Shown piece by piece: positions 1-64,000 of a stretch of 64,000 nt of DNA. The stretch spans positions 24,289,489 to 24,353,488 of the forward strand of contig NC_026655.2 of NCBI RefSeq assembly GCF_000004075.3, in the 5' to 3' direction. Under the pieces are notes generated by a model. That model worked only from the letters and a program-made list of their open reading frames with translations. It ran no database searches and was not told where the DNA came from. The stretch's first letter is position 1, and each line of letters starts with the position of its first letter. The position numbers and the translations under genes were made by a program. This DNA comes from Cucumis sativus. Lineage: Eukaryota > Streptophyta > Magnoliopsida > Cucurbitales > Cucurbitaceae.

Positions 1-201
1 TAAAAGGTGAAATGTTTTATCATCACGGGTCTTAGGACGTTTGAGAAATTATAAAAATGGTATTATTCAACTATTAGACGTATTTAAATAATAATAATAC
101 ATATAATTAAAGTGGGGACTATGTATGTGGATAAATAATTTACCACATTAAGTTAATTCATTAGATTGAACCCTATTATGTGATATATTTAATCAAGGCC
201 C

Positions 202-273
202 TAGATTCATAATTGAATATGAACCAAATGGGTAGAATAGATTCATAATTGAATATGAACCAAATGGGTAGAA
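202..273. repeat. Exact 36-bp tandem duplication
   Basis: Two identical head-to-tail units (202-237 and 238-273) begin with TAGATTCATAATTGAATATG. Two perfect copies imply a recent duplication. Confidence 0.9.
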
Positions 274-2188
274 ACTCACTTCTAGATTGATTAAGATTTA
301 ATGGGAACCATAATTGAACTAGTACATAAAGAGAGCTAAGGACGATGGTCTCCAATATACCAGAAAAATAAGCAGCAATGTTTCTTTATCCCATCTAGAG
401 AGATCCCACCAAGAGCGTTCGAATTTGGAGTTTTGGTTGAAGACAATAGTATACTCATCATTAACCTTTCAACGGAATCCAGTAAGTTACTCTTAACAAT
501 TTGGTATGAATGATCATGGGATTAATCAATTCAATATAGATTTAAAGTAATTATTCTAACATCAACAAGGTATAAGTCTATTGATAGCACTAAAAATGTG
601 TTATCTAGCTCAGCCTAATTTGAGATCATTCCATGATTTTACGTTCGTTCTTATTTGGATATCTTAATGGATATTTTATAGGTTTTAAGCAATTTGAAGG
701 TAGAATTCAGTGTTGATGTCATTTTGAAACTTAATTGGGTCAAATTGAAGTCGAGAGGCATCAACCGAGACAAAAGAGTGAAGAAAAAGGGCTATTTGAT
801 CCTTTGCCTTACAACATAGCGGCACCCTACAAAGCGCCACGGCACTCAAATCATTCTCTAATTGGGAATATGAGTTTGTATACAATATTGAGAATCTGAT
901 CCCTCTCCGCTTCGTAGGAGTTCTTTTGTCCTCTTTTTCTTCCTCTCATATAAAACCTTCCTTATGTTCCTTCTCTAAGCTTTCTCTTGATGGATAGGCT
1001 TTCCTCTTCTAAAACCTACTATTTGCACGAAAGCCTATCTTCCTATATCCTCTTATTGCTTTAATCTTTTTCTTCCTCTTGTAGGATAGGCTTTCTTCTT
1101 CCTAACCTACCTATGAGAGATAGCAGGAGGCGGCGACAGTGTACGTAGCCTTTGCTTTGACCTGCAGTTTTCCTTATTTTCTTGTGAATGCGGTGGCAAC
1201 AAGTTGGAACCTTTTCTCATCTTGAAGAGTGAGGGGACAAGATATGTTATTAATTAAGAAATATACCTGCCTTACTAAAGAGAGAGAGCTCCCTAACCTA
1301 TAGAAGATGAGGCAACTTCTGCACAACTACTACTTTTTTCAAGAGATAAGACTCAATCAGATTCATGACACACGGCCAGATGAGCTTACTCACGTAACTG
1401 AACAAAGTGGAAAACTCACAATACGAGAGCTAAGGACCCTTGAATGAGACTAGAGAGGAGCAAAGCGACGAGACCCATGTAGCGGTTATTCAGTTGAGGC
1501 CGATAAAGTTCCTCCGTGCATACTTAGTTAGGTGCTCCAGATTGGTATGCATATGCCCCATGGTTCATAGGTCTTACAAATACTAGCCTATTATAGCCTT
1601 TTCTTTGATAGAATTACTCTTGGACCTACCTTGGCCTTCATTCCCTGTCATCCAATGTGCCTGTTCTTGGGAATCTTTAGTTTGTCCCTTCACTCTACCT
1701 CTTTCTTTCTACCACGGTGTGGGGAGGATTCAACTATAGTAGAGTTTATCCCTTCCATTATTTATACTCGTTCATCCTATGAAATATAATAATTGGGCTT
1801 TGCAACAAGAGGGAACCACAGAGCGGTTTTAAGGGAAAGAAGAGAAACTTAAGGAAGTTTAAGATAAAGTCAGCAAGAGAAACTTAAGGATTCGAAATAA
1901 AGGAATAAAAGGATATTTCAAAGGGAAAGCACCTAAAAGAAGAAAACTACTCCTTCGGATCAAACGGAATAAAAAGATTAAAGGAACAAGGGGATATAGA
2001 AAGGGGAAAAAAGGATTAAATTCAGAAGAAAAAAAAAGGAAAAAGATAGGCTTTCATCTTTTTAGTAGATTTGGAAGAGGAGGAAGAAGACCACTGACGT
2101 GCGCGTTGAGTTTCATCAACGTCGTGGTGTTGTCTCTAGGGTGGCTGCACCGCTTCATTTTTATAAAAGAAGTCTTTGCCGCCTAGGT

Positions 2189-2693
2189 TGTGACATCTCA
2201 AATTTCAGCCATTCTAATAAACCTTTTTTCTATTTTCTTAAATTTTCAGTGTAGTTTTATGCACTCGAACATCTCCTTATCACCCGACATGTGGATGGGA
2301 GGCTAAGGTACACTTTCTTAACTTGGGTATGTGTCAATCTCTCTTTAATTCATGCATTTGATTATTTTGATTATGTACAATTCTCTTAGTAAATTATATG
2401 CAATTCAATTAGAAGTAATAAGTTAAGTTAGCTTGCAAAAAAACAGTTAGATCTTGTATTGTTCTAATCAAACTAGGATTGAACTTGATGAATGTCTAAT
2501 TAGGCGTATGAAAATTAGGTTTTCAACCTAATTTACACCTAGGTTGCGTCGAATTTTGCTTTCAAGGTAGTGGGATCTTCCACGAAACAACAATTGACAT
2601 TTGGTACCCAACATAAATTTCATAATTTAATTGAATACTAGTCATCATGTCATTTCCTAGATTTGGTAGGGTAACTTAGTACAGGGTGTGACA
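2189..2693. mobile_element. Possible gypsy-type solo LTR
   Basis: The segment opens with TGTGACATCTC and closes with GGGTGTGACA. This TG...CA layout, with TGTGACA at the margins, is common in plant Ty3/gypsy LTRs. No convincing 5-bp target duplication is visible and no internal gypsy coding sequence lies beside it, so a chance pairing or a degraded solo LTR are both possible. Confidence 0.35.
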
Positions 2694-3162
2694 CCTAATA
2701 AGTATATCTTCACTAAAATTTAATGACTAACATGTGGAGTTTGTTAAATCAAGAACCAAAGTGCGCCAAAGTACATGTTTAGGAGTGACTTTAAAATTGT
2801 CAATATCACTTATGTTAATTTTAATTTAAAATCACTTTTTGTTTGATTTTAGACGCGTTAAATAATACTCTAGTTTAGACACCTTACTTTGACACATTTC
2901 GAAAGGCTCTAACCTCTAACTAACATGCAAAAGTGCAACAACCCCCATACTCTTATCAAACAAGAAAGGGAAGAGAAAAAAAAGGCTTAGAGAAGCTCTC
3001 GTGATGGCAAATAGGAGAAGTTATTTGGACTTAAAGTATAATTTTAAAAACATGTTCCATAATAATTTTTAAAATGAGAAAAGTGATTCTAACCATTTTA
3101 AAATCACTCCCAAATAAGTCAATCCTCAAAGATCAAAAGTGATTTCTTTGCGTTCATTTCTT

Positions 3163-5255
3163 TTAAAGAAGAAGAAAAAGAGAGCAATCAATGGAAATAC
3201 CTTGAACAGGGAGAAAAAATTCTTCAGTAACGTCAGGCCATTCAATAAAATCTGACATCAATCCAAAGTCTTTAATTGCGGAGTCATCCATGACGTGATT
3301 AAATTTCACTGGACCATTGGCCTGTTTTAGGCACATAAAATTAACATTAAAGTTTGAGCTTTTCATTTGAATAGAGAGAAAAAGAGATGAGGAGAGAAAT
3401 TAAAACCTGAACGATTTGATTATTATCAATTGGAACAACACACTCCTCAGCATTTTGAACCATCATCTTCCATGTCTTGTCTAACACTCTCTTCCCCAGC
3501 ATCTACACATGTATACATGAAAACTCAAAATCATTTAAAATTGAATCAACAAATGACAAAAGAAAAATTAGGAATAGTTTTGTTGTTATGTACCGTCCTC
3601 AAAGTGTTGGGATTATTATTTTGATGATAAGCCTTCAAGAAATCCCCCACAGTCTTTATGCCTTGGGAAGACAAGTTTTTGTGATAGATACCATATTTCG
3701 CAATTCCTTCCAATCGCCATACTTCATCATCCATACGTGGAGGGTGATGCTTTTGGTTCACTAATTAATATTACATGTAAAAGTGAAAATTACAAATTAC
3801 ACAATGTACAAATTCATGGGTAATTGTTTTTAATGATAAAACTGCTGAAAATATTTATAATTATAGCAAAATGTCACAATCTATCAATGATAGATGATAG
3901 TAGTTTATCACTAATATATACTATCAATAATGTTTATCGAAGGCGGGAGTCGAGAAATATTTATACCTTCCCCCCGTTGATCCATGACTCTAAAAGGTTG
4001 GGATACAGCTTCTCCAATTCGACCAAACCCGGCTGGAATTCTTTCATCTGTAATTTTAGCTCCCAATCTGAACTTCTTTGATTTCATCCAACTTGAATTG
4101 TCAGTGATGATCAAATTGTTGATGAACCCAACTCCATCTTTTAGGTAAACTTGGCGATCATTACCAATGATCAAAGGACGTTTCCCATCTCTTGGGGTCA
4201 AGATGCTTGTGTTGAAATAACTCGATGTCCATGGTGTTTCTTCATCTCGTCGATTGCTAGAATCAAACTCACCAGGGAGGATGCACAACTCGACTTGGAC
4301 AGACGATAAAGGACTGGTCGAGACAATAGAGTTGCAGTTGGTGGTATCACAAATTGCAACTTTCAATGGCTCACCATCTTCAGATTTTATTTCGTTGTTG
4401 GTGAAAATGACAGAGGGAAATGAATTGAGAAAAAATAATCTGCGCTTCAATGTTTTAGATGGCTTAAGTATTTCCTCTTGTTCGCTCCTATGTTGTATGC
4501 TATTTTTTGGACAAGAAACAAACAAAGAGCACAATAAAAACACGTTAATGAAGCACAATACAAGAAGATCATCTAAAGCCCTTTCATTTTAGAGGCAACG
4601 ATATAAGCATGCTGATATCTAGCTATTGGTACAACAATTATGGAGATGAGAATCGAACCTCCTACCTCTCAACTAAGACAACAATTTGTAAATAATAAAC
4701 ATAAAGAATGCGAATAAATTGTGTAATTAAAAAACACAACGCTGACCTTAGTGATGGTGAAATAGCGGAGTGAATGGCAGAGTGTATCATCCTCTGTACT
4801 TCTTTGAACACCTAAAAATTAAAGCAATTAATTTGCAAAAACATTGAGAATATATCATAACTAAAAGCCATAAAATAGATGAAAATGATACAATATTACC
4901 TGTTGACGAAAATCATTTTCCACTTTCGGCCATATTTCATCATAGAATCGCTTAACTACTTCTCCAATCCTAGGTTCTTCCATTTGAGACCGCGATCGAG
5001 TAACCGCATCCTCAACAATGGACTTACACATAGCGTCAATTCTGGAAAAATAAGAAAAAAAAGATATAAGAGGTAAAAACATATAAACAGAGGAGATGGA
5101 AAGAAAATAGTTGTTGAGACAAGAAGAAAAACCCACCTAGTTGGAAAAGTGAAAGAGGCAGGATGGTGTGCGACGGAGTCATCTTGAACATTTGAAGTAG
5201 CTTCATAAGAAAAGGTTCTCTTCTTCTTGTTCTTTGCAGCGGCGATCGGATCCAT
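3163..5255 (-). CDS. CBP60-like protein, copy 1 (apparently intact)
   Basis: CBP60 (plant calmodulin-binding protein 60) proteins are nuclear DNA- and calmodulin-binding regulators, several of them in salicylate-linked immunity. Seven exons can be threaded with GT-AG borders and consistent phase: 5255-5137, 5041-4900, 4811-4747, 4487-3967, 3760-3594, 3502-3407 and 3321-3163, giving about 422 aa. Exon 4 carries the N-terminal CBP60 core (KSEDGEPLKVAICD, GKRPLIIGND, DGVGFINNL, TDNSSWMKSKKFRLGAKI). Exon 5 is the central domain (DDEVWRLEGIAKYGIYHK, GIKTVGDFLK). Exon 6 follows the usual LGKRVLDKTWKMMVQNAEEC pattern, and exon 7 (VKFNHVMDD...) looks like a shortened C-terminal domain. The last exon reads through a possible GT donor at 3200 to a stop at 3163, so a further exon cannot be excluded. 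The start at 5255 follows the basic N-terminus of sister copies; an overlapping ORF from 5335 is in another frame. This is the only copy without the N/Q-rich tail. Confidence 0.82.
3838..3935. repeat. MITE fragment in copy 1 intron
   Basis: The intron between exons 4 and 5 of copy 1 holds a piece of the fold-back family seen at 6289-6505 and 13376-13618. It shows 'tatagcaaaatgtcacaat' followed by CTATCAATGATAGATGATAG and a second TATCACTAATA arm. Confidence 0.5.
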
Positions 5256-5502
5256 AGAGTTCCGATACGTTGAGAAGGAGCGGCTGAGATAATCGACGAA
5301 TTCAAGCTAGGGTTCACATCACGTTGGGTGTCCATTTGTGAGAGAAATATTATTCAATGTCAACAAAGAAACTTCAGAAATTTGAGAGAAATTTCTCACA
5401 CAAAGTTTTTCTCTTTTTCCAAATCATTTCATCTCTCTTTTTCTTTTTAACTACAAAACGACACCGTTCTATTTCTTCAATTAATTAATATGACTTTTTT
5501 TT

Positions 5503-5530
5503 GTTGGGTTTCACATTTCTTTTGGAACTT
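5503..5530 (-). promoter_or_regulatory. Conserved upstream block, copy 1
   Basis: On the plus strand this reads TTGGGTTTCACATTTC then TTTTGGAACTT, about 250 bp upstream of the copy 1 start. The same block precedes copies 2, 3, 4 and 5. It may be promoter or 5' leader; function is inferred only from conservation among paralogs. Confidence 0.5.
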
Positions 5531-5900
5531 CAAAGAGCATTTAGAGATGCGTATTTGTATTTGTTTATTTTAATCATTTTCTTTTCGATCTCTATCTCAT
5601 TTTCATCGTCTTTCTTTATTTTTTTTAAACCATTATTTAGTAACAAATATAAAAATTCTATATCTTTTTTTTTCAGTTGTTGAAAATCGTCTGTCAAATA
5701 AAAAACTTTCAAAAAAACCTTAATTCATCAAATATATTAAACTTGCTAGATGTCAATTAATCACGAGCTTTGTACTTTTTATACTTTTTATTGTTGACCT
5801 TTTTTGTTTTTGAAGTTTTTTAGTATAAATATTTTGCATGTTTATTATATTTTTTTAAATATTTTTAAATTAAACTTAAAAAAAAAGTTAACATTTTAGT

Positions 5901-5950
5901 TTGAAATATAATAATAAGATTTAGATTGAAATATAATAATAAGATTTAGA
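5901..5950. repeat. 25-bp tandem duplication
   Basis: Two identical consecutive units begin with TTGAAATATAATAATAAG. Confidence 0.85.
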
Positions 5951-6288
5951 GTTAACATTCGTAAAAAGATGTATAATATAATAAAATTTTATTGTCGGCA
6001 GTAATGAAAGTTGTTATTATTTTATAATTTTAAGTAGAAATTAGTTATAAAAGACTAAATTTAAAATTTTGTAAGGACTAAAATTGCACCATTGAAATTA
6101 TAGAAATTAAAATAACAAATTATTTACATTTCACGAAAATAAAAAACAAATCCGTTTCATTAGTCAAAAGCCCAAAAGTTAAAATGGCTATGAAGTCAAA
6201 ACAATTTTTGGGCCTAGGGTCGTGGGCTGATCCACCACAAATTCTTCGGCCCAATAAATTGGTACGTACATAAGTAATTGGGATAATT

Positions 6289-6505
6289 AGCAAATTTATC
6301 GATTAAATTCAAAATAATTAAGTATATTTTTAAAAATTTACAAATATAACAAAATTCGTCAAATTCTATCCATGATAAAAGTCTACCATTGACAGACTAT
6401 GTTGCAAATATTAGTTTATCATTAATAGATTATACTAGTGTATCAGTGATAGTTTTGCTATATTTGTAATTTTTTTAAAAATGTTGCTATATCTTTAAAT
6501 ATTAT
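6289..6505. mobile_element. Fold-back MITE
   Basis: The left arm (AATTAAGTATAT...TTACAAATATAACAAAA) is mirrored by the right arm (TTTTGCTATATTTGTAA...TGTTGCTATATCTTTAA). Between them are short GATAGA/TCTATC-like inverted motifs. This is the layout of a non-autonomous inverted-repeat element, also seen at 6560-6780 and 13376-13618 and as a half at 42290-42440. Confidence 0.6.
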
Positions 6506-6559
6506 CCCTAAAATGGCCATCAATTACAATTACATAGTTTGTAGCAATTTTAGCGTTAA

Positions 6560-6780
6560 TAATTAAGTATACAGTAACATTTTAAAACTATTACAAATAT
6601 AGCAATAAAACTATATTATGGACAAATTTGTATGGTCTATCAATATTTTCAACACGGTTTATTGTGAAATTTTTTTGTCGTTGATAGAGTTTGAAAGCTT
6701 TTGTTATAATTGAAATTTTATAAAAATGTTGTTATATTGCAAATATTTTAGATCTAATTATTATATTTGCAACTATTTCA
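6560..6780. mobile_element. Fold-back MITE, second copy
   Basis: Same family as 6289-6505. The left arm 'attacaaatatagcaataa' and the right arm 'aaaaatgttgttatattgc' flank TCTATCAAT and GTTGATAGA motifs. It is more diverged than the neighbouring copy. Confidence 0.5.
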
Positions 6781-8385
6781 AATAATTATAATATATAGTA
6801 ATTTTATTAACAATAATTAATTGTTGTGGGGGAGCCTAACTAATTTTCGTAGAGAGAGGATCTCATACTTGGTGAATCTAAGTGTTCATTTAGTAAGTTG
6901 ATTTACTTGTGTCATTGTAATTGTTGTTTATATGTAGATAAATATATAATAACGTTGTAATCACTTAAGAAACTAATATATCTTCGAGAAATTCTGGTGC
7001 CCTTTAATGTTATATATATTTAACATTGTGGACAAAAATATCTATTGTTTGATTAACATGTGTCTCCGCGAAATCTAAAATATCTTGTCAATGTACATGT
7101 GAACGAACTTTTGAAGTAAAAATGTTCAACTTCATATGGTGACTACTGAGTTTGAAAGTTTGTAAATGGTTAAAGACGAAACAATTGTTGAAGTCAAAGT
7201 TCAATTACTTGATATATCAAACAAATAGTTTTCTTTTGGGTGAGAAGATGTTTGAAGACAAAGTACTTAAAAGAAAAAGTTGTTAGGTCTTTGCCAAAAT
7301 AAATTGATGTATAAAACTGGCAACAGTTATAATGGAAGAAGCACATTACATTGTCTTTTATCTTTGAACTTTTATTTCTGGAATAATATGAAGGCCCAAA
7401 AACTAAAATGATTCATAAAGAAGTGAGTAGGTGCCATTTTGTGAACAATATGAGACCACCTAATAACATATGTGGTAAGAGTTCCCCTTCTCATCTTCAT
7501 TTCTTATTTTTCAAAAAGTCTATTACATAAAAGAAAGTTAATTAAGCTTTTTACCTTTTTTTTCTCTTCTTCTTCTACCTGCAACAAATGCAAAAGTTAG
7601 CAGGAACAAGGAAAGAGGATCAAGAATTACACTCAGATCTATAGTGGTTTGGTGAAGGTCACCTACATCGTCCACTTTGAAGCCATATTTGGAAGTTTTT
7701 ATTCAAACAATTAAGAACATGAGAGTTTCAGTTCTTACTCACTCAAATTGGTAAGTAAAGATATCCAACTACATGTTGTGTCTCAATCAAATAGCATAAA
7801 CTTACTCACTTGCTAAAATGTATTATTGATGATATATATTAAATGATAAAGTTATATGAATGTTGCTACTTTACTAACACTTCCAAGCTGTTGTGATCCT
7901 CTTCAAAAAATTGTTTACTGTAAAGCCTATTAGAAAAACCCTTAACTTGGACATCTGCCCTTTTTAGAATGACAGATTGGTTAAATCAAATGCAAGAATG
8001 CTTTAATGTTAGAAGTTTAAACGAAAAGGGCTAAATAGCTTAGATATACACAAACTTAAATATATTCATTCTCTTCCCATGCATTAAAATAATTTTGTAA
8101 ATATCAACAAGAATATGTTCCTCACAAGAGCAATTGATTTTAACCAAAAATCACTTGATAATGATTGTGACTGCAAGATATATTATAGTGCCAATGAAAG
8201 GAGAGATTCAAAACATGCATGCAAAATAATGAAATTTCCCATGATAAACTAGAGAACATTACCAAAATTATTGATCAACCACAACAGAGTAACCATGATA
8301 ACCTCCAACTTATTAAAACATTGCCCCCAATGGATATAAGATCTGAAATCTTTTAATAAATACTTCCAACAAACACTCAAATCAA

Positions 8386-8480
8386 TTTTTTTTTTCTTTT
8401 CGAAAAGGATACGAGTTGGGTTCGGAGTGCATCGAAACATATTCACTAGGTGTGAACAGTTTCTAAACACCATCATCATC
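8386..8480 (-). mobile_element. LINE 3'-end fragment
   Basis: On the minus strand it matches the tail consensus seen five other times in this window: a 'gatgatg' run, a 'ttCACCTAGTgaatatgtttcg' box, 'gtgcac', 'cgtatcctttt', then an A-rich end (poly-T on the plus strand at 8390-8400). It is strongly 5'-truncated. Confidence 0.5.
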
Positions 8481-8979
8481 TCTCATCATAATATATATAA
8501 TCAAAAGCAAAAGTTTGAGGACATATAGCAAAGATCAAACCACAAAATCAAGTTAAACTCCAATTCAACTATAAGATGCAGGCATGGAAACCAAACTTTT
8601 GCAAACCATAACCAAAATCAACGAACTCTCAAGGTTAGGAAAACAAGCTAAAGTCTATTGCAATCACGCCCAAGTTTAGAGTCAAAACAATAAGCCATTC
8701 TTTCTCATGTCTCCTCTTCACCACTACCTCCAGTGTTGTAGTTCTCATCTTCACCTACAAAAGACTTGGGGTGTCAATACACAACACGTACAAAAAGTAG
8801 CTCATACCTAAGAAACCATCAAACAATAATATACATGCTAGACATGATCATGTTGAACACAATAATAAAAGATGCTTGGTTTTACAGAAAGATTAATCAC
8901 AATTAAAATTTTGCTACACATGAACTGTGACATGCAAATCACACGTGCATGCACATGATTTAAGGTCATGACGTTCTAT

Positions 8980-9265
8980 CACTCATGCATGATTTACTTG
9001 TCATGCTTGGTCACCTATACACGATTTACATATCATGCTCCATAACACTGTACCCATAATGATTTAATGTTATGTTTTGTAACCCATACATGACATAAGT
9101 GTCATACTCCTTAACACATACATGATTTACGTGTCATATTTTGCAACCCATGATTTACGTGCATCATGCTCCACAAATCATACATGATTTACGCGCGTCA
9201 TACTCCACAACTCATACATGATTTACTTATCATGTTTCACATCCCATACATGATACTTATCACTC
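8980..9265. repeat. Diverged minisatellite, ~33-bp unit
   Basis: Roughly eight to nine imperfect units around CATACATGATTTACGTGTCA followed by TGCTCCACAACC repeat head to tail. Units vary in length and several are degraded. Confidence 0.75.
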
Positions 9266-10436
9266 AAACAAGTCAGAAACAATTGACACACGTGATAGAA
9301 AGCATAATCATAACATCCAACATTTAGGTGTGTTCAACCATGTAAACAGAATGGCACACAACATTTTAAGAAGCATCCAGGCGTATTCCAACCAGATCGC
9401 AGAACAATCATTGATTCCTATTTCAGAATCAGTTCACATGAGCCATGCATTTTATCTATACATAGCAAAAATAAACTACAATAACAGAATGACACATAAC
9501 AACCAAGCCCAACCAGGTAGCTAGAAACTTACTTACCTATTTTTCTTCGAGTAGTGCTCTTATGCTCTTTGGAAGCCTCCTGAATTATTAAAACAAGATT
9601 TCAATATTTGGATCTCACTTCAAAACCTTAACTTTTATCTAAAAAACTATTCAAAATGAACAAATTAATTAAAACTTACTTTAAACGACCTTATGAATTA
9701 GTTCTGAATCACAATCAGAAAGTTCCAAAGAATTACAAAATAATTCAATGAATTTTAAAAAAGTCATCGTGGGAATGTTAACTACTGTTGAAACACGTAC
9801 GCCAAAAGGACTTATAATAACTTTACCAACAAGTGTTTGAGTTATTCTGGATTTTGCTGACAAAAGTGCTCGTCGACTCTTGGTTGTGTGCATTTATAAC
9901 CTTCTAATGTGCATTATAAGTGTAGGTGGAAATGCCTTGAAATTATCACTAGCATACTACAATCAATCAAATAAGGAGTCTTGTTAATCGGTCAAAGCCA
10001 GCAGGAGTCCAAGGGTAACGTGCCTCAGTGAAGATTCGGAGCACTAAAACCCTAATGAGAAATTATATTCATCATATTTAATATTATTTCAAGTTATTTA
10101 CAATTATGATTTAGGTTTAAAGAAGAACACCCTGTAAATTTTCTAGTCCTATGAGTATACATTTTCTCTAATAAAATCGTTGGAACGAAGCTAACACAAT
10201 AATATTAATGAATCATATAAATTTATATATCAATTCTCTCTTCATTTACGTGTTTTTTCTTTTACGTTTTTTGTTTGGTGATTTAATTTTATAACGGTTC
10301 CACCAATCATTTTACAGTCCACCATACCATGATGAGTTGAACCACAATTGTTTGTATGATAAATTTTTCTTTCTTCTTCTACCTTTTCATTTTTCAAAGT
10401 GTTAAGGTTTTTGTTAGGTGCGTGGTTGGAGTGGTA

Positions 10437-10467
10437 TAAAAAATAAAAAATAAAAAATAAAAAATAG
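10437..10467. repeat. AAAAAAT microsatellite
   Basis: Four to five tandem units of a 7-bp AAAAAAT motif lie just downstream of the copy 2 relic. Confidence 0.75.
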
Positions 10468-10535
10468 ATGCAACTCTACATATATTTATACAAGTATTGT
10501 GTGCTTAAGATAAAGAGAAAAAGATTGTAACGTAC

Positions 10536-12514
10536 CTTTTTCATATAGGTATGACCCATTTGACGATAATAATCCTCGAAGAAATCACCCACAATCTCCA
10601 TTGCATTTTGGCTTATCCCTTGGAAAAAGGATAAGTTGTGTATTGCACCATCTTTCCTGTAAGGAGAGAAATGAGAAATATTGATTATACCTCTCTCTCG
10701 TTTAACCATAAATCTAAAGGGTTTGGAATTAACGACTTATATCCAATAGTCATACCAAACTGGACTAATGAATTTTCATTTGTAATTTCGACTCCCAAAC
10801 AAACATCTTTGATGAATTTTCGACGATTTCCAGAATCGGAATCTTCATCGAGGATGAAGAACTTGGCTGAAGCATACCACAATGGACCCGTGGAGATGAT
10901 AGAGTGTTGAAATTTGTGGCATCACAAATATCAACTTTCATGTTACTTCTTTTCCCACTCTCATGTTGTTTTCTCTATTAATAATTTTTAAATTTGGACA
11001 GAAATTAAATTAAACAGTTTGTTAAATATTATGTAACAAAAACACACATAATAACCGTACCAAATTTTATATGAAAAGGAATCACAATTTGTGAAAGAGC
11101 TAAAGTCCGATTAAAGCAGATATCCTCCAGCATTTTATAAAGAGAACTGTACGATGAAGGTGATCAAATAATCAAACAGTGAATACATATATATAATTAA
11201 ACCTTTTATCATATATATATAGATATAAAACCTTTCCTTAGCTTTTACAAAATGTATGTGTGATAAACTTCTATCATCAATAGATGTGTTCTATCATTTA
11301 TAAAACTCATATCAATGATCATAGCCAATTATAAATTTCACATATAGAGAACATATATCAATGTGTTATAGAAGAGGCAGAAAATTAGAATATAGGTTTA
11401 GGCTCAAAGCCTGTATAACTCTAAGACTAAAGAAACGGGTGAGGGTGAGGTTAAGACTTAGCTTGGATCATCCTATGACCTCATGGTCATGGTTAAAGCT
11501 AAGGTTTGGACAATCATATATCTCTAAAGTTAAAACTTAAGAGATTAAGGGTTAAAAGGCCTACAACATCTTATGACTAGTACTAAAAGCAATAAACACG
11601 AAACCAAGGCTTACGTGAAAATTAAACTCGAGAACCGAAAAAAAAAACTACAATGTAATAAGGAGTAAAAAAGAAAAAAAAAAACTTCTATATTAATTAT
11701 TTTAAAAAATAATGTAAGAGTCAAGCCCACTAATTCTAATCAACTTTTAAGTTATCATTAATTTTATTCACTAATGGTAGTTTTCAACGTGAGAAAATTT
11801 TAAAAAATTATATACAAAACAATCATTTATTAAATTGAAAGGTATCACTAATAATAGCTATCATCAGTTAACTGTTTAACAGACGAAAAATGAATTATAA
11901 AACGAAACATATCTACTAGGGAACAGAATGGAAAAGTTGATGAGATCATTAAGAGGCCACCAATGTAAAGGACAATAAATTGAAAACATATGATATAAAT
12001 TGTGTAATTAAAACACTGACATTGTGATGGGTGAAAGAATAGACTGCGCCATGGTATTCATGTCCTTGAAAACCTGAAAAATGCAAAATGGATTATTGGA
12101 GAGAATGGAGATCGTTTGATTTTTGCACAAACATTCAGAACACATAACTAAATCAAAATAGTTCTATACCTTTTGCCGATACGCAGGCTCGAATTCTTTC
12201 CATTTCTCAACAAAACCATTAACTCCTTCTCCAACAATCAAATTATCAACTGAGGAGCCAAATCCAGAACTATACAAAAATCAAAATAAAATAATTAATG
12301 CCTAAAATACCACAAGCTTAATATTACTAGAAGAACTATTGTTACAGATGAAGATTAAAAAGAAGACATACTGATCAATTGGAAAAGAAGAAGAGCCATG
12401 GCAGCTTCTCTTGGCATCTCCTTGAACTTGAGCTTCACCGGACGAGGCTGAGGCTGAGGCTGATCTCTTCTTCTTGTTTTCTTCTGAAGGGGCAGTGGTG
12501 TTGGTTGGAGCCAT
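10536..12514 (-). pseudogene. CBP60-like relic, copy 2
   Basis: The 5' exons look normal. Exon 1 ends at the 'GATCA|GTATG' donor (start 12514, MAPTNTTAPSEENKKKRS; an in-frame ATG at 12529 is an alternative). Exon 2 is 12269-12170 (...GEGVNGFVEKWKEFEPAYRQK) and exon 3 is 12073-12021. The core exon (about 10960-10692) starts as KVDICDATNFNT and then shifts frame. The other frame continues as STGPLWYASAKFFILDEDSDS, and the central GKRPL...DNSSW stretch is missing. The frame shifts again before PFRFMVKRERG. The next exon is a truncated central domain (10656-10536: KDGAIHNLSFFQGISQNAME..., GDFFEDYY). No later exons are visible. Two frameshifts, an internal deletion and the absent 3' half mark it as a pseudogene. 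Confidence 0.75.
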
Positions 12515-12717
12515 CGTGTTCGGACACATTGAGATCGAATGGTTTTCGAAACTGCAATTGTGAACATTTCAAGTTAGGGCTCGAAACATCTTCATTTCTC
12601 ATTCTAGAGGTATGCCAAATGGATGACAATGAGAGGTTGTCAAATGGGGAAGAAATTTCACAAGAAGCTACTTTAAGCAGTCCATTAATATCTTCAATTA
12701 ATTAGTAATTCTATTTT

Positions 12718-12745
12718 ATTGGGTTTCACATTTATTTTGGAACTC
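12718..12745 (-). promoter_or_regulatory. Conserved upstream block, copy 2
   Basis: Plus strand ATTGGGTTTCACATTTATTT then TGGAACTC, about 205 bp upstream of the copy 2 start. It corresponds to the blocks upstream of copies 1, 3, 4 and 5. Confidence 0.5.
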
Positions 12746-13375
12746 TAATTTTGTTGTCCCTTATTATTTTATCAATTTCCCCCTAACATAAAGTACTTTA
12801 TGAATATGTGTAATAATAAATTGAACTTTGAGTTTAATTTTTATTTGGAAAATAATTGGTCATGATGTAATAATTTGGATTAAAACAAAAAAAAAAGTTA
12901 CATTTACCAAGTTTTAAGGGTATAATTTTGTTCCATGTCCAATTATTAGACCGAATCAAACATTTCATATATATTTTTTCGTAATAAAATTGAGTGGGAT
13001 AGGAAATACATGTAATTACATTATTGATTAACGTTGATAATACTTTGTCAAAAATACCTTACCTCATCACTTATAGAAAAGATGATGATAATTATAAAGC
13101 AATTGAGTTTTCTGTTTTTACAGTTTAAGAAAATTTATGTCTTATATGTATTTTGGATACAAATATACACAATTTAATTTTTTATGAAATAAAAAATTTT
13201 GACTATAAAATAATATACTATTACTTCTAATAAAATTGTACTTTATAATATTGAAATAAAAACTACTAAAAAAATCATAATAAATGAGCTCGTAAATGCT
13301 CCCAATTTTGATTGGTTGGCATTTCAAATTTATTTACTTTATTTTTTAATTAATCACAACTACTTTTAACAAATA

Positions 13376-13618
13376 GTTGCAAATTTAGCAATTAAATTTA
13401 AAATAATTAAGTATATAGCAACATTTTTAAAAAATTACAAATATAGCAAAATTTGTCAAATTCTATTAATGATAGAGTCTATCACTAATAGACCATGTTA
13501 TAAAAATTGGTCTATCACCGATAAATCATACGAATCTATCAGTGATACATGTCTATCAGCGATAGTTTTGCTATATTTGCAATTTTTTCAAAATGTTGTT
13601 ATATCCTTAATTATTATT
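13376..13618. mobile_element. Fold-back MITE
   Basis: The left arm (AATTAAGTATATAGCAACAT...ACAAATATAGCAAAA) pairs with the right arm (GTTTTGCTATATTTGCAA...AATGTTGTTATATCCTTAAT). Inner GATAGAGTCTATCACTAATA and TCTATCAGTGATACATG motifs form a second hairpin layer. This is the best-preserved member of the family in the window. Confidence 0.7.
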
Positions 13619-15479
13619 TATCAAATGGTCATCCATTACAATTACCCTACTTTTAATGAGTTGAGCCAATGGATTGATGTGAGTATGCCCTAAACGGATC
13701 AGCTCAATTATCAAATTATTGGACTGACAAGTGTAACGTTTTTTTTTTTTTATCGAACTTGGATCAATCTTGGATTGGACTTGAGGCTTGGAACCCGAAT
13801 TCTCAAGTAAGATCTACCAAGAGTAAGACGATCCAATTTTAAAAAGAAAAAAAATACATCAAAATCAACCTCTCAAATCTTTGTAAGGTTTTTGATATAT
13901 TTTGTGTCATTTGAGCTATACTCTCATTTGACAAACACTAAATAAAACTTTATATCATTCATATGTTTATAAAAAAAAGTAATATAAATATAAAATATAA
14001 AATACATTAAATAAAAATAAATTTTAATAATATTTTGTAATGAAAGTAAAAATATACATATATTTTTAAATAATTAAATAACTAATATCTAATGGGATAA
14101 TCAAATAAATCAACCCGAACTTTGATGTAAAGAGTTAGGCCAAGGGTTGGGTCATGGACTATTATTATAGAAGTTGGTTGGGTCGACCTGATCAAATTAA
14201 AGCCCACACTATTCAATGAGTTAATCCAATGGGTTAACCGGAATCCAACCCAAGTTCAACTCGACTTTGATCTAAAGAGTTAGCCTAACAATTGGATCAT
14301 AGACTTGGCTATAAAAGGTAGGGTCAGTCCAATCCAAGCCCAAACAATATCTTAGGCCCTTGAACTTGAGCCTAAGTCAAACCTGTACCTTCACATTTTA
14401 GGTGTTAATCAACTGGATCGGGCGAACCCAATAATGAGAGTGAAGTAATACACAATTAAACGCAAAATATAGATCATACTAGTGAAGTGAAACGAAACAA
14501 AGCCATCACAAGAAAAAAAAAAAAAACAAATTATAACACCCACCGTGACATAATCAAAATGATATATAAAACATACCATATATACACAAATAAGTAATTG
14601 TTTAACAATTAATAAACAATACAAAAAATATTGGTTTTTTTTCTTTTTTTTTGTCGTCACTCATCCCAATTGCTCAACAAAAATAAAAGTCAATACACAA
14701 CTTTTTCACGGGTTGGGTCATATGCTTGGCTTGTGGAAGGTTGGTTGGCTCGATCCAATCCTTCACAATATCCAAGCCCTTTAACTTGAGTCTCAGTCAA
14801 AAACTTCTAATTTCACCGGTTGATTAACTAGTGGTCCGATCAATCTAATAACAAAGGTGGAAGTGATACATAATTAAGCTCAAAACATAAATCAAACTAT
14901 TCATGAAAACCCCTCGAAACAAAAAAAATCACTATAACTAATCAAACAAATTACTCACAAAAGTATGTTGCATATATTTGGATGATATAACACTCGAGTG
15001 ATATACCATATATATATATATATATGTATACCTGTCAATCCACAAATAAGTATAACATTGGAATAATAAATAAAACAAACAAATAAACTTTTAGAGATTT
15101 GCAAATATTTTTTTTTCACTCACCACAATTCCTCAACAAGTAGTTGAGAAAAAGGATCCAATAATAAAGTTAAATAACATAACAATCCATGCAATGCAAA
15201 GCAACCAATTAAAGAGAGGATAATAAAGAAAAATTAAAGAGACTATCAATCAAGCTAAATTTTTCTTTGGCAATATCTTTAAAAGACCAAAATTAGTTGT
15301 GAATTGAAGGAGAAGCTTCTGTCATGGTCAAAGTTCTGGACTTTGCTCGACTCTGTAATCTATTCCATATGGATCTGGGGAGTCCAATATCATTTGTGTT
15401 GCCCAATGATTAGATGGTGAATCAAGATCTGTGAATGAAACGTATTATAATTGTCAAACAAATATTACTATTATTTCAT

Positions 15480-15510
<31 letters not shown>

Positions 15511-16693
15511 CACATCCCTTTTCTAGGAAAAAGAAAGAGAAGAAAACTATATATTTATATTACAAAAACCATTACCTAAGTTTATGTTGTCACAAAACCA
15601 TTGTTGATCAGGAGAGTCTATTCTTGGAAGTTCATTCTGACCTACTTGTGAATCCTGCTTACAATAATTAGCTCTCTCCAAATTAGTACAAATCTGTTTT
15701 ATTTATATATAATATCAACTTAATTAGTCTAACATCATTTGTTTTCAATATAGAAAAAGAGAACATAAAGAGAGGGAAGAACCATAACCTGATCAAAGCT
15801 TTCATTTTGGTAATAATTAGCAACTACCAAATTCTGATCGAAATTAACTTGAACAACGCTTTGATTTTGGTCATTAAGAACTCCCAAACTCTCATTGGCA
15901 TTAGCGAGTTGCTCAGTTCCCACCAAATTATCATTATTGTTCTGTTTTTGGCATATAATATGAATAAAAACAATCTTAAATTTATCAACCGACGAAAAAG
16001 CTTAAGAAGTTGATGGGTGAGGAAGAACTTTCATTTATATGTCATCAAACAATAGCTATAGCGAGAGAAATCACTTATAACCTCAACGATTTGACTTTGG
16101 TGATTATTAACTTGCAGACCAGCTCCCATCAAATTATTATTATTGTGATCCTGTTTATAAATAAGAAAGGCTTAAATGAAGAAGAATTTAATTATATAAA
16201 ACCTAATACTAGAGAGAGAGAGAGTGAGATAGAGTAGTTGAAAAACTTACTGTTTGATCATAATCAGCTGGATCATAACCAACACATGTCTTTGCATGCT
16301 TAACAATGTCATCCCACTCATCTAGCTTGGACATACTCCTTTTAAGAAACTATTGAGCATGTATATATATATATACACACGAAGGTTAATAAAATACTCC
16401 CAATAATTTAAAAGATCAAGATAACTAATTTTGATACATTTAAATGTCTTTTATAAAGGTTGTACTGTTACGTATTACCTCTTCCAAAGTTGGAGAACTC
16501 ATTTCATGATATTTCCACAAGAAAACTCCCACAGTTTCGATGCCTAGTTCTTCTGAAGATAAGATTCTGTGATATACACCATTTTTCCTTACCCCAACTA
16601 ATCGCCATATTTCACATCCCTTAGTTGGGGGGAAATGCTTTTTATTCCCTAATTAGAATTATACAAAATTAAAAAATATATATATATTTTATG

Positions 16694-16698
<5 letters not shown>

Positions 16699-16754
<56 letters not shown>
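16699..16754. repeat. (AT)n microsatellite
   Basis: About 28 uninterrupted AT units lie in the intron between the core and central-domain exons of copy 3. Confidence 0.9.
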
Positions 16755-16757
<3 letters not shown>

Positions 16758-17122
16758 TAATTGGTATATATCATACAAAGAAAGAATTAATTAACATACA
16801 ACTATATACCTTTGGATCGTTTATGCAGAACTCTAAAGGGTCCAGAACAGGCCTCTTCAATCGTACCAATCTTCTCCAAAATCTGTTCATCAATAACTTT
16901 GACTCCCAAAACAAAATCATTAGATTTCCAATATTTGCTGGACTTGACAGCAAGACCTTCGACATAGCCAATTCCATGTTGTAGGCGAAATTGGAGATGA
17001 TCAAAAGAGATCAAGTCCATTGTTTTTTCTCTTGAAATAGGAGTTTCAGACCCTTTTTCTTTGAGGAAGAGTTCGACCATAGCAAAGGATATTGGTTCGT
17101 TGGTGATGACAGTGTTGGAGTA

Positions 17123-17353
17123 TAACAGAAGAAGCAGAATTTGGGAGAAAAGATTTACTGACTGCAGTAAATTCTTTATTTCTGTATGTCTAGGATATTT
17201 ACATCAACCAAGCTTGGTATTTATAGATTCTTGGCAGCAACTGATAACTGTCTAACAGATTAACTAACACAACTAATACAACAGAAAATAACAGATTAAC
17301 TAATACAACTAATACAACAGAAAATAACAGTCTAACTACTTTTATTGTTAATA
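17123..17353 (-). mobile_element. Solo LTR-like insertion in a CBP60 exon
   Basis: The 231-bp insert is bounded by a perfect 5-bp target duplication GAGTA (17118-17122 and 17354-17358), as expected for LTR retroelements. Read on the minus strand it starts TATTAACA and ends TCTGTTA, i.e. non-canonical TA...TA termini. It contains a TATA-like CTATAAATACC, a later AATAAA, and a CT-rich end, the order expected across U3-R-U5. A phrase of about 35 bp (TTATTTTCTGTTGTATTAGT...) is duplicated near its start. No internal retroelement sequence remains. Confidence 0.75.
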
Positions 17354-17689
17354 GAGTAGGCATCACAAATTTCAAATTTCAATACCTGATTATCTGTACT
17401 AGATTTTATCTTATCGCCATGGTACATGGTGTCCATAATTTCATACCAAAAACGTAATTTGTATTTCCTATAATTTTTTATTGGAGAAAGAAAAAAGAGC
17501 AGACAAGATGTTAACATAATGAAGCATAATAGTCAGAATTATATTAAAACTACAATCTCAACGTTTGTCTGTGTCATGCATTAAAAACCTGACCTTGGTG
17601 TTGATGGAAGAGGTTTAAGTTGAGCGTTTGCAATCCCATCAAATTCATTCATTAACTGAAAAGGCAATTATGAATTATTGGATGTATTT

Positions 17690-18640
17690 TTACTGCTTTA
17701 TTCTATGGAGATTTTAAAAAAGTATAACAAAATGTCAAAATATTTACTATGAATTGAACAATTTCAAAAATGAAAAAAGTTCAGAAGTCTACACCAAAAA
17801 TGCTCCAGTCAACATGCGATTAATCGGTCACACATGCACGTATAATTATTCTTCTAAACGATCATAATACACGATTGCGTAAGAAAAATGATACACGATC
17901 ATATAGGGTAGTATCAACACTAACCATACGAGCGCGTGTCATTCTTCTTCTAAATGATCATTTAAATATATTGGTACACGATCGATTAATATAAAATCTA
18001 AAGGATCTTGGTTCACGATCATGTACCAATATCTTTTATATTTGGTACAAGATATTGTACCAATGTCGTTTAAATTTTGTACACAATCGTGTACCAAAAG
18101 CTAAATGATCGTGGATAAAATCTAAATCATTTTGGTTCACGATCATGTACCAAGATCTTTTATATTTGGTACAAGATCATATTGGTAATATAGTTTAGGT
18201 TTTGTACACGATCATGTACTAAGAGTTAAACGATTGTCTATCAAGATCTAAATGATTTTTGTTCAAGATCGTGTACCAATAAGATCTTTTATATATCTTG
18301 GTACACAATCGTTAAGATCTAGAAGAGAAAATATATGAGATCGAGATGATCAAGATTGTTTACCAAGTAGAAATTTGAGAAAGTGAAAAAAAGAAATAAA
18401 TGAAAAATAGACGAAAGAATAAATTCTAGAAGAGAGAATGAAGAAATTACGAACCAGAACAAGTGAAAAATGAAGAAGAGATAAATAAATCCCAAAGAAG
18501 ATGAAAAAGAACGAAAAATATCATGAATTTTTATTTTGTTACACGATTTTGTATATATTTTAATATTTTATTATATTTACGAAAATGAGCCTTATTTGAT
18601 TGCCTAATATAAATAATAATTTTGAGAACATAATTAAATT
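17690..18640. repeat. GATC-rich dispersed repeat in copy 3 intron
   Basis: Between exons 3 and 4 of copy 3 lies a block dominated by variants of GATCGTGTACCAA and its complement (TTGGTACACGATC), about ten times between 17860 and 18320 in mixed orientation. Its left flank ('aatatttactat...aacaatttcaaaaatgaaaaaa' then 'cagtcaacatgcgattaatcg') matches the flank of a second block near 31885-32060, so the two are members of one family. Confidence 0.6.
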
Positions 18641-19859
18641 TAATTAAAATGGTTACGTACTAATTGTCGAAATTCACTTTCCCATTCTGCTCTTTTTTCC
18701 TTAATCAAAGCATCAACTATTTCTTTAGCTCGAGCCTCATCTTCACCACTGCACAACATAAAAAATAAGAGAAGATCGATTACAAATATATATGAAATCT
18801 ATACAGCTTTTAACAAGATATTAAATAATAACGGATCGGAGAAGATAATGCATCCACACATCTCAACTTCACTCATATATTCTTACACTTTCATATCATA
18901 CTTTGAATTTAGTATCGATGCATTCAAACAAATAAAAGCAAAGAGAGCTATGTACAAAGAGGGCTAGAGGCTGGGGAGCCCATTGCCAAAAAACAGAAAA
19001 TAGGCAATATTTTGTGCACCACTCATCATTTGACCTACAAGTATAATTAAGCCTTTTCAACTATTTGTGGTTATAATGGTTCAGTTAGAAATTTGTTTTC
19101 AATCATAAAAATGTTGAAAATGCAAAATTTTACTTTCTATAGATTTTGTTTAACAAGATACTAGAGAAGGAATCCGTAGATGCATCGAAATATCTCTCAA
19201 CTAGGTTGACACTTTCTTAACATTTTTCTCATATTTCAAGACCAACAGAGATGCATGCATTTAAGAACAAGAGTCATTGCAAAAAAGATCTATCTACAAA
19301 AGCAAACTCCTACGGGAAAACAAAAAGTGACTAAAGAACTAAAAGAAAGTCTTTTAGTTTAGTCCAACAACATAGGCATCATAATTTTAAAAAAAAGATT
19401 CTATCCTATTTTTACTTACGATTCGGTCCAAATAGACATTTATCTGTGTCTATTAGCAATCTGCTGATATCTATCTGGATCTATTACAATCGATCAAAAT
19501 AAAATTTATTATTTTTAATTATAAATAAGTTATTGAAAACATTATGAAAATATGGTATTAATTAAAGCACTCACCTTTGAGAGTTATTGATGCTATGTGC
19601 CATCATCCTCTTCAATTCTTTCACCTTTCCAATTATGAAACTCTCATATAATTCTTGAATCAAATCCCTAGCTTTGCTACTTTCATGTGCAGAACTACAG
19701 AAAATAAAATAAAAGATTATTATAAATTATATAAATGAAATCGGATTTTAATTTAAAGAATAAAACAAATCAATGACTCAAGAAAATGAAATTAAATGGA
19801 TAATAAACTTGTTTTAGACTACTGAGATGAAACTTATATATGGAAACTGTCAATTAGCC

Positions 19860-20450
19860 TCAAGAGTCAGAGCGTTAGACAAGGATACGAATAGATCAGT
19901 AGGGCACCCAATCATATTCACAAGGTGAACAACCTTTTTAGCATTCTTATCATCAAATATATATTCATAAAATCACAGAAAAGTACAGGATGATGAAGAG
20001 GACTAGAGAATAAGCCCCAAAGAAACAGAAAAAAGCAGTCAAGTAAAAGCAATAATGTTTAGAGCAATAACACTGGAAGAGTAACTTTTAAAAACAGTGC
20101 AAATATTCTTTCAAATGTTAATAGTGCTGGAAAATCTGTTGTTGAATATTCGGTTGTTTCCCTCCAGCCAAATGGTCCATAGTGTTAAAGCACGCTTAAA
20201 CACGACACTAAAAGGGATGCTTTTATTATCTCTTATCGGGACTTCTCTCTCTGTGGTCCTTTGTGATCATTAGTTTTTGCTAACTCTTGTGTTGATCTAT
20301 AACTCTATACTCAATGAAATGAGAGTGGGATACAACGAGGGTGTTATGGTGTCAAGATAAGATATTCTGGTGTACCTTTACATACTAATCCACGATAAAT
20401 GTCCTTTATTATTATTTTGGGAATCTAACTAAGAGCTCAGCTCATTTGCT
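19860..20450 (-). mobile_element. LINE 3' fragment in copy 3 intron 1
   Basis: On the minus strand one frame reads LTLWTIWLEGNNRIFNN followed by FSSTINI, a stop, and KNICTVF. This is the signature near the end of plant L1-type reverse transcriptases (zf-RVT region). The 3' end has the shared CACCTTGTGAA / 'gggtgccc' / 'cgtatccttg' tail. A homologous fragment sits at the same place in copy 5 (39427-40200), so the insertion predates that duplication. Confidence 0.65.
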
Positions 20451-21126
20451 TAAATGTGCAAATCATGGTAAGAAATTGAGATAATATTTTTCAAAATTGA
20501 AAATCAAACCTAACCATACGAAGATAATTAACGCACCAAGGTAGAACATGAAGCTCAAACTATAAATTATGAAGCTCAAATTATAAATTAACAAAACCCA
20601 AAACAAAACAAAACAAATATTTATGTGTATTAAAAAAGAAAAGAAAAGCAAAGCCCACCCTGCAGTTGGAAGAGGAGATGAGTTTGGACAACGTCTCTTT
20701 GAGCCATCTTGATCAGCTTCTTCCTCTGAAGAGACTGATCTCTTCTTCCTGTTTCCATTTGCGGTGGAGGAGCTGCTCGGATCTGTCATCATATTTTTCG
20801 AGATTTCTATATTGAGTGATGGAGATTATCAACCCTTTCGAATTAGGGTTCTCGTAGCACTCATAGTCGTCATACTCCATAATATTTGAAATAGGAGAGC
20901 CAGTCGAGAGAAAATGGTAATGAGAAACTTCTCAGAAGTCTTTGTGTTTGTGTTCATACTAACTAATGGTGTCCCTTTTTAAGCCATATTGACCACCTCC
21001 TTTTATTTTTCCAGTTCTATTTTTTCTATATTTTTTTAAAGTAAAAAACAGCATTGTTCTAAGCAATCAATTAATAATTAACTATTGGTTTTGTATTTTT
21101 TTAAAACTATTATTATTATTATTATT

Positions 21127-21154
21127 ATTGGGCTTCACATTTATTTAGGAACTC
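21127..21154 (-). promoter_or_regulatory. Conserved upstream block, copy 3
   Basis: Plus strand ATTGGGCTTCACATTTATTT then AGGAACTC, about 335 bp upstream of the copy 3 start. It is nearly identical to the block of copy 5. Confidence 0.5.
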
Positions 21155-22309
21155 GAAGATATAAATTAAACATGAGTTCTTTGTCTTTTTATTTGAAAGA
21201 AAATTGTATATATATTATTGTACTACAATTGCTTTTTCTTTTTTCCTTAAAAGTTGCGTTAATTTTAGAGAATTTAGGAGTTGTTGCCATTTATAAATGG
21301 CAATTAAATTTAGAGAGTTTAGGAGTTGTTGCCATAAATGGCAACTAATAATCCAAAATTAATAGCAAATGCAGTACAAGAGGGTAATTGGATATATATA
21401 TATATATATAGAAATTTTGTTCACTCGTTTTTTAGATTTTGTATTTCTCAATTTTGAAGCTTTCATGGGATAGCTTCTACCAGTGATTATGATATTGACT
21501 TTTATTTTATTAATTGAACCAATAAGTCTCTATTTTTATTCCATTTAAATTTTAAATTCAATCAAATGCCTTTCCCAACCAGTCTCTGTCTTTAGCTTAA
21601 ACGCCTTTCATGATGAAGATCGTAGCAACGTTTTAACAATCGATGTGCAATAAGTTTGACTTAGGCTCGAGCACAAAGATGACTTAAGCCATTTGCTTGA
21701 ATATTTGGATCAAAATTTGGGTCGAGTTTAACCGGTTGGGTTTGGGTCAGCCCACCAGATCATTAAACTCATTAAATATTAATTATTTAAATATTTAAAA
21801 ATGAAGGTATATTTTAGATTTTTTTATGAAATATTATTATAATTTATTAATTTTTATTGCTTTTTGGATAAAACTGTTGATACTGATAGTATATAAAGTT
21901 TTATTGAGCATTTAATTAGATTAAAATGATTTATACACACCAAAAAAAGTTGAATAGAAGTTATGATATATTGAAATGTATTTAAGAGAGAGTTTTAAAA
22001 ATATATTTACTTTGTTAATATTTGAAATATATAATATATGAAAAATTACACATATGCATACATATTTGGTATGGTACAATAACAAGTTCATCCGCTTAAT
22101 TGGTGGCTCATACGACTAGTCAATCTGATTATAAAAATGATTCGATTTTGTTATTTTGTGTGAGTTCTTATAAAAATGGCAATTTGTATCCAACATTGAT
22201 TTTGGATCGAACTTGCAATAGACATAGATCATCCTTTGTGTTTGAGGTCTGTTGATAGAGATTGAATTTCAAGTAAGATCTATTCAAGAATAAGGGTCAT
22301 CTCTAAACT

Positions 22310-22485
22310 TTTTTTTTGTTATAGACTTAGCTTTAGCCCGTGCTGTCGTTTGGCTTGTCCCCTGTATATTAATTCTTCATATATTAATGAAAGCGATAAT
22401 GATGAGGATGCTAAAAAGATGTTCACCTAGTGAAGATGTCTGAATGCACTATTGATCCAACGTATCTTTTAAAAAAAAGAAAAAA
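22310..22485 (+). mobile_element. LINE 3'-end fragment
   Basis: The plus strand carries 'ggcttgtcccctgtatatta', 'aatgaaagcgataatgatga', TTCACCTAGTGAAGATGTCT, 'gtatcttttaaaaaaaagaa'. This tail ends in an A-rich tract like the fragment at 28735-28830. Confidence 0.55.
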
Positions 22486-22966
22486 TGAAAGACAGTAGAA
22501 ACATCTTAATATTTGCGACACAAATAACGAGAGCACCAAAGTAAGATAGTAAAGTTGAAACAGTTGACATAAAAAAATCACTAGAAGAATCAACTTCAAA
22601 ATGTAGCTTCACACACATTTTTCTTTTTTGAAAAAGATAACTTCACTCACATTTAAATATAATACATTAGTAGATTGATATGAGCTAGTAATATACTTTA
22701 ATTTATATTATTGATATATAATCCATAAATTGACACAATTTGAACACTAACACACAATGCAGATCAAAGCAATTTCACATCAAAACCAAATAAACAAACA
22801 AAATTGATTCTGAAACGGAAGCTTTCTCATATTTGGTCTAAGTTTTCTTGGGAGTGTCCAAGTATATCTCACATCATATGGACTTGAAGTTGCTTCTAAT
22901 ATAACCCAAATGGAAATGATCTAGCTGCCAATCAAAAATTTTATAATTATCAAACAAATATTCATA

Positions 22967-23001
<35 letters not shown>

Positions 23002-24522
23002 AAATATGAATTAATTTCATCAATTTTTTTGAACCAATGGGAAGAAAACTATTTATTGCAATACCTTACAATTCTACAGTAATATAGCCAACACCTTTTC
23101 AGCAGACCATTCTTCAAAACAACTGTCACCATATTTCTTTTCCTGCACAAACTTCTAAATTGTTATTACAATGAATTACCTTCTCCTTCACTTTCCACCC
23201 AATTATTTACCTGATATAATATGAACTTAGTATAAGATTATACCAATATATAAACCTTTGACCTCATGAAGATTTTGATTTTGCTGATGAGTTTTAAAAT
23301 TCTGGTTGGAATCATTAGCTTCCACCTCAGCTTCCCCAAAATGATTGGTCTGTTTTTGGCGTATAATTATATATTAACTAAGTTTAGTTCAGGAATAAAT
23401 ATTATAGAGAGAAAGAAAGAAAAATAGAGTAACCTTGACAGACTTTGATTTTGGCCATCATGAACTTCTGAATTAATGTTGGAATTAACTAGTAGTTCAG
23501 TTTCCACCAAATAAAAATGGTCTTAAATTATCAATCGAACTAGAAGTTTAAGTTGATCATGGGTGAAGAAGAATTTTATTAATCATATATCATCAAACAA
23601 CAATGATAAGAGAAATCACTAACCTCAACGCGATTTTGATGATTATGAAATTCTAAATTATGACTAGAATTACCTAGCTGTTGAGTTCTCACCAACTTCT
23701 TATTATTAATTATCTTGCTTTTGACATATAATATGAACATAAAGAGATAATATATCATCAGATTACAGTAGAGAGAGAAAAAAAATCATTAACCTTACCA
23801 CTTTGATTTAAAATCATTAACCTCAACACTTTGATTTTGGGAATTATGAACTTCTAAATTATGATTGGAATTAGCTAGTTGTTCAGTCTCCACCAAATTA
23901 TTTTTATTGTCCTATTCTTGGCATGTAATATGAATAAAAAGAGTTCTAAATCATCACCCATCAACCGACCTAAAAGATTAAGTTTATAGCTGAAGAAGAA
24001 TTTTTTTAATTACATATATCAAAGAAATATAACTAACCTCAACACTTTGATTTTGAGAATTATGAACTTCTGAGTTATGATTGCTATCGGCATGACAATC
24101 ATTAGCCTGTTTTTGGCACAAAACATTAGTACTAAGTTTCAAGTTTCATTTGAATAATAGATCAGATAGAGAAAGAATGTGAAAGAGAGTAGCTGAAATA
24201 AACCTGTAAGATTTGACGATAATGAGTTGGATCATAACCAACACATTGCTTAGCATGCTCAACAATCTTTTTCCACAACTCTATCGACATTTTCTCTCCA
24301 AGAATCTATTCATTTACATATGAAAATTAATATAATCTGCCAAATCATTTAATAAGATGATTACATTGATACCTTTATATTTAAGGGGCCGTCACACACA
24401 CCCATCTTTTTACGAACTATCAAATTGTGTCAAACCACGGTTTTCCATATCATAATTTTTTTCTTTTAATTTCTGAGTAGGCTGTAAAGTGCAAATCTAC
24501 GTTAAGTTAATTGAAACTAATG

Positions 24523-24524
<2 letters not shown>

Positions 24525-24564
<40 letters not shown>
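24525..24564 (-). repeat. 40-nt poly(T) tract beside a splice donor
   Basis: An uninterrupted run of 40 T (poly-A on the gene strand) starts 11 bp inside the intron that follows the copy 4 central-domain exon. The homologous copy 5 intron lacks it. Confidence 0.9.
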
Positions 24565-24565
<1 letters not shown>

Positions 24566-24969
24566 TAAAGGTTACCTTTTTCAAAGCTTGAGAGCCCATT
24601 TCGTGATATCTCCTCAAGAAATCTCCCACATTTGTTATGCCTTGATCTTCCGATAAGATTCTGTGATATACACCTCTTTTGCTGATCCCAACTAGCCACC
24701 ATACTTCACTTTCCTTAGTTGGGGGGTTATGCTTTTTCAACCCTAAATAATTATATATGTATTAGAAAAATTATTCTATAATAATATATTTTCTTTTTAG
24801 GGAAGAAACTGAAAGATAAAAAGCATGAATAGATGTATAGGACATACCCATTCTTAACATTCTCATCGTATTTCAAGGCTATGTCTAAAAAGTTGATGAG
24901 AATACAAGCAAAAACCTAAGAAGATAGCTAGAGAAAAGCTCCCCAATTAAGGGCATGCAATAGTTGGCA

Positions 24970-26870
24970 GTGACGGATCCAGAAAGTTTATTGGCAGGAG
25001 TTTTATAGTTTAGTAAAATATATATATAGTACCTCTCACGACTATTATTAGTTTTCTTCAAAGGAGATGATGATCCCGTCGATTTCTTTTAAAAAATATT
25101 TCAACTATTTTAGAAATGGATATTGGCCGACGGGTCAGTAAGAGCACCCAAACATCCCTACTAGGTGGACACCCTCTTAGGGCTCTCATCATCCCCACAT
25201 ATATATTCAATAAGCGTCAGGGAAAATAGTCAATACAATTACAATAATACTAGAGATAAGACAAATATGTAAAAGCTCACAACATTAGCAAAAAACATTG
25301 ATATTTAATGCAATAATATTTGAAGCAGAATGATTTTTGAAGAGCTTATATTTGGTGGACCATAAGGCAGTGAGTTTGTAGATGTTCTCTCATATGTTGA
25401 TTGACGAAGTACAACTATTGTTGAATAGTCTGTTGTTTCTTTTCAGCCAAGTTGTCCAGGTGATGGCTATCAAGAGGTTAGAAAAGAATCAAGCCCTTTT
25501 GTGACTTTATACTTATAAAGCAGATGTGGTTGCATAAAGCTTTGAAGCTGTCAACATTGTGCTCCCAACCAGTGGTATCCTTTGTTTTGTTCCATAAGGA
25601 TTTGATGAAAATAACAATGGAGGAATATGTTGTCTCATTGTATTCTTACATAGTACACACCAATTTGAGTTGAGAACAATCGTTTTTGAGTCTATATATA
25701 TTGAATAGCCTCAATTGTGAAGATTCCTTTGTGAGTAGCGTCCAGAGGAAAATTTTCCATTCTTTTTTGGAGGAATTTTTTATGTCCACAGATTCTTGAA
25801 GAGGAAGGAATCTTTTGAGACAAAGGAAGGTACGAAAGTGGCATGGATGGTAGATTTAACAGAGAAGGAACATCGCTATTTGGCTTCCAAATAGGGCAAT
25901 TTGTTTGATTATTATTAAGGAGGGAAGGAAGGTTAGTTTGTATATTTCTCCACGGTTAAGCTTCTCTATCTCTCAAAGGTCTTTTGTCGTGTATATCACA
26001 TTATTTGCGATCAAAATTTCACGTCTCTTAGGGAGCCATTTTATTCTGAGGATGTAGCATATAATCTTGGATAAGATCTATACTAAGAATTAAACCAGTC
26101 AACACCTTTCCAAATGAATCTCCAAGGAGCATTGAGGCTACTATGCTTAGTGAAAGTAGGTAATATTTCTAGAGCAGATGTTGAATATTTAGCATCAATG
26201 AAAGATTTCTAGAGGGTAGGTAATATTTAGGGAAAGTAGGTAATATTTTCAATTAAATCTACACTAACATAACATTGTAATTGAGAATAAATCAAGAAGA
26301 TATTAACATATAACAAAAATATAACCATTATAAAATAAATGAACTAATACAAAAAAAAAAGAAGAAGGCAAGAAGAAGTTTAAAACAAAAAATAATAATG
26401 TTAAAACGGATGCACACAAATAAAATAACAAACTTAAGAAGAAAAAAAACACAAACAAATAATAAAAACTTACCTCATAAGCTTCGAGAAAATGATGAAG
26501 AAGAAGCAAAAAATTGAAAAGAAAAATGTTGAAGTTTTATAAAAATAAAAAAATAATAAAATAATAAAATGAAGGAAGTTAAATAGTTTTAATTTAGGTG
26601 TGAAAAAGTGTATAATTATTATTTATTTGGTGAAATGGAAGAGTTGTAATTTGGGTTAGACTAAGCACTAACCTAATTACAAATATTAAAAATTAAATAT
26701 TTCTTAAACATGTTTTTAAAAATAGTAAAATAAATTAAAATATTTACAAACTATAGCAAAATTTTAGATTTGTTTTTTTATATACAAAGAATATAATATT
26801 TTTTATATATATTATATAAAAACGATAAAGTTGAGGATCCGGATCCATGCGCTTAGTCTTAACTGTAAAA
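24970..26870 (-). mobile_element. ~1.9-kb intron insertion containing a LINE 3' part
   Basis: Copy 5 has 'gggcatgcatgcaatagttgg' almost next to its core exon. In copy 4 the same phrase (24950-24968) is separated from the exon by about 1.9 kb. Minus-strand frames of 25090-26200 read NAPWRFIWKGVDWF and, further on, WKIFLWTLLTKGIFTIEAIQ and LKLVCTM: the endonuclease/RT C-terminal and zf-RVT region of a plant LINE, broken by stops. The tail (CACCTAGTAGGGATGT box) lies at the low-coordinate end. At the right edge the end of the core exon (CTTAGTCTTAACTGTAAAAGG) is partly duplicated. Confidence 0.6.
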
Positions 26871-27741
26871 GGTAATAACCATACCTTTCATTCGTTTAGT
26901 CTTAACTGTAAAAGGTTCAGAAATGGCATCTTCAATGGTGGCACCAGTCTTCATTAAAATCTGTTCATCCACAACTTTGACTACTAAAAAAAACTTCTTA
27001 GATATCCAATACGAATGGGGATTGACAATAAGATCTTTGACATAGCCAATTCCATTTTCTAGGCGATGTTGTTGGAGAACATTGAAAGACATCAACTCAA
27101 TTAGTTTATCGGCTGAAACAAGAGTTGGAAGTGTTTTAGAATCATTTTGTTGTTGGAAGAGGAAGAACTGGACCGGAGCAGACAATAATAAACCGGTAGG
27201 GATGATAGTGTTGTGGTAGGCATCACAAATTTCAAATTTCAATGGCTCCTCATCTATAGCCTTTATCTTATCCTTGTGGTACATGACGTTGGCAATTTTA
27301 TTGCAGAAACGTAATCTGAGTTTCCATGTTCCACTTCCAGGTCCTCCCTCATGTTGATTGCTATTTATATATTGTTAAATCATAAACAGGAAAAAACCAG
27401 CACAAGATGTTATGCGAAAACATATAAATAATGAAAAACACATTACTTGAAGAGCTAAAGTCCAAATTAATGAAATTTTATTTATGTTGAGTTGATGTTG
27501 GGTGTACTTTTATTTGAAATTAATTAGGTATATTGAATTAAGATGGTGGGTTTGGTGTGCATATTTATATTTGGTTGTGAAAAGAAAAGATAGTTGTTGG
27601 AAAATATTTAATAATAAGGGAAGGGTTGATCTGATGGAAGAGATAAAATTAAATGAAGAGAGAGTTGATTAAAGTATATATTAATATATATATATATTTT
27701 TTAGCAAGTAGGGTTTAAAGTTGTGCTAACTAAAAGAAATG

Positions 27742-27860
27742 GAAAAACCCTAGCCGCCACCACCTCAGCCCACCTCCGGCTACGCCAATGCCGAGCTGCA
27801 TGAGCCTTCTTTCCCCTTCTACGTTCATTTGCAAGCCGTCTCCCCTAGTCGCGAGCAAGG
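27742..27860. other. GC-rich island in copy 4 intron
   Basis: The sequence beginning AACCCTAGCCGCCACCACCT is strikingly GC-rich for this array. It resembles a captured 5' leader or an element's internal region, but no protein domain is recognisable and no equivalent appears in copies 3, 5 or 6. Confidence 0.4.
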
Positions 27861-28734
27861 AGCCCGTTTATGGGTTTTTGGTTACCCATTTAGTAGACAT
27901 TTTTAAGATTGGATTATTTTTTTGGTTTCTTAGATTTTTCTTTGAAGATGCAATTGGAGCTCTTTGAATTGGTTTCTTGATTTTCCATTAACTTTGGAAT
28001 GAAATTTAGTTAATCCCCGTTTGGATAAGTTGGCAAAGGCAAGGTTAATTAAATTGATAAATTTATGCCTTAGATTGTTTGTACGGATGGTAGTTGTTAG
28101 CTTTAGCTATTAGGACTAATATATATATATCCTCACCACCTTTAGACTAATATTGACTATTGATTGACGGTGAATGGGTTCACTTACACTTTATGATTTG
28201 ATGTGTGTTCCTACCGAATCACTAGACTTATATGACTCGGGATATCTTCTAATAAGAAGTTAAGAGTTTACTAGACCAGTAATTGGATCCTAGATATTTA
28301 TATACCCACCCATAATCCATGAACATGTCATATGAGGGCTCTATATATGTTCATGTTTTCGCTATTTTCACTATTTTCTTTAAAATTAAATAGGGTATTA
28401 ATTAAGCTTATTTTCTCGGTAGTTTTTTTTTTTTTTTTTTTTGTTGGTTTGCCAAACTTTTGTTTTTAGATGGTTTGTATTACATTTTATTTAATAAAAT
28501 AAGTAGAATTTTCTTTGTTTTTAAAGTTTAAAAATGTTATTTATTTAAGTAATAGGGAACCTCAAACTCCGAAAAGTTGGGTCTTTACTTTTTGTCATGA
28601 TCGTCAAAAAAACAAACAAAAATTGTGCATAAAAAAATGTCTAACCTCGCAGTGATATTGAATTAGAGATGAAAGAGGTATAGTAAGGATGTTTAAGAAA
28701 AAGGAAGTAATTGATTTCTAACATAATATGTACC

Positions 28735-28830
28735 TAAAAGCGGGAATGATGAATGTGCTAAGGGGGTGTCCACCTAGTAGAGATGTTCGGGTGCACCTAC
28801 TGACTAATTGTATCTTTTTTTAAAAAAAAA
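28735..28830 (+). mobile_element. LINE 3'-end fragment
   Basis: Plus strand 'gaatgatgaatgtgctaag', GGGTGTCCACCTAGTAGAGA, GTTCGGGTGCACC, 'gtatctttttttaaaaaaaa'. This is a clear copy of the tail family, in the opposite orientation to the genes. Confidence 0.6.
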
Positions 28831-31754
28831 CATAACATATACCTAAAAGCAATAAAATTACACAAAAATTACGATGTTTGTATTGTGATACTATAACACT
28901 GACCTTAATGTTTGTGGAAGAAGTTTGATTGTATGCAATCTCATTTAATTCCTTGCTTACCTGAAAAATTAATCATGAATTACTTGATGAGGAGTAAAAT
29001 AATATAATTCATCTTTAAATGTTACTTTAGTTTTAGAGAACAAAAGGAATAAATAACTCAATGTAACTTTGATAACCCACGATACTTCTGAAGTGCTTTG
29101 GTAGTTTACATAAGAAGATTTTATAAGATTCAAATGAGTAACAATGAACACACAACAATCTAGAAGACGATTTCCTAGATTTAGTACTCTTTTAGTTTTT
29201 TTCCATAAACTAAAAATAATTGGACTTTCTTGTAGTGGAAGGTGGTCAAACTCCCTTGAAAAAGTAATTGAACCTATCTCAATGTACTAAGTTTTCTTTC
29301 AATTTATCATCAAGAATGCATCTTATGTTGTCTTTGAAGATATTAAACAATCTTCATAAGATATCTAAGAAGGTATACCTTCGCAAAGATTCTTCAATGA
29401 AAGTAGCCTGAAAGCGTCTTGAATAAATGTCTTGTGAAGAGCAACGTTTATCCCTTTTTATAAGAATAAAGAACTTCGAAACGGAGATATTTTAAAGATA
29501 ATACGTTTAAAAGATTCTATTGGATGTAATTCTTGTTGAGAAAGAATATTATCTCCTAAAAGTAACCTTTAGTGACAGAAAGAAACGATAACTAAAGAAC
29601 TAATAATATCTCTAACATCAAACAAACATATGTTTCCCTTTTTAAAATAAAAAGAAACTAAATAAATTTTACATGCTTTTACTTCTTGCACAAAATGTTG
29701 AGAACATAATATCTAAACACATATAATCTCTACTGCATTCAAAGTGCATAAAGGGAATACATGCTTCTTTTTTCCTTACATTTTCTTTAGTTTACCATAT
29801 TACTCATTGTTTAGTGGTTGCAACTTTTCGAATCTAGGTGTTCATTTGAAAGATTGTAATTGTTGTTGATAGGACACTACATATGATACTCTTTGAAATA
29901 TAATGCAATATATGACATATCAACGTATCTATATATTTTAGATGAAGATAGTTACACATATTGAATAGGTAGAATGCATCAATTCTTCCAATGTATATGT
30001 GAGATGCACGTGTAAAAGAAAAACAAAATAAATACTTTTATTTGCTTATTTCAAAAAAATATTACTGAAAATTCAAAGTTCATATAAAATACAAATATAC
30101 ATATACACACCTATGACCTATCTATCTATCTATATATATATATATATAATTGAATGAAAGTTGTAGTTAATACTTACAGTGAGATAACGAGTACATTTGT
30201 ATAACTTCGTGATAGACATATAATAATATTTAGAATAAAAGTTATTGCATTATGTAAACAAAAAATAGAACTATACAATTATTTCACATGAAAGGGAGTA
30301 ATGTAGGAGAATATTTTGTTTCCTATTTAACTTTGTTGTTCCTACTTCTTTAATAAAATTATATTTTACCCTTCTAACCTATCTAATAGATACCCAATGG
30401 ATAGTTTAATACCGGCAAATTGATATTCCTAAGATACGACTTTTCAAGATTTAATTATAATTATTCAAATGCATGTGTTTGTTGAGTTCAACCGACAATC
30501 ACTACTACATATTGAGAAAGCTCTAGAACGAATGAGATGTTTAATTTTTTTCACAAATTAAACATTTTGAAAAAAACTAGGGTGTGCAGTAACCACCCAA
30601 AAATAGTATATTTTAACAAGTTTTTTTTTTTATCAAAATCATTTCTTTAAAAATGAATTCTTCCAAAAACCTTTTTTTTCTTTTGTGATAGATCAAAGTC
30701 TAAAATTAAGATGTAATATTCTTACTTGTTGGCGAGATTCATGTTCCAATGTTGGCCCCTCTTTAACGATGAAACGGTTAACTACTACTCCAATCGCAAG
30801 CTCAAGTGGTGTACTGTCAGGTCCATAGCTAAAAAGAAAATGAAGCTACTGTACATGAGAAACACACAAGGTACTGTTACATAGAAACGATATGAGTAAA
30901 CTGTATAATTAAAATATTGACCAGCTTGGTGATGTTGGAAGAGAGTAAAGGCCGGCGAAAGTCTGCTTCTTCTCCATTTCCTTGAGTACCTGAAAAAACA
31001 ATCGGTTGTTTTTGTTAGAAAACTCGAGAAAGGAAAACAGAACAGCAGCTCATGTTGTTTTGTTGTTATTCTAGGATTAAAATACACAAAATATATAGAA
31101 GTACCTGTAGGAGAATTTGAGGTCCATGTTCTTTCCAAATAACTTCGGAACACCTAGAGGTAAGAACCCCAAAACTGGAAAAATAAACTAAATTTTATTA
31201 TGGGGGAAAAACACCCACATTTAATTCCTAGCAGAATTCAAAATTTAACTATATAACAACCAATATAAACACAAACAGCAATTAAAGAAAGCTAATTAGC
31301 CCACCTTGTCGGTAGAGGAGATGAGTCGGGACAAATTCTCTTTGAGCCATTTTGAACCTCTTGAGCTTCTTCCTCTGAAGAGACTGATCTCTTCTTCGTG
31401 TTTTCGTTGTTTGCGGTGGAGGAGGTGCTCGGATCCATCGTACGTCGTCAAATTCTTCAAGATCTTGCAACCGAGAGGCGAAGATTATAGACGACACTCT
31501 CGACTTAGGGTTTGAATTGCAGTTAATGATACAGTCCATGGTTTAAACAAAGAGGGTCGAGAGAAAATGATAGAGAAATTTCTGAGGAGTTTGCGTTCCA
31601 ACTAACTGAGCGCTAAGAGTATCCTTTTCTAAATCGTGTTGACTTCCTCTATCTCTTATTCTTCTATCTCTTTTTAAGTAAGAAACCAACGAAACAATGT
31701 TCTAAGCATTCTCAATTAACTATTGAGTTCATCTATTTTTTCTTAATTATTATC

Positions 31755-31783
31755 ATTGGGCTTCACATTTATTTTTGGAACTC
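31755..31783 (-). promoter_or_regulatory. Conserved upstream block, copy 4
   Basis: Plus strand ATTGGGCTTCACATTTATTT then TTGGAACTC, about 317 bp upstream of the copy 4 start. Confidence 0.5.
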
Positions 31784-31884
31784 ATAATTGTTATAGATAT
31801 TGTTTTTGCTATGCCATATTATGAAACAATGTCTATGTGTTTATTATAATAATTTTCTCAATATATCTTAAAGGAGTTTTTTTA

Positions 31885-32650
31885 AAATAATATATATAAC
31901 AAGTCGGTAAAATATTTACACTATATAGAACAATTTTGAAAACGAAAAAAGCTCATAGACCTATAATGAAAAATACAAAAAATACTCAAGTCAACACACT
32001 ATTAATTGACCACACTAGTAATATTCTTCTAAATGAATGTGTACTTAGAGTCTAAATGAATGATTTATTATCGTTTAGATCTGTGATACACGATCGTGTA
32101 GTTTTTTTTAATGATGGAAAAAAATGCTTCAAATTTAAGTGATTGTGTTGATCATGAAAAACGATCGTGTTGATTATGATAAGTGATCATGTTTCAATTT
32201 CAATGATCGTTAAAAACTTCAAATCTAACGATCGTGTTGGTCATGCTAAATGATCGTGTTGACTATGATAAGCAAAAGAATATTGGTAAAAATGATAGAA
32301 GAAGAATATTGAAACAACGTGAAATAACTTCAAAAAATCTTGTTGAAAATGATGAAGAAAAAATAAAAGATTTAAACAGAAGAATGAATCGTTTAAAATT
32401 TGAAGAAAAAATACCTAGAAGACGATATGAAAAATTTGGAAGAGAAAAATTACAAAAAAAAAAAAAAGATGGAGAAACAAAAGTGACAAATTGTCTGTAA
32501 TTTTTAAGAACAAATATGAAAATTATGAAAATATTTTACCAATTTTATGAGCTTTTATGTTTTGTTACCCACGTACTAGGTTTTTTTGTTTGTTTTGTTA
32601 TATTTATATAAATTAATCTATTCCTAAATTACTTTTCAACCCGCAGACAT
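31885..32650. repeat. GATC-rich dispersed repeat, second member
   Basis: The left flank matches 17700-17830 ('aatatttacactatatagaa', 'aaaaatactcaagtcaacac'). The core has repeated ACGATCGTGTTGATCATG variants, and the distal part ends with 'ttatgttttgttacccacg'. A non-autonomous element is likely, but its termini could not be fixed. Confidence 0.5.
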
Positions 32651-33739
32651 ATGCTTAATGATAAATGAAACACGATGAGTTTCTTCATCTTTTTATTCGG
32701 AAAACAACAATTTTTTCTTTAAAAGTTGTGTTAATCTTAAAGAATTTAGAAGCGGTTACATTTATAAACGTATGCTTAAATATTAAAAAATACTATAAAC
32801 TTCGATGAAAAATTTGTTTATTGGTTTTTCGTATTTGAATTTTTCAATTGGAGAAGCTTCCACTAATAGCTTCTATTAGCGGTTATCATAGAATTAACTT
32901 TTAATCTATTTGAATCAACATAATCAAATCTATATTTTTTAGTGCAATGATTAGATTAGATGTATCATGTCTTAAATGCTTCTTATTATAATTAGAGCAA
33001 TGATTAGGTACATCATTTTTTTATTATATTACAACATAAGTTCGACTTATGCAGATTCGACAAACAAAACAAGTTTTTAAAAACTACGAGTTCGTTTGAT
33101 AACCAATCAGTGTTTAGATTTTTTTTTTTGTAAAATTGTTAAAGAAAAACAGAAGGAAGATAAGAAATAGAAGAAAGCAACAAAGTCATGAAAATTAGAC
33201 TAACCTCAAAATCATCCTCATCATTGGTCCAACCAAAAAAAGTTAAAGCCCAAGATCGACCCAGGTTAAAGCTCAAAGACCTAAGACAATGCTGGGCTTA
33301 GATTGACCCAGCCCAATAGTAAATTCTCAAGCTCATGACCCAGCTTTGGGTATTTGGATCAAACTTTGGGTCGAGTTTGATGGGTTGGGTTTGGGTTGAC
33401 CCACTAGATTAATCCATTGAATATTAATTATTTAAATATTTAAAATTATATGTATATTTTAGATTTTATTTAATGAAATATTATTACAATTTAGGGGTTT
33501 TTTTTAAAAAAATAATTGAGAAAACATGTTATTTACACTCCATATAAAAAAATTACAAAACTACAAAAATTCATTCATTACGTTTTATTTTTTTTACCGA
33601 GGGTAAATATTTTGTCCATTTTACTTTATTTGTCTCTTATATATGAATTGCTTTTTTATAATAGTTCCAAGTTTTATTTTGTGTTTAATTGACTTAAAAA
33701 GTTATTATGAAAATCTTAAGTTAAATAAAATTTAAGTTA

Positions 33740-34500
33740 TGATATATTGAGGTGTATTTAAAAGTTTTACCCACTTTATTTGGAGTGTTCCAAATAGAAT
33801 TCAAAGCAAGTTCACATCCTCTCCAAACTTTGTCATAGCTTATATTCACTCCATGTTGTGTTTTCATATAATTAATAACATTCAAAGAACGACATGCAAT
33901 CTTGCATTCATCTTTAAAAATGACTTTGTACACATTCAGAAGCAATCCAAGATATTACTGACTCTTGAGCATCTTTCACAATGTTAACAACACATAGGTG
34001 GATACTTGTGAATTTACGAACTAATCAAATATCACCTTTTTTAATACCAAAGCACGCAAATACCAAGCACATGACAAATCGTTAAACCAGATATCAAATG
34101 AGGTACGATTCAATCTAATTGTACTAAGTTCAAAACTATTATTAACAACAAACAAATAACATTTTTCAATACAAATTTGCTTCTAAACATTGACCTTACT
34201 TTAATAGAAATTTCAGCCCGAGACAATTCAAACGCTTTAAAGTCAATAATTCTCATATCATAATGTGAATATTGAAATCTGGATAGTTCACTATTAAAAT
34301 AAGTTGTACTTCCAGTGGTACCCGTCTATTCAAAGTCATTAACCACGAATAAATCATTATCGAGAAATTTCGATAAAACTAACAAAAGCAAAGAAACATC
34401 CTTATTCTCAACAATCTAAATGAGGTTTTGTTGCAACTGTCCTAGTAAACCATTAAGCAATACCTTAATAGACTACAAGACGGAAAAAGTTTACCGTGAA
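33740..34500 (-). mobile_element. MULE-type transposase remnant
   Basis: The minus-strand frame at 33945-33750 reads ECKIACRSLNVINYMKTQHG then VNISYDKVWRGCELAL. This resembles the N-terminal zinc-binding and 'Y-x-K-A-W-R-G' region of plant Mutator-like transposases. Further upstream frames (34150-34400) are broken by stops, and no catalytic DDE region or termini were found. It is a remnant with no intact ORF. Confidence 0.45.
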
Positions 34501-35046
34501 TACATTCAATCAATTTGTTGAAACGAATATGTAAATAGTACATAAACCGCTCAGACATGATAATCATGATATATATTGAAAAGTTCAATCCATCTACCAT
34601 AAAAAACCAGTTCATCCTCGTTGTAAAGCCATAGAAAAATTGTATTGGTTAAAATTCTAGTATCGTCTTCCAACAAATAATTGGGTGATAAAGATAATTA
34701 ATAACATAATTCATGCAATATTCAACCAAAGGATGGAATAATAGCAAACAATTCCAAAAAAACTATATCAATCAAACATTTTTTCTAATAGAAAAAGGGC
34801 TAAAATTGACTGTGAAAGAGAAGCTTTTTCTTAATATGGTCCAAGTTCTTGAGGGTGTTCAAAGTATAACACTCATCTCATATGGAGTTGAAGAAGCTGC
34901 TTCTAATATAGCCCAAATGGAAATGATGACAGAAGAACTCTGTCAATGAAAGATTTTATAATTATCAAACAAATATTCATATATATATATATTTCGTCGG
35001 TTTTTTTTGGGAACCAATTGAGAAGAAAACTATTTATTGCAATACC

Positions 35047-38000
35047 TTAAGATTCTAGTAGAACCGACACTTTTTCAAAACACCATTCTTCATATTTCTT
35101 TTCCTGCATAAAAACTTTCAAATTGTGGTTAGAATTAGCTTCCCCTTCATTTTCCACGCAATAATTTGTCTGTTTTATTCATATAATATCAACTTAGTAT
35201 AAGATCCTTCCAATATATAAAGAAAGAAAGAAGGCATAAAGAGCTCGAGGAACCATTGAAAACCTCATGAAGGTTTTGGTTTTGCTGATGAATTGGAATA
35301 ATTATAGAGAGAAAGAGAAAGAGGAAGTAACCTTGACATCTTGATTTTGGTCATTATGAACTTCTGAATTATGATTGGAATTAGGTAGTTGTTGTTCAGT
35401 CCCCACCGAATTATTATTATTATTGTCCTGCTTTTGGCATATAATATGAATAAAAAGAGTCATAATTCATCAACGACCTAAAAGCTTAAATTTATGAATG
35501 AAGAAGAATTTTATTAATTACCTGTATATCATCAAACAAGAGAGAGAAAGAAATAACTAACCTCAACGCTTTGATTTTGAGGATTATGAACTTCTGAGTT
35601 ATGATTGGTATCAGCACGATGATCATCAGCCTGTTTTTGGCATCAAAGCATTAGTACTAAGTTTCAAGTTTCATTTGAATAGAGATAGAGAGAAAGAATG
35701 TGAGAGAGAGCAGCTGAATAAACCTGTAAGGTTGGAAGATAATGAGTTGGATCATAACCCTCACATTGCTTAGCATGCCCAACAATCTTTTCCCACATCT
35801 CCTTTGACATTTTGTCTCCAAGACTCTATGCATTTACATATGAAAATTAGTAAAAATCTGCCAAATCATTTAATAAAGATAGATTACTTTGATGCTCCGT
35901 TACAGCCATCTTTTTCTACAATCTTTTCAAATTGTGTCAAAACCATGGTTTCCTTACAAGAGAGTGAGGCTATTTCGACCCTCTTTTATCAGAGGCTATA
36001 AAAAATCATCAAAAAAGGTATACATTCATCGAACGTTTAGAAAAAACTTTTGAGAAATATATACTTTTAATCTGAAGAGTTACAAAAATCTTTCCTGCCA
36101 GAAGTGGAATCAGATAGATTTATGAAGTTATAATTTCAGAAAATAGAGTAAGCTGCAACTTTGAATTAAGAGTTTGTTCATGGCTTCTCTCTATAGTATT
36201 TGAACCATTCTTTTGTTCAACTGAGACGTGTCTGTGTTGCTGTGATCCATCATCATTGAAACTGCAGTTTTTCTTCAATTGAGTAATCTACAGAAAATAG
36301 AACAATCTGTCGCTTTTCTACAATTGAGTTAACATCATTGAAACTGATCCATCATCTTCAACTGATGTGTCTGCGTTGCTGTTTGTAGCTGAGTTTGTGT
36401 TTTGTAGTTAGAAGTTAAATAGTATGCTTCTCAAGTGATCGATGGTACTCTTGACAAATACATTTGTACAAGTATTTGGACCAGAAAAACATGGACGTGT
36501 TTGTGGTTACGGGGTAGGTGTTACCCCATTTGAGTTGTTTGGATCATTGTCTAAGGTACACGATCTTGAGCGTCGCCTTAATGATCATCGTCTGATATTA
36601 TAGAATATTTTGAGATTGTAATTTTGATGTCGTAGATTGTCATTCTTATACATTGTAATTCAACATTTCACCATTAGGTAGATGGATTAGTAAAAACAAC
36701 ATTTTGAGATTTGTCGATAAATGTGTTAAAATGTTTTGTGAGAGAATTTTCGAAGGATTTATACATTGGTTGAAAAAGTTCTTTTATGAAAACCTTAGAT
36801 GAATAGTTTAATGTTATCGAGATGAATAGTTTAATGTTATCGAAGGTACGCGTGACTTTTGAAAATTATTAGTAAAACTTTCGAGAATTACTAATTTTCA
36901 AATGTTAGTAAATCTTTGAAAAAAAAATTCGACAGAATCTATTTTGACACATTATTAAATGCTTTTTCGAAGTTTCTAACCTTCGAAAATTGCCAATTTT
37001 TTTTTTGTAGGGTTTTCCATGTCATAATTTTCCAAAAAAAGTTCTGACTAGGCTGTAAAAAGGTAGGTGCAAATCTAAAGTTAAAAGATAATTGGTAAAG
37101 ATTACCTCTTTCAAAGCTTGAGAACCCATTTCATGATATTTCTTCAAGAAATCTCCCACAGTTGTTATGCCTTGTGGCAATAAGATTCTGTGATATACAC
37201 CTCCTTTGCTGATCCCAATTAGCCGCCATACTTCACTTTGCTTAGTTGGGGGGTTATGCTTTGCAAACCCTAATTAGAATTATACAAATCTTTTTTAGCA
37301 AAGAAAATGTAGGATAAAAAGGATGAATAGATGCACCCACATATTTATGATAATACAAGCAAGATCCTAAGAAGAGAGCTAGAGCTAGAGGAAACCTCCC
37401 CAATTCAGGGCATGCATGCAATAGTTGGTATATATATATATATATATATATTATCAGAAAAGAGGAATGTAGTAACTATACCTTTCATTCGATTAGTCTT
37501 AACTGTAAAAGGTTCGGAAGTGGCATCTTCAATCGTAGCACCGGTCTCCATTAAAATCTGTTCATCCATAACTTTGACTACCAAATAAAACTTCTTAGAT
37601 ATCCAATATGAACTGGGCTTGATAATAAGATTTTTGATAGACCCAACTCCATTTTCTAGGCGACATACTTGGATAGCCTTAAAAGACATCAACTCTCTTA
37701 GTTTATCGGCTGGAACAAAATCTGGAGATCTTTTAGAATCATTTTCTTCTTCGAAGAGGAAGATCTGGAACGGAGCAGACGATAATAGACCGGTATCGAT
37801 GATAGTGTTGTAGTAGGCATCACGAATTTCAAGTCTCAATGGATTGTCATCTATACCTTTTATCTCATCCTTGGGGTACATGATGCTGGCAATTTGATTG
37901 CAAAAATGTAATCTGAGTTTCCATGTTCCACTTCCAGATCCTCTCTCATATTGATAGCTATTTATACATTGTTGAATCATAAATGTTTGTGAGAAAACAC

Positions 38001-40589
38001 ACAAAAATTAAAAAACAAGCACAAGATGTTATATTTGTGAAAACATATAAATAATCATTTCTCGAGAATTCTAACTATTCTAGTTATTCTTAGTCCCGAT
38101 TAGAACTCTATAGAATTCTGTAATGTTAAAAAACTGACCTTAGTGGGTTTGGTGGAGGAGGTTTAAGTTGAAGCTGTGCAATCCTATCTAATTCCTTCAT
38201 TACCTGAAAAAGGCATTTATAAATTAATCAAATTATTTGAATTATGTATTTTTTTATTTTATTTTATTCCACAAGTAATGTTGAGAGAATATAATTAAAA
38301 TGGTAATACGTACTGTTTCACGAAATTCATTTTCCCATTCTGGCAGTTTTTCTTTAATCAAACCATCACGTAGGACTTCTCTTTCTCTTTCTCTACCTTC
38401 GGTTTCATCTCCACAACTATAGAAAAAAAAATATCTCTCACTTAGCACTCTCTCATCATACCCTTAATCAGTTTTTGATGCAATTCAAACGAAAGGATAA
38501 AAGCAAAGAGAGTTATGTACAAAGAGAGCTAGGAGGAGAAAATTAAAGCAATTCAGTTTAAAGCAGTAGATGAAGCATCGTAATTACAAAATTTGGGTGG
38601 ACAAGTGGTAATTTGACCTACAAGCATATTATATTTGAGCTTTATCAACAATAATATTTGTGGTTTTAATGAAAGAAAAATAAATAATGGGAAGTTGTTT
38701 TAAACAACAAAACAGTTTAAATTACAAATTTTAACTTTCAAGCTATAGTTTTTTGTTTAACCTAAGATACTAGACGAAGGAATGAGAAGACACATTAGAA
38801 CATTGATACCTCCTTGGCTTATGATTTTGCTCAAATAGACATTTGTCAGTAAATAGATGTTCATCTGAGTCGAGTCTATTGCAATCAACACGAATAGAAA
38901 ATAAAATTTATTAATATTATTTACAAATAGTTAAATTAGAAATGACCTTGGAGAGTTAATGCTATGTGAGATCCTCTTCTCAATTTCATATTCCAATTCT
39001 CGAAGTTTGTCAGTCATGAAATTCCATCGTAATTGTTCAATCAAAGCCCCAGCTTGAGTAGTATCATGTCCAGACCTACATAAAATAAAATCAGACCATG
39101 ATATTAAAAAGAGTATATTCTTAGTGAGAAATTGATCAAATTCAATGGAAATGGATAAACTTCTTAGTGAGATGGAACCATATATATGTAATCTAAAAAG
39201 TCTCACGAGTCTAAACCATTTCTTTTTTTCTTTTTTACGTCAAGAGATCAATAAACGCACCTCAACATCACAAGTCAGAGCATTTCAAGAAGTACAACTC
39301 ATCATTTACTATTTTCTTTCTAAATCTAGTTGCTTTTATCTATCTTATGAAACAAACTACTAGAGCTAGAGAAGGAATGAAAGCAATAATGAGATATCTC
39401 AATTAGGTTAATCTATTCTAAGCACACACTTTTATTTAAAAGGATACGATTTGGGTTAGTAGGTATATTGTATCCAAACATCCTCACCTAGGTGAATACT
39501 CTTTTAGCACACGCATCATCCCTTATCAAGTATATTCATTTCATTGAAACACAAGGTACGTACAAGATGATAAGTAAAAAAGGGCTAGAGATAAGTCCAA
39601 TGAAGGAAAAGAATACAGTCAAGGAAAAGAACTACAGTTTAGAGTAATGACAGTGGAGAATAATTAGAAAAACTCTTGTTGGATGATCAAGATCCTGTGA
39701 GGCTGCAAATATTCTCCCAAATGTTGACAGTGCTAACAAATTTGTTACTGAACATTTTGTTGTTTCTCTTCGGCCAACCACATTGTCCATAAAGTGGCCA
39801 CACCCATATTGAAATATATAATCCTTTTTGGTTTTTTTGTATTGATTGAGCAGAGAGGTTTTCACTCTAGCTTCGACAGCTTTGACTATTGTTTTACAGG
39901 CCTATAGAAATTCTAAGCACAGACTTAAACACACCTTACCCTAAAAGCAATGCTTTTATGTAACATTTATTATCCTTTTTGCCTCTTATGATAGGGCTTC
40001 TCTCCTTAGCCCTTTGCCATTAGTTTTCGTTAGCTCTTGTGGTCATCTATGACTCGACACATACTTATTGTTTTATGATCAATGAAATGAGACTACGATA
40101 CGATGGAGGTGTTATGGTGTCACTCTAAGAAAAGATATTCTAGTGTATCGTACACATACTAATCCACGACTATGCATGTATTATCTTAAAAAAGATTATT
40201 TTTTTGAAAAAAATTGACCAAGAACTCAACTCATTTACATAAGAAAATGTGCAAATTCATGATAAGAAACCGAGAAAAAATCGATATAATTTTAAAAAAC
40301 TAAAGATACACCACAAAATAGTTATCAAAATTGAAAATTCAATCAAGCACACCAAGGTGTATAACATGAAGCTCAAATTATAAATTAAGAAACCAAAACA
40401 AAACACAACAAAAACTATTACAAGTGAGCAAGTGTATTAAAAGAAAGAAAGAAAGAAAAGCAAAGCCCACCCAGTTGGAAGAGGAGATGAGCTGCAACTT
40501 CGTCTCTTTAACCCATTTTCTTCAACCAGCTCTACACCTTCACTAGCAGCGCCTCGCTTTTTCATGTTAAAGCTGCTCGAATCGGCCAT
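35047..40589 (-). CDS. CBP60-like protein, copy 5 (apparently intact)
   Basis: Ten exons with consistent phase: 40589-40471, 39075-38947, 38416-38314, 38203-38139, 37957-37482, 37269-37106, 35825-35724, 35630-35562, 35427-35332 and 35169-35047 (stop), about 481 aa. The N-terminus is short and basic (MADSSSFNMKKRG). The core exon has WKLRLHFCNQIASIMYPKDE, LRLEIRDAYYNTIIDTGLLS, ENGVGSIKNL and YWISKKFYLVVKVMDEQI. The central domain is SEVWRLIGISKGGVYHRIL with GITTVGDFLKKYHEMG, followed by MSKEMWEKIVGHAKQC. The usual CBP60 C-terminal domain is absent. In its place are two phase-0 exons (69 and 96 nt) encoding ADDHRADTNHNSEVHN and DNNNNNSVGTEQQLPNSNHN, and a short acidic end. Intron 1 contains a LINE fragment and the intron before exon 7 a ~1.06-kb insertion. 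By family it is a nuclear DNA-binding regulator; whether it binds calmodulin is unknown. Confidence 0.78.
35954..37010. mobile_element. ~1.06-kb insertion in a copy 5 intron
   Basis: Copies 4 and 5 align up to 'gtgtcaaa-ccatggttt-cc' and again from 'ggttttccat-tcataatttt'. The 1057 bp between them exist only in copy 5. The flanks GGTTTCC (35947-35953) and GGTTTTCC (37011-37018) look like a roughly 8-bp target duplication. The ends (TTACAA... and ...TTGTAG) are weakly inverted, and internal TTTCGAA / TTCGAAAA motifs recur. A hAT- or Mutator-size DNA transposon derivative is likely. Confidence 0.5.
36798..36843. repeat. 23-bp tandem duplication
   Basis: Two consecutive copies of GATGAATAGTTTAATGTTAT(CGA) lie inside the intron insertion of copy 5. 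Confidence 0.8.
39427..40200 (-). mobile_element. LINE 3' fragment in copy 5 intron 1
   Basis: Minus-strand frames around 39830-39640 read LWTMWLAEEKQQ and, after a frame change, STVNIWENICSLTGS: the zf-RVT end of a plant LINE. The CACCTAGGTGAGGATGT box and 'aaatcgtatcctttt' tail lie at 39440-39500. It occupies the same intron position as 19860-20450 in copy 3. Confidence 0.65.
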
Positions 40590-40903
40590 CGTCAAATTTT
40601 TCGAGATTTCGAGTTTGAGCGATGGAAGACGATTATCAACCGTTTTGAATTAGGGTTTAGGTAGCAGTACTCATAGTCATAGTCCATAACGTAGAATAAG
40701 AGAGTTGAGAAAAATGAGAGAAACTTCTGGGCTAGGATAACTAAACACATGTGTTCATGTCCCTTTCCAATATGAACTGTTTATTGCCCTCCTCCTTTTT
40801 TTCCACTTTTATTTTTCTATTTTTCTAAGTAAAAAACAACATTATTAATTCTAAGCACTCAATTAACTATTGATTTTGTATTTTTTAAACTATTATTATT
40901 ATC

Positions 40904-40931
40904 ATTGGACTTCACATTTATTTAGGAACTC
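40904..40931 (-). promoter_or_regulatory. Conserved upstream block, copy 5
   Basis: Plus strand ATTGGACTTCACATTTATTT then AGGAACTC, about 315 bp upstream of the copy 5 start. The equivalent segment (about 100 bp) is deleted upstream of copy 6, where the flanking phrases are joined near 45940-45960. Confidence 0.5.
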
Positions 40932-41319
40932 GAAAATATAAATTTCTCCAAATCCTAAATTACTTTTTATCAATCCAAGATGGAAAGTAAAATTGCTCGC
41001 AAGCATATGTTTAGTTAATGATAAATTAAACATGAGTGTTCCACAATTGCTTTTTTTTTCTTAAAAGATGTGTTGAATTTAGAAAATTTAGGAGATGTTG
41101 CATTTATAATTAATTAAATAATACAAAATTAATAGTATATGAAGTATATAAGAGGGAAAATTAGAATTATACCATAAAAATAAGCCTAGATATTGAAAAA
41201 AAAAAAAAAAAACAAAAAACTCCAATGGTGGTTTTCTTGTATATGTATTTCTCAATTTTGAAAGCTATCATTAATCATTTCTATTAATACTAAACTATCA
41301 TTGTTTAGCTTTTATCAAA

Positions 41320-41469
41320 TGGAATCAATAGGGTCATTTTTGTCCATGCAACATGAAAAACGTGGGCCAAGAAAAAAATGACGGTGTTTCGGCCACGCAA
41401 CAAAAAAAACGTGGGTAGTAGCTCTACCAACATTTTTCTGCGTCGACAAAGACGAAAATTCTTGTAGTG
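41320..41469 (-). mobile_element. CACTA-like terminal fragment
   Basis: On the minus strand the segment starts CACTACAAGAATTTTCGTC, the classic plant CACTA (En/Spm) terminal motif. Behind it are repeated CCCACGTTTTT / 'acgtggg' subterminal motifs. No partner terminus or transposase was found. Confidence 0.5.
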
Positions 41470-42289
41470 ATAAAATCTAATACTTTTCATCCGATCATGT
41501 TATATAGTTAGTTGATTTTATAGAGTCTTCCTTTTTTTTTTCGTGAATCCAAATGAGTATTATACTGAGAAGAAATTAGGGTTCATGGGTGAAATCATTT
41601 TGTCTATCCGCGTCAACAGAACTATTTCAAGCAAATTAAGAATGATTGTAAAGGACGCGAGGAGGATTAACAAAAGTCGAAAGTATAGAAAACGTAAAAT
41701 ATTACTAGAAGAGGGTTAGGAACAAAAGTGGAAAGTATAGAAAACCTAAAATGAATATTTTACGTGTAGAAAAACCAAAATGAATAATAGACAAAAGTAC
41801 GAGAACTAAAGCAGTATTTAAATCTAAATTTTTAGTTGTTGCATGATATATACAACTAATGGAAAGTATACCAAGTGATGACTTCAAATTAAAAAATTTC
41901 TATTAAAACTAAAAGAATTAGAAGAGTTTTACAAATTAATATAGAAAATTAGTAATTATCTCTCTCTTTTTAACACCAAGTCTATTTTCTATCAATTTTC
42001 TACTAAATGATTTGATTTTTTCTTAATTACTATAGCAGAGTTGAATTCTTAAGCAGTTAGAAAAACAAGTTCTTACAATCTACAAAACAATCTAGCTAGT
42101 AATGGTTTTTAGTTTTTAGTTTTTCAAAATATGTGTTTTGTCTAGTATAGTCTGATTAAAAAATATTGAACCTTAATCAGATGATTGACGAAGGGGTGAT
42201 CTTTACCTACAACACCTTAATCTGCTGATTGATGAGATACATGATTAAGGGAGAGATTTCTATTTATGTTATCTTTGAAATATATTAGT

Positions 42290-42440
42290 GATTGATTTAC
42301 TAGCAATAAAGTTATATCACTCAAGTAGTTATAATTATTGTACAGAATTTTACAAATTTTGCTATATTTGCAAATTTTTTAAAATGTTGTTATATACTTA
42401 ATTATTTTAAATCTAATTGTTAAATTTGTAACTATCACTT
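42290..42440. repeat. Half of a fold-back MITE
   Basis: Only the right arm of the family is present: TTTTGCTATATTTGCAAATT...AATGTTGTTATATACTTAAT. Confidence 0.5.
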
Positions 42441-42707
42441 CCAAAAAAAGAACATGAGTCAATAACTAGAATGCTACAACTTTTATTTCAATAATAGCAA
42501 AATAAATTAAAATATTTACAAATTATAACATAATTTTGGATTGTTTCATTTTTTTATAGAATTTAACAATTTTATTATAGGTAGTAAATAATTTATAAAA
42601 TTTGCTATTTTTTAAAATTCTCATATAAAAAAATACAGTACAATACCCCTATATGCATAGAATGCTAGCTACGTTTAGAGCTAAAAAAAACATAGTTACA
42701 CTTTTTT

Positions 42708-42793
42708 GAACTAAAGAAAGTTTAATGAATTTTGCTATATTTTGTAAATAGAACTAAAGAAAGTTTAATGAATTTTGCTATATTTTGTAAATA
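42708..42793. repeat. Exact 43-bp tandem duplication
   Basis: Two identical units (42708-42750, 42751-42793) start with GAACTAAAGAAAGTTTAATG. Confidence 0.9.
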
Positions 42794-43336
42794 GTTTCAA
42801 TATTTTACTGTTTTTTTAAACATTCCTCTAAAGTGCATGATATACATTTTCTCGATACATAAATGTAAATAAAAATTGAAAATAAAGCCAAAAATAAAAT
42901 AAGCAAATTTTGCAAATATCCTTACTTTGTTTTCCTCTCAACCCACTACAATTTTCCAACAAATAATTGGGTGATAAAGATAAATAACACAATTCATCCA
43001 ATATTCAACCGAACTATGGGATAATAGAAGACAATTCAACAAAAAAAAAAAAAAAAGAACTATATCAATCAAACATTTTTCCAATAGAAAAATGGCAATA
43101 AGGGCTAAAACTTCATGTATGGTCCAAGTTCTTGAGAGTGTTTGAGTATAGCACTCATCTCATATGGAGTTGAAGCTGCTTCTAATGTAACCCAAATTAT
43201 AATAATCAAGAAGAGCTTTAACTGTCAATAAAAAAATTTAGAATTATCAAACAAATATTCATATTATATATATCATTTTTATTTTTTTTGGAACCAATAA
43301 CGAGAAGAAAACTATTTATTGCAATTCCTTAAAATT

Positions 43337-45653
43337 CTACCATATTTCAGCCAAGACTTCATCAAGAGACCATTCTTCAGAACAACTGTCACCATATTGC
43401 TTTTCCTGCATAAACTTCCAAAATCGTTGTTAGAATTAGCTTCCCCTTGATCACTTTCCTCACAACAATTTATCTGTTTTATTCATATAATATCAACTTA
43501 GTATAAGATCATTTCAATATATAAACAAAGAAGACATAAAGAGAGATCGAGGAACCATTAACCTCATGAAGGTTTTGACTTTGCTGAGGAACTTCAAAAT
43601 TCTGGTAGGAACCATTAGCTTCCACCTCACCATCCTCAAAATGATTGGTCTGTTAATTTTGACATTATAATTATAAATTAACCGAGTTTAATTCATGAAT
43701 AATTATAGAGAGAAAGAAAGAGGAAGTAACCTCTACATTTTGATTTTGGTCAACGTAAACTTCACAATTATGATTGGAATTAGCTAGTTGTTCAATCCCC
43801 ACGAAATTATTATTATCGTCCTGTGTTTGTGGCATATAATATGAATAAGATGGATCTTCACTCTTAAATTATCAACAGAACCAAAAGCTTAAGTTGAACA
43901 TCGATGAAGAAGAATTTTACTTATCATATATCATCAAACAACTGTGATAGAGAAATCACTAACCTCAACGCTTTGAAATTGGTGATTATGAACTTCTAAA
44001 TTATGATTAGAATTAGCTAGCTGTTGAGTTCCCGCCAAGTTATTATTATCGTCCTGTTTTTTGGCATATAATATGAATAGAAAGAGTCATAATTTATATC
44101 AACCGACCCAAAAGCTAAAGTTGACAGATAAAGTAGAATCTTTTAATTGTATATATATCATCAAACTACAATAAAGAAATAGATCATTAACCTCAACGCT
44201 TTGGTTTTGGTAATTATGAACTTCAGAATGAGCTAGTTGTTCAGTCGTCACGAAATTATCAAATTCTCTCTTTAAGTTATCTTTGACATGAGTTAAATCT
44301 TTCTTTATAACTCCCTACTAATAGCAGATCTAGATCATCAACACAGAGTAGTAAGTAAACATTTTTCTTATAGGATGATGACTTGACATAGACACAAATG
44401 TCATAGGAACTTCATGTCATTAAAAAACTGACCTTACTGTTTGTGGAACAGATTGAAGACTCTGTACAAGCTCATTTAGGTTCTTATTTAGGTCCTTGAT
44501 AACCTGAAAAAGCAACTTGAATTATTGAGATGTATTTTTATTTTACTTTTAGCACAAAACTGTGAAAACATAACCTATATATCTACACATGTATATCATT
44601 AATTGAACGAAAGTTGTGATTTGCATTATTACACAAGATTTTCTCCATAAAAATCTCAAGTCTTAGTTTTCTTTCTTCTTTGTTTCCTATTTAATTTTGT
44701 TCCTACCATTTTAATAAAATTCTATTTTACCCTTCTAGCTAGATATGGGTTGAGTGTAGAGTATAGGTCTTCATTGAAATGAAAGTCTAATAGGTGCATA
44801 AATTGATATCAACGACATACTACTTTTCAAGATGGACAGTCATGATATTATTCAAATATTTATGTTTGTTGAATTCAACCAACAATCACTAGATATCATC
44901 GAATTATGCTACATATTCAGATAGAGAGCTACAAAAATGACTTCTTGGAAAAACCTTATAAACCGACTCTAAAATGTATTCTTACTTGTTGGAGAGGCTT
45001 TTTTCCCAATGTTGGCTCTTTATTAACAACGATACCTTTGAGTGAATCTCCAAATATTCCAACCACACTCTGAAGTAGATTTATTTCAGGTCCATAGCTA
45101 AAAAATAAAATAAAATATTGTTGAGAAAATGATGCTACTGTACAATGAGAAACACACAAAGAACAACACAACCTGTATAGATAAAATATTGACCTTTGTA
45201 ATGGTGGAAGAGAGTCAAGGCGGATAGTCTGCGTCCAGGAAAAACAAAACAGCTCATGTTATTGTAGGTCTTGACATCCTCTTACTGTTATTCTAGATTA
45301 AAATATAGAACTTTACTTCCTCTTGGGGATTTTCAGGTCCAAATTCTATCGTCAAAGTAGCTTTGAAAGACCTAGGGGTAAGAAACCCAGAACTGGAAAA
45401 ACAAACTAAATATTATTAAGGGAAAAAACACCCACATTTCATAGCAGAATTCAAAGCTTAATAATAACGACAACCAATATAAACAGGAAGTAAAGAAAGC
45501 TAATTAATTAGCCCACCCTGTTGGTAGATGATCAGATGAGTTTGGACAACTTCTCTTTGAGCCTTCAGCTTCAACCTCTTGAGCTTCTTCCTCTGAAGAG
45601 ACTGGTCTCTTCTTGGTGTTTTCGTTTCCGGTGGAGGAGCTGCTCGGATCCAT
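43337..45653 (-). pseudogene. CBP60-like locus, copy 6, core domain lost
   Basis: Five 5' exons are intact and in phase: 45653-45517 (MDPSSSSTGNENTKKRPVSS), 45392-45317, 45228-45194, 45097-44986 (YGPEINLLQSVVGIFGDSLK) and 44503-44433 (VIKDLNKNLNELVQSLQS). The core, the central domain and the AKTC-type exon that follow in copies 3-5 are absent. In their place lies a copia RT scrap (about 44265-44420). Immediately after it come the N/Q-rich tail exons: the end of one (to 44192, TTEQLAHSEVHN), then 44053-43964 (90 nt), 43820-43731 (90 nt) and 43649-43563 (87 nt), all multiples of three. A final piece (EKQYGDSCSEEWSLDEVLAE) is offset by a 1-nt indel before the stop at 43337. A transcript joining head and tail would encode a protein with no CBP60 domain. 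It is called a pseudogene on loss of the defining domain. Confidence 0.7.
44265..44420 (-). mobile_element. Copia reverse-transcriptase fragment
   Basis: The minus strand reads YDICVYVKSSSYKKNVYLLL then CVDDLDLLL and, after a frame change and stop, LKREFD. This spans the copia RT active-site region (usual YVDD, here CVDD). It is fused directly to CBP60 tail sequence (DNFVTTEQLA), which places it at the deletion breakpoint of copy 6. Confidence 0.65.
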
Positions 45654-47788
45654 CGTCAAAGTTTTTCCTAGATTTCGAGTTTGAGCAATGGAAGACGATT
45701 ATTATCAACCGATGGAAGACGATTATCGATGGCTTTGAAGTAGGGTTTAGGTAGCAGAAGTCATAGTCACAGTCCATAATGTAAAATAAGAGAGTTTGAG
45801 AAAAATGAAGGAAAATTCTGAGCTAAGATAAGTAAACACAGTTGTGTTCATGCTAACTAATGGTGTCCCTTTCTACTCTTTTCTTCCACTTTTATTTTTC
45901 TATTATTTTAAGTAAAAAAACACCATTATTAATTCTACAATTAACTATTGATTACTTTTCATCAATCCAAGATGGAAATTAAAATTGCCCACAAACATAT
46001 GTTTAGTTAATCATAAATTAATTAAACATTAGTTCCTTGATTGTACCAAAATTGCTTTTTTTTTTTTTCCTTAAAAGATGTGTTGAATTTAGAGAATTTA
46101 GGGGTTATTGCATTTATTAATGGCCATCAATATATAATTCAAATTAATTAATAGCATGTATTTCTAAAGCTATCATTAATGATTTCTATTAATTTAATTA
46201 ACTATCATTCATTAGTGTTTATCAAATGGAATCAGTAAGGTCATTTGTTTGTTCTATTTAAATTTTAAAACCAATAAAATCTATACTTTTTCACTAAACC
46301 ACTTTTGTAAGCCCGATCGCCATTGGTTGAGTTATAGATTCTTCCATTTTTTCATGAATCCAAATGACATTGAGAAGAAATTAGGGTTTATAGATGATGC
46401 ATAGATGGAACTATTTTAGGCAAATTATGAAGGATGGGAAGATGATTAAAATTTGTTGAGGATAAATTTTAAGATCATGTGAGAGTAAAATGGTAAAAGA
46501 TGAGACAAGGAAAGCGAAAAAGGACAAGTAATAAAATTCATAATGGAGCATGACTAGAAGGAAAGGGTACTAACAAACAAAAGTTGAAAGTATTTTACGT
46601 GTACAAAGTACAAGAACTGATGTAGTATTTAAATTTAAATAGTTAGTTGATGCATGACATATACAACTAATGAAGAGTGTCATGCATCAACTAAATAGTT
46701 AGATTGAAAAAGTGTATTTCGGGGATGCCCTCAGCGTCGAGGAACATGTACTAGGGTGTATGTGCAACTTGTTTAGACCATGGACTGGGACAAAAGAAAG
46801 TATAAATTTTTTTCCGTATCAGTGATATGTACCAATGACTAGGATAGAATGAATGGAAGAACTTCGTTCACTACCGAAAAAAATAAACAAAGATTTATCG
46901 TATCCTTTTATTTTGTATCAAATTTATGGTAGCTATGTCTTTGAATTAAAGTTTTCTTGCGAAAAGAATTAGAAGAGTTTTACAATTTAATATAGAAAAT
47001 CAGCGATTACCATTTTTTTTTTACATTAAGTCTATTTTATCTCAACTTTCTACTAAATTATTTAAATTTTTCTTAATAATTATATATTATAGAAAACACA
47101 AAACAAGTTCTTACGATTTACAAAATCATTCGTTTTTAGTATTTAGTTTTTCAAAACATGTGTGTTTTGTGTAATATAATTTGAGTCTGTTTGATAACGT
47201 TCATGTTTCTTGTTTTTTATTTTTCATTCTTTAAGAAATAAACTTATTTTATAACCATTATTTCATTTTTCATTCTCGAACTTTAAATAACGTTTCTAAA
47301 AATTGATAAATTACGAGTTAATTATTTGATAACGTTCATGTTTCTATTTCTTATTTTTTAAGAAACGTATATGTTTGATAACCATTTTCATTTTTCGTTT
47401 CCAAATATTAAGAAACATTTCTAAAAGTTAGCAAAATTTGAGAAACACTATGCAAAGTAGGCAAAATAAGTTTAATATTACATTTCAGACTCAAAACGCG
47501 TAATTCAAATTGATCACGTGACCAACCCTAGTCTAGATATTTTTATTTATATGAGTAAAAATCACTCAAATCCCCATAGAAAATAAATTTAAAATCAAGA
47601 AGAAAAAAGGAAAAGTGGTTTTGTCACCAAATTTGATGATTTATGAAAGAAGCAGAAAGTATCAAGTCACGTTAGATAGAGCCCACCACTTGAGAAGAAA
47701 GAAAGTGCTTTTCATTACATTCTCGTATTATATTATTATTCTCCACCATTTTCCTTCCCATCATTTTTCTTCTTCTTCCACCAAAACC
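45654..47788. other. Spacer between the array and the GRDP gene
   Basis: AT-rich with no supportable gene. Near 47190-47400 there are two diverged repeats of 'gataacgttcatgtttct' with 'taagaaac' runs. The last few hundred bases hold the promoter and leader of the plus-strand gene starting at 47789. The divergent copy 6 promoter is at the other end. Confidence 0.5.
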
Positions 47789-50700
47789 ATGTCGTCGGAC
47801 CGGCTCGGTTCGGCCTCCATCTCGGCGAGAAGTCTCGGCGACATCTCCGAATTCAGTACCACCCGAATCGGCCTCGACATTATTTCAGCTGTCCGGCGAA
47901 ATCTCGGCTTTCTCCGAACCGTCGCCGATTCACACTGGCTCCACTCTGAGCCCACTATCACTGAAGCTATCAGAAGGTCAAATCCTGATTATACTGTTTT
48001 ATTCAAATTTAATGCTATCTAATCAATTAACTATGTGGACTGTGGAGCCTCTTTTGGGTTTTTTGCATTCAATGCTAAGAGAGATTTTGGAATTTTGTTT
48101 TAGATATGAGGAGCTTTGGATGCCGTTGATTTCTGATCTAATGGTTGCTGGGTCTTCTCCTCCTATGATTCTTCCTCCGTTGGATGTTGAATGGGTTTGG
48201 TTCTGTCACACACTGAATCCGGTTAGGCTTGACTTCTATTTGTTTCTTGAGTGAATATCACAGCCTTTGGATTGGTTTTGATGGATGCAATCTAATATTT
48301 GGGAGTGATTTTGTAATTGTCAAAAAAAAAAAAAAGAAAAAAAAACACTTCTTTCAGGTTCAGAAGTATTTTATTCAAAATTAATTTTGATTATACGAAA
48401 ATTGTATTTGAAAGTGTAAAATCAAACTAAAAAAGACGAGTTTGAGTTTCCTGGTGATTTTGAATATGAAAAAGTATTTAAACTATTTCAAAACTCTTCT
48501 GTTTTTGGGAATGTAATTATTACTTATAAGAATTTGGGTAGAAAGTGATTTATGTCAAGTTTTGAGGTTTGATTTTAGATTTTTTAAAGTGCTTTTTTTT
48601 TATGGTACGAAGTGTTTTCTCATGAAGGAACTATTTAAGTGCTTTTCTCTTGAGAATTTTGATTTGGTGTTTTAGTTGCTTTGATGTTTGGTTTTAGACT
48701 TTTGATAGTGGGAACTTTCATTGGGTTTTTTCTTTTTCTTTCTTTCCCCCATTTTTTGTACTCTCTCTGGTCAAGCCAAGTATGTAAGGTTAATAATATA
48801 CTTCTTTCAGGTTGGTTACAAACATTACTGTGAGACAAGATTCTCTAAGATTATTGGAAAGCCATCAATTTTTGATGAAGAGAATGAAGAGTATGCTTAC
48901 ATGAGGTGCAAAGAGATATGGGTCAAGAAGTACCCAACCCAATCCTTTGAACTTGAAGAAAGTTCAAGTTTGAGAGATGTAATTACTGTTGAAAATCAGG
49001 AACTTTTGGAAGAAGTAAAGAGGCAAAGGAACTTATATTCAAAGTTTTCTGAACCGTTTAGGTCAGAAATCGTTTACCTTATTGCAGCCAAGCAAAGATA
49101 CAAAGGGTTTCTGTATATGTTGCAGAGGTTTTCTGATGAATGTTCTTCCTTCGTGCCGGCCTCAGATATTCTCCTCATGTGGCTTACCCATCAGGTTGAT
49201 GCTCTATGATATTTTTGTTATTCAAAGGAAAAAGAAAAAAGAACAAGAAATGGTGTGCCATTGAATGAGTAGATTTTTGTATGCTTGCAGCTTCTCTAAG
49301 TACAAGTGCTTTTGAATTTTGATTGTATTAGTCTAGCCATGTCTGTATTATTGTATTGCCATCTATATTTATCTTTCCCATACACCAAGCTTAATCATCT
49401 CACTTTTAGAATAGATGAGAATTGAAAAGGAAGGAAATCGGAAATGAACATGAACTTTAAATCACGGCAGGTGAAACTTGAAAGTGTCGATATTAATGCT
49501 GTGATTTCTGTGTTTACTTGAAACATTTTATGTTCAAAGCTTCATTCATGTTTGTTATATGTAAACCAGAGTTATCCAACAGTTTATGCAGAAGATGTAA
49601 AGGAGATGCAGGGAGATTTGGCAAAGGTGGTGAGATTTGGGGAAACCGTGAATTCAAAGGAACTGGACGAAACCAAGCAACTGTGGCATAGAACCTTTGG
49701 TCAACCTTACGAAAAAGCTGGAGGAGGGATAATCATGGAATTGGGAAGAGTTGTTACTTCCAATCCTCTAGTTTACTTGGAAACGTCCCACTTGGATGTC
49801 AACACCAAGTACAAGTCTATGACATCTAGGTTCATCCTCGAGGTTGGTTAACTCTCTCTTGATTCTCCATACTTTTCACGGTGGATAAAAGTACATTCTG
49901 TATAGAAAGCTGAATTGTGTTACAAAATGCAATTTACAATAAATTGAAGACGACGAGACGAGTTATTTGAGATCATTTTGTTCTTTGACGTCAGGTTTGT
50001 GTGTTTATGTGGCACAAAGCTCAAAAACGGCCATTGCAACAAGTTTCTCAAGAATTTCTCCGTCTACGCAGCTTAAGATGCCATAGGGAGTTTAAGCTTG
50101 ATCAACCAATCTCGAGCCTAAACAATGACCTATGGCACAAAGCGTGGCATCTCTGTTGTGAATTTGGTACCAAGGGAGTCATACTCGAGCTTCGGCATCC
50201 AAGTGGCCATTGTTTCAAAGGAAGTAGCATTAAGGAAACTACCACATTCAAGTGGAATGACTTGATTAGAGCACCCTCTCTTACTTTAGAAAGACAACTC
50301 AATCACAATCTCAAGATAGTTGCCTCTATAACTCCACCAGTTCAGGCACCGTACTTGTTAAAATGTGTGCCAGACAAAGTGACAGATGATTCGGGGGCAA
50401 TGGTTTCAGATGTGGTTCTTAGAATGAACCAATACCGGCCTCAAGAAGGCCGGTGGCTGTCTCGAACTGTACTTGACCATGGAGGTAGAGAGTGTTTTGT
50501 CATTCGTATGAGGTGATAATTTAATCAATATTTCATTGTTGTTTGTCACTCAGTTAACAATTTATCAGTTTATTTTACTAAATCTTACTGATATGACGAT
50601 GTGAATAAAATGTGCAGGGTTGGAGGGGGGTTTTGGAGGAGAGGAGGTGAAACTCCTTTGCCTGTGAAATGGGAGGACAGAATTATAGAAATTCGAGAAG

Positions 50701-51650
50701 GCTCTTGGTCCTATATTGCAGGTTCCATTGGCAGATCCCCAGGTATGGTGTATTCGTACATGAATCGAATCTTTCTAAGACTGAAGATCCTGTCTCTTGA
50801 TAGAATTAGGCTCTTGGCTTTTGACTTGAAATAGCCACATTTGTTAAACTTTGAACATTCATTCATATATTGGCATTTAGAACAGAGAAAGTGGTAGGAA
50901 CAGCAACACCAAAACAGCCGCTAGAAGAATTGAAAGCTGCTTGGAATTTTTCTACTGGAGATGAACTGATAATTCAATGGGATACTTCAACAACAGAACC
51001 ATCGCTTAGCTTTTCCTTAACAAATCCAGCTTCAGAATCATCTGTACGTGGTCATTCCTTATTGGATCTTGTTCAAAAATATTTTTGGGTTTCGGAATTC
51101 AGATTGTGTTTTGACGTTGCAGGTAAGGCTCTTAAAAGGTCGGCAAAAGCTCTATCACGTATGGAGAAAGGTAAAAGAACCACAACACGATGGCAACATA
51201 CAAGAGGAAGAAAACGAAGGCGGAGATGATGACGGGTTTGTAACAATGATTCGATATACTGATGAGGACCCAACTGGGAGAGCAACTGCTCTTCTTAACT
51301 GGAAGTTGCTGGTGATCGAGTTATTGCCAGAAGAGGATGCTGTGTTGGCTCTCCTTATCTGTGTCTCGATCCTTAGAAGCATATCAGAAATGAAGAAAGA
51401 AGACGTTGGAAACTTGCTAATCCGAAGGAGATTGAGGGAGACAAAAATTGGTCTCAGAGATTGGGGCTCCATAATGCTTCACCCTTCAAAAAATTCAACT
51501 ACTCCGTCACCTTACCTTCGACCTTGGTATTGGAATGCCGAGACTGTGATGGCATCCAACAGTGTCGAGCATCTCATGAGACAGCCTGCATCGAGCTACT
51601 TGCCTGTTGAGGGTGGAGATAAGTTGTACAAGCAAGGAATAATATCATGA
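47789..51650 (+). CDS. GRDP/DUF1399 family protein
   Basis: Eight exons: 47789-47976, 48104-48221, 48811-49194, 49570-49842, 49995-50512, 50618-50742, 50886-51043 and 51123-51650, about 763 aa. Exons 1-4 form the DUF1399 (GRDP-like) region: TRIGLDIISAVRRNLGFLRT, LDVEWVWFCHTLNP, YCETRFSKIIGKPSIFDEEN, YAYMRCKEIWVKKYP and PASDILLMWLTHQ. The second half matches the rest of plant GRDP-like proteins (CHREFKLDQP, RWLSRTVLDHGGRECFVIR, GRATALLNWKLLV, WGSIMLHPSKNS). GRDP1/2 of Arabidopsis end in a long glycine-rich tract and are linked to ABA/auxin responses and possible RNA binding. This protein ends at ...YKQGIIS with no glycine-rich tract, so it is closer to the shorter DUF1399 subgroup. The exon 7 acceptor at 50885 was chosen because the earlier AG gives an in-frame stop. 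Confidence 0.88.
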
Positions 51651-53492
51651 ATGATGAAAGGGCCTGTTCAGTTTGTGGTGATTTAACTCATAGCAACTTC
51701 TTGGCTTGGTTTCTTTCTCAATTTTCCTTTTTAAATTTGAAGTGTGATGTAATGGGAGAAAGAAGAGAGCCAACAATTGGTGTATAAATTAAGCAGGTTA
51801 GTTAAGCTTATGTAGTTATTTTATTTGTAAAGTAGAATAATATATGTAGTTCTTTTTCTTTTTGAAACTATCATTTAAATGTATTATACTTAATTGGAGA
51901 GTTTGTTGATAAACTTTAATGGCAGATTAGATGATAGATTTATTAAATGTAGCACCACATGGATGATGAATTATTGGGTTGACCATCGTCTACTTCCATA
52001 TATAAATAGTTGTAGTTGCATGATTAGGCTAAATGTATAGTTTAATTCCTAATGTTTGATCTTTTTTAATACATCCATTCATCAGTTTCAAATTCATCTG
52101 ATTCATCTAATTAAATAGTGTTGCAACTTCAATCTTTTACATTTTGTTTGAAGGATTTGATTTAAATTTGTTCAAATAAAATTAAAGAAATTTCGATAAT
52201 ATGAATTAAATTGAAAAAGCATAGCTTATTCCAGAGGAAAGTGATATTAACGATGATAAAAGTGATTTTATTCCTATCAAAATCACTTTCAAACGAGTTA
52301 TTGGTTAAGTAACAACCAAATCACATAAGAATCCATTAAAAGATTTTTTAAAACTTGGATACTAAAAAATGTTTCTTTTGAAATTTTAGAGACTAGAAAA
52401 ATTACCTTTTTTGTCCTCAAATATTGTGTATAGTTTTTATTTAATCCCTAGGTCTCAAACGGTTACGTATTAAGCTCTTATTGAGTTTAATTTCAATTTA
52501 GTCTATAGGTTTCAAAATGTTACAATTTTACCATTGACATCTGAATTTTATTTCAATTTGGTCTCTAGATTACATGTCAATCTCAAATTTTCACGAAATA
52601 CTTATTAATGTTAACAAATTTAAAATAATAAAACGAATTATAATTAATTAAAACTTACTTTTTCCATCCGTTTGGAAATTAAATTTAGAATTTTACTTCA
52701 AAATTATTTTAAATTAATTAATAAACATTCACACATGTAAAGAAGTATTTAATTAAAGAAAAATTGAGATACTTTTTCTTTATTTAGAGTAAAGAGGTGT
52801 GAGATAGAAGAGAAAAGAGAGCGAGAAGAAGTATTATAGTAATTTTAGGATTAGAAAAATCGTAGTATTAGTGTAATTGATAATACTAATACACATGGGG
52901 AAACTCCTCTCTAATCTTAGACTAAATTGAAACTCATTAAAATAAAAAAAAATATATATTTTTCAACCATCAAACATAAAATAGCAAAAGTATATTTTGC
53001 CTAATAATAAATAATAAACCAAACTTTTTCAAAGTCAATTTGCAAACTCATTTTGTACTTAAAAGAAAGAAAAATCTCCCAATTATGGAAACCTAAAAAC
53101 AAATAATAATAATAATAATAATAATAATAGCCACATCAGCTATGGCCCACCGATGCCAGCGCAGCAGCTTCCTCTCTCTCTCCGTTATATAACGAAAGAA
53201 TATTACCGTACGGTCGTTGCATACTTCCGGGTCCCACTTAACGTACAAATATTTCCAACTTCCGTAATTTTTAATATAAAACCATAAATAGAATCTTCTA
53301 CACCATATCGTACAATTCCCACTCATGATATCTCAATCACACCCTCCCACGTCATAAATCATCGAACATCCCCTAGTCCTGCCCGTACTGGATCTCATCT
53401 TATCTTCCTTCCTCAGAAACAAAACTCATTACACAGAAACGCAAAGAAATCCAGAAATCACAGAGAAGAGAAAGAAACGCACAAGACACACA
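51651..53492. other. Spacer between GRDP and F-box genes
   Basis: Holds the GRDP 3' UTR, AT-rich sequence without a recognisable gene, an AAT trinucleotide run (53099-53131), and the promoter of the F-box gene with a possible TATA element at about 53185. Confidence 0.5.
53099..53131. repeat. (AAT)n microsatellite
   Basis: About ten AAT units lie roughly 360 bp upstream of the F-box gene leader. Confidence 0.85.
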
Positions 53493-53603
53493 ATGATGGA
53501 TCGGGTTCCAAAATCTGGGTCGGGTCAGATTCAAACGCTCTCCAAATCGGCTCACCACCCTCTCCTCCGTCTCCGTCTCCTCTTCCTCTTCGTTCCAACT
53601 TAG
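53493..53603 (+). promoter_or_regulatory. Upstream ORF in the F-box gene leader
   Basis: Two consecutive ATGs open a 36-codon frame (MMDRVPKSGSGQIQTLSKSA...) that ends in TAG 84 bp before the main start at 53688. It lies in the presumed 5' leader and may damp translation of the main frame. Whether the leader is transcribed through here is inferred. Confidence 0.45.
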
Positions 53604-53687
53604 ACTCGTTTCTCAAATATTCTTCCCATTTCTCTCTTTCTTTTTTCGTTTCTTTTTTTTTTTTGTTTCATCAGTTTTTCCCTCAAA

Positions 53688-56600
53688 ATGCCTTCACCAT
53701 TTCCACTTCTCCTCAACTTCCCCGACGAGATCCTTATCCGGGTTCGTCAATCTCTCACCCACCACTCTGATTCCATGTCCTGGCGACTTGTTTGCAAGGA
53801 TTTCCACCGCGTCGATCTAATCTCTCGTAAAGCTCTTCGTGTTCGTCGGATTGAGTTTCTCTTGAGCTTAATTGCGAAGTTTGAAAACATAGATGAATTG
53901 GATCTCTCGGTTTGCTCACGGATCAATGATGGGACGGTGTCTATCTTTGTGGGATTTGCGTCTTCGAGTCTGAGGAGATTGATTTTGAGGCGATCGGCGG
54001 GGTTGAGCTACATAGGGTTGGAGAAAGTGACGAGTCATTGCACAGGGCTGGAAATGGTCGACATGTCGTACAGTTGGAGATTTGGGGATAGGGAAGCGGC
54101 GGCGGTGTCGAATTGTGAAGGGTTGAAGGAGGTGAGATTGGATAAGTGTTTAGGGGTTACAGATGTGGGTTTGGCGAGGATTGTTGTTGGGTGTGGGAGA
54201 TTGGAGAGGCTAAGCTTGAAGTGGTGTTTGCAGGTTTCTGATCTTGGTCTTGAGCTTTTGTGTAAGAAGTGCTTCAATTTGAGGTTTCTTGATCTCTCTT
54301 ATCTCAAGGTTTGGTTTCTGTGTTCGTACTTTTTGGTTCTTGTTTCTTGGTTGATTGTGTGCATGAACAGCTTTGACGTTACTAAAAGTAGAAAGTTTTT
54401 TACTTTTATGATGTTCATGTTAAAATTAGTAGTTTATTTATTTATTTATTTATTTTTTATTATTATTATTTTTTTTTGTTGAACACATGTAGGTGGGAAA
54501 TTCTTTCTCTTTTATGTCTTTACTACTTAAGCTATGCTCTGATTTGTTGCTTAAAATTATATGTGAAGAATGTAGCGAGATTTATTACGTCTAGTTAAAA
54601 TTACAAATTTTTCGTCATTGATATTTGCAAGTTTCGATATTGAGGTAAATGCCTTACTACTTGCCTGAGTTTAAGGGGAAAGTTTTTAGCACTACAATAC
54701 TATATCCACTCATTCTTTATCAAAGATAACGTGGGGTCCACAAATGTTAGTATACAAATTTAAAGTATGAGCGATGGGAGTATGGAAAATAGTTTAAGGT
54801 TCAATTCGTGAAATGGAGTACTGTTTTGAGTGAAAATTGATACACTGGAAAGTAATTAAGGTTTTCCGTGCAAATGGGCAACTGTCTTTAAGACACTTTT
54901 CAAGTAGTGTTTATTACTGGATAGGAAAATCTAGGAATAGTGTGTTTCTCGATTCAAACAAGTGCATTTATTCTTAAAAATCAGGAAATGAGTTTAGAAC
55001 GGCAAAAAATATTATAAACATCAGCACAGGCACATATTTCTCATTGGATTTTAATTTTAACAAATTTTATAAACATTTCCCAAGCAGTTCTAAATTTTTT
55101 CTTTTGGCATTACATGATTCTGATGAAAATTTGTCGACTGAACTCGATATTGGGTTAATAACAGGTGACAAATGAATCATTACGTTCAATATCTTCTTTG
55201 CCAAAGCTTGAGACTTTGGTTATGGCAGGCTGCCTTTCAGTTGACGATGCTGGTTTGCAGTTTCTTGAACATGGCTGCCCTTTTCTAAAGGTACTTATGA
55301 TCAAGTGCATTATAGTTCTTTTTTGGCATGATACGTTCCCTAAATTGGAGCAAACTGGCAAGTTGATCAGCTTGCGTAGTGACATTTAATTATCCAAGCT
55401 TATGTGATTTTGAATGTGTTGTAGAAACTTGATATTTCAAGGTGTGATGGCATTAGTTCGTATGGCTTAACATCCATTTTAAGAGGTCACGATGGTCTTG
55501 AGCAGCTTGATGCAAGCTACTGCATCTCTGTAAGATGCTGCTGCATTTTTCTGATTTCATATTCACCTTCTTTCGCTGTTCTGAAGCTTAAACTTTTGGA
55601 TTTTGCTTCTAGGAGCTTTCCACAGACTCTATTTACAGTCTGAAGAACCTGAAATGTCTAAAAGCAATTAGGCTTGATGGTACTCAACTCTCAAGCACGT
55701 TTTTCAATGTGATCAGCGTCCACTGCGAGTATTTGGTGGAACTCGGGTTGAGCAAATGCTTGGGAGTGACTGATGCAAACATTATTCAGCTGATCTCTCG
55801 CTGTATTAGCTTGAAAGTTCTGAATTTAACATGTTGCCACTCCATCACTGATGCGGCAATATCTAAAACAGCAACCTCTTGCCTGAAACTTATGTCATTA
55901 AAGTTAGAATCATGCAACATGATCACCGAAAGAAGTCTCGATCAACTTGCATTGAACTGCCCCTCACTAGAGGAGCTTGATCTTACTGATTGTTGTGGTG
56001 TGAATGACAAGGGTACTGCAAACTAACTGTTTGACGATTCAATTATGATAAATAATATTATATACCTATTGCCTATTGCAGTGAATCATTATGCCAACTT
56101 GATTACGATCTCTCTTACAGGACTTGAATGTTTATCAAGATGTTCACAATTGTTATCCTTGAAACTAGGATTATGCACAAACATAACAGACAAAGGGTTG
56201 ATCAAGATTGGTCTCAACTGCAAAAGGATTCATGAACTTGATTTGTACCGGTAACGTGAGAGTTCAGAAAATTTTCTGATCTTTTTGAATAATAACTACT
56301 AAAAAGATGAGATGATCATTTTATGTACTCTTGAATTGCAGTTGTCTGGGTATTGGGGATGCCGGATTAGAAGCTTTATCAAGTGGTTGCAAGAAATTGA
56401 TGAAACTGAACTTATCATACTGTAATAAGCTTACGGATAGAGGGATGGGGTACATCGGCCACCTCGAGGAACTCTGTGTCTTAGAAATACGTGGGCTTCA
56501 TAATGTCACAAGTGTCGGTTTGACAGCAGTTGCAGCTGGTTGTAAGAGATTAGTAGATTTGGATATGAAACAATGTCAAAATGTCGACGATGCTGGTTTT

Positions 56601-57419
56601 TGGGCACTTGCCTCTTACGCTCATAATTTGCGACAGGTACATAGATTTACCACTTGTGATTGGGAATTTGTTTCTTATAAATTGTCTTTTTTATAAGAAA
56701 CTATTTTATTGATGTTATGAAATTATCCAAAGAGGCACAAAGTGGATTGGGAATTTACAATAATAGTGATCAATTGATGGATCTCATGTGAATATAGCTG
56801 ACCTACTTGAGGATATAATTTTAATGGCGAGAGAATTCATTCATTTGCTTACGTAATCTCTACCTTCCAGAAAGTAGCGTGTAAAGTATTGGGATTGTTT
56901 ATTCAATATACTATTTGAAAACACTTTAAATTTTCATGATATATGGCTACATATTCAGGAATTATTTTAGAACTTGAGAATACTTTAAATTGCTTTCAAT
57001 GGAAGCATTTAATAAGATTTTTTTCTTTTCGTAATCCTTATAGAAGAAGTAATTCATTTAAAAGAAGCTTCCCTCAAGCATTCTCAAAGACTGAATGAAG
57101 TATGTTATGTGATTTGTATTTGCTTCTTGAAATGGATCAAGCAATACCTGAGTTGTTCTTTTGATTGTGGCAGTTAAATGTGAGCTCTTGTGCTGTCTCG
57201 GATGTGGGATTATGCATGATGATGGGGAACCTAACATGCCTTCAGGATGTTAAGCTCGTAAACCTAAACAAAGTCTCGGTACGAGGTTTCGACCTTGCAC
57301 TTAGAACCTGCTGCCTCCGGATCAAGAAAGTTAAGTTGCATGCATCTCTCAGGTTTATGCTCTCCTCAGAGACGCTTGAAATTCTGAATGCTTGGGGTTG
57401 CAAGATTAGATGGGATTGA
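53688..57419 (+). CDS. F-box/LRR protein, FBL3-like
   Basis: F-box/LRR proteins are substrate receptors of SCF ubiquitin ligases. Seven exons: 53688-54308, 55165-55290, 55425-55529, 55613-56012, 56121-56250, 56342-56636 and 57174-57419, about 640 aa. Residues near 8-50 form the F-box (FPDEILIRVRQSL, WRLVCKDFHRVD). The rest is a long series of cysteine-containing leucine-rich repeats of the AMN1/FBL type, for example LDLSVCSRINDGT, VRLDKCLGVTDVGLARI, LTCCHSITDAAISK, LSYCNKLTDRGMGYIG and LDMKQCQNVDDAGFWALAS. The C-terminus ends GCKIRWD. Length and start (MPSPF...) match the Arabidopsis F-box/LRR-repeat protein 3 (RAE1) group of about 665 aa. Phases agree at every junction. RAE1 targets the STOP1 transcription factor in aluminium signalling; that substrate is not implied here. 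Confidence 0.87.
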
Positions 57420-58079
57420 CTGTGAAGCCAGCAGCTTCATGCTCACGATTTCTCAATACTGCATACTTTGTTTGTCATGCTCAATAAGTACATATTAAAT
57501 TCAATGGAAGAAGTGCCTTACTTGGTAGCTTCTTAATAGCTTTGCTTTCTTGATACTGCTTTGTATTAGACGCATATAAATTGATATGAATTATTTTGTT
57601 TCCCTCGTTGCTGTGGGACTGAAATAAAGACAGTTTGAAAGCATTTTGCCCTAAATCTTCAACTTTCGGGAATCATTTACGCATAGATTCATTACTTGGC
57701 GTCTTTCTACCAAGTGTTTTGTTTTTTCTAGAATGGCTTTTTGTTGATGAAGTGAGTATGATTCGGTAATGTTTGATTCTTTACTATGGGGTTTGAAAAT
57801 TGAGAATCCTTGTGGCATTAGAGAAGAATCCAATCGGAAGGAATAAAGAGAAGCATTGCCTCAAAAGAAAGCATAACTTGAACCGTGTCAAGAGAAAAGG
57901 CATATAAGTTAGAAAGAAGGTAAAAAATGTGAAATCATCAAAGTTCACTGCCCTTTACTTTATATCCAATCAATTCCCAGTGCTTTTTCTTGTTATATAT
58001 CTGCAAAAGTATTTTACTTACGAGGAAAGAAAAAAGGAGCTGATTAAGCCATCTCCTTTCTTCTTTCTACTTTTCAGTC
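57420..58079. other. Spacer between F-box and first pectinesterase gene
   Basis: Holds the F-box gene 3' UTR and the promoter/leader of the pectinesterase gene. A TATA-like TTATATAT lies at about 57992. No further gene was seen. Confidence 0.6.
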
Positions 58080-59849
58080 ATGTCAAGAGTTTCTTTAGCC
58101 ATTCATATTTTTATGTTGATCTTTTTGCCTGTGTTACAAGTTTCCTGCTTTGATGTTAATGTTATTTACCCAGATGAACAAAATAATGTTACACAGTCCA
58201 TGATTTCTCAGATTTGTGCTGATATCGAAGATCGAAATTCATGCATTTCAAACATACAACTTGAGATGGGAAGAAGTGTGAACTCGAATCCAAATTCTGT
58301 CTTGAGTGCTGCAATTAGAGCAACTATTAATGAAGCTAGACGAGCCATAGAGTCTATAACAAAGTTCAGCACATTCTCGTTTAGCTACCGTGAAGAAATG
58401 GCAATTGAGGACTGCAAGGAGCTTCTTGATTTCTCTGTGGCAGAGCTGGCATGGTCATTAGCTGAGATGAAAAGGATTCGTGCAGGCAAAAACGAAGCTC
58501 CCGACGAAGGGAATCTAAAAGCATGGCTAAGCGCCGCTCTCAGCAACCAAGACACATGCCTTGAAGGCTTTGAAGGCACAGACAGGCACATTGTAGGTTT
58601 CATTAGAGGTAGTTTGAAGCAAGTTACACTGCTCATTAGCAATGTCTTGGCATTGTACACTCAATTACACAGCTTACCATTTCAACCCCCACGGAATGAA
58701 ACGATGGAGAAAACTAAAAGTTCGGAGTTTCCAGATTGGATGATGGATAGCGAGCACAAGATTGTGAAATCTCATCCACGTAACGTCCACGTTGATGCAA
58801 TCGTGGCTTTGGATGGAAGCGGAGATTTCCGTTCTATCACAGAAGCTGTAAATGAAGCTCCAAGTTATAGCAATAGAAGGTACATCATATATGTGAAGAA
58901 GGGAGTCTACAAAGAAAATATCGACATGAAGCGAAAGAAAACGAACATAATGTTTATTGGAGATGGTATCGGAGAAACAATAGTGACCGGAAGTCGTAAT
59001 TTTCTGCAGGGATGGACTACTTTCAGAACTGCAACTGTTGGTGAGTAGTTTAATGTGCATCTCGTTTAGGGAAGTTTTTTGTTTAAATCGTGAAAAAACA
59101 AAGGTAGCATCATACATGATGCTGTTTTGACTCGGCTTAAGAATGACATGTTTTCCTATATAAACATTTTGGCTATAGCTGTCTCTGGGAAGGGATTCAT
59201 AGCAAGAGATATGACATTTCGCAACACGGCTGGACCAGAAAACCATCAGGCAGTGGCACTCCGTGTCGACTCTGATCAGTCAGCCTTCTTCCGGTGCAGC
59301 TTCGAAGGTCATCAAGACACCCTTTACGTCCACTCCCTCCGCCAATTTTACAGGGAATGCAACATATACGGCACCATAGACTACATTTTCGGCAACGGGG
59401 CAGCAGTATTCCAAAAATGCAACATCTACACCAGAGTTCCTCTCCCACTCCAGAAGGTCACAATCACCGCACAAGGTCGAAAATCTCCACACCAGAGTAC
59501 AGGTTTTTCAATCCAAGACAGCTTTATTTATGCAACTCAACCAACATATCTTGGAAGACCATGGAAGCTATATTCAAGGACTGTCTTCTTGAACACTTAC
59601 ATGAGTGGTTTGGTACAACCTAGAGGATGGCTTGAGTGGTATGGCAATTTTGCTTTAGGCACATTGTGGTATGGAGAGTATAAAAACTATGGACCTGGTG
59701 CATCCCTATCAGGTCGAGTCAAATGGCCTGGGTACCATAATATTCAAGACCCTACCATGGCTAGATTCTTCACCTCCGAGCACTTCATCGACGGTCGAAC
59801 ATGGTTGCCAAAGACGGGTATTAAGTTCACATTGGGATTGAGTAACTAA
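58080..59849 (+). CDS. Pectinesterase/pectinesterase inhibitor (group 2 PME)
   Basis: The product removes methyl esters from homogalacturonan in the cell wall. Two exons (58080-59040, 59179-59849; split codon G|CT) give about 543 aa. An N-terminal signal peptide (residues ~1-24, IFMLIFLPVLQVSC) is followed by an inhibitor-like pro-domain (~40-200, with EDRNSCISNIQ, EDCKELLDFSVAEL and SNQDTCLEGFEG). The catalytic domain (~240-540) has GVYKEN, QAVALR, the first catalytic Asp in GHQDTLYVHS, the second in GTIDYIFGNGA, and the substrate-binding Arg in YLGRPWK. Between pro-domain and enzyme the sequence is PDWMMDSEHK, with no clear RRLL-type processing site, unlike the neighbour at 62193. The start at 58080 is the first ATG giving a good signal peptide; another ATG at 57929 is in a different frame. 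Confidence 0.93.
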
Positions 59850-62192
59850 TTAAATATTGTCCTATTATAGGTTTAGGAATTTGAATCCTTGGACATGCTT
59901 TTCTTTCCAAATAGTTGGAAATGAGAACTATGTGCAATATCTAAGAATATGATGAATATATCAACAATAAGTTTTCTTACAAGATATGATTTGTGATTCT
60001 TGCTTGTTGTTGAAAGATTTAAATTTTGTCTCAATTGACTTTACTTCTACCCTTCTTTTTGCCTTTTTGGCTTTTAGTCTCCAAAGTCTGAAAAACATGG
60101 GTTTAGTTTTCAAACTTTCAAATCATTTATGTAGAATCACATCTTCTAAAATCACTCTAAAACATATCCATATAATTTTACAATTTAATAAATTAAACTA
60201 CACGAGAGCTAAAGCAAGCAACACAAACATCATGGAAAAGATGAAAATTTTCTTCTTTTAGTGATGCCCTCGAAGGCCTAAATAGGATGATTTTCAAGCT
60301 AATGTATATAAGTGACAAAAGTATGTGTACAACAAAATTACGGGTTCTCTAAAGATGAATAAAAAATCTTTAACATACTCTTATCTTTGTTCGTCAAAAA
60401 CAATATCAACAAAGGTAATTTAACAGTTCGTTTTTGTAGTGAATATGTTTTGAAAGAAGCTTTTGTATAAGAACAAGAAATCAATCTCAAAAATTGGGTG
60501 GAACCCTTGACTTAGTGGCTAAACAAATATCAATCTTTATGATGACAATTGTTGTGTCTATTGTTGGCAATTTTGTCGTTCAACTTTAATGCATGAGGGG
60601 TAGATGATTTTTAACTTTTTCTCTAATTGTTACTTACCCTAATTACCTTCACGAGGAGTTGGAATAGTTTTTATCTGTTTGATAATAAATTCAAGAAAGC
60701 TTTTTAAATTTCTCTAACACACATTTTCTACCGATTTATTCAATATAACTATATGGTATCCACATCCTACCTTGAAGCAAACAAGCCATTAGGTGGAGAG
60801 AAAAGCGAAATGAGACATGATTTATTTCTTCTTTTACGTGTTCGAGATCATATATACAAATATCTTCTACTTTTTTTTTTTTTTGTAAATACTATCTTCT
60901 TTTTTATTTCTTTGTAACCATTATTCTTTTGTTATTCTTTAGTTATATATGTGAGTAGAATGAAATTTTTTCTTACATATTATTTTTTATTATATTTTTA
61001 CTTTTTTTCCTACCCGATATGAGAAAGGAAAATGACCCAAAACATGTTTTTCATTTTAAATCTCTATTCATTGTGCTTTTCTAGATCAACCCTATAAAAT
61101 TCTTCATTTTGGATTTGCAAATTTAAAATTTGTACTATTTTAAATAATAAAAATTTAAAATTTAAGCACGGACACAAAATTATAATTTAAATATATTATA
61201 TGATCTTTATATTTCATAGTTAACTGTCATTCTTTTATGAATATTTCTTACAAACATTCAAATTCTTAAATGACAAAAAATAATAAGTTAACTACTTAAT
61301 CTCCTAAATAATTAGCATTTTATATATATATGAATATTTTCCAGTCATTTCTTTAATAATGATTGCTATCATGTTTTTATATTTTATCCAACTCTATTTG
61401 TCTTCTTCTTTTTGTTTTATTAGAGATATAATATTAATTTCTAAAAAATAAATTGAATATTATCACATTTGGATACCTAAATAAGCTTGAAATAAAGAAA
61501 CTAACCAAAAGAATAAAAGTGAGAAATATTTTTTAAAACTACCATCAACCTTAGTAGTAATAATAGAAAACATGCACATGCATGCACGTGAAAAAATACA
61601 AAACCATACATATGTGTGTGAGTATTCTCATTTTTGATTTTCTAGTGAGCTCTTTAATTAAGATGATAGAACTGATTATCACATTTAGTGATAGAAGAAT
61701 ATTTGCTGATTGCTATTTTTTATTACAAAAGGAGAAAAGATTTTAAAATATTTGAGATAGTTAAAGAGATGGGCAGCCCTTCACAAATTGGTTGATTACA
61801 AAGCTCTCATTTTTAGTAAATAAAAACGAATTCAACCTTTTTATGTATCTCATCTCCTATTTGACTGTCTCTCTATCCCATTGTAGCCACAAGTTTAGAT
61901 GACAGTTACAACAAAAAAGCCTTTTTCCTTTTTTACTTCATTACCTTCTCCCTTTATAAATCCTTCATTTCCTAACAATCTCTTCAAACCCACACTCTAG
62001 AGGGGGATCCTAAGAGGAAGGTCCCCAAAAAAAAAACCTTCCCTTTTTGTTCATTCTTTTATTTAATTTTCATCCTCTCTTTGCTTAAAGGGGGATAGTT
62101 TATAAAAAGAAAAAAGAAAAAAAAAACCCTTTTTTGCTCATTCAAAGAGGAAAAAGAAGAGTTCTTCCTTTTTTTTTTTTGTTTAGGACAAA
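59850..62192. other. Spacer between the two pectinesterase genes
   Basis: AT-rich, with poly-T runs (for example 60871-60883) and an (AT) run near 61323. It ends with the promoter and a long purine/pyrimidine-rich leader of the next gene. The small ORF at 59986-60261 has no recognisable features. Confidence 0.5.
61955..61960 (+). promoter_or_regulatory. TATA box of the second pectinesterase gene
   Basis: TATAAA in the context CCCTTTATAAATCC, about 230 bp upstream of the ATG at 62193, fits a long leader. Confidence 0.5.
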
Positions 62193-64000
62193 ATGGGTTA
62201 TAAGGATGATGATTCTCAAAACAAAAAAAGATACGCCATCATTGGTGTGTCGTCAATGTTACTAGTGGCTATGGTGGTGGCGGTGACGGTTGGTGTTAAC
62301 CTAAACCAGGATGAGACAAGTGATCCAGCTACTGGAAATAAGTCTCATGAAATATCTTCTTCAATGAAAGCTATTAAAGCCATTTGTCAACCTACTGATT
62401 ACAAACAAGAATGTGTTGCTAGTCTTAAGGCTACTGGCAACAATTCTTCAGATCCAAAGGAATTGGTTCAAGCTGGTTTTAAGGCTGCCATGAAGTTGAT
62501 CCAAGCTGCTGCTAATAAATCTGTCGCCTTGAATCAGCTTGAGAAAGATCCTAGAGCCTCCAAAGCCCTTGCTGGTTGTAAAGAGCTCATGGATTTCGCC
62601 ATTGATGAGCTTAAATACTCCATGAACAAACTCGGAGAGTTTGATATTAGTAAACTCGATGAGATGTTGATCGATATTAGGATTTGGCTCAGTGCTACAA
62701 TTACTTATCAGGTAAATTTAATTTATTTGTTTTGTTTGAAATTAAGATTTGGCTTAGCACTTCTAGCTTGGTCAACTATTTAAGCTGATTAACCTTAAAG
62801 TTGATAATTTGTTCGATGGTGTCTGTATTTGGTTTAGGAAACTTGCTTGGATGGGTTCGCAAACACAACAGGAAATGCAGCAGAGAAGATGAAGAAGGCA
62901 TTGAAGACTTCAATGAAGTTGAGTAGCAACGGGTTGGCGATGGTGTCGCAGATCTCGTCGATGTTGTCAGAGTTGCAGATTCCAGGGATTAGCCGAAGGC
63001 GACTTCTCGAGATTCCAGTTCTTGGGCATGATGATTATCCTGACTGGGCGAATCCCGGGATGAGACGACTCCTAGCTGCAGGGTCGAAAGTGAAGCCCAA
63101 TGTTGTGGTGGCTAAGGATGGGAGTGGTCAATTCAAAACCATTCAAGAGGCTATTGACCAAGTTCCAAAGAGAAAGAACAATGCAACTTATGTGATTCAT
63201 ATCAAGGCCGGAGTGTATCAAGAATATGTACTAGTTAAGAAAACTCTCACTCACTTGATGCTCATTGGTGATGGCCCCAAAAAGACCATTATCACCGGTA
63301 ACAAGAACTTTATCGATGGCACACCCACTTTCAAAACCGCAACCGTTGGTAAGTGTGCTTAAAAGTTAGTTCTTATGATTTGATTCAACGAGAAGTTAGA
63401 TTTAGATTAATTGATTGACTGACTGACTTGTCTTTTGTACACAGCTGTGACAGCAGAGCACTTCATGGCAAGAGACATCGGGTTCGAGAACACGGCAGGA
63501 CCACAAAAGCACCAAGCCGTCGCACTACGAGTCCAAGCAGACAAAGCCGTATTCTACAACTGCGAAATGCATGGTTACCAAGACACTCTCTACGTACACA
63601 CCATGCGTCAATTCTACCGTGATTGCACGGTCTCAGGAACCATCGACTTCATCTTCGGCGACGCAGCCGCCATCTTCCAAAGCTGCACCTTCCTAGTTCG
63701 CAAGCCGCTACCAAACCAACAATGCATCGTAACAGCACACGGACGCAAAGAGCGCCGTCAACCATCGGCACTCATCATCCAAAACTGTTCGTTCAAGCCC
63801 CATGCCGACCTGGTCCCGGTACAAAAGCAATTCCGATCCTTCCTTGGAAGACCATGGAAGGAATATTCAAGAACAATCATAATGGAATCATACATTGGTG
63901 ATTTGATTCAGCCAGAAGGATGGTTGCCATGGGCAGGTGATTGGGGATTAAGGACATGCTTTTACACAGAGTATAATAATTATGGACCAGGTTCTGATAA
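62193..64000 (+). CDS. Pectinesterase/pectinesterase inhibitor, 3' end outside window
   Basis: Three exons are visible: 62193-62711, 62838-63348 and 63445 to the window edge. The N-terminus (MGYKDDDSQNKKRYAIIGVS) runs into a hydrophobic stretch (~14-36), a signal-anchor typical of this PME subgroup. The inhibitor pro-domain (~55-215) has ICQPTDYKQECVASL, LAGCKELMDFAIDEL and ETCLDGF. Two basic RRLL motifs (SRRRLLE, MRRLLAAG) fit subtilisin-type release of the mature enzyme in the secretory pathway. The catalytic domain shows GVYQEYV, QAVALR, GYQDTLYVHT (catalytic Asp), GTIDFIFGDAA (catalytic Asp) and FLGRPWKEYSRT. The reading frame is still open at NNYGPGSD, so roughly the last 40 residues are missing. 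Tandem with the gene at 58080 but with one extra intron. Confidence 0.93.

Follow-up and report, generated by a model that had tools for sequence, protein, structure and literature searches.

Tandem duplication of symmetric phase-0 exons is a known way for proteins to grow in length, and in CBP60g, a protein of the CBP60 family, the activation domain is located in the C-terminal region. One account of the family (PMC13354941) describes CBP60 proteins as plant-specific transcription factors, with CBP60g and SARD1 acting jointly in salicylic-acid and systemic immunity, and mentions a fungal effector reported as binding the CBP60g activation domain. The CBP60 genes of upland cotton are reported to have 7-8 exons and to show no tandem duplication (PMC11049924). 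Among the matches listed for the open-access literature, no paper dealt with a duplicated-exon tail in CBP60 genes or with a CBP60 cluster in cucurbits.

The window analysed here is a stretch of 64,000 nt from Cucumis sativus (NCBI RefSeq GCF_000004075.3, NC_026655.2, positions 24,289,489-24,353,488 of the forward strand); all coordinates below are positions in this window. It holds part of a tandem cluster of CBP60-type genes. An earlier sequence-only reading had singled out the region 15328..44258, where runs of mini-exons in copies 3-6 were held to encode a tail that replaces the CBP60 C-terminus.

Domains of the cluster and the model of copy 5

The tandem cluster contains 13 matches to PF07887 (Calmodulin_bind), with scores of 52.8 bits in copy 4, 50.9 in copy 5 and 25.9 in the second half of copy 3 (cut-off 25.5). 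PF20451 (Calmod_bind_M) is matched by the copy 5 protein at 67.9 bits, by copy 4 at 32.9 and by copy 3 at 24.7 (cut-off 24.5). The canonical C domain, PF20452, has four matches in three genes genome-wide and none in the cluster, nor was it found in the spliced copy 5 protein at E <= 10; the genes are accordingly classed as CBP60-related with two domains. Since no match to it occurs anywhere in the cluster, its absence is cluster-wide, and the idea that the tail directly replaced PF20452 was rejected. The proposed location of the tail behind the central domain fails for copy 6, where the profile search found neither PF07887 nor PF20451.

Among copies 3-6, only copy 5 reads as a complete gene in our models. 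Its ten exons, on the minus strand, encode 481 aa and are open over 1446 nt; all nine introns are GT-AG with consistent phases. Exon 1 carries the start codon (40471..40589, GT donor of fitting phase) and is followed by exon 2 (38947..39075, AG/GT, phase fitting), exon 3 (38314..38416) and exon 4 (38139..38203). The domains follow in the order PF07887, PF20451: exon 5 (37482..37957) holds PF07887, which scores 47.7 bits in the spliced form, while PF20451 begins in exon 6 (37106..37269) and ends in exon 7 (35724..35825), whose donor is in phase 0. The tail consists of two mini-exons of phase 0-0, namely exon 8 of type A (35562..35630, 69 nt) and exon 9 of type B (35332..35427, 96 nt), and then of the terminal exon 10 with the stop codon (35047..35169). 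The exon 5 protein gave no match to solved structures at E <= 1.

Mini-exons, their introns and their place

Thirteen mini-exon units, all on the minus strand and 69-153 nt long, were delimited in copies 3-6. Twelve are multiples of three, and none contains a stop codon, the units having been chosen partly for their open frame. GT is present in all 13 and AG at the phase-0 start in 11, counts that are a description and no independent test, as the exon ends were set by eye at AG/GT sites. Copy 3 has units of 69 nt (16082..16150) and 153 nt (15789..15941), both AG/GT. Copy 4 has A (24038..24106, 69 nt, AG/GT, phase 0), B1 (23822..23911, 90 nt, AG/GT), B2 (23624..23713, 90 nt, acceptor ..GCAAG), the relic B3 (23434..23522, 89 nt) and C (23263..23349, 87 nt, AG/GT). 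In copy 6, unit B0 (44192..44260, 69 nt), upstream of which no exons 5-7 were found, precedes B1 (43964..44053) and B2 (43731..43820), both 90 nt and AG/GT, and C (43563..43649, 87 nt). This last unit was missed by the unit profile (E 2.0) and was retained for its 87% identity to unit C of copy 4. Starts of successive units lie 168 to 293 bp apart.

The lengths announced by the sequence-only reading were all recovered (69 nt four times, 87 twice, 90 four times, 96 and 153 once each), with one further unit of 89 nt, and the number of units does vary between copies. Its claim of symmetric phase-0 ends holds for most units, the exceptions being B3 of copy 4, which lacks the AG and whose length is not divisible by three, and B0 of copy 6, which starts without AG.

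The unit was found only in these tails. Searched by tblastn against the window, a composite unit peptide gave ten hits with E between 5e-15 and 5e-6 and a further one at 1e-3. All of them fall on the minus strand, within 15.8-16.2, 23.4-24.1, 35.3-35.6 and 43.7-44.3 kb; beyond the tails nothing scored better than E 0.013. A profile made from 12 mini-exon units and the copy 5 terminal exon, 13 peptides of the window in all, had no match better than E 5.4 across the remaining 189 kb of the cluster. A single unit searched as protein gave eight matches and a 231-bp unit searched as DNA gave nine including itself, in both cases in the window only among the best candidates scored, a scope in which rarer relatives may escape; on these matches the unit is ruled out as a mobile or widespread repeat. 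The module was not reported by Tandem Repeats Finder.

What was duplicated is the exon with its intron. The 231-bp exon-intron module recurs at eight other places in the window at 73-84%. Exon identity exceeds 0.7 in 57 of 78 unit pairs, and in these 57 the 60 bp upstream are 57-97% identical, at least as similar as the exon in 19 pairs and less so in 38; the 60 bp downstream are at least as similar as the exon in 22. As judged from these flanks, introns were copied along with the mini-exons. The same phase at both ends and a duplicated flanking intron are the marks of symmetric exon duplication, and both are seen here.

The series can be positioned by comparison with copy 1. The segment 3315..3523 on the minus strand, which runs from exon 7 of copy 1 through the intron and 7 nt into the following exon (start 3321), is homologous to copy 4, its counterpart there being exon 7, the intron and the start of mini-exon A; exon 7, intron and acceptor align at E 2e-10 (blastn). 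The match covers only 7 nt of the copy 1 exon after exon 7, which may be the penultimate or the last, and copy 1 is in phase 0 at the very place where the copy 4 tail starts. By this alignment, the first mini-exon occupies the position of copy 1's own short exon after exon 7, and it is at this position that the tail stands. Compared alone with copy 1 over 200 shuffles, mini-exon A scored 46.5 in copy 5, barely above the shuffled maximum of 45, and 43 in copy 4, not above 48; in neither copy did the terminal exon score above shuffles. Because mini-exon A aligns near shuffle level, what links the exon body to copy 1 is position and not sequence, and its descent from that exon type is presumed.

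Selection, damage and competing readings

The tail appears to be under no clear constraint. Substitutions in type-B units are spread evenly over codon positions (28, 27 and 31), and their maximum-likelihood omega is flat between 0.7 and 1.0 and not distinguishable from 1, so selection gives no sign that the tail is translated. The absence of stop codons from all eight type-B units was matched in 1.6% of neutral simulations. Pairwise Ka/Ks was 0.53 for type B, pooled over 28 non-independent pairs, 0.62 for unit A (copies 4-5) and 2.26 for unit C (copies 4-6), values to be read against an estimator whose means under neutral simulation ranged over 0.78-1.03 in pairs from the core and over 0.74-1.70 in control pairs. 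These means, the even codon positions and the flat likelihood rule out clear purifying selection on the tail. Substitution rates of the flanks, based on gappy alignments, are inflated.

In the core exons of copies 3, 4 and 5 (190 codons), the best omega was 2.0 (omega values are the best points of a grid, IQ-TREE), with 2dlnL of 8.6 against omega 1, a value reached in 0 of 100 neutral simulations; a strict set of 142 codons gave 5.9. Three other triplets of the cluster had best grid values of 0.7, 1.0 and 0.35, and only one of four pairwise core comparisons fell below 0.05. The core of copies 3-5 seems to have changed unusually fast, and we propose that it is the core, and not the tail, that shows signs of diversifying selection, of the kind expected of a gene in conflict with pathogens.

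The reading we favour, if by a modest degree of belief, starts from a tandem CBP60-type cluster that already lacked the canonical C domain. In the line leading to copies 3-6, the exon that follows exon 7 in this cluster would have become a short symmetric exon and multiplied with its flanking intron into a phase-0 run of varying number; as the exons are symmetric, units can be gained or lost without breaking the frame. If spliced in, they would encode a flexible, acidic, Asn-rich tail, most likely tolerated filler in the C-terminal region, the part in which the CBP60g activation domain lies, behind a presumed DNA-binding core that would itself have been diversifying.

Three of the four tail-bearing copies are damaged, and it is possible, with rather less probability, that the array is simply decaying, copies 3-6 being pseudogenes or nearly so, the mini-exons neutral relics and copy 5 open only through recency. 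The domain exon of copy 3 is interrupted by a 231-bp LTR-like insertion (17123..17353, within exon 5) flanked by GAGTA at 17118-17122 and 17354-17358; in the model of copy 4, exon 4 leads into exon 5 (26885..27360, minus strand, PF07887) in the wrong frame, a break that a different splice site might avoid; and in copy 6, alignment scores for exons 5-7 are at background only. An omega not different from 1 in type B and a relic unit that lacks an acceptor and has an irregular length also fit decay. It is opposed by the open frame and regular introns of copy 5, by exons 5-7 of copies 4 and 5, whose freedom from stops recurs in 0.9% of neutral simulations, and by a core omega near 2 instead of 1.

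A mature protein that ends otherwise, for instance through exon 7 joined to the terminal exon, with the mini-exons cryptic or left out by splicing, we regard as unlikely. From exon 6/7 on, every junction of copy 5 is in phase 0, so that any subset of mini-exons can drop out and exon 7 can be joined in frame to the terminal exon; and A-rich, not U-rich, acceptors (..CCAAAAACAG) are found in most mini-exons. The AG, GT and stop counts of the 13 units, as described above, argue the other way.

More speculative, and less probable still, is a reading in which these genes form a lineage-specific branch of plant immune transcription factors without the C domain, whose DNA-binding core diversifies gene-wide while the tail is reshuffled at the region bound by pathogen effectors in CBP60g, yielding a decoy or escape form of a central regulator of immunity. 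Were the core to outpace neutrality in a cluster with a tail rebuilt by exon duplication, the locus would offer a direct test of pathogen-driven change in a transcription factor and not a receptor.

The N/Q-rich translation noted earlier was borne out, N and Q making up 27% of the copy 5 tail against 7% of the remaining protein. Prion-like proteins are expected to have at least 30 N/Q in 80 residues; with the tails of copies 3, 4 and 6 computed under assumed splicing, the maxima are 31 in copy 3, 28 in copies 4 and 6 and 26 in copy 5, so that only the interrupted copy passes and the intact one fails, and the suggestion of a condensate-like tail is not upheld. A selected prion-like or condensate-forming tail that alters transcription factor assembly, although in keeping with this enrichment and with a repeated unit of variable number, is very improbable given the copy 5 maximum, a net charge of -12 and five aromatic residues over 95 aa, and units in which purifying selection is not detectable.

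Comparison with known systems

Copy 5 resembles the CBP60 family (Arabidopsis CBP60a-g and SARD1) in having PF07887 and PF20451 in the same order; DNA binding, a nuclear location and, for some members, calmodulin binding are further traits of that family. The cluster differs from that family in being tandem, in its lack of a PF20452 match and in its duplicated mini-exon tail; against the 7-8 exons and absence of tandem duplication reported for upland cotton (PMC11049924), it sets a ten-exon model in a tandem cluster. With Q/N-rich prion-like proteins the tail shares Asn runs and low complexity, whereas copy 5 stays under the 30-in-80 threshold, is acidic and has few aromatics. Like other products of symmetric phase-0 exon duplication, the tail has exon and intron duplicated together, the frame kept and the number variable; unlike them, it concerns putative exons encoding an acidic, Asn-rich, low-complexity unit, in mostly damaged copies of what would be an immune-type transcription factor.

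Mini-exon units and the genes that carry them

The tails of copies 3-6, four of the CBP60-type gene copies in the window, contain short predicted phase-0 exons. A composite peptide built from their translations matched the window ten times at E values from 5e-6 to 5e-15 and once more at 1e-3. All of these matches lie on the minus strand, which also carries the tail-bearing genes, and they form four groups (15.8-16.2, 23.4-24.1, 35.3-35.6 and 43.7-44.3 kb). Beyond the tails, no match in the window was better than E 0.013. A profile made from 13 window peptides gave a top match of E 5.4 in the other 189 kb of the cluster, and a genome-wide search with one unit returned no place outside the window among the matches listed (eight for protein, nine for DNA).

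With unit ends set by eye, the 13 units measure 69 nt (four), 90 nt (four), 87 nt (two), 96, 153 and 89 nt (one each). The sequence-only reading had given all of these lengths except 89 nt, and its description of near-universal multiples of three in phase 0 holds well: 12 of 13 lengths are divisible by three, no unit contains a stop, GT is present in all 13, and AG stands at the phase-0 start in 11. The sole unit of frame-breaking length is one of the two lacking an acceptor. Comparisons of units with their flanks show that introns were duplicated together with the mini-exons.

Copy 5 alone is intact, since copy 3 is interrupted, copy 4 as modelled has a broken frame and copy 6 lacks exons 5-7. 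The copy 5 model is complete (ten exons, 1446 nt, 481 aa, all nine introns GT-AG and in phase), its tail consisting of mini-exons of 69 and 96 nt and a terminal exon; the protein matches the central domain PF20451 (67.9 bits) and the calmodulin-binding domain PF07887 (47.7 bits), and no other domain at E <= 10. Exon 5 of copy 3, a domain exon, harbours a 231-bp LTR-like insertion (17123-17353) with GAGTA at each side. A 222-bp piece of it has 43 genomic matches, itself included; five other copies are 100% identical over the full length, and several matches form pairs about 4.6 kb apart. We infer a recent solo LTR, a reading kept tentative because the insertion ends differ from the usual TG...CA. 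Exon 4 of copy 4 is 57 nt long, against 65 nt in copy 5, and the frame carried into exon 5 meets stops. Exons 5-7 align to copy 6 at background score only, and neither PF07887 nor PF20451 matches there, so for this copy the units cannot be said to follow a central domain, as had been proposed for copies 3-6.

The cluster and the position of the tail

PF07887 has at least 31 matches in the genome (226.6 Mb, 88 contigs), 13 of them between 24.11 and 24.33 Mb of the window's contig, which makes the window the end of a tandem cluster. Near-equal partial matches (about positions 87-147 of PF07887), adjoined by PF20451 matches, form a second array, with four on C5:9356000-9399000 and seven on C78:63000-259000. 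Judged by eye, copy 2 (10479-12568) seems to be the decayed remnant of a CBP60 gene, its domain-like segments lying in differing frames; profile searches found neither PF07887 nor a mini-exon unit in it. Two plus-strand open frames adjoin the cluster (53604-57416 and 58044-59846); we take them to resemble genes for an F-box/LRR protein and a pectinesterase.

The tail had been proposed to replace the CBP60 C-terminus. The genome-wide search for the canonical C-terminal domain, PF20452, gave four matches in three genes and none in the cluster; its absence is thus cluster-wide, and the tail is no direct substitute for it. The copy 4 tail matches copy 1 at 3523-3315 (blastn, E 2e-10), a stretch that runs from exon 7 through the following intron into the first 7 nt of the next exon, and both share the acceptor context TGCC(T/A)AAAACAG and phase 0. 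From these matching features, the first mini-exon occupies the position of copy 1's exon after exon 7. Against shuffled controls, mini-exon A alone barely passes for copy 5 and fails for copy 4, and alignments of the terminal exons with copy 1 fail as well; the tie to copy 1's exon is therefore one of position, homology of the exon body not being established by alignment.

Selection and composition

Across exons 5-7, copies 4 and 5 show a Ka/Ks of 1.32, whereas neutral simulations average 0.78 (P 0.019), and the chance of their carrying no stop under neutrality is 0.009; three other core pairs gave P values of 0.058, 0.073 and 0.163 in neutral simulations. Codon likelihood, with omega values taken as best grid points, placed the core of copies 3, 4 and 5 (190 codons) at 2.0, with 2dlnL of 8.6 relative to omega 1, which exceeds the maximum of 8.1 among 100 simulated neutral alignments; a strict subset of 142 codons gave 5.9. 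Four groups were tested in total, and the three comparison triplets from the cluster, limited to exon 5, had optima of 0.7, 1.0 and 0.35, the last with 2dlnL of 11.6 against omega 1.

In type-B units, parsimony changes at codon positions 1, 2 and 3 number 28, 27 and 31 (0.93-1.03 per site), and their flanks show 1.37-1.53 per site from gappy alignments. The likelihood at the optimum, omega 0.7, exceeds that at omega 1 by no more than 0.03 log units. All eight units are stop-free, with a neutral probability of 0.016, or 0.04 leaving out the dead unit, though openness was in part a reason for choosing the units. Support for the tail as coding sequence is thus weak, and no constraint on it is visible.

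The suggestion of an N/Q-rich, possibly condensate-forming tail survives in part. The copy 5 tail (95 aa) has 19 Asn, 7 Gln and a net charge of -12. A rule for prion-like domains asks for 30 N/Q in 80 residues; the maximum is 26 in copy 5 and, under assumed splicing, 28 in copies 4 and 6 and 31 in copy 3. The tail is acidic and Asn-rich, with no clear prion-like domain.

Overall reading and comparison with other CBP60 genes

The best account is exon-module duplication within a fast-changing, partly decaying branch of the CBP60-type cluster, the tail probably acting as a flexible extension behind a DNA-binding core. The activation domain of CBP60g is C-terminal. The CBP60 family comprises plant transcription factors, one of which, CBP60g, is reported to be bound at its activation domain by a fungal effector (PMC13354941); pathogen conflict would for these reasons be a natural candidate driver of change. 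In a melon study, a CBP60 A-like gene is listed and no more (PMC9125322). In upland cotton, family members are reported with 7-8 exons and without tandem duplication (PMC11049924), whereas the cucumber genes form a tandem cluster in which copy 5 has ten exons.
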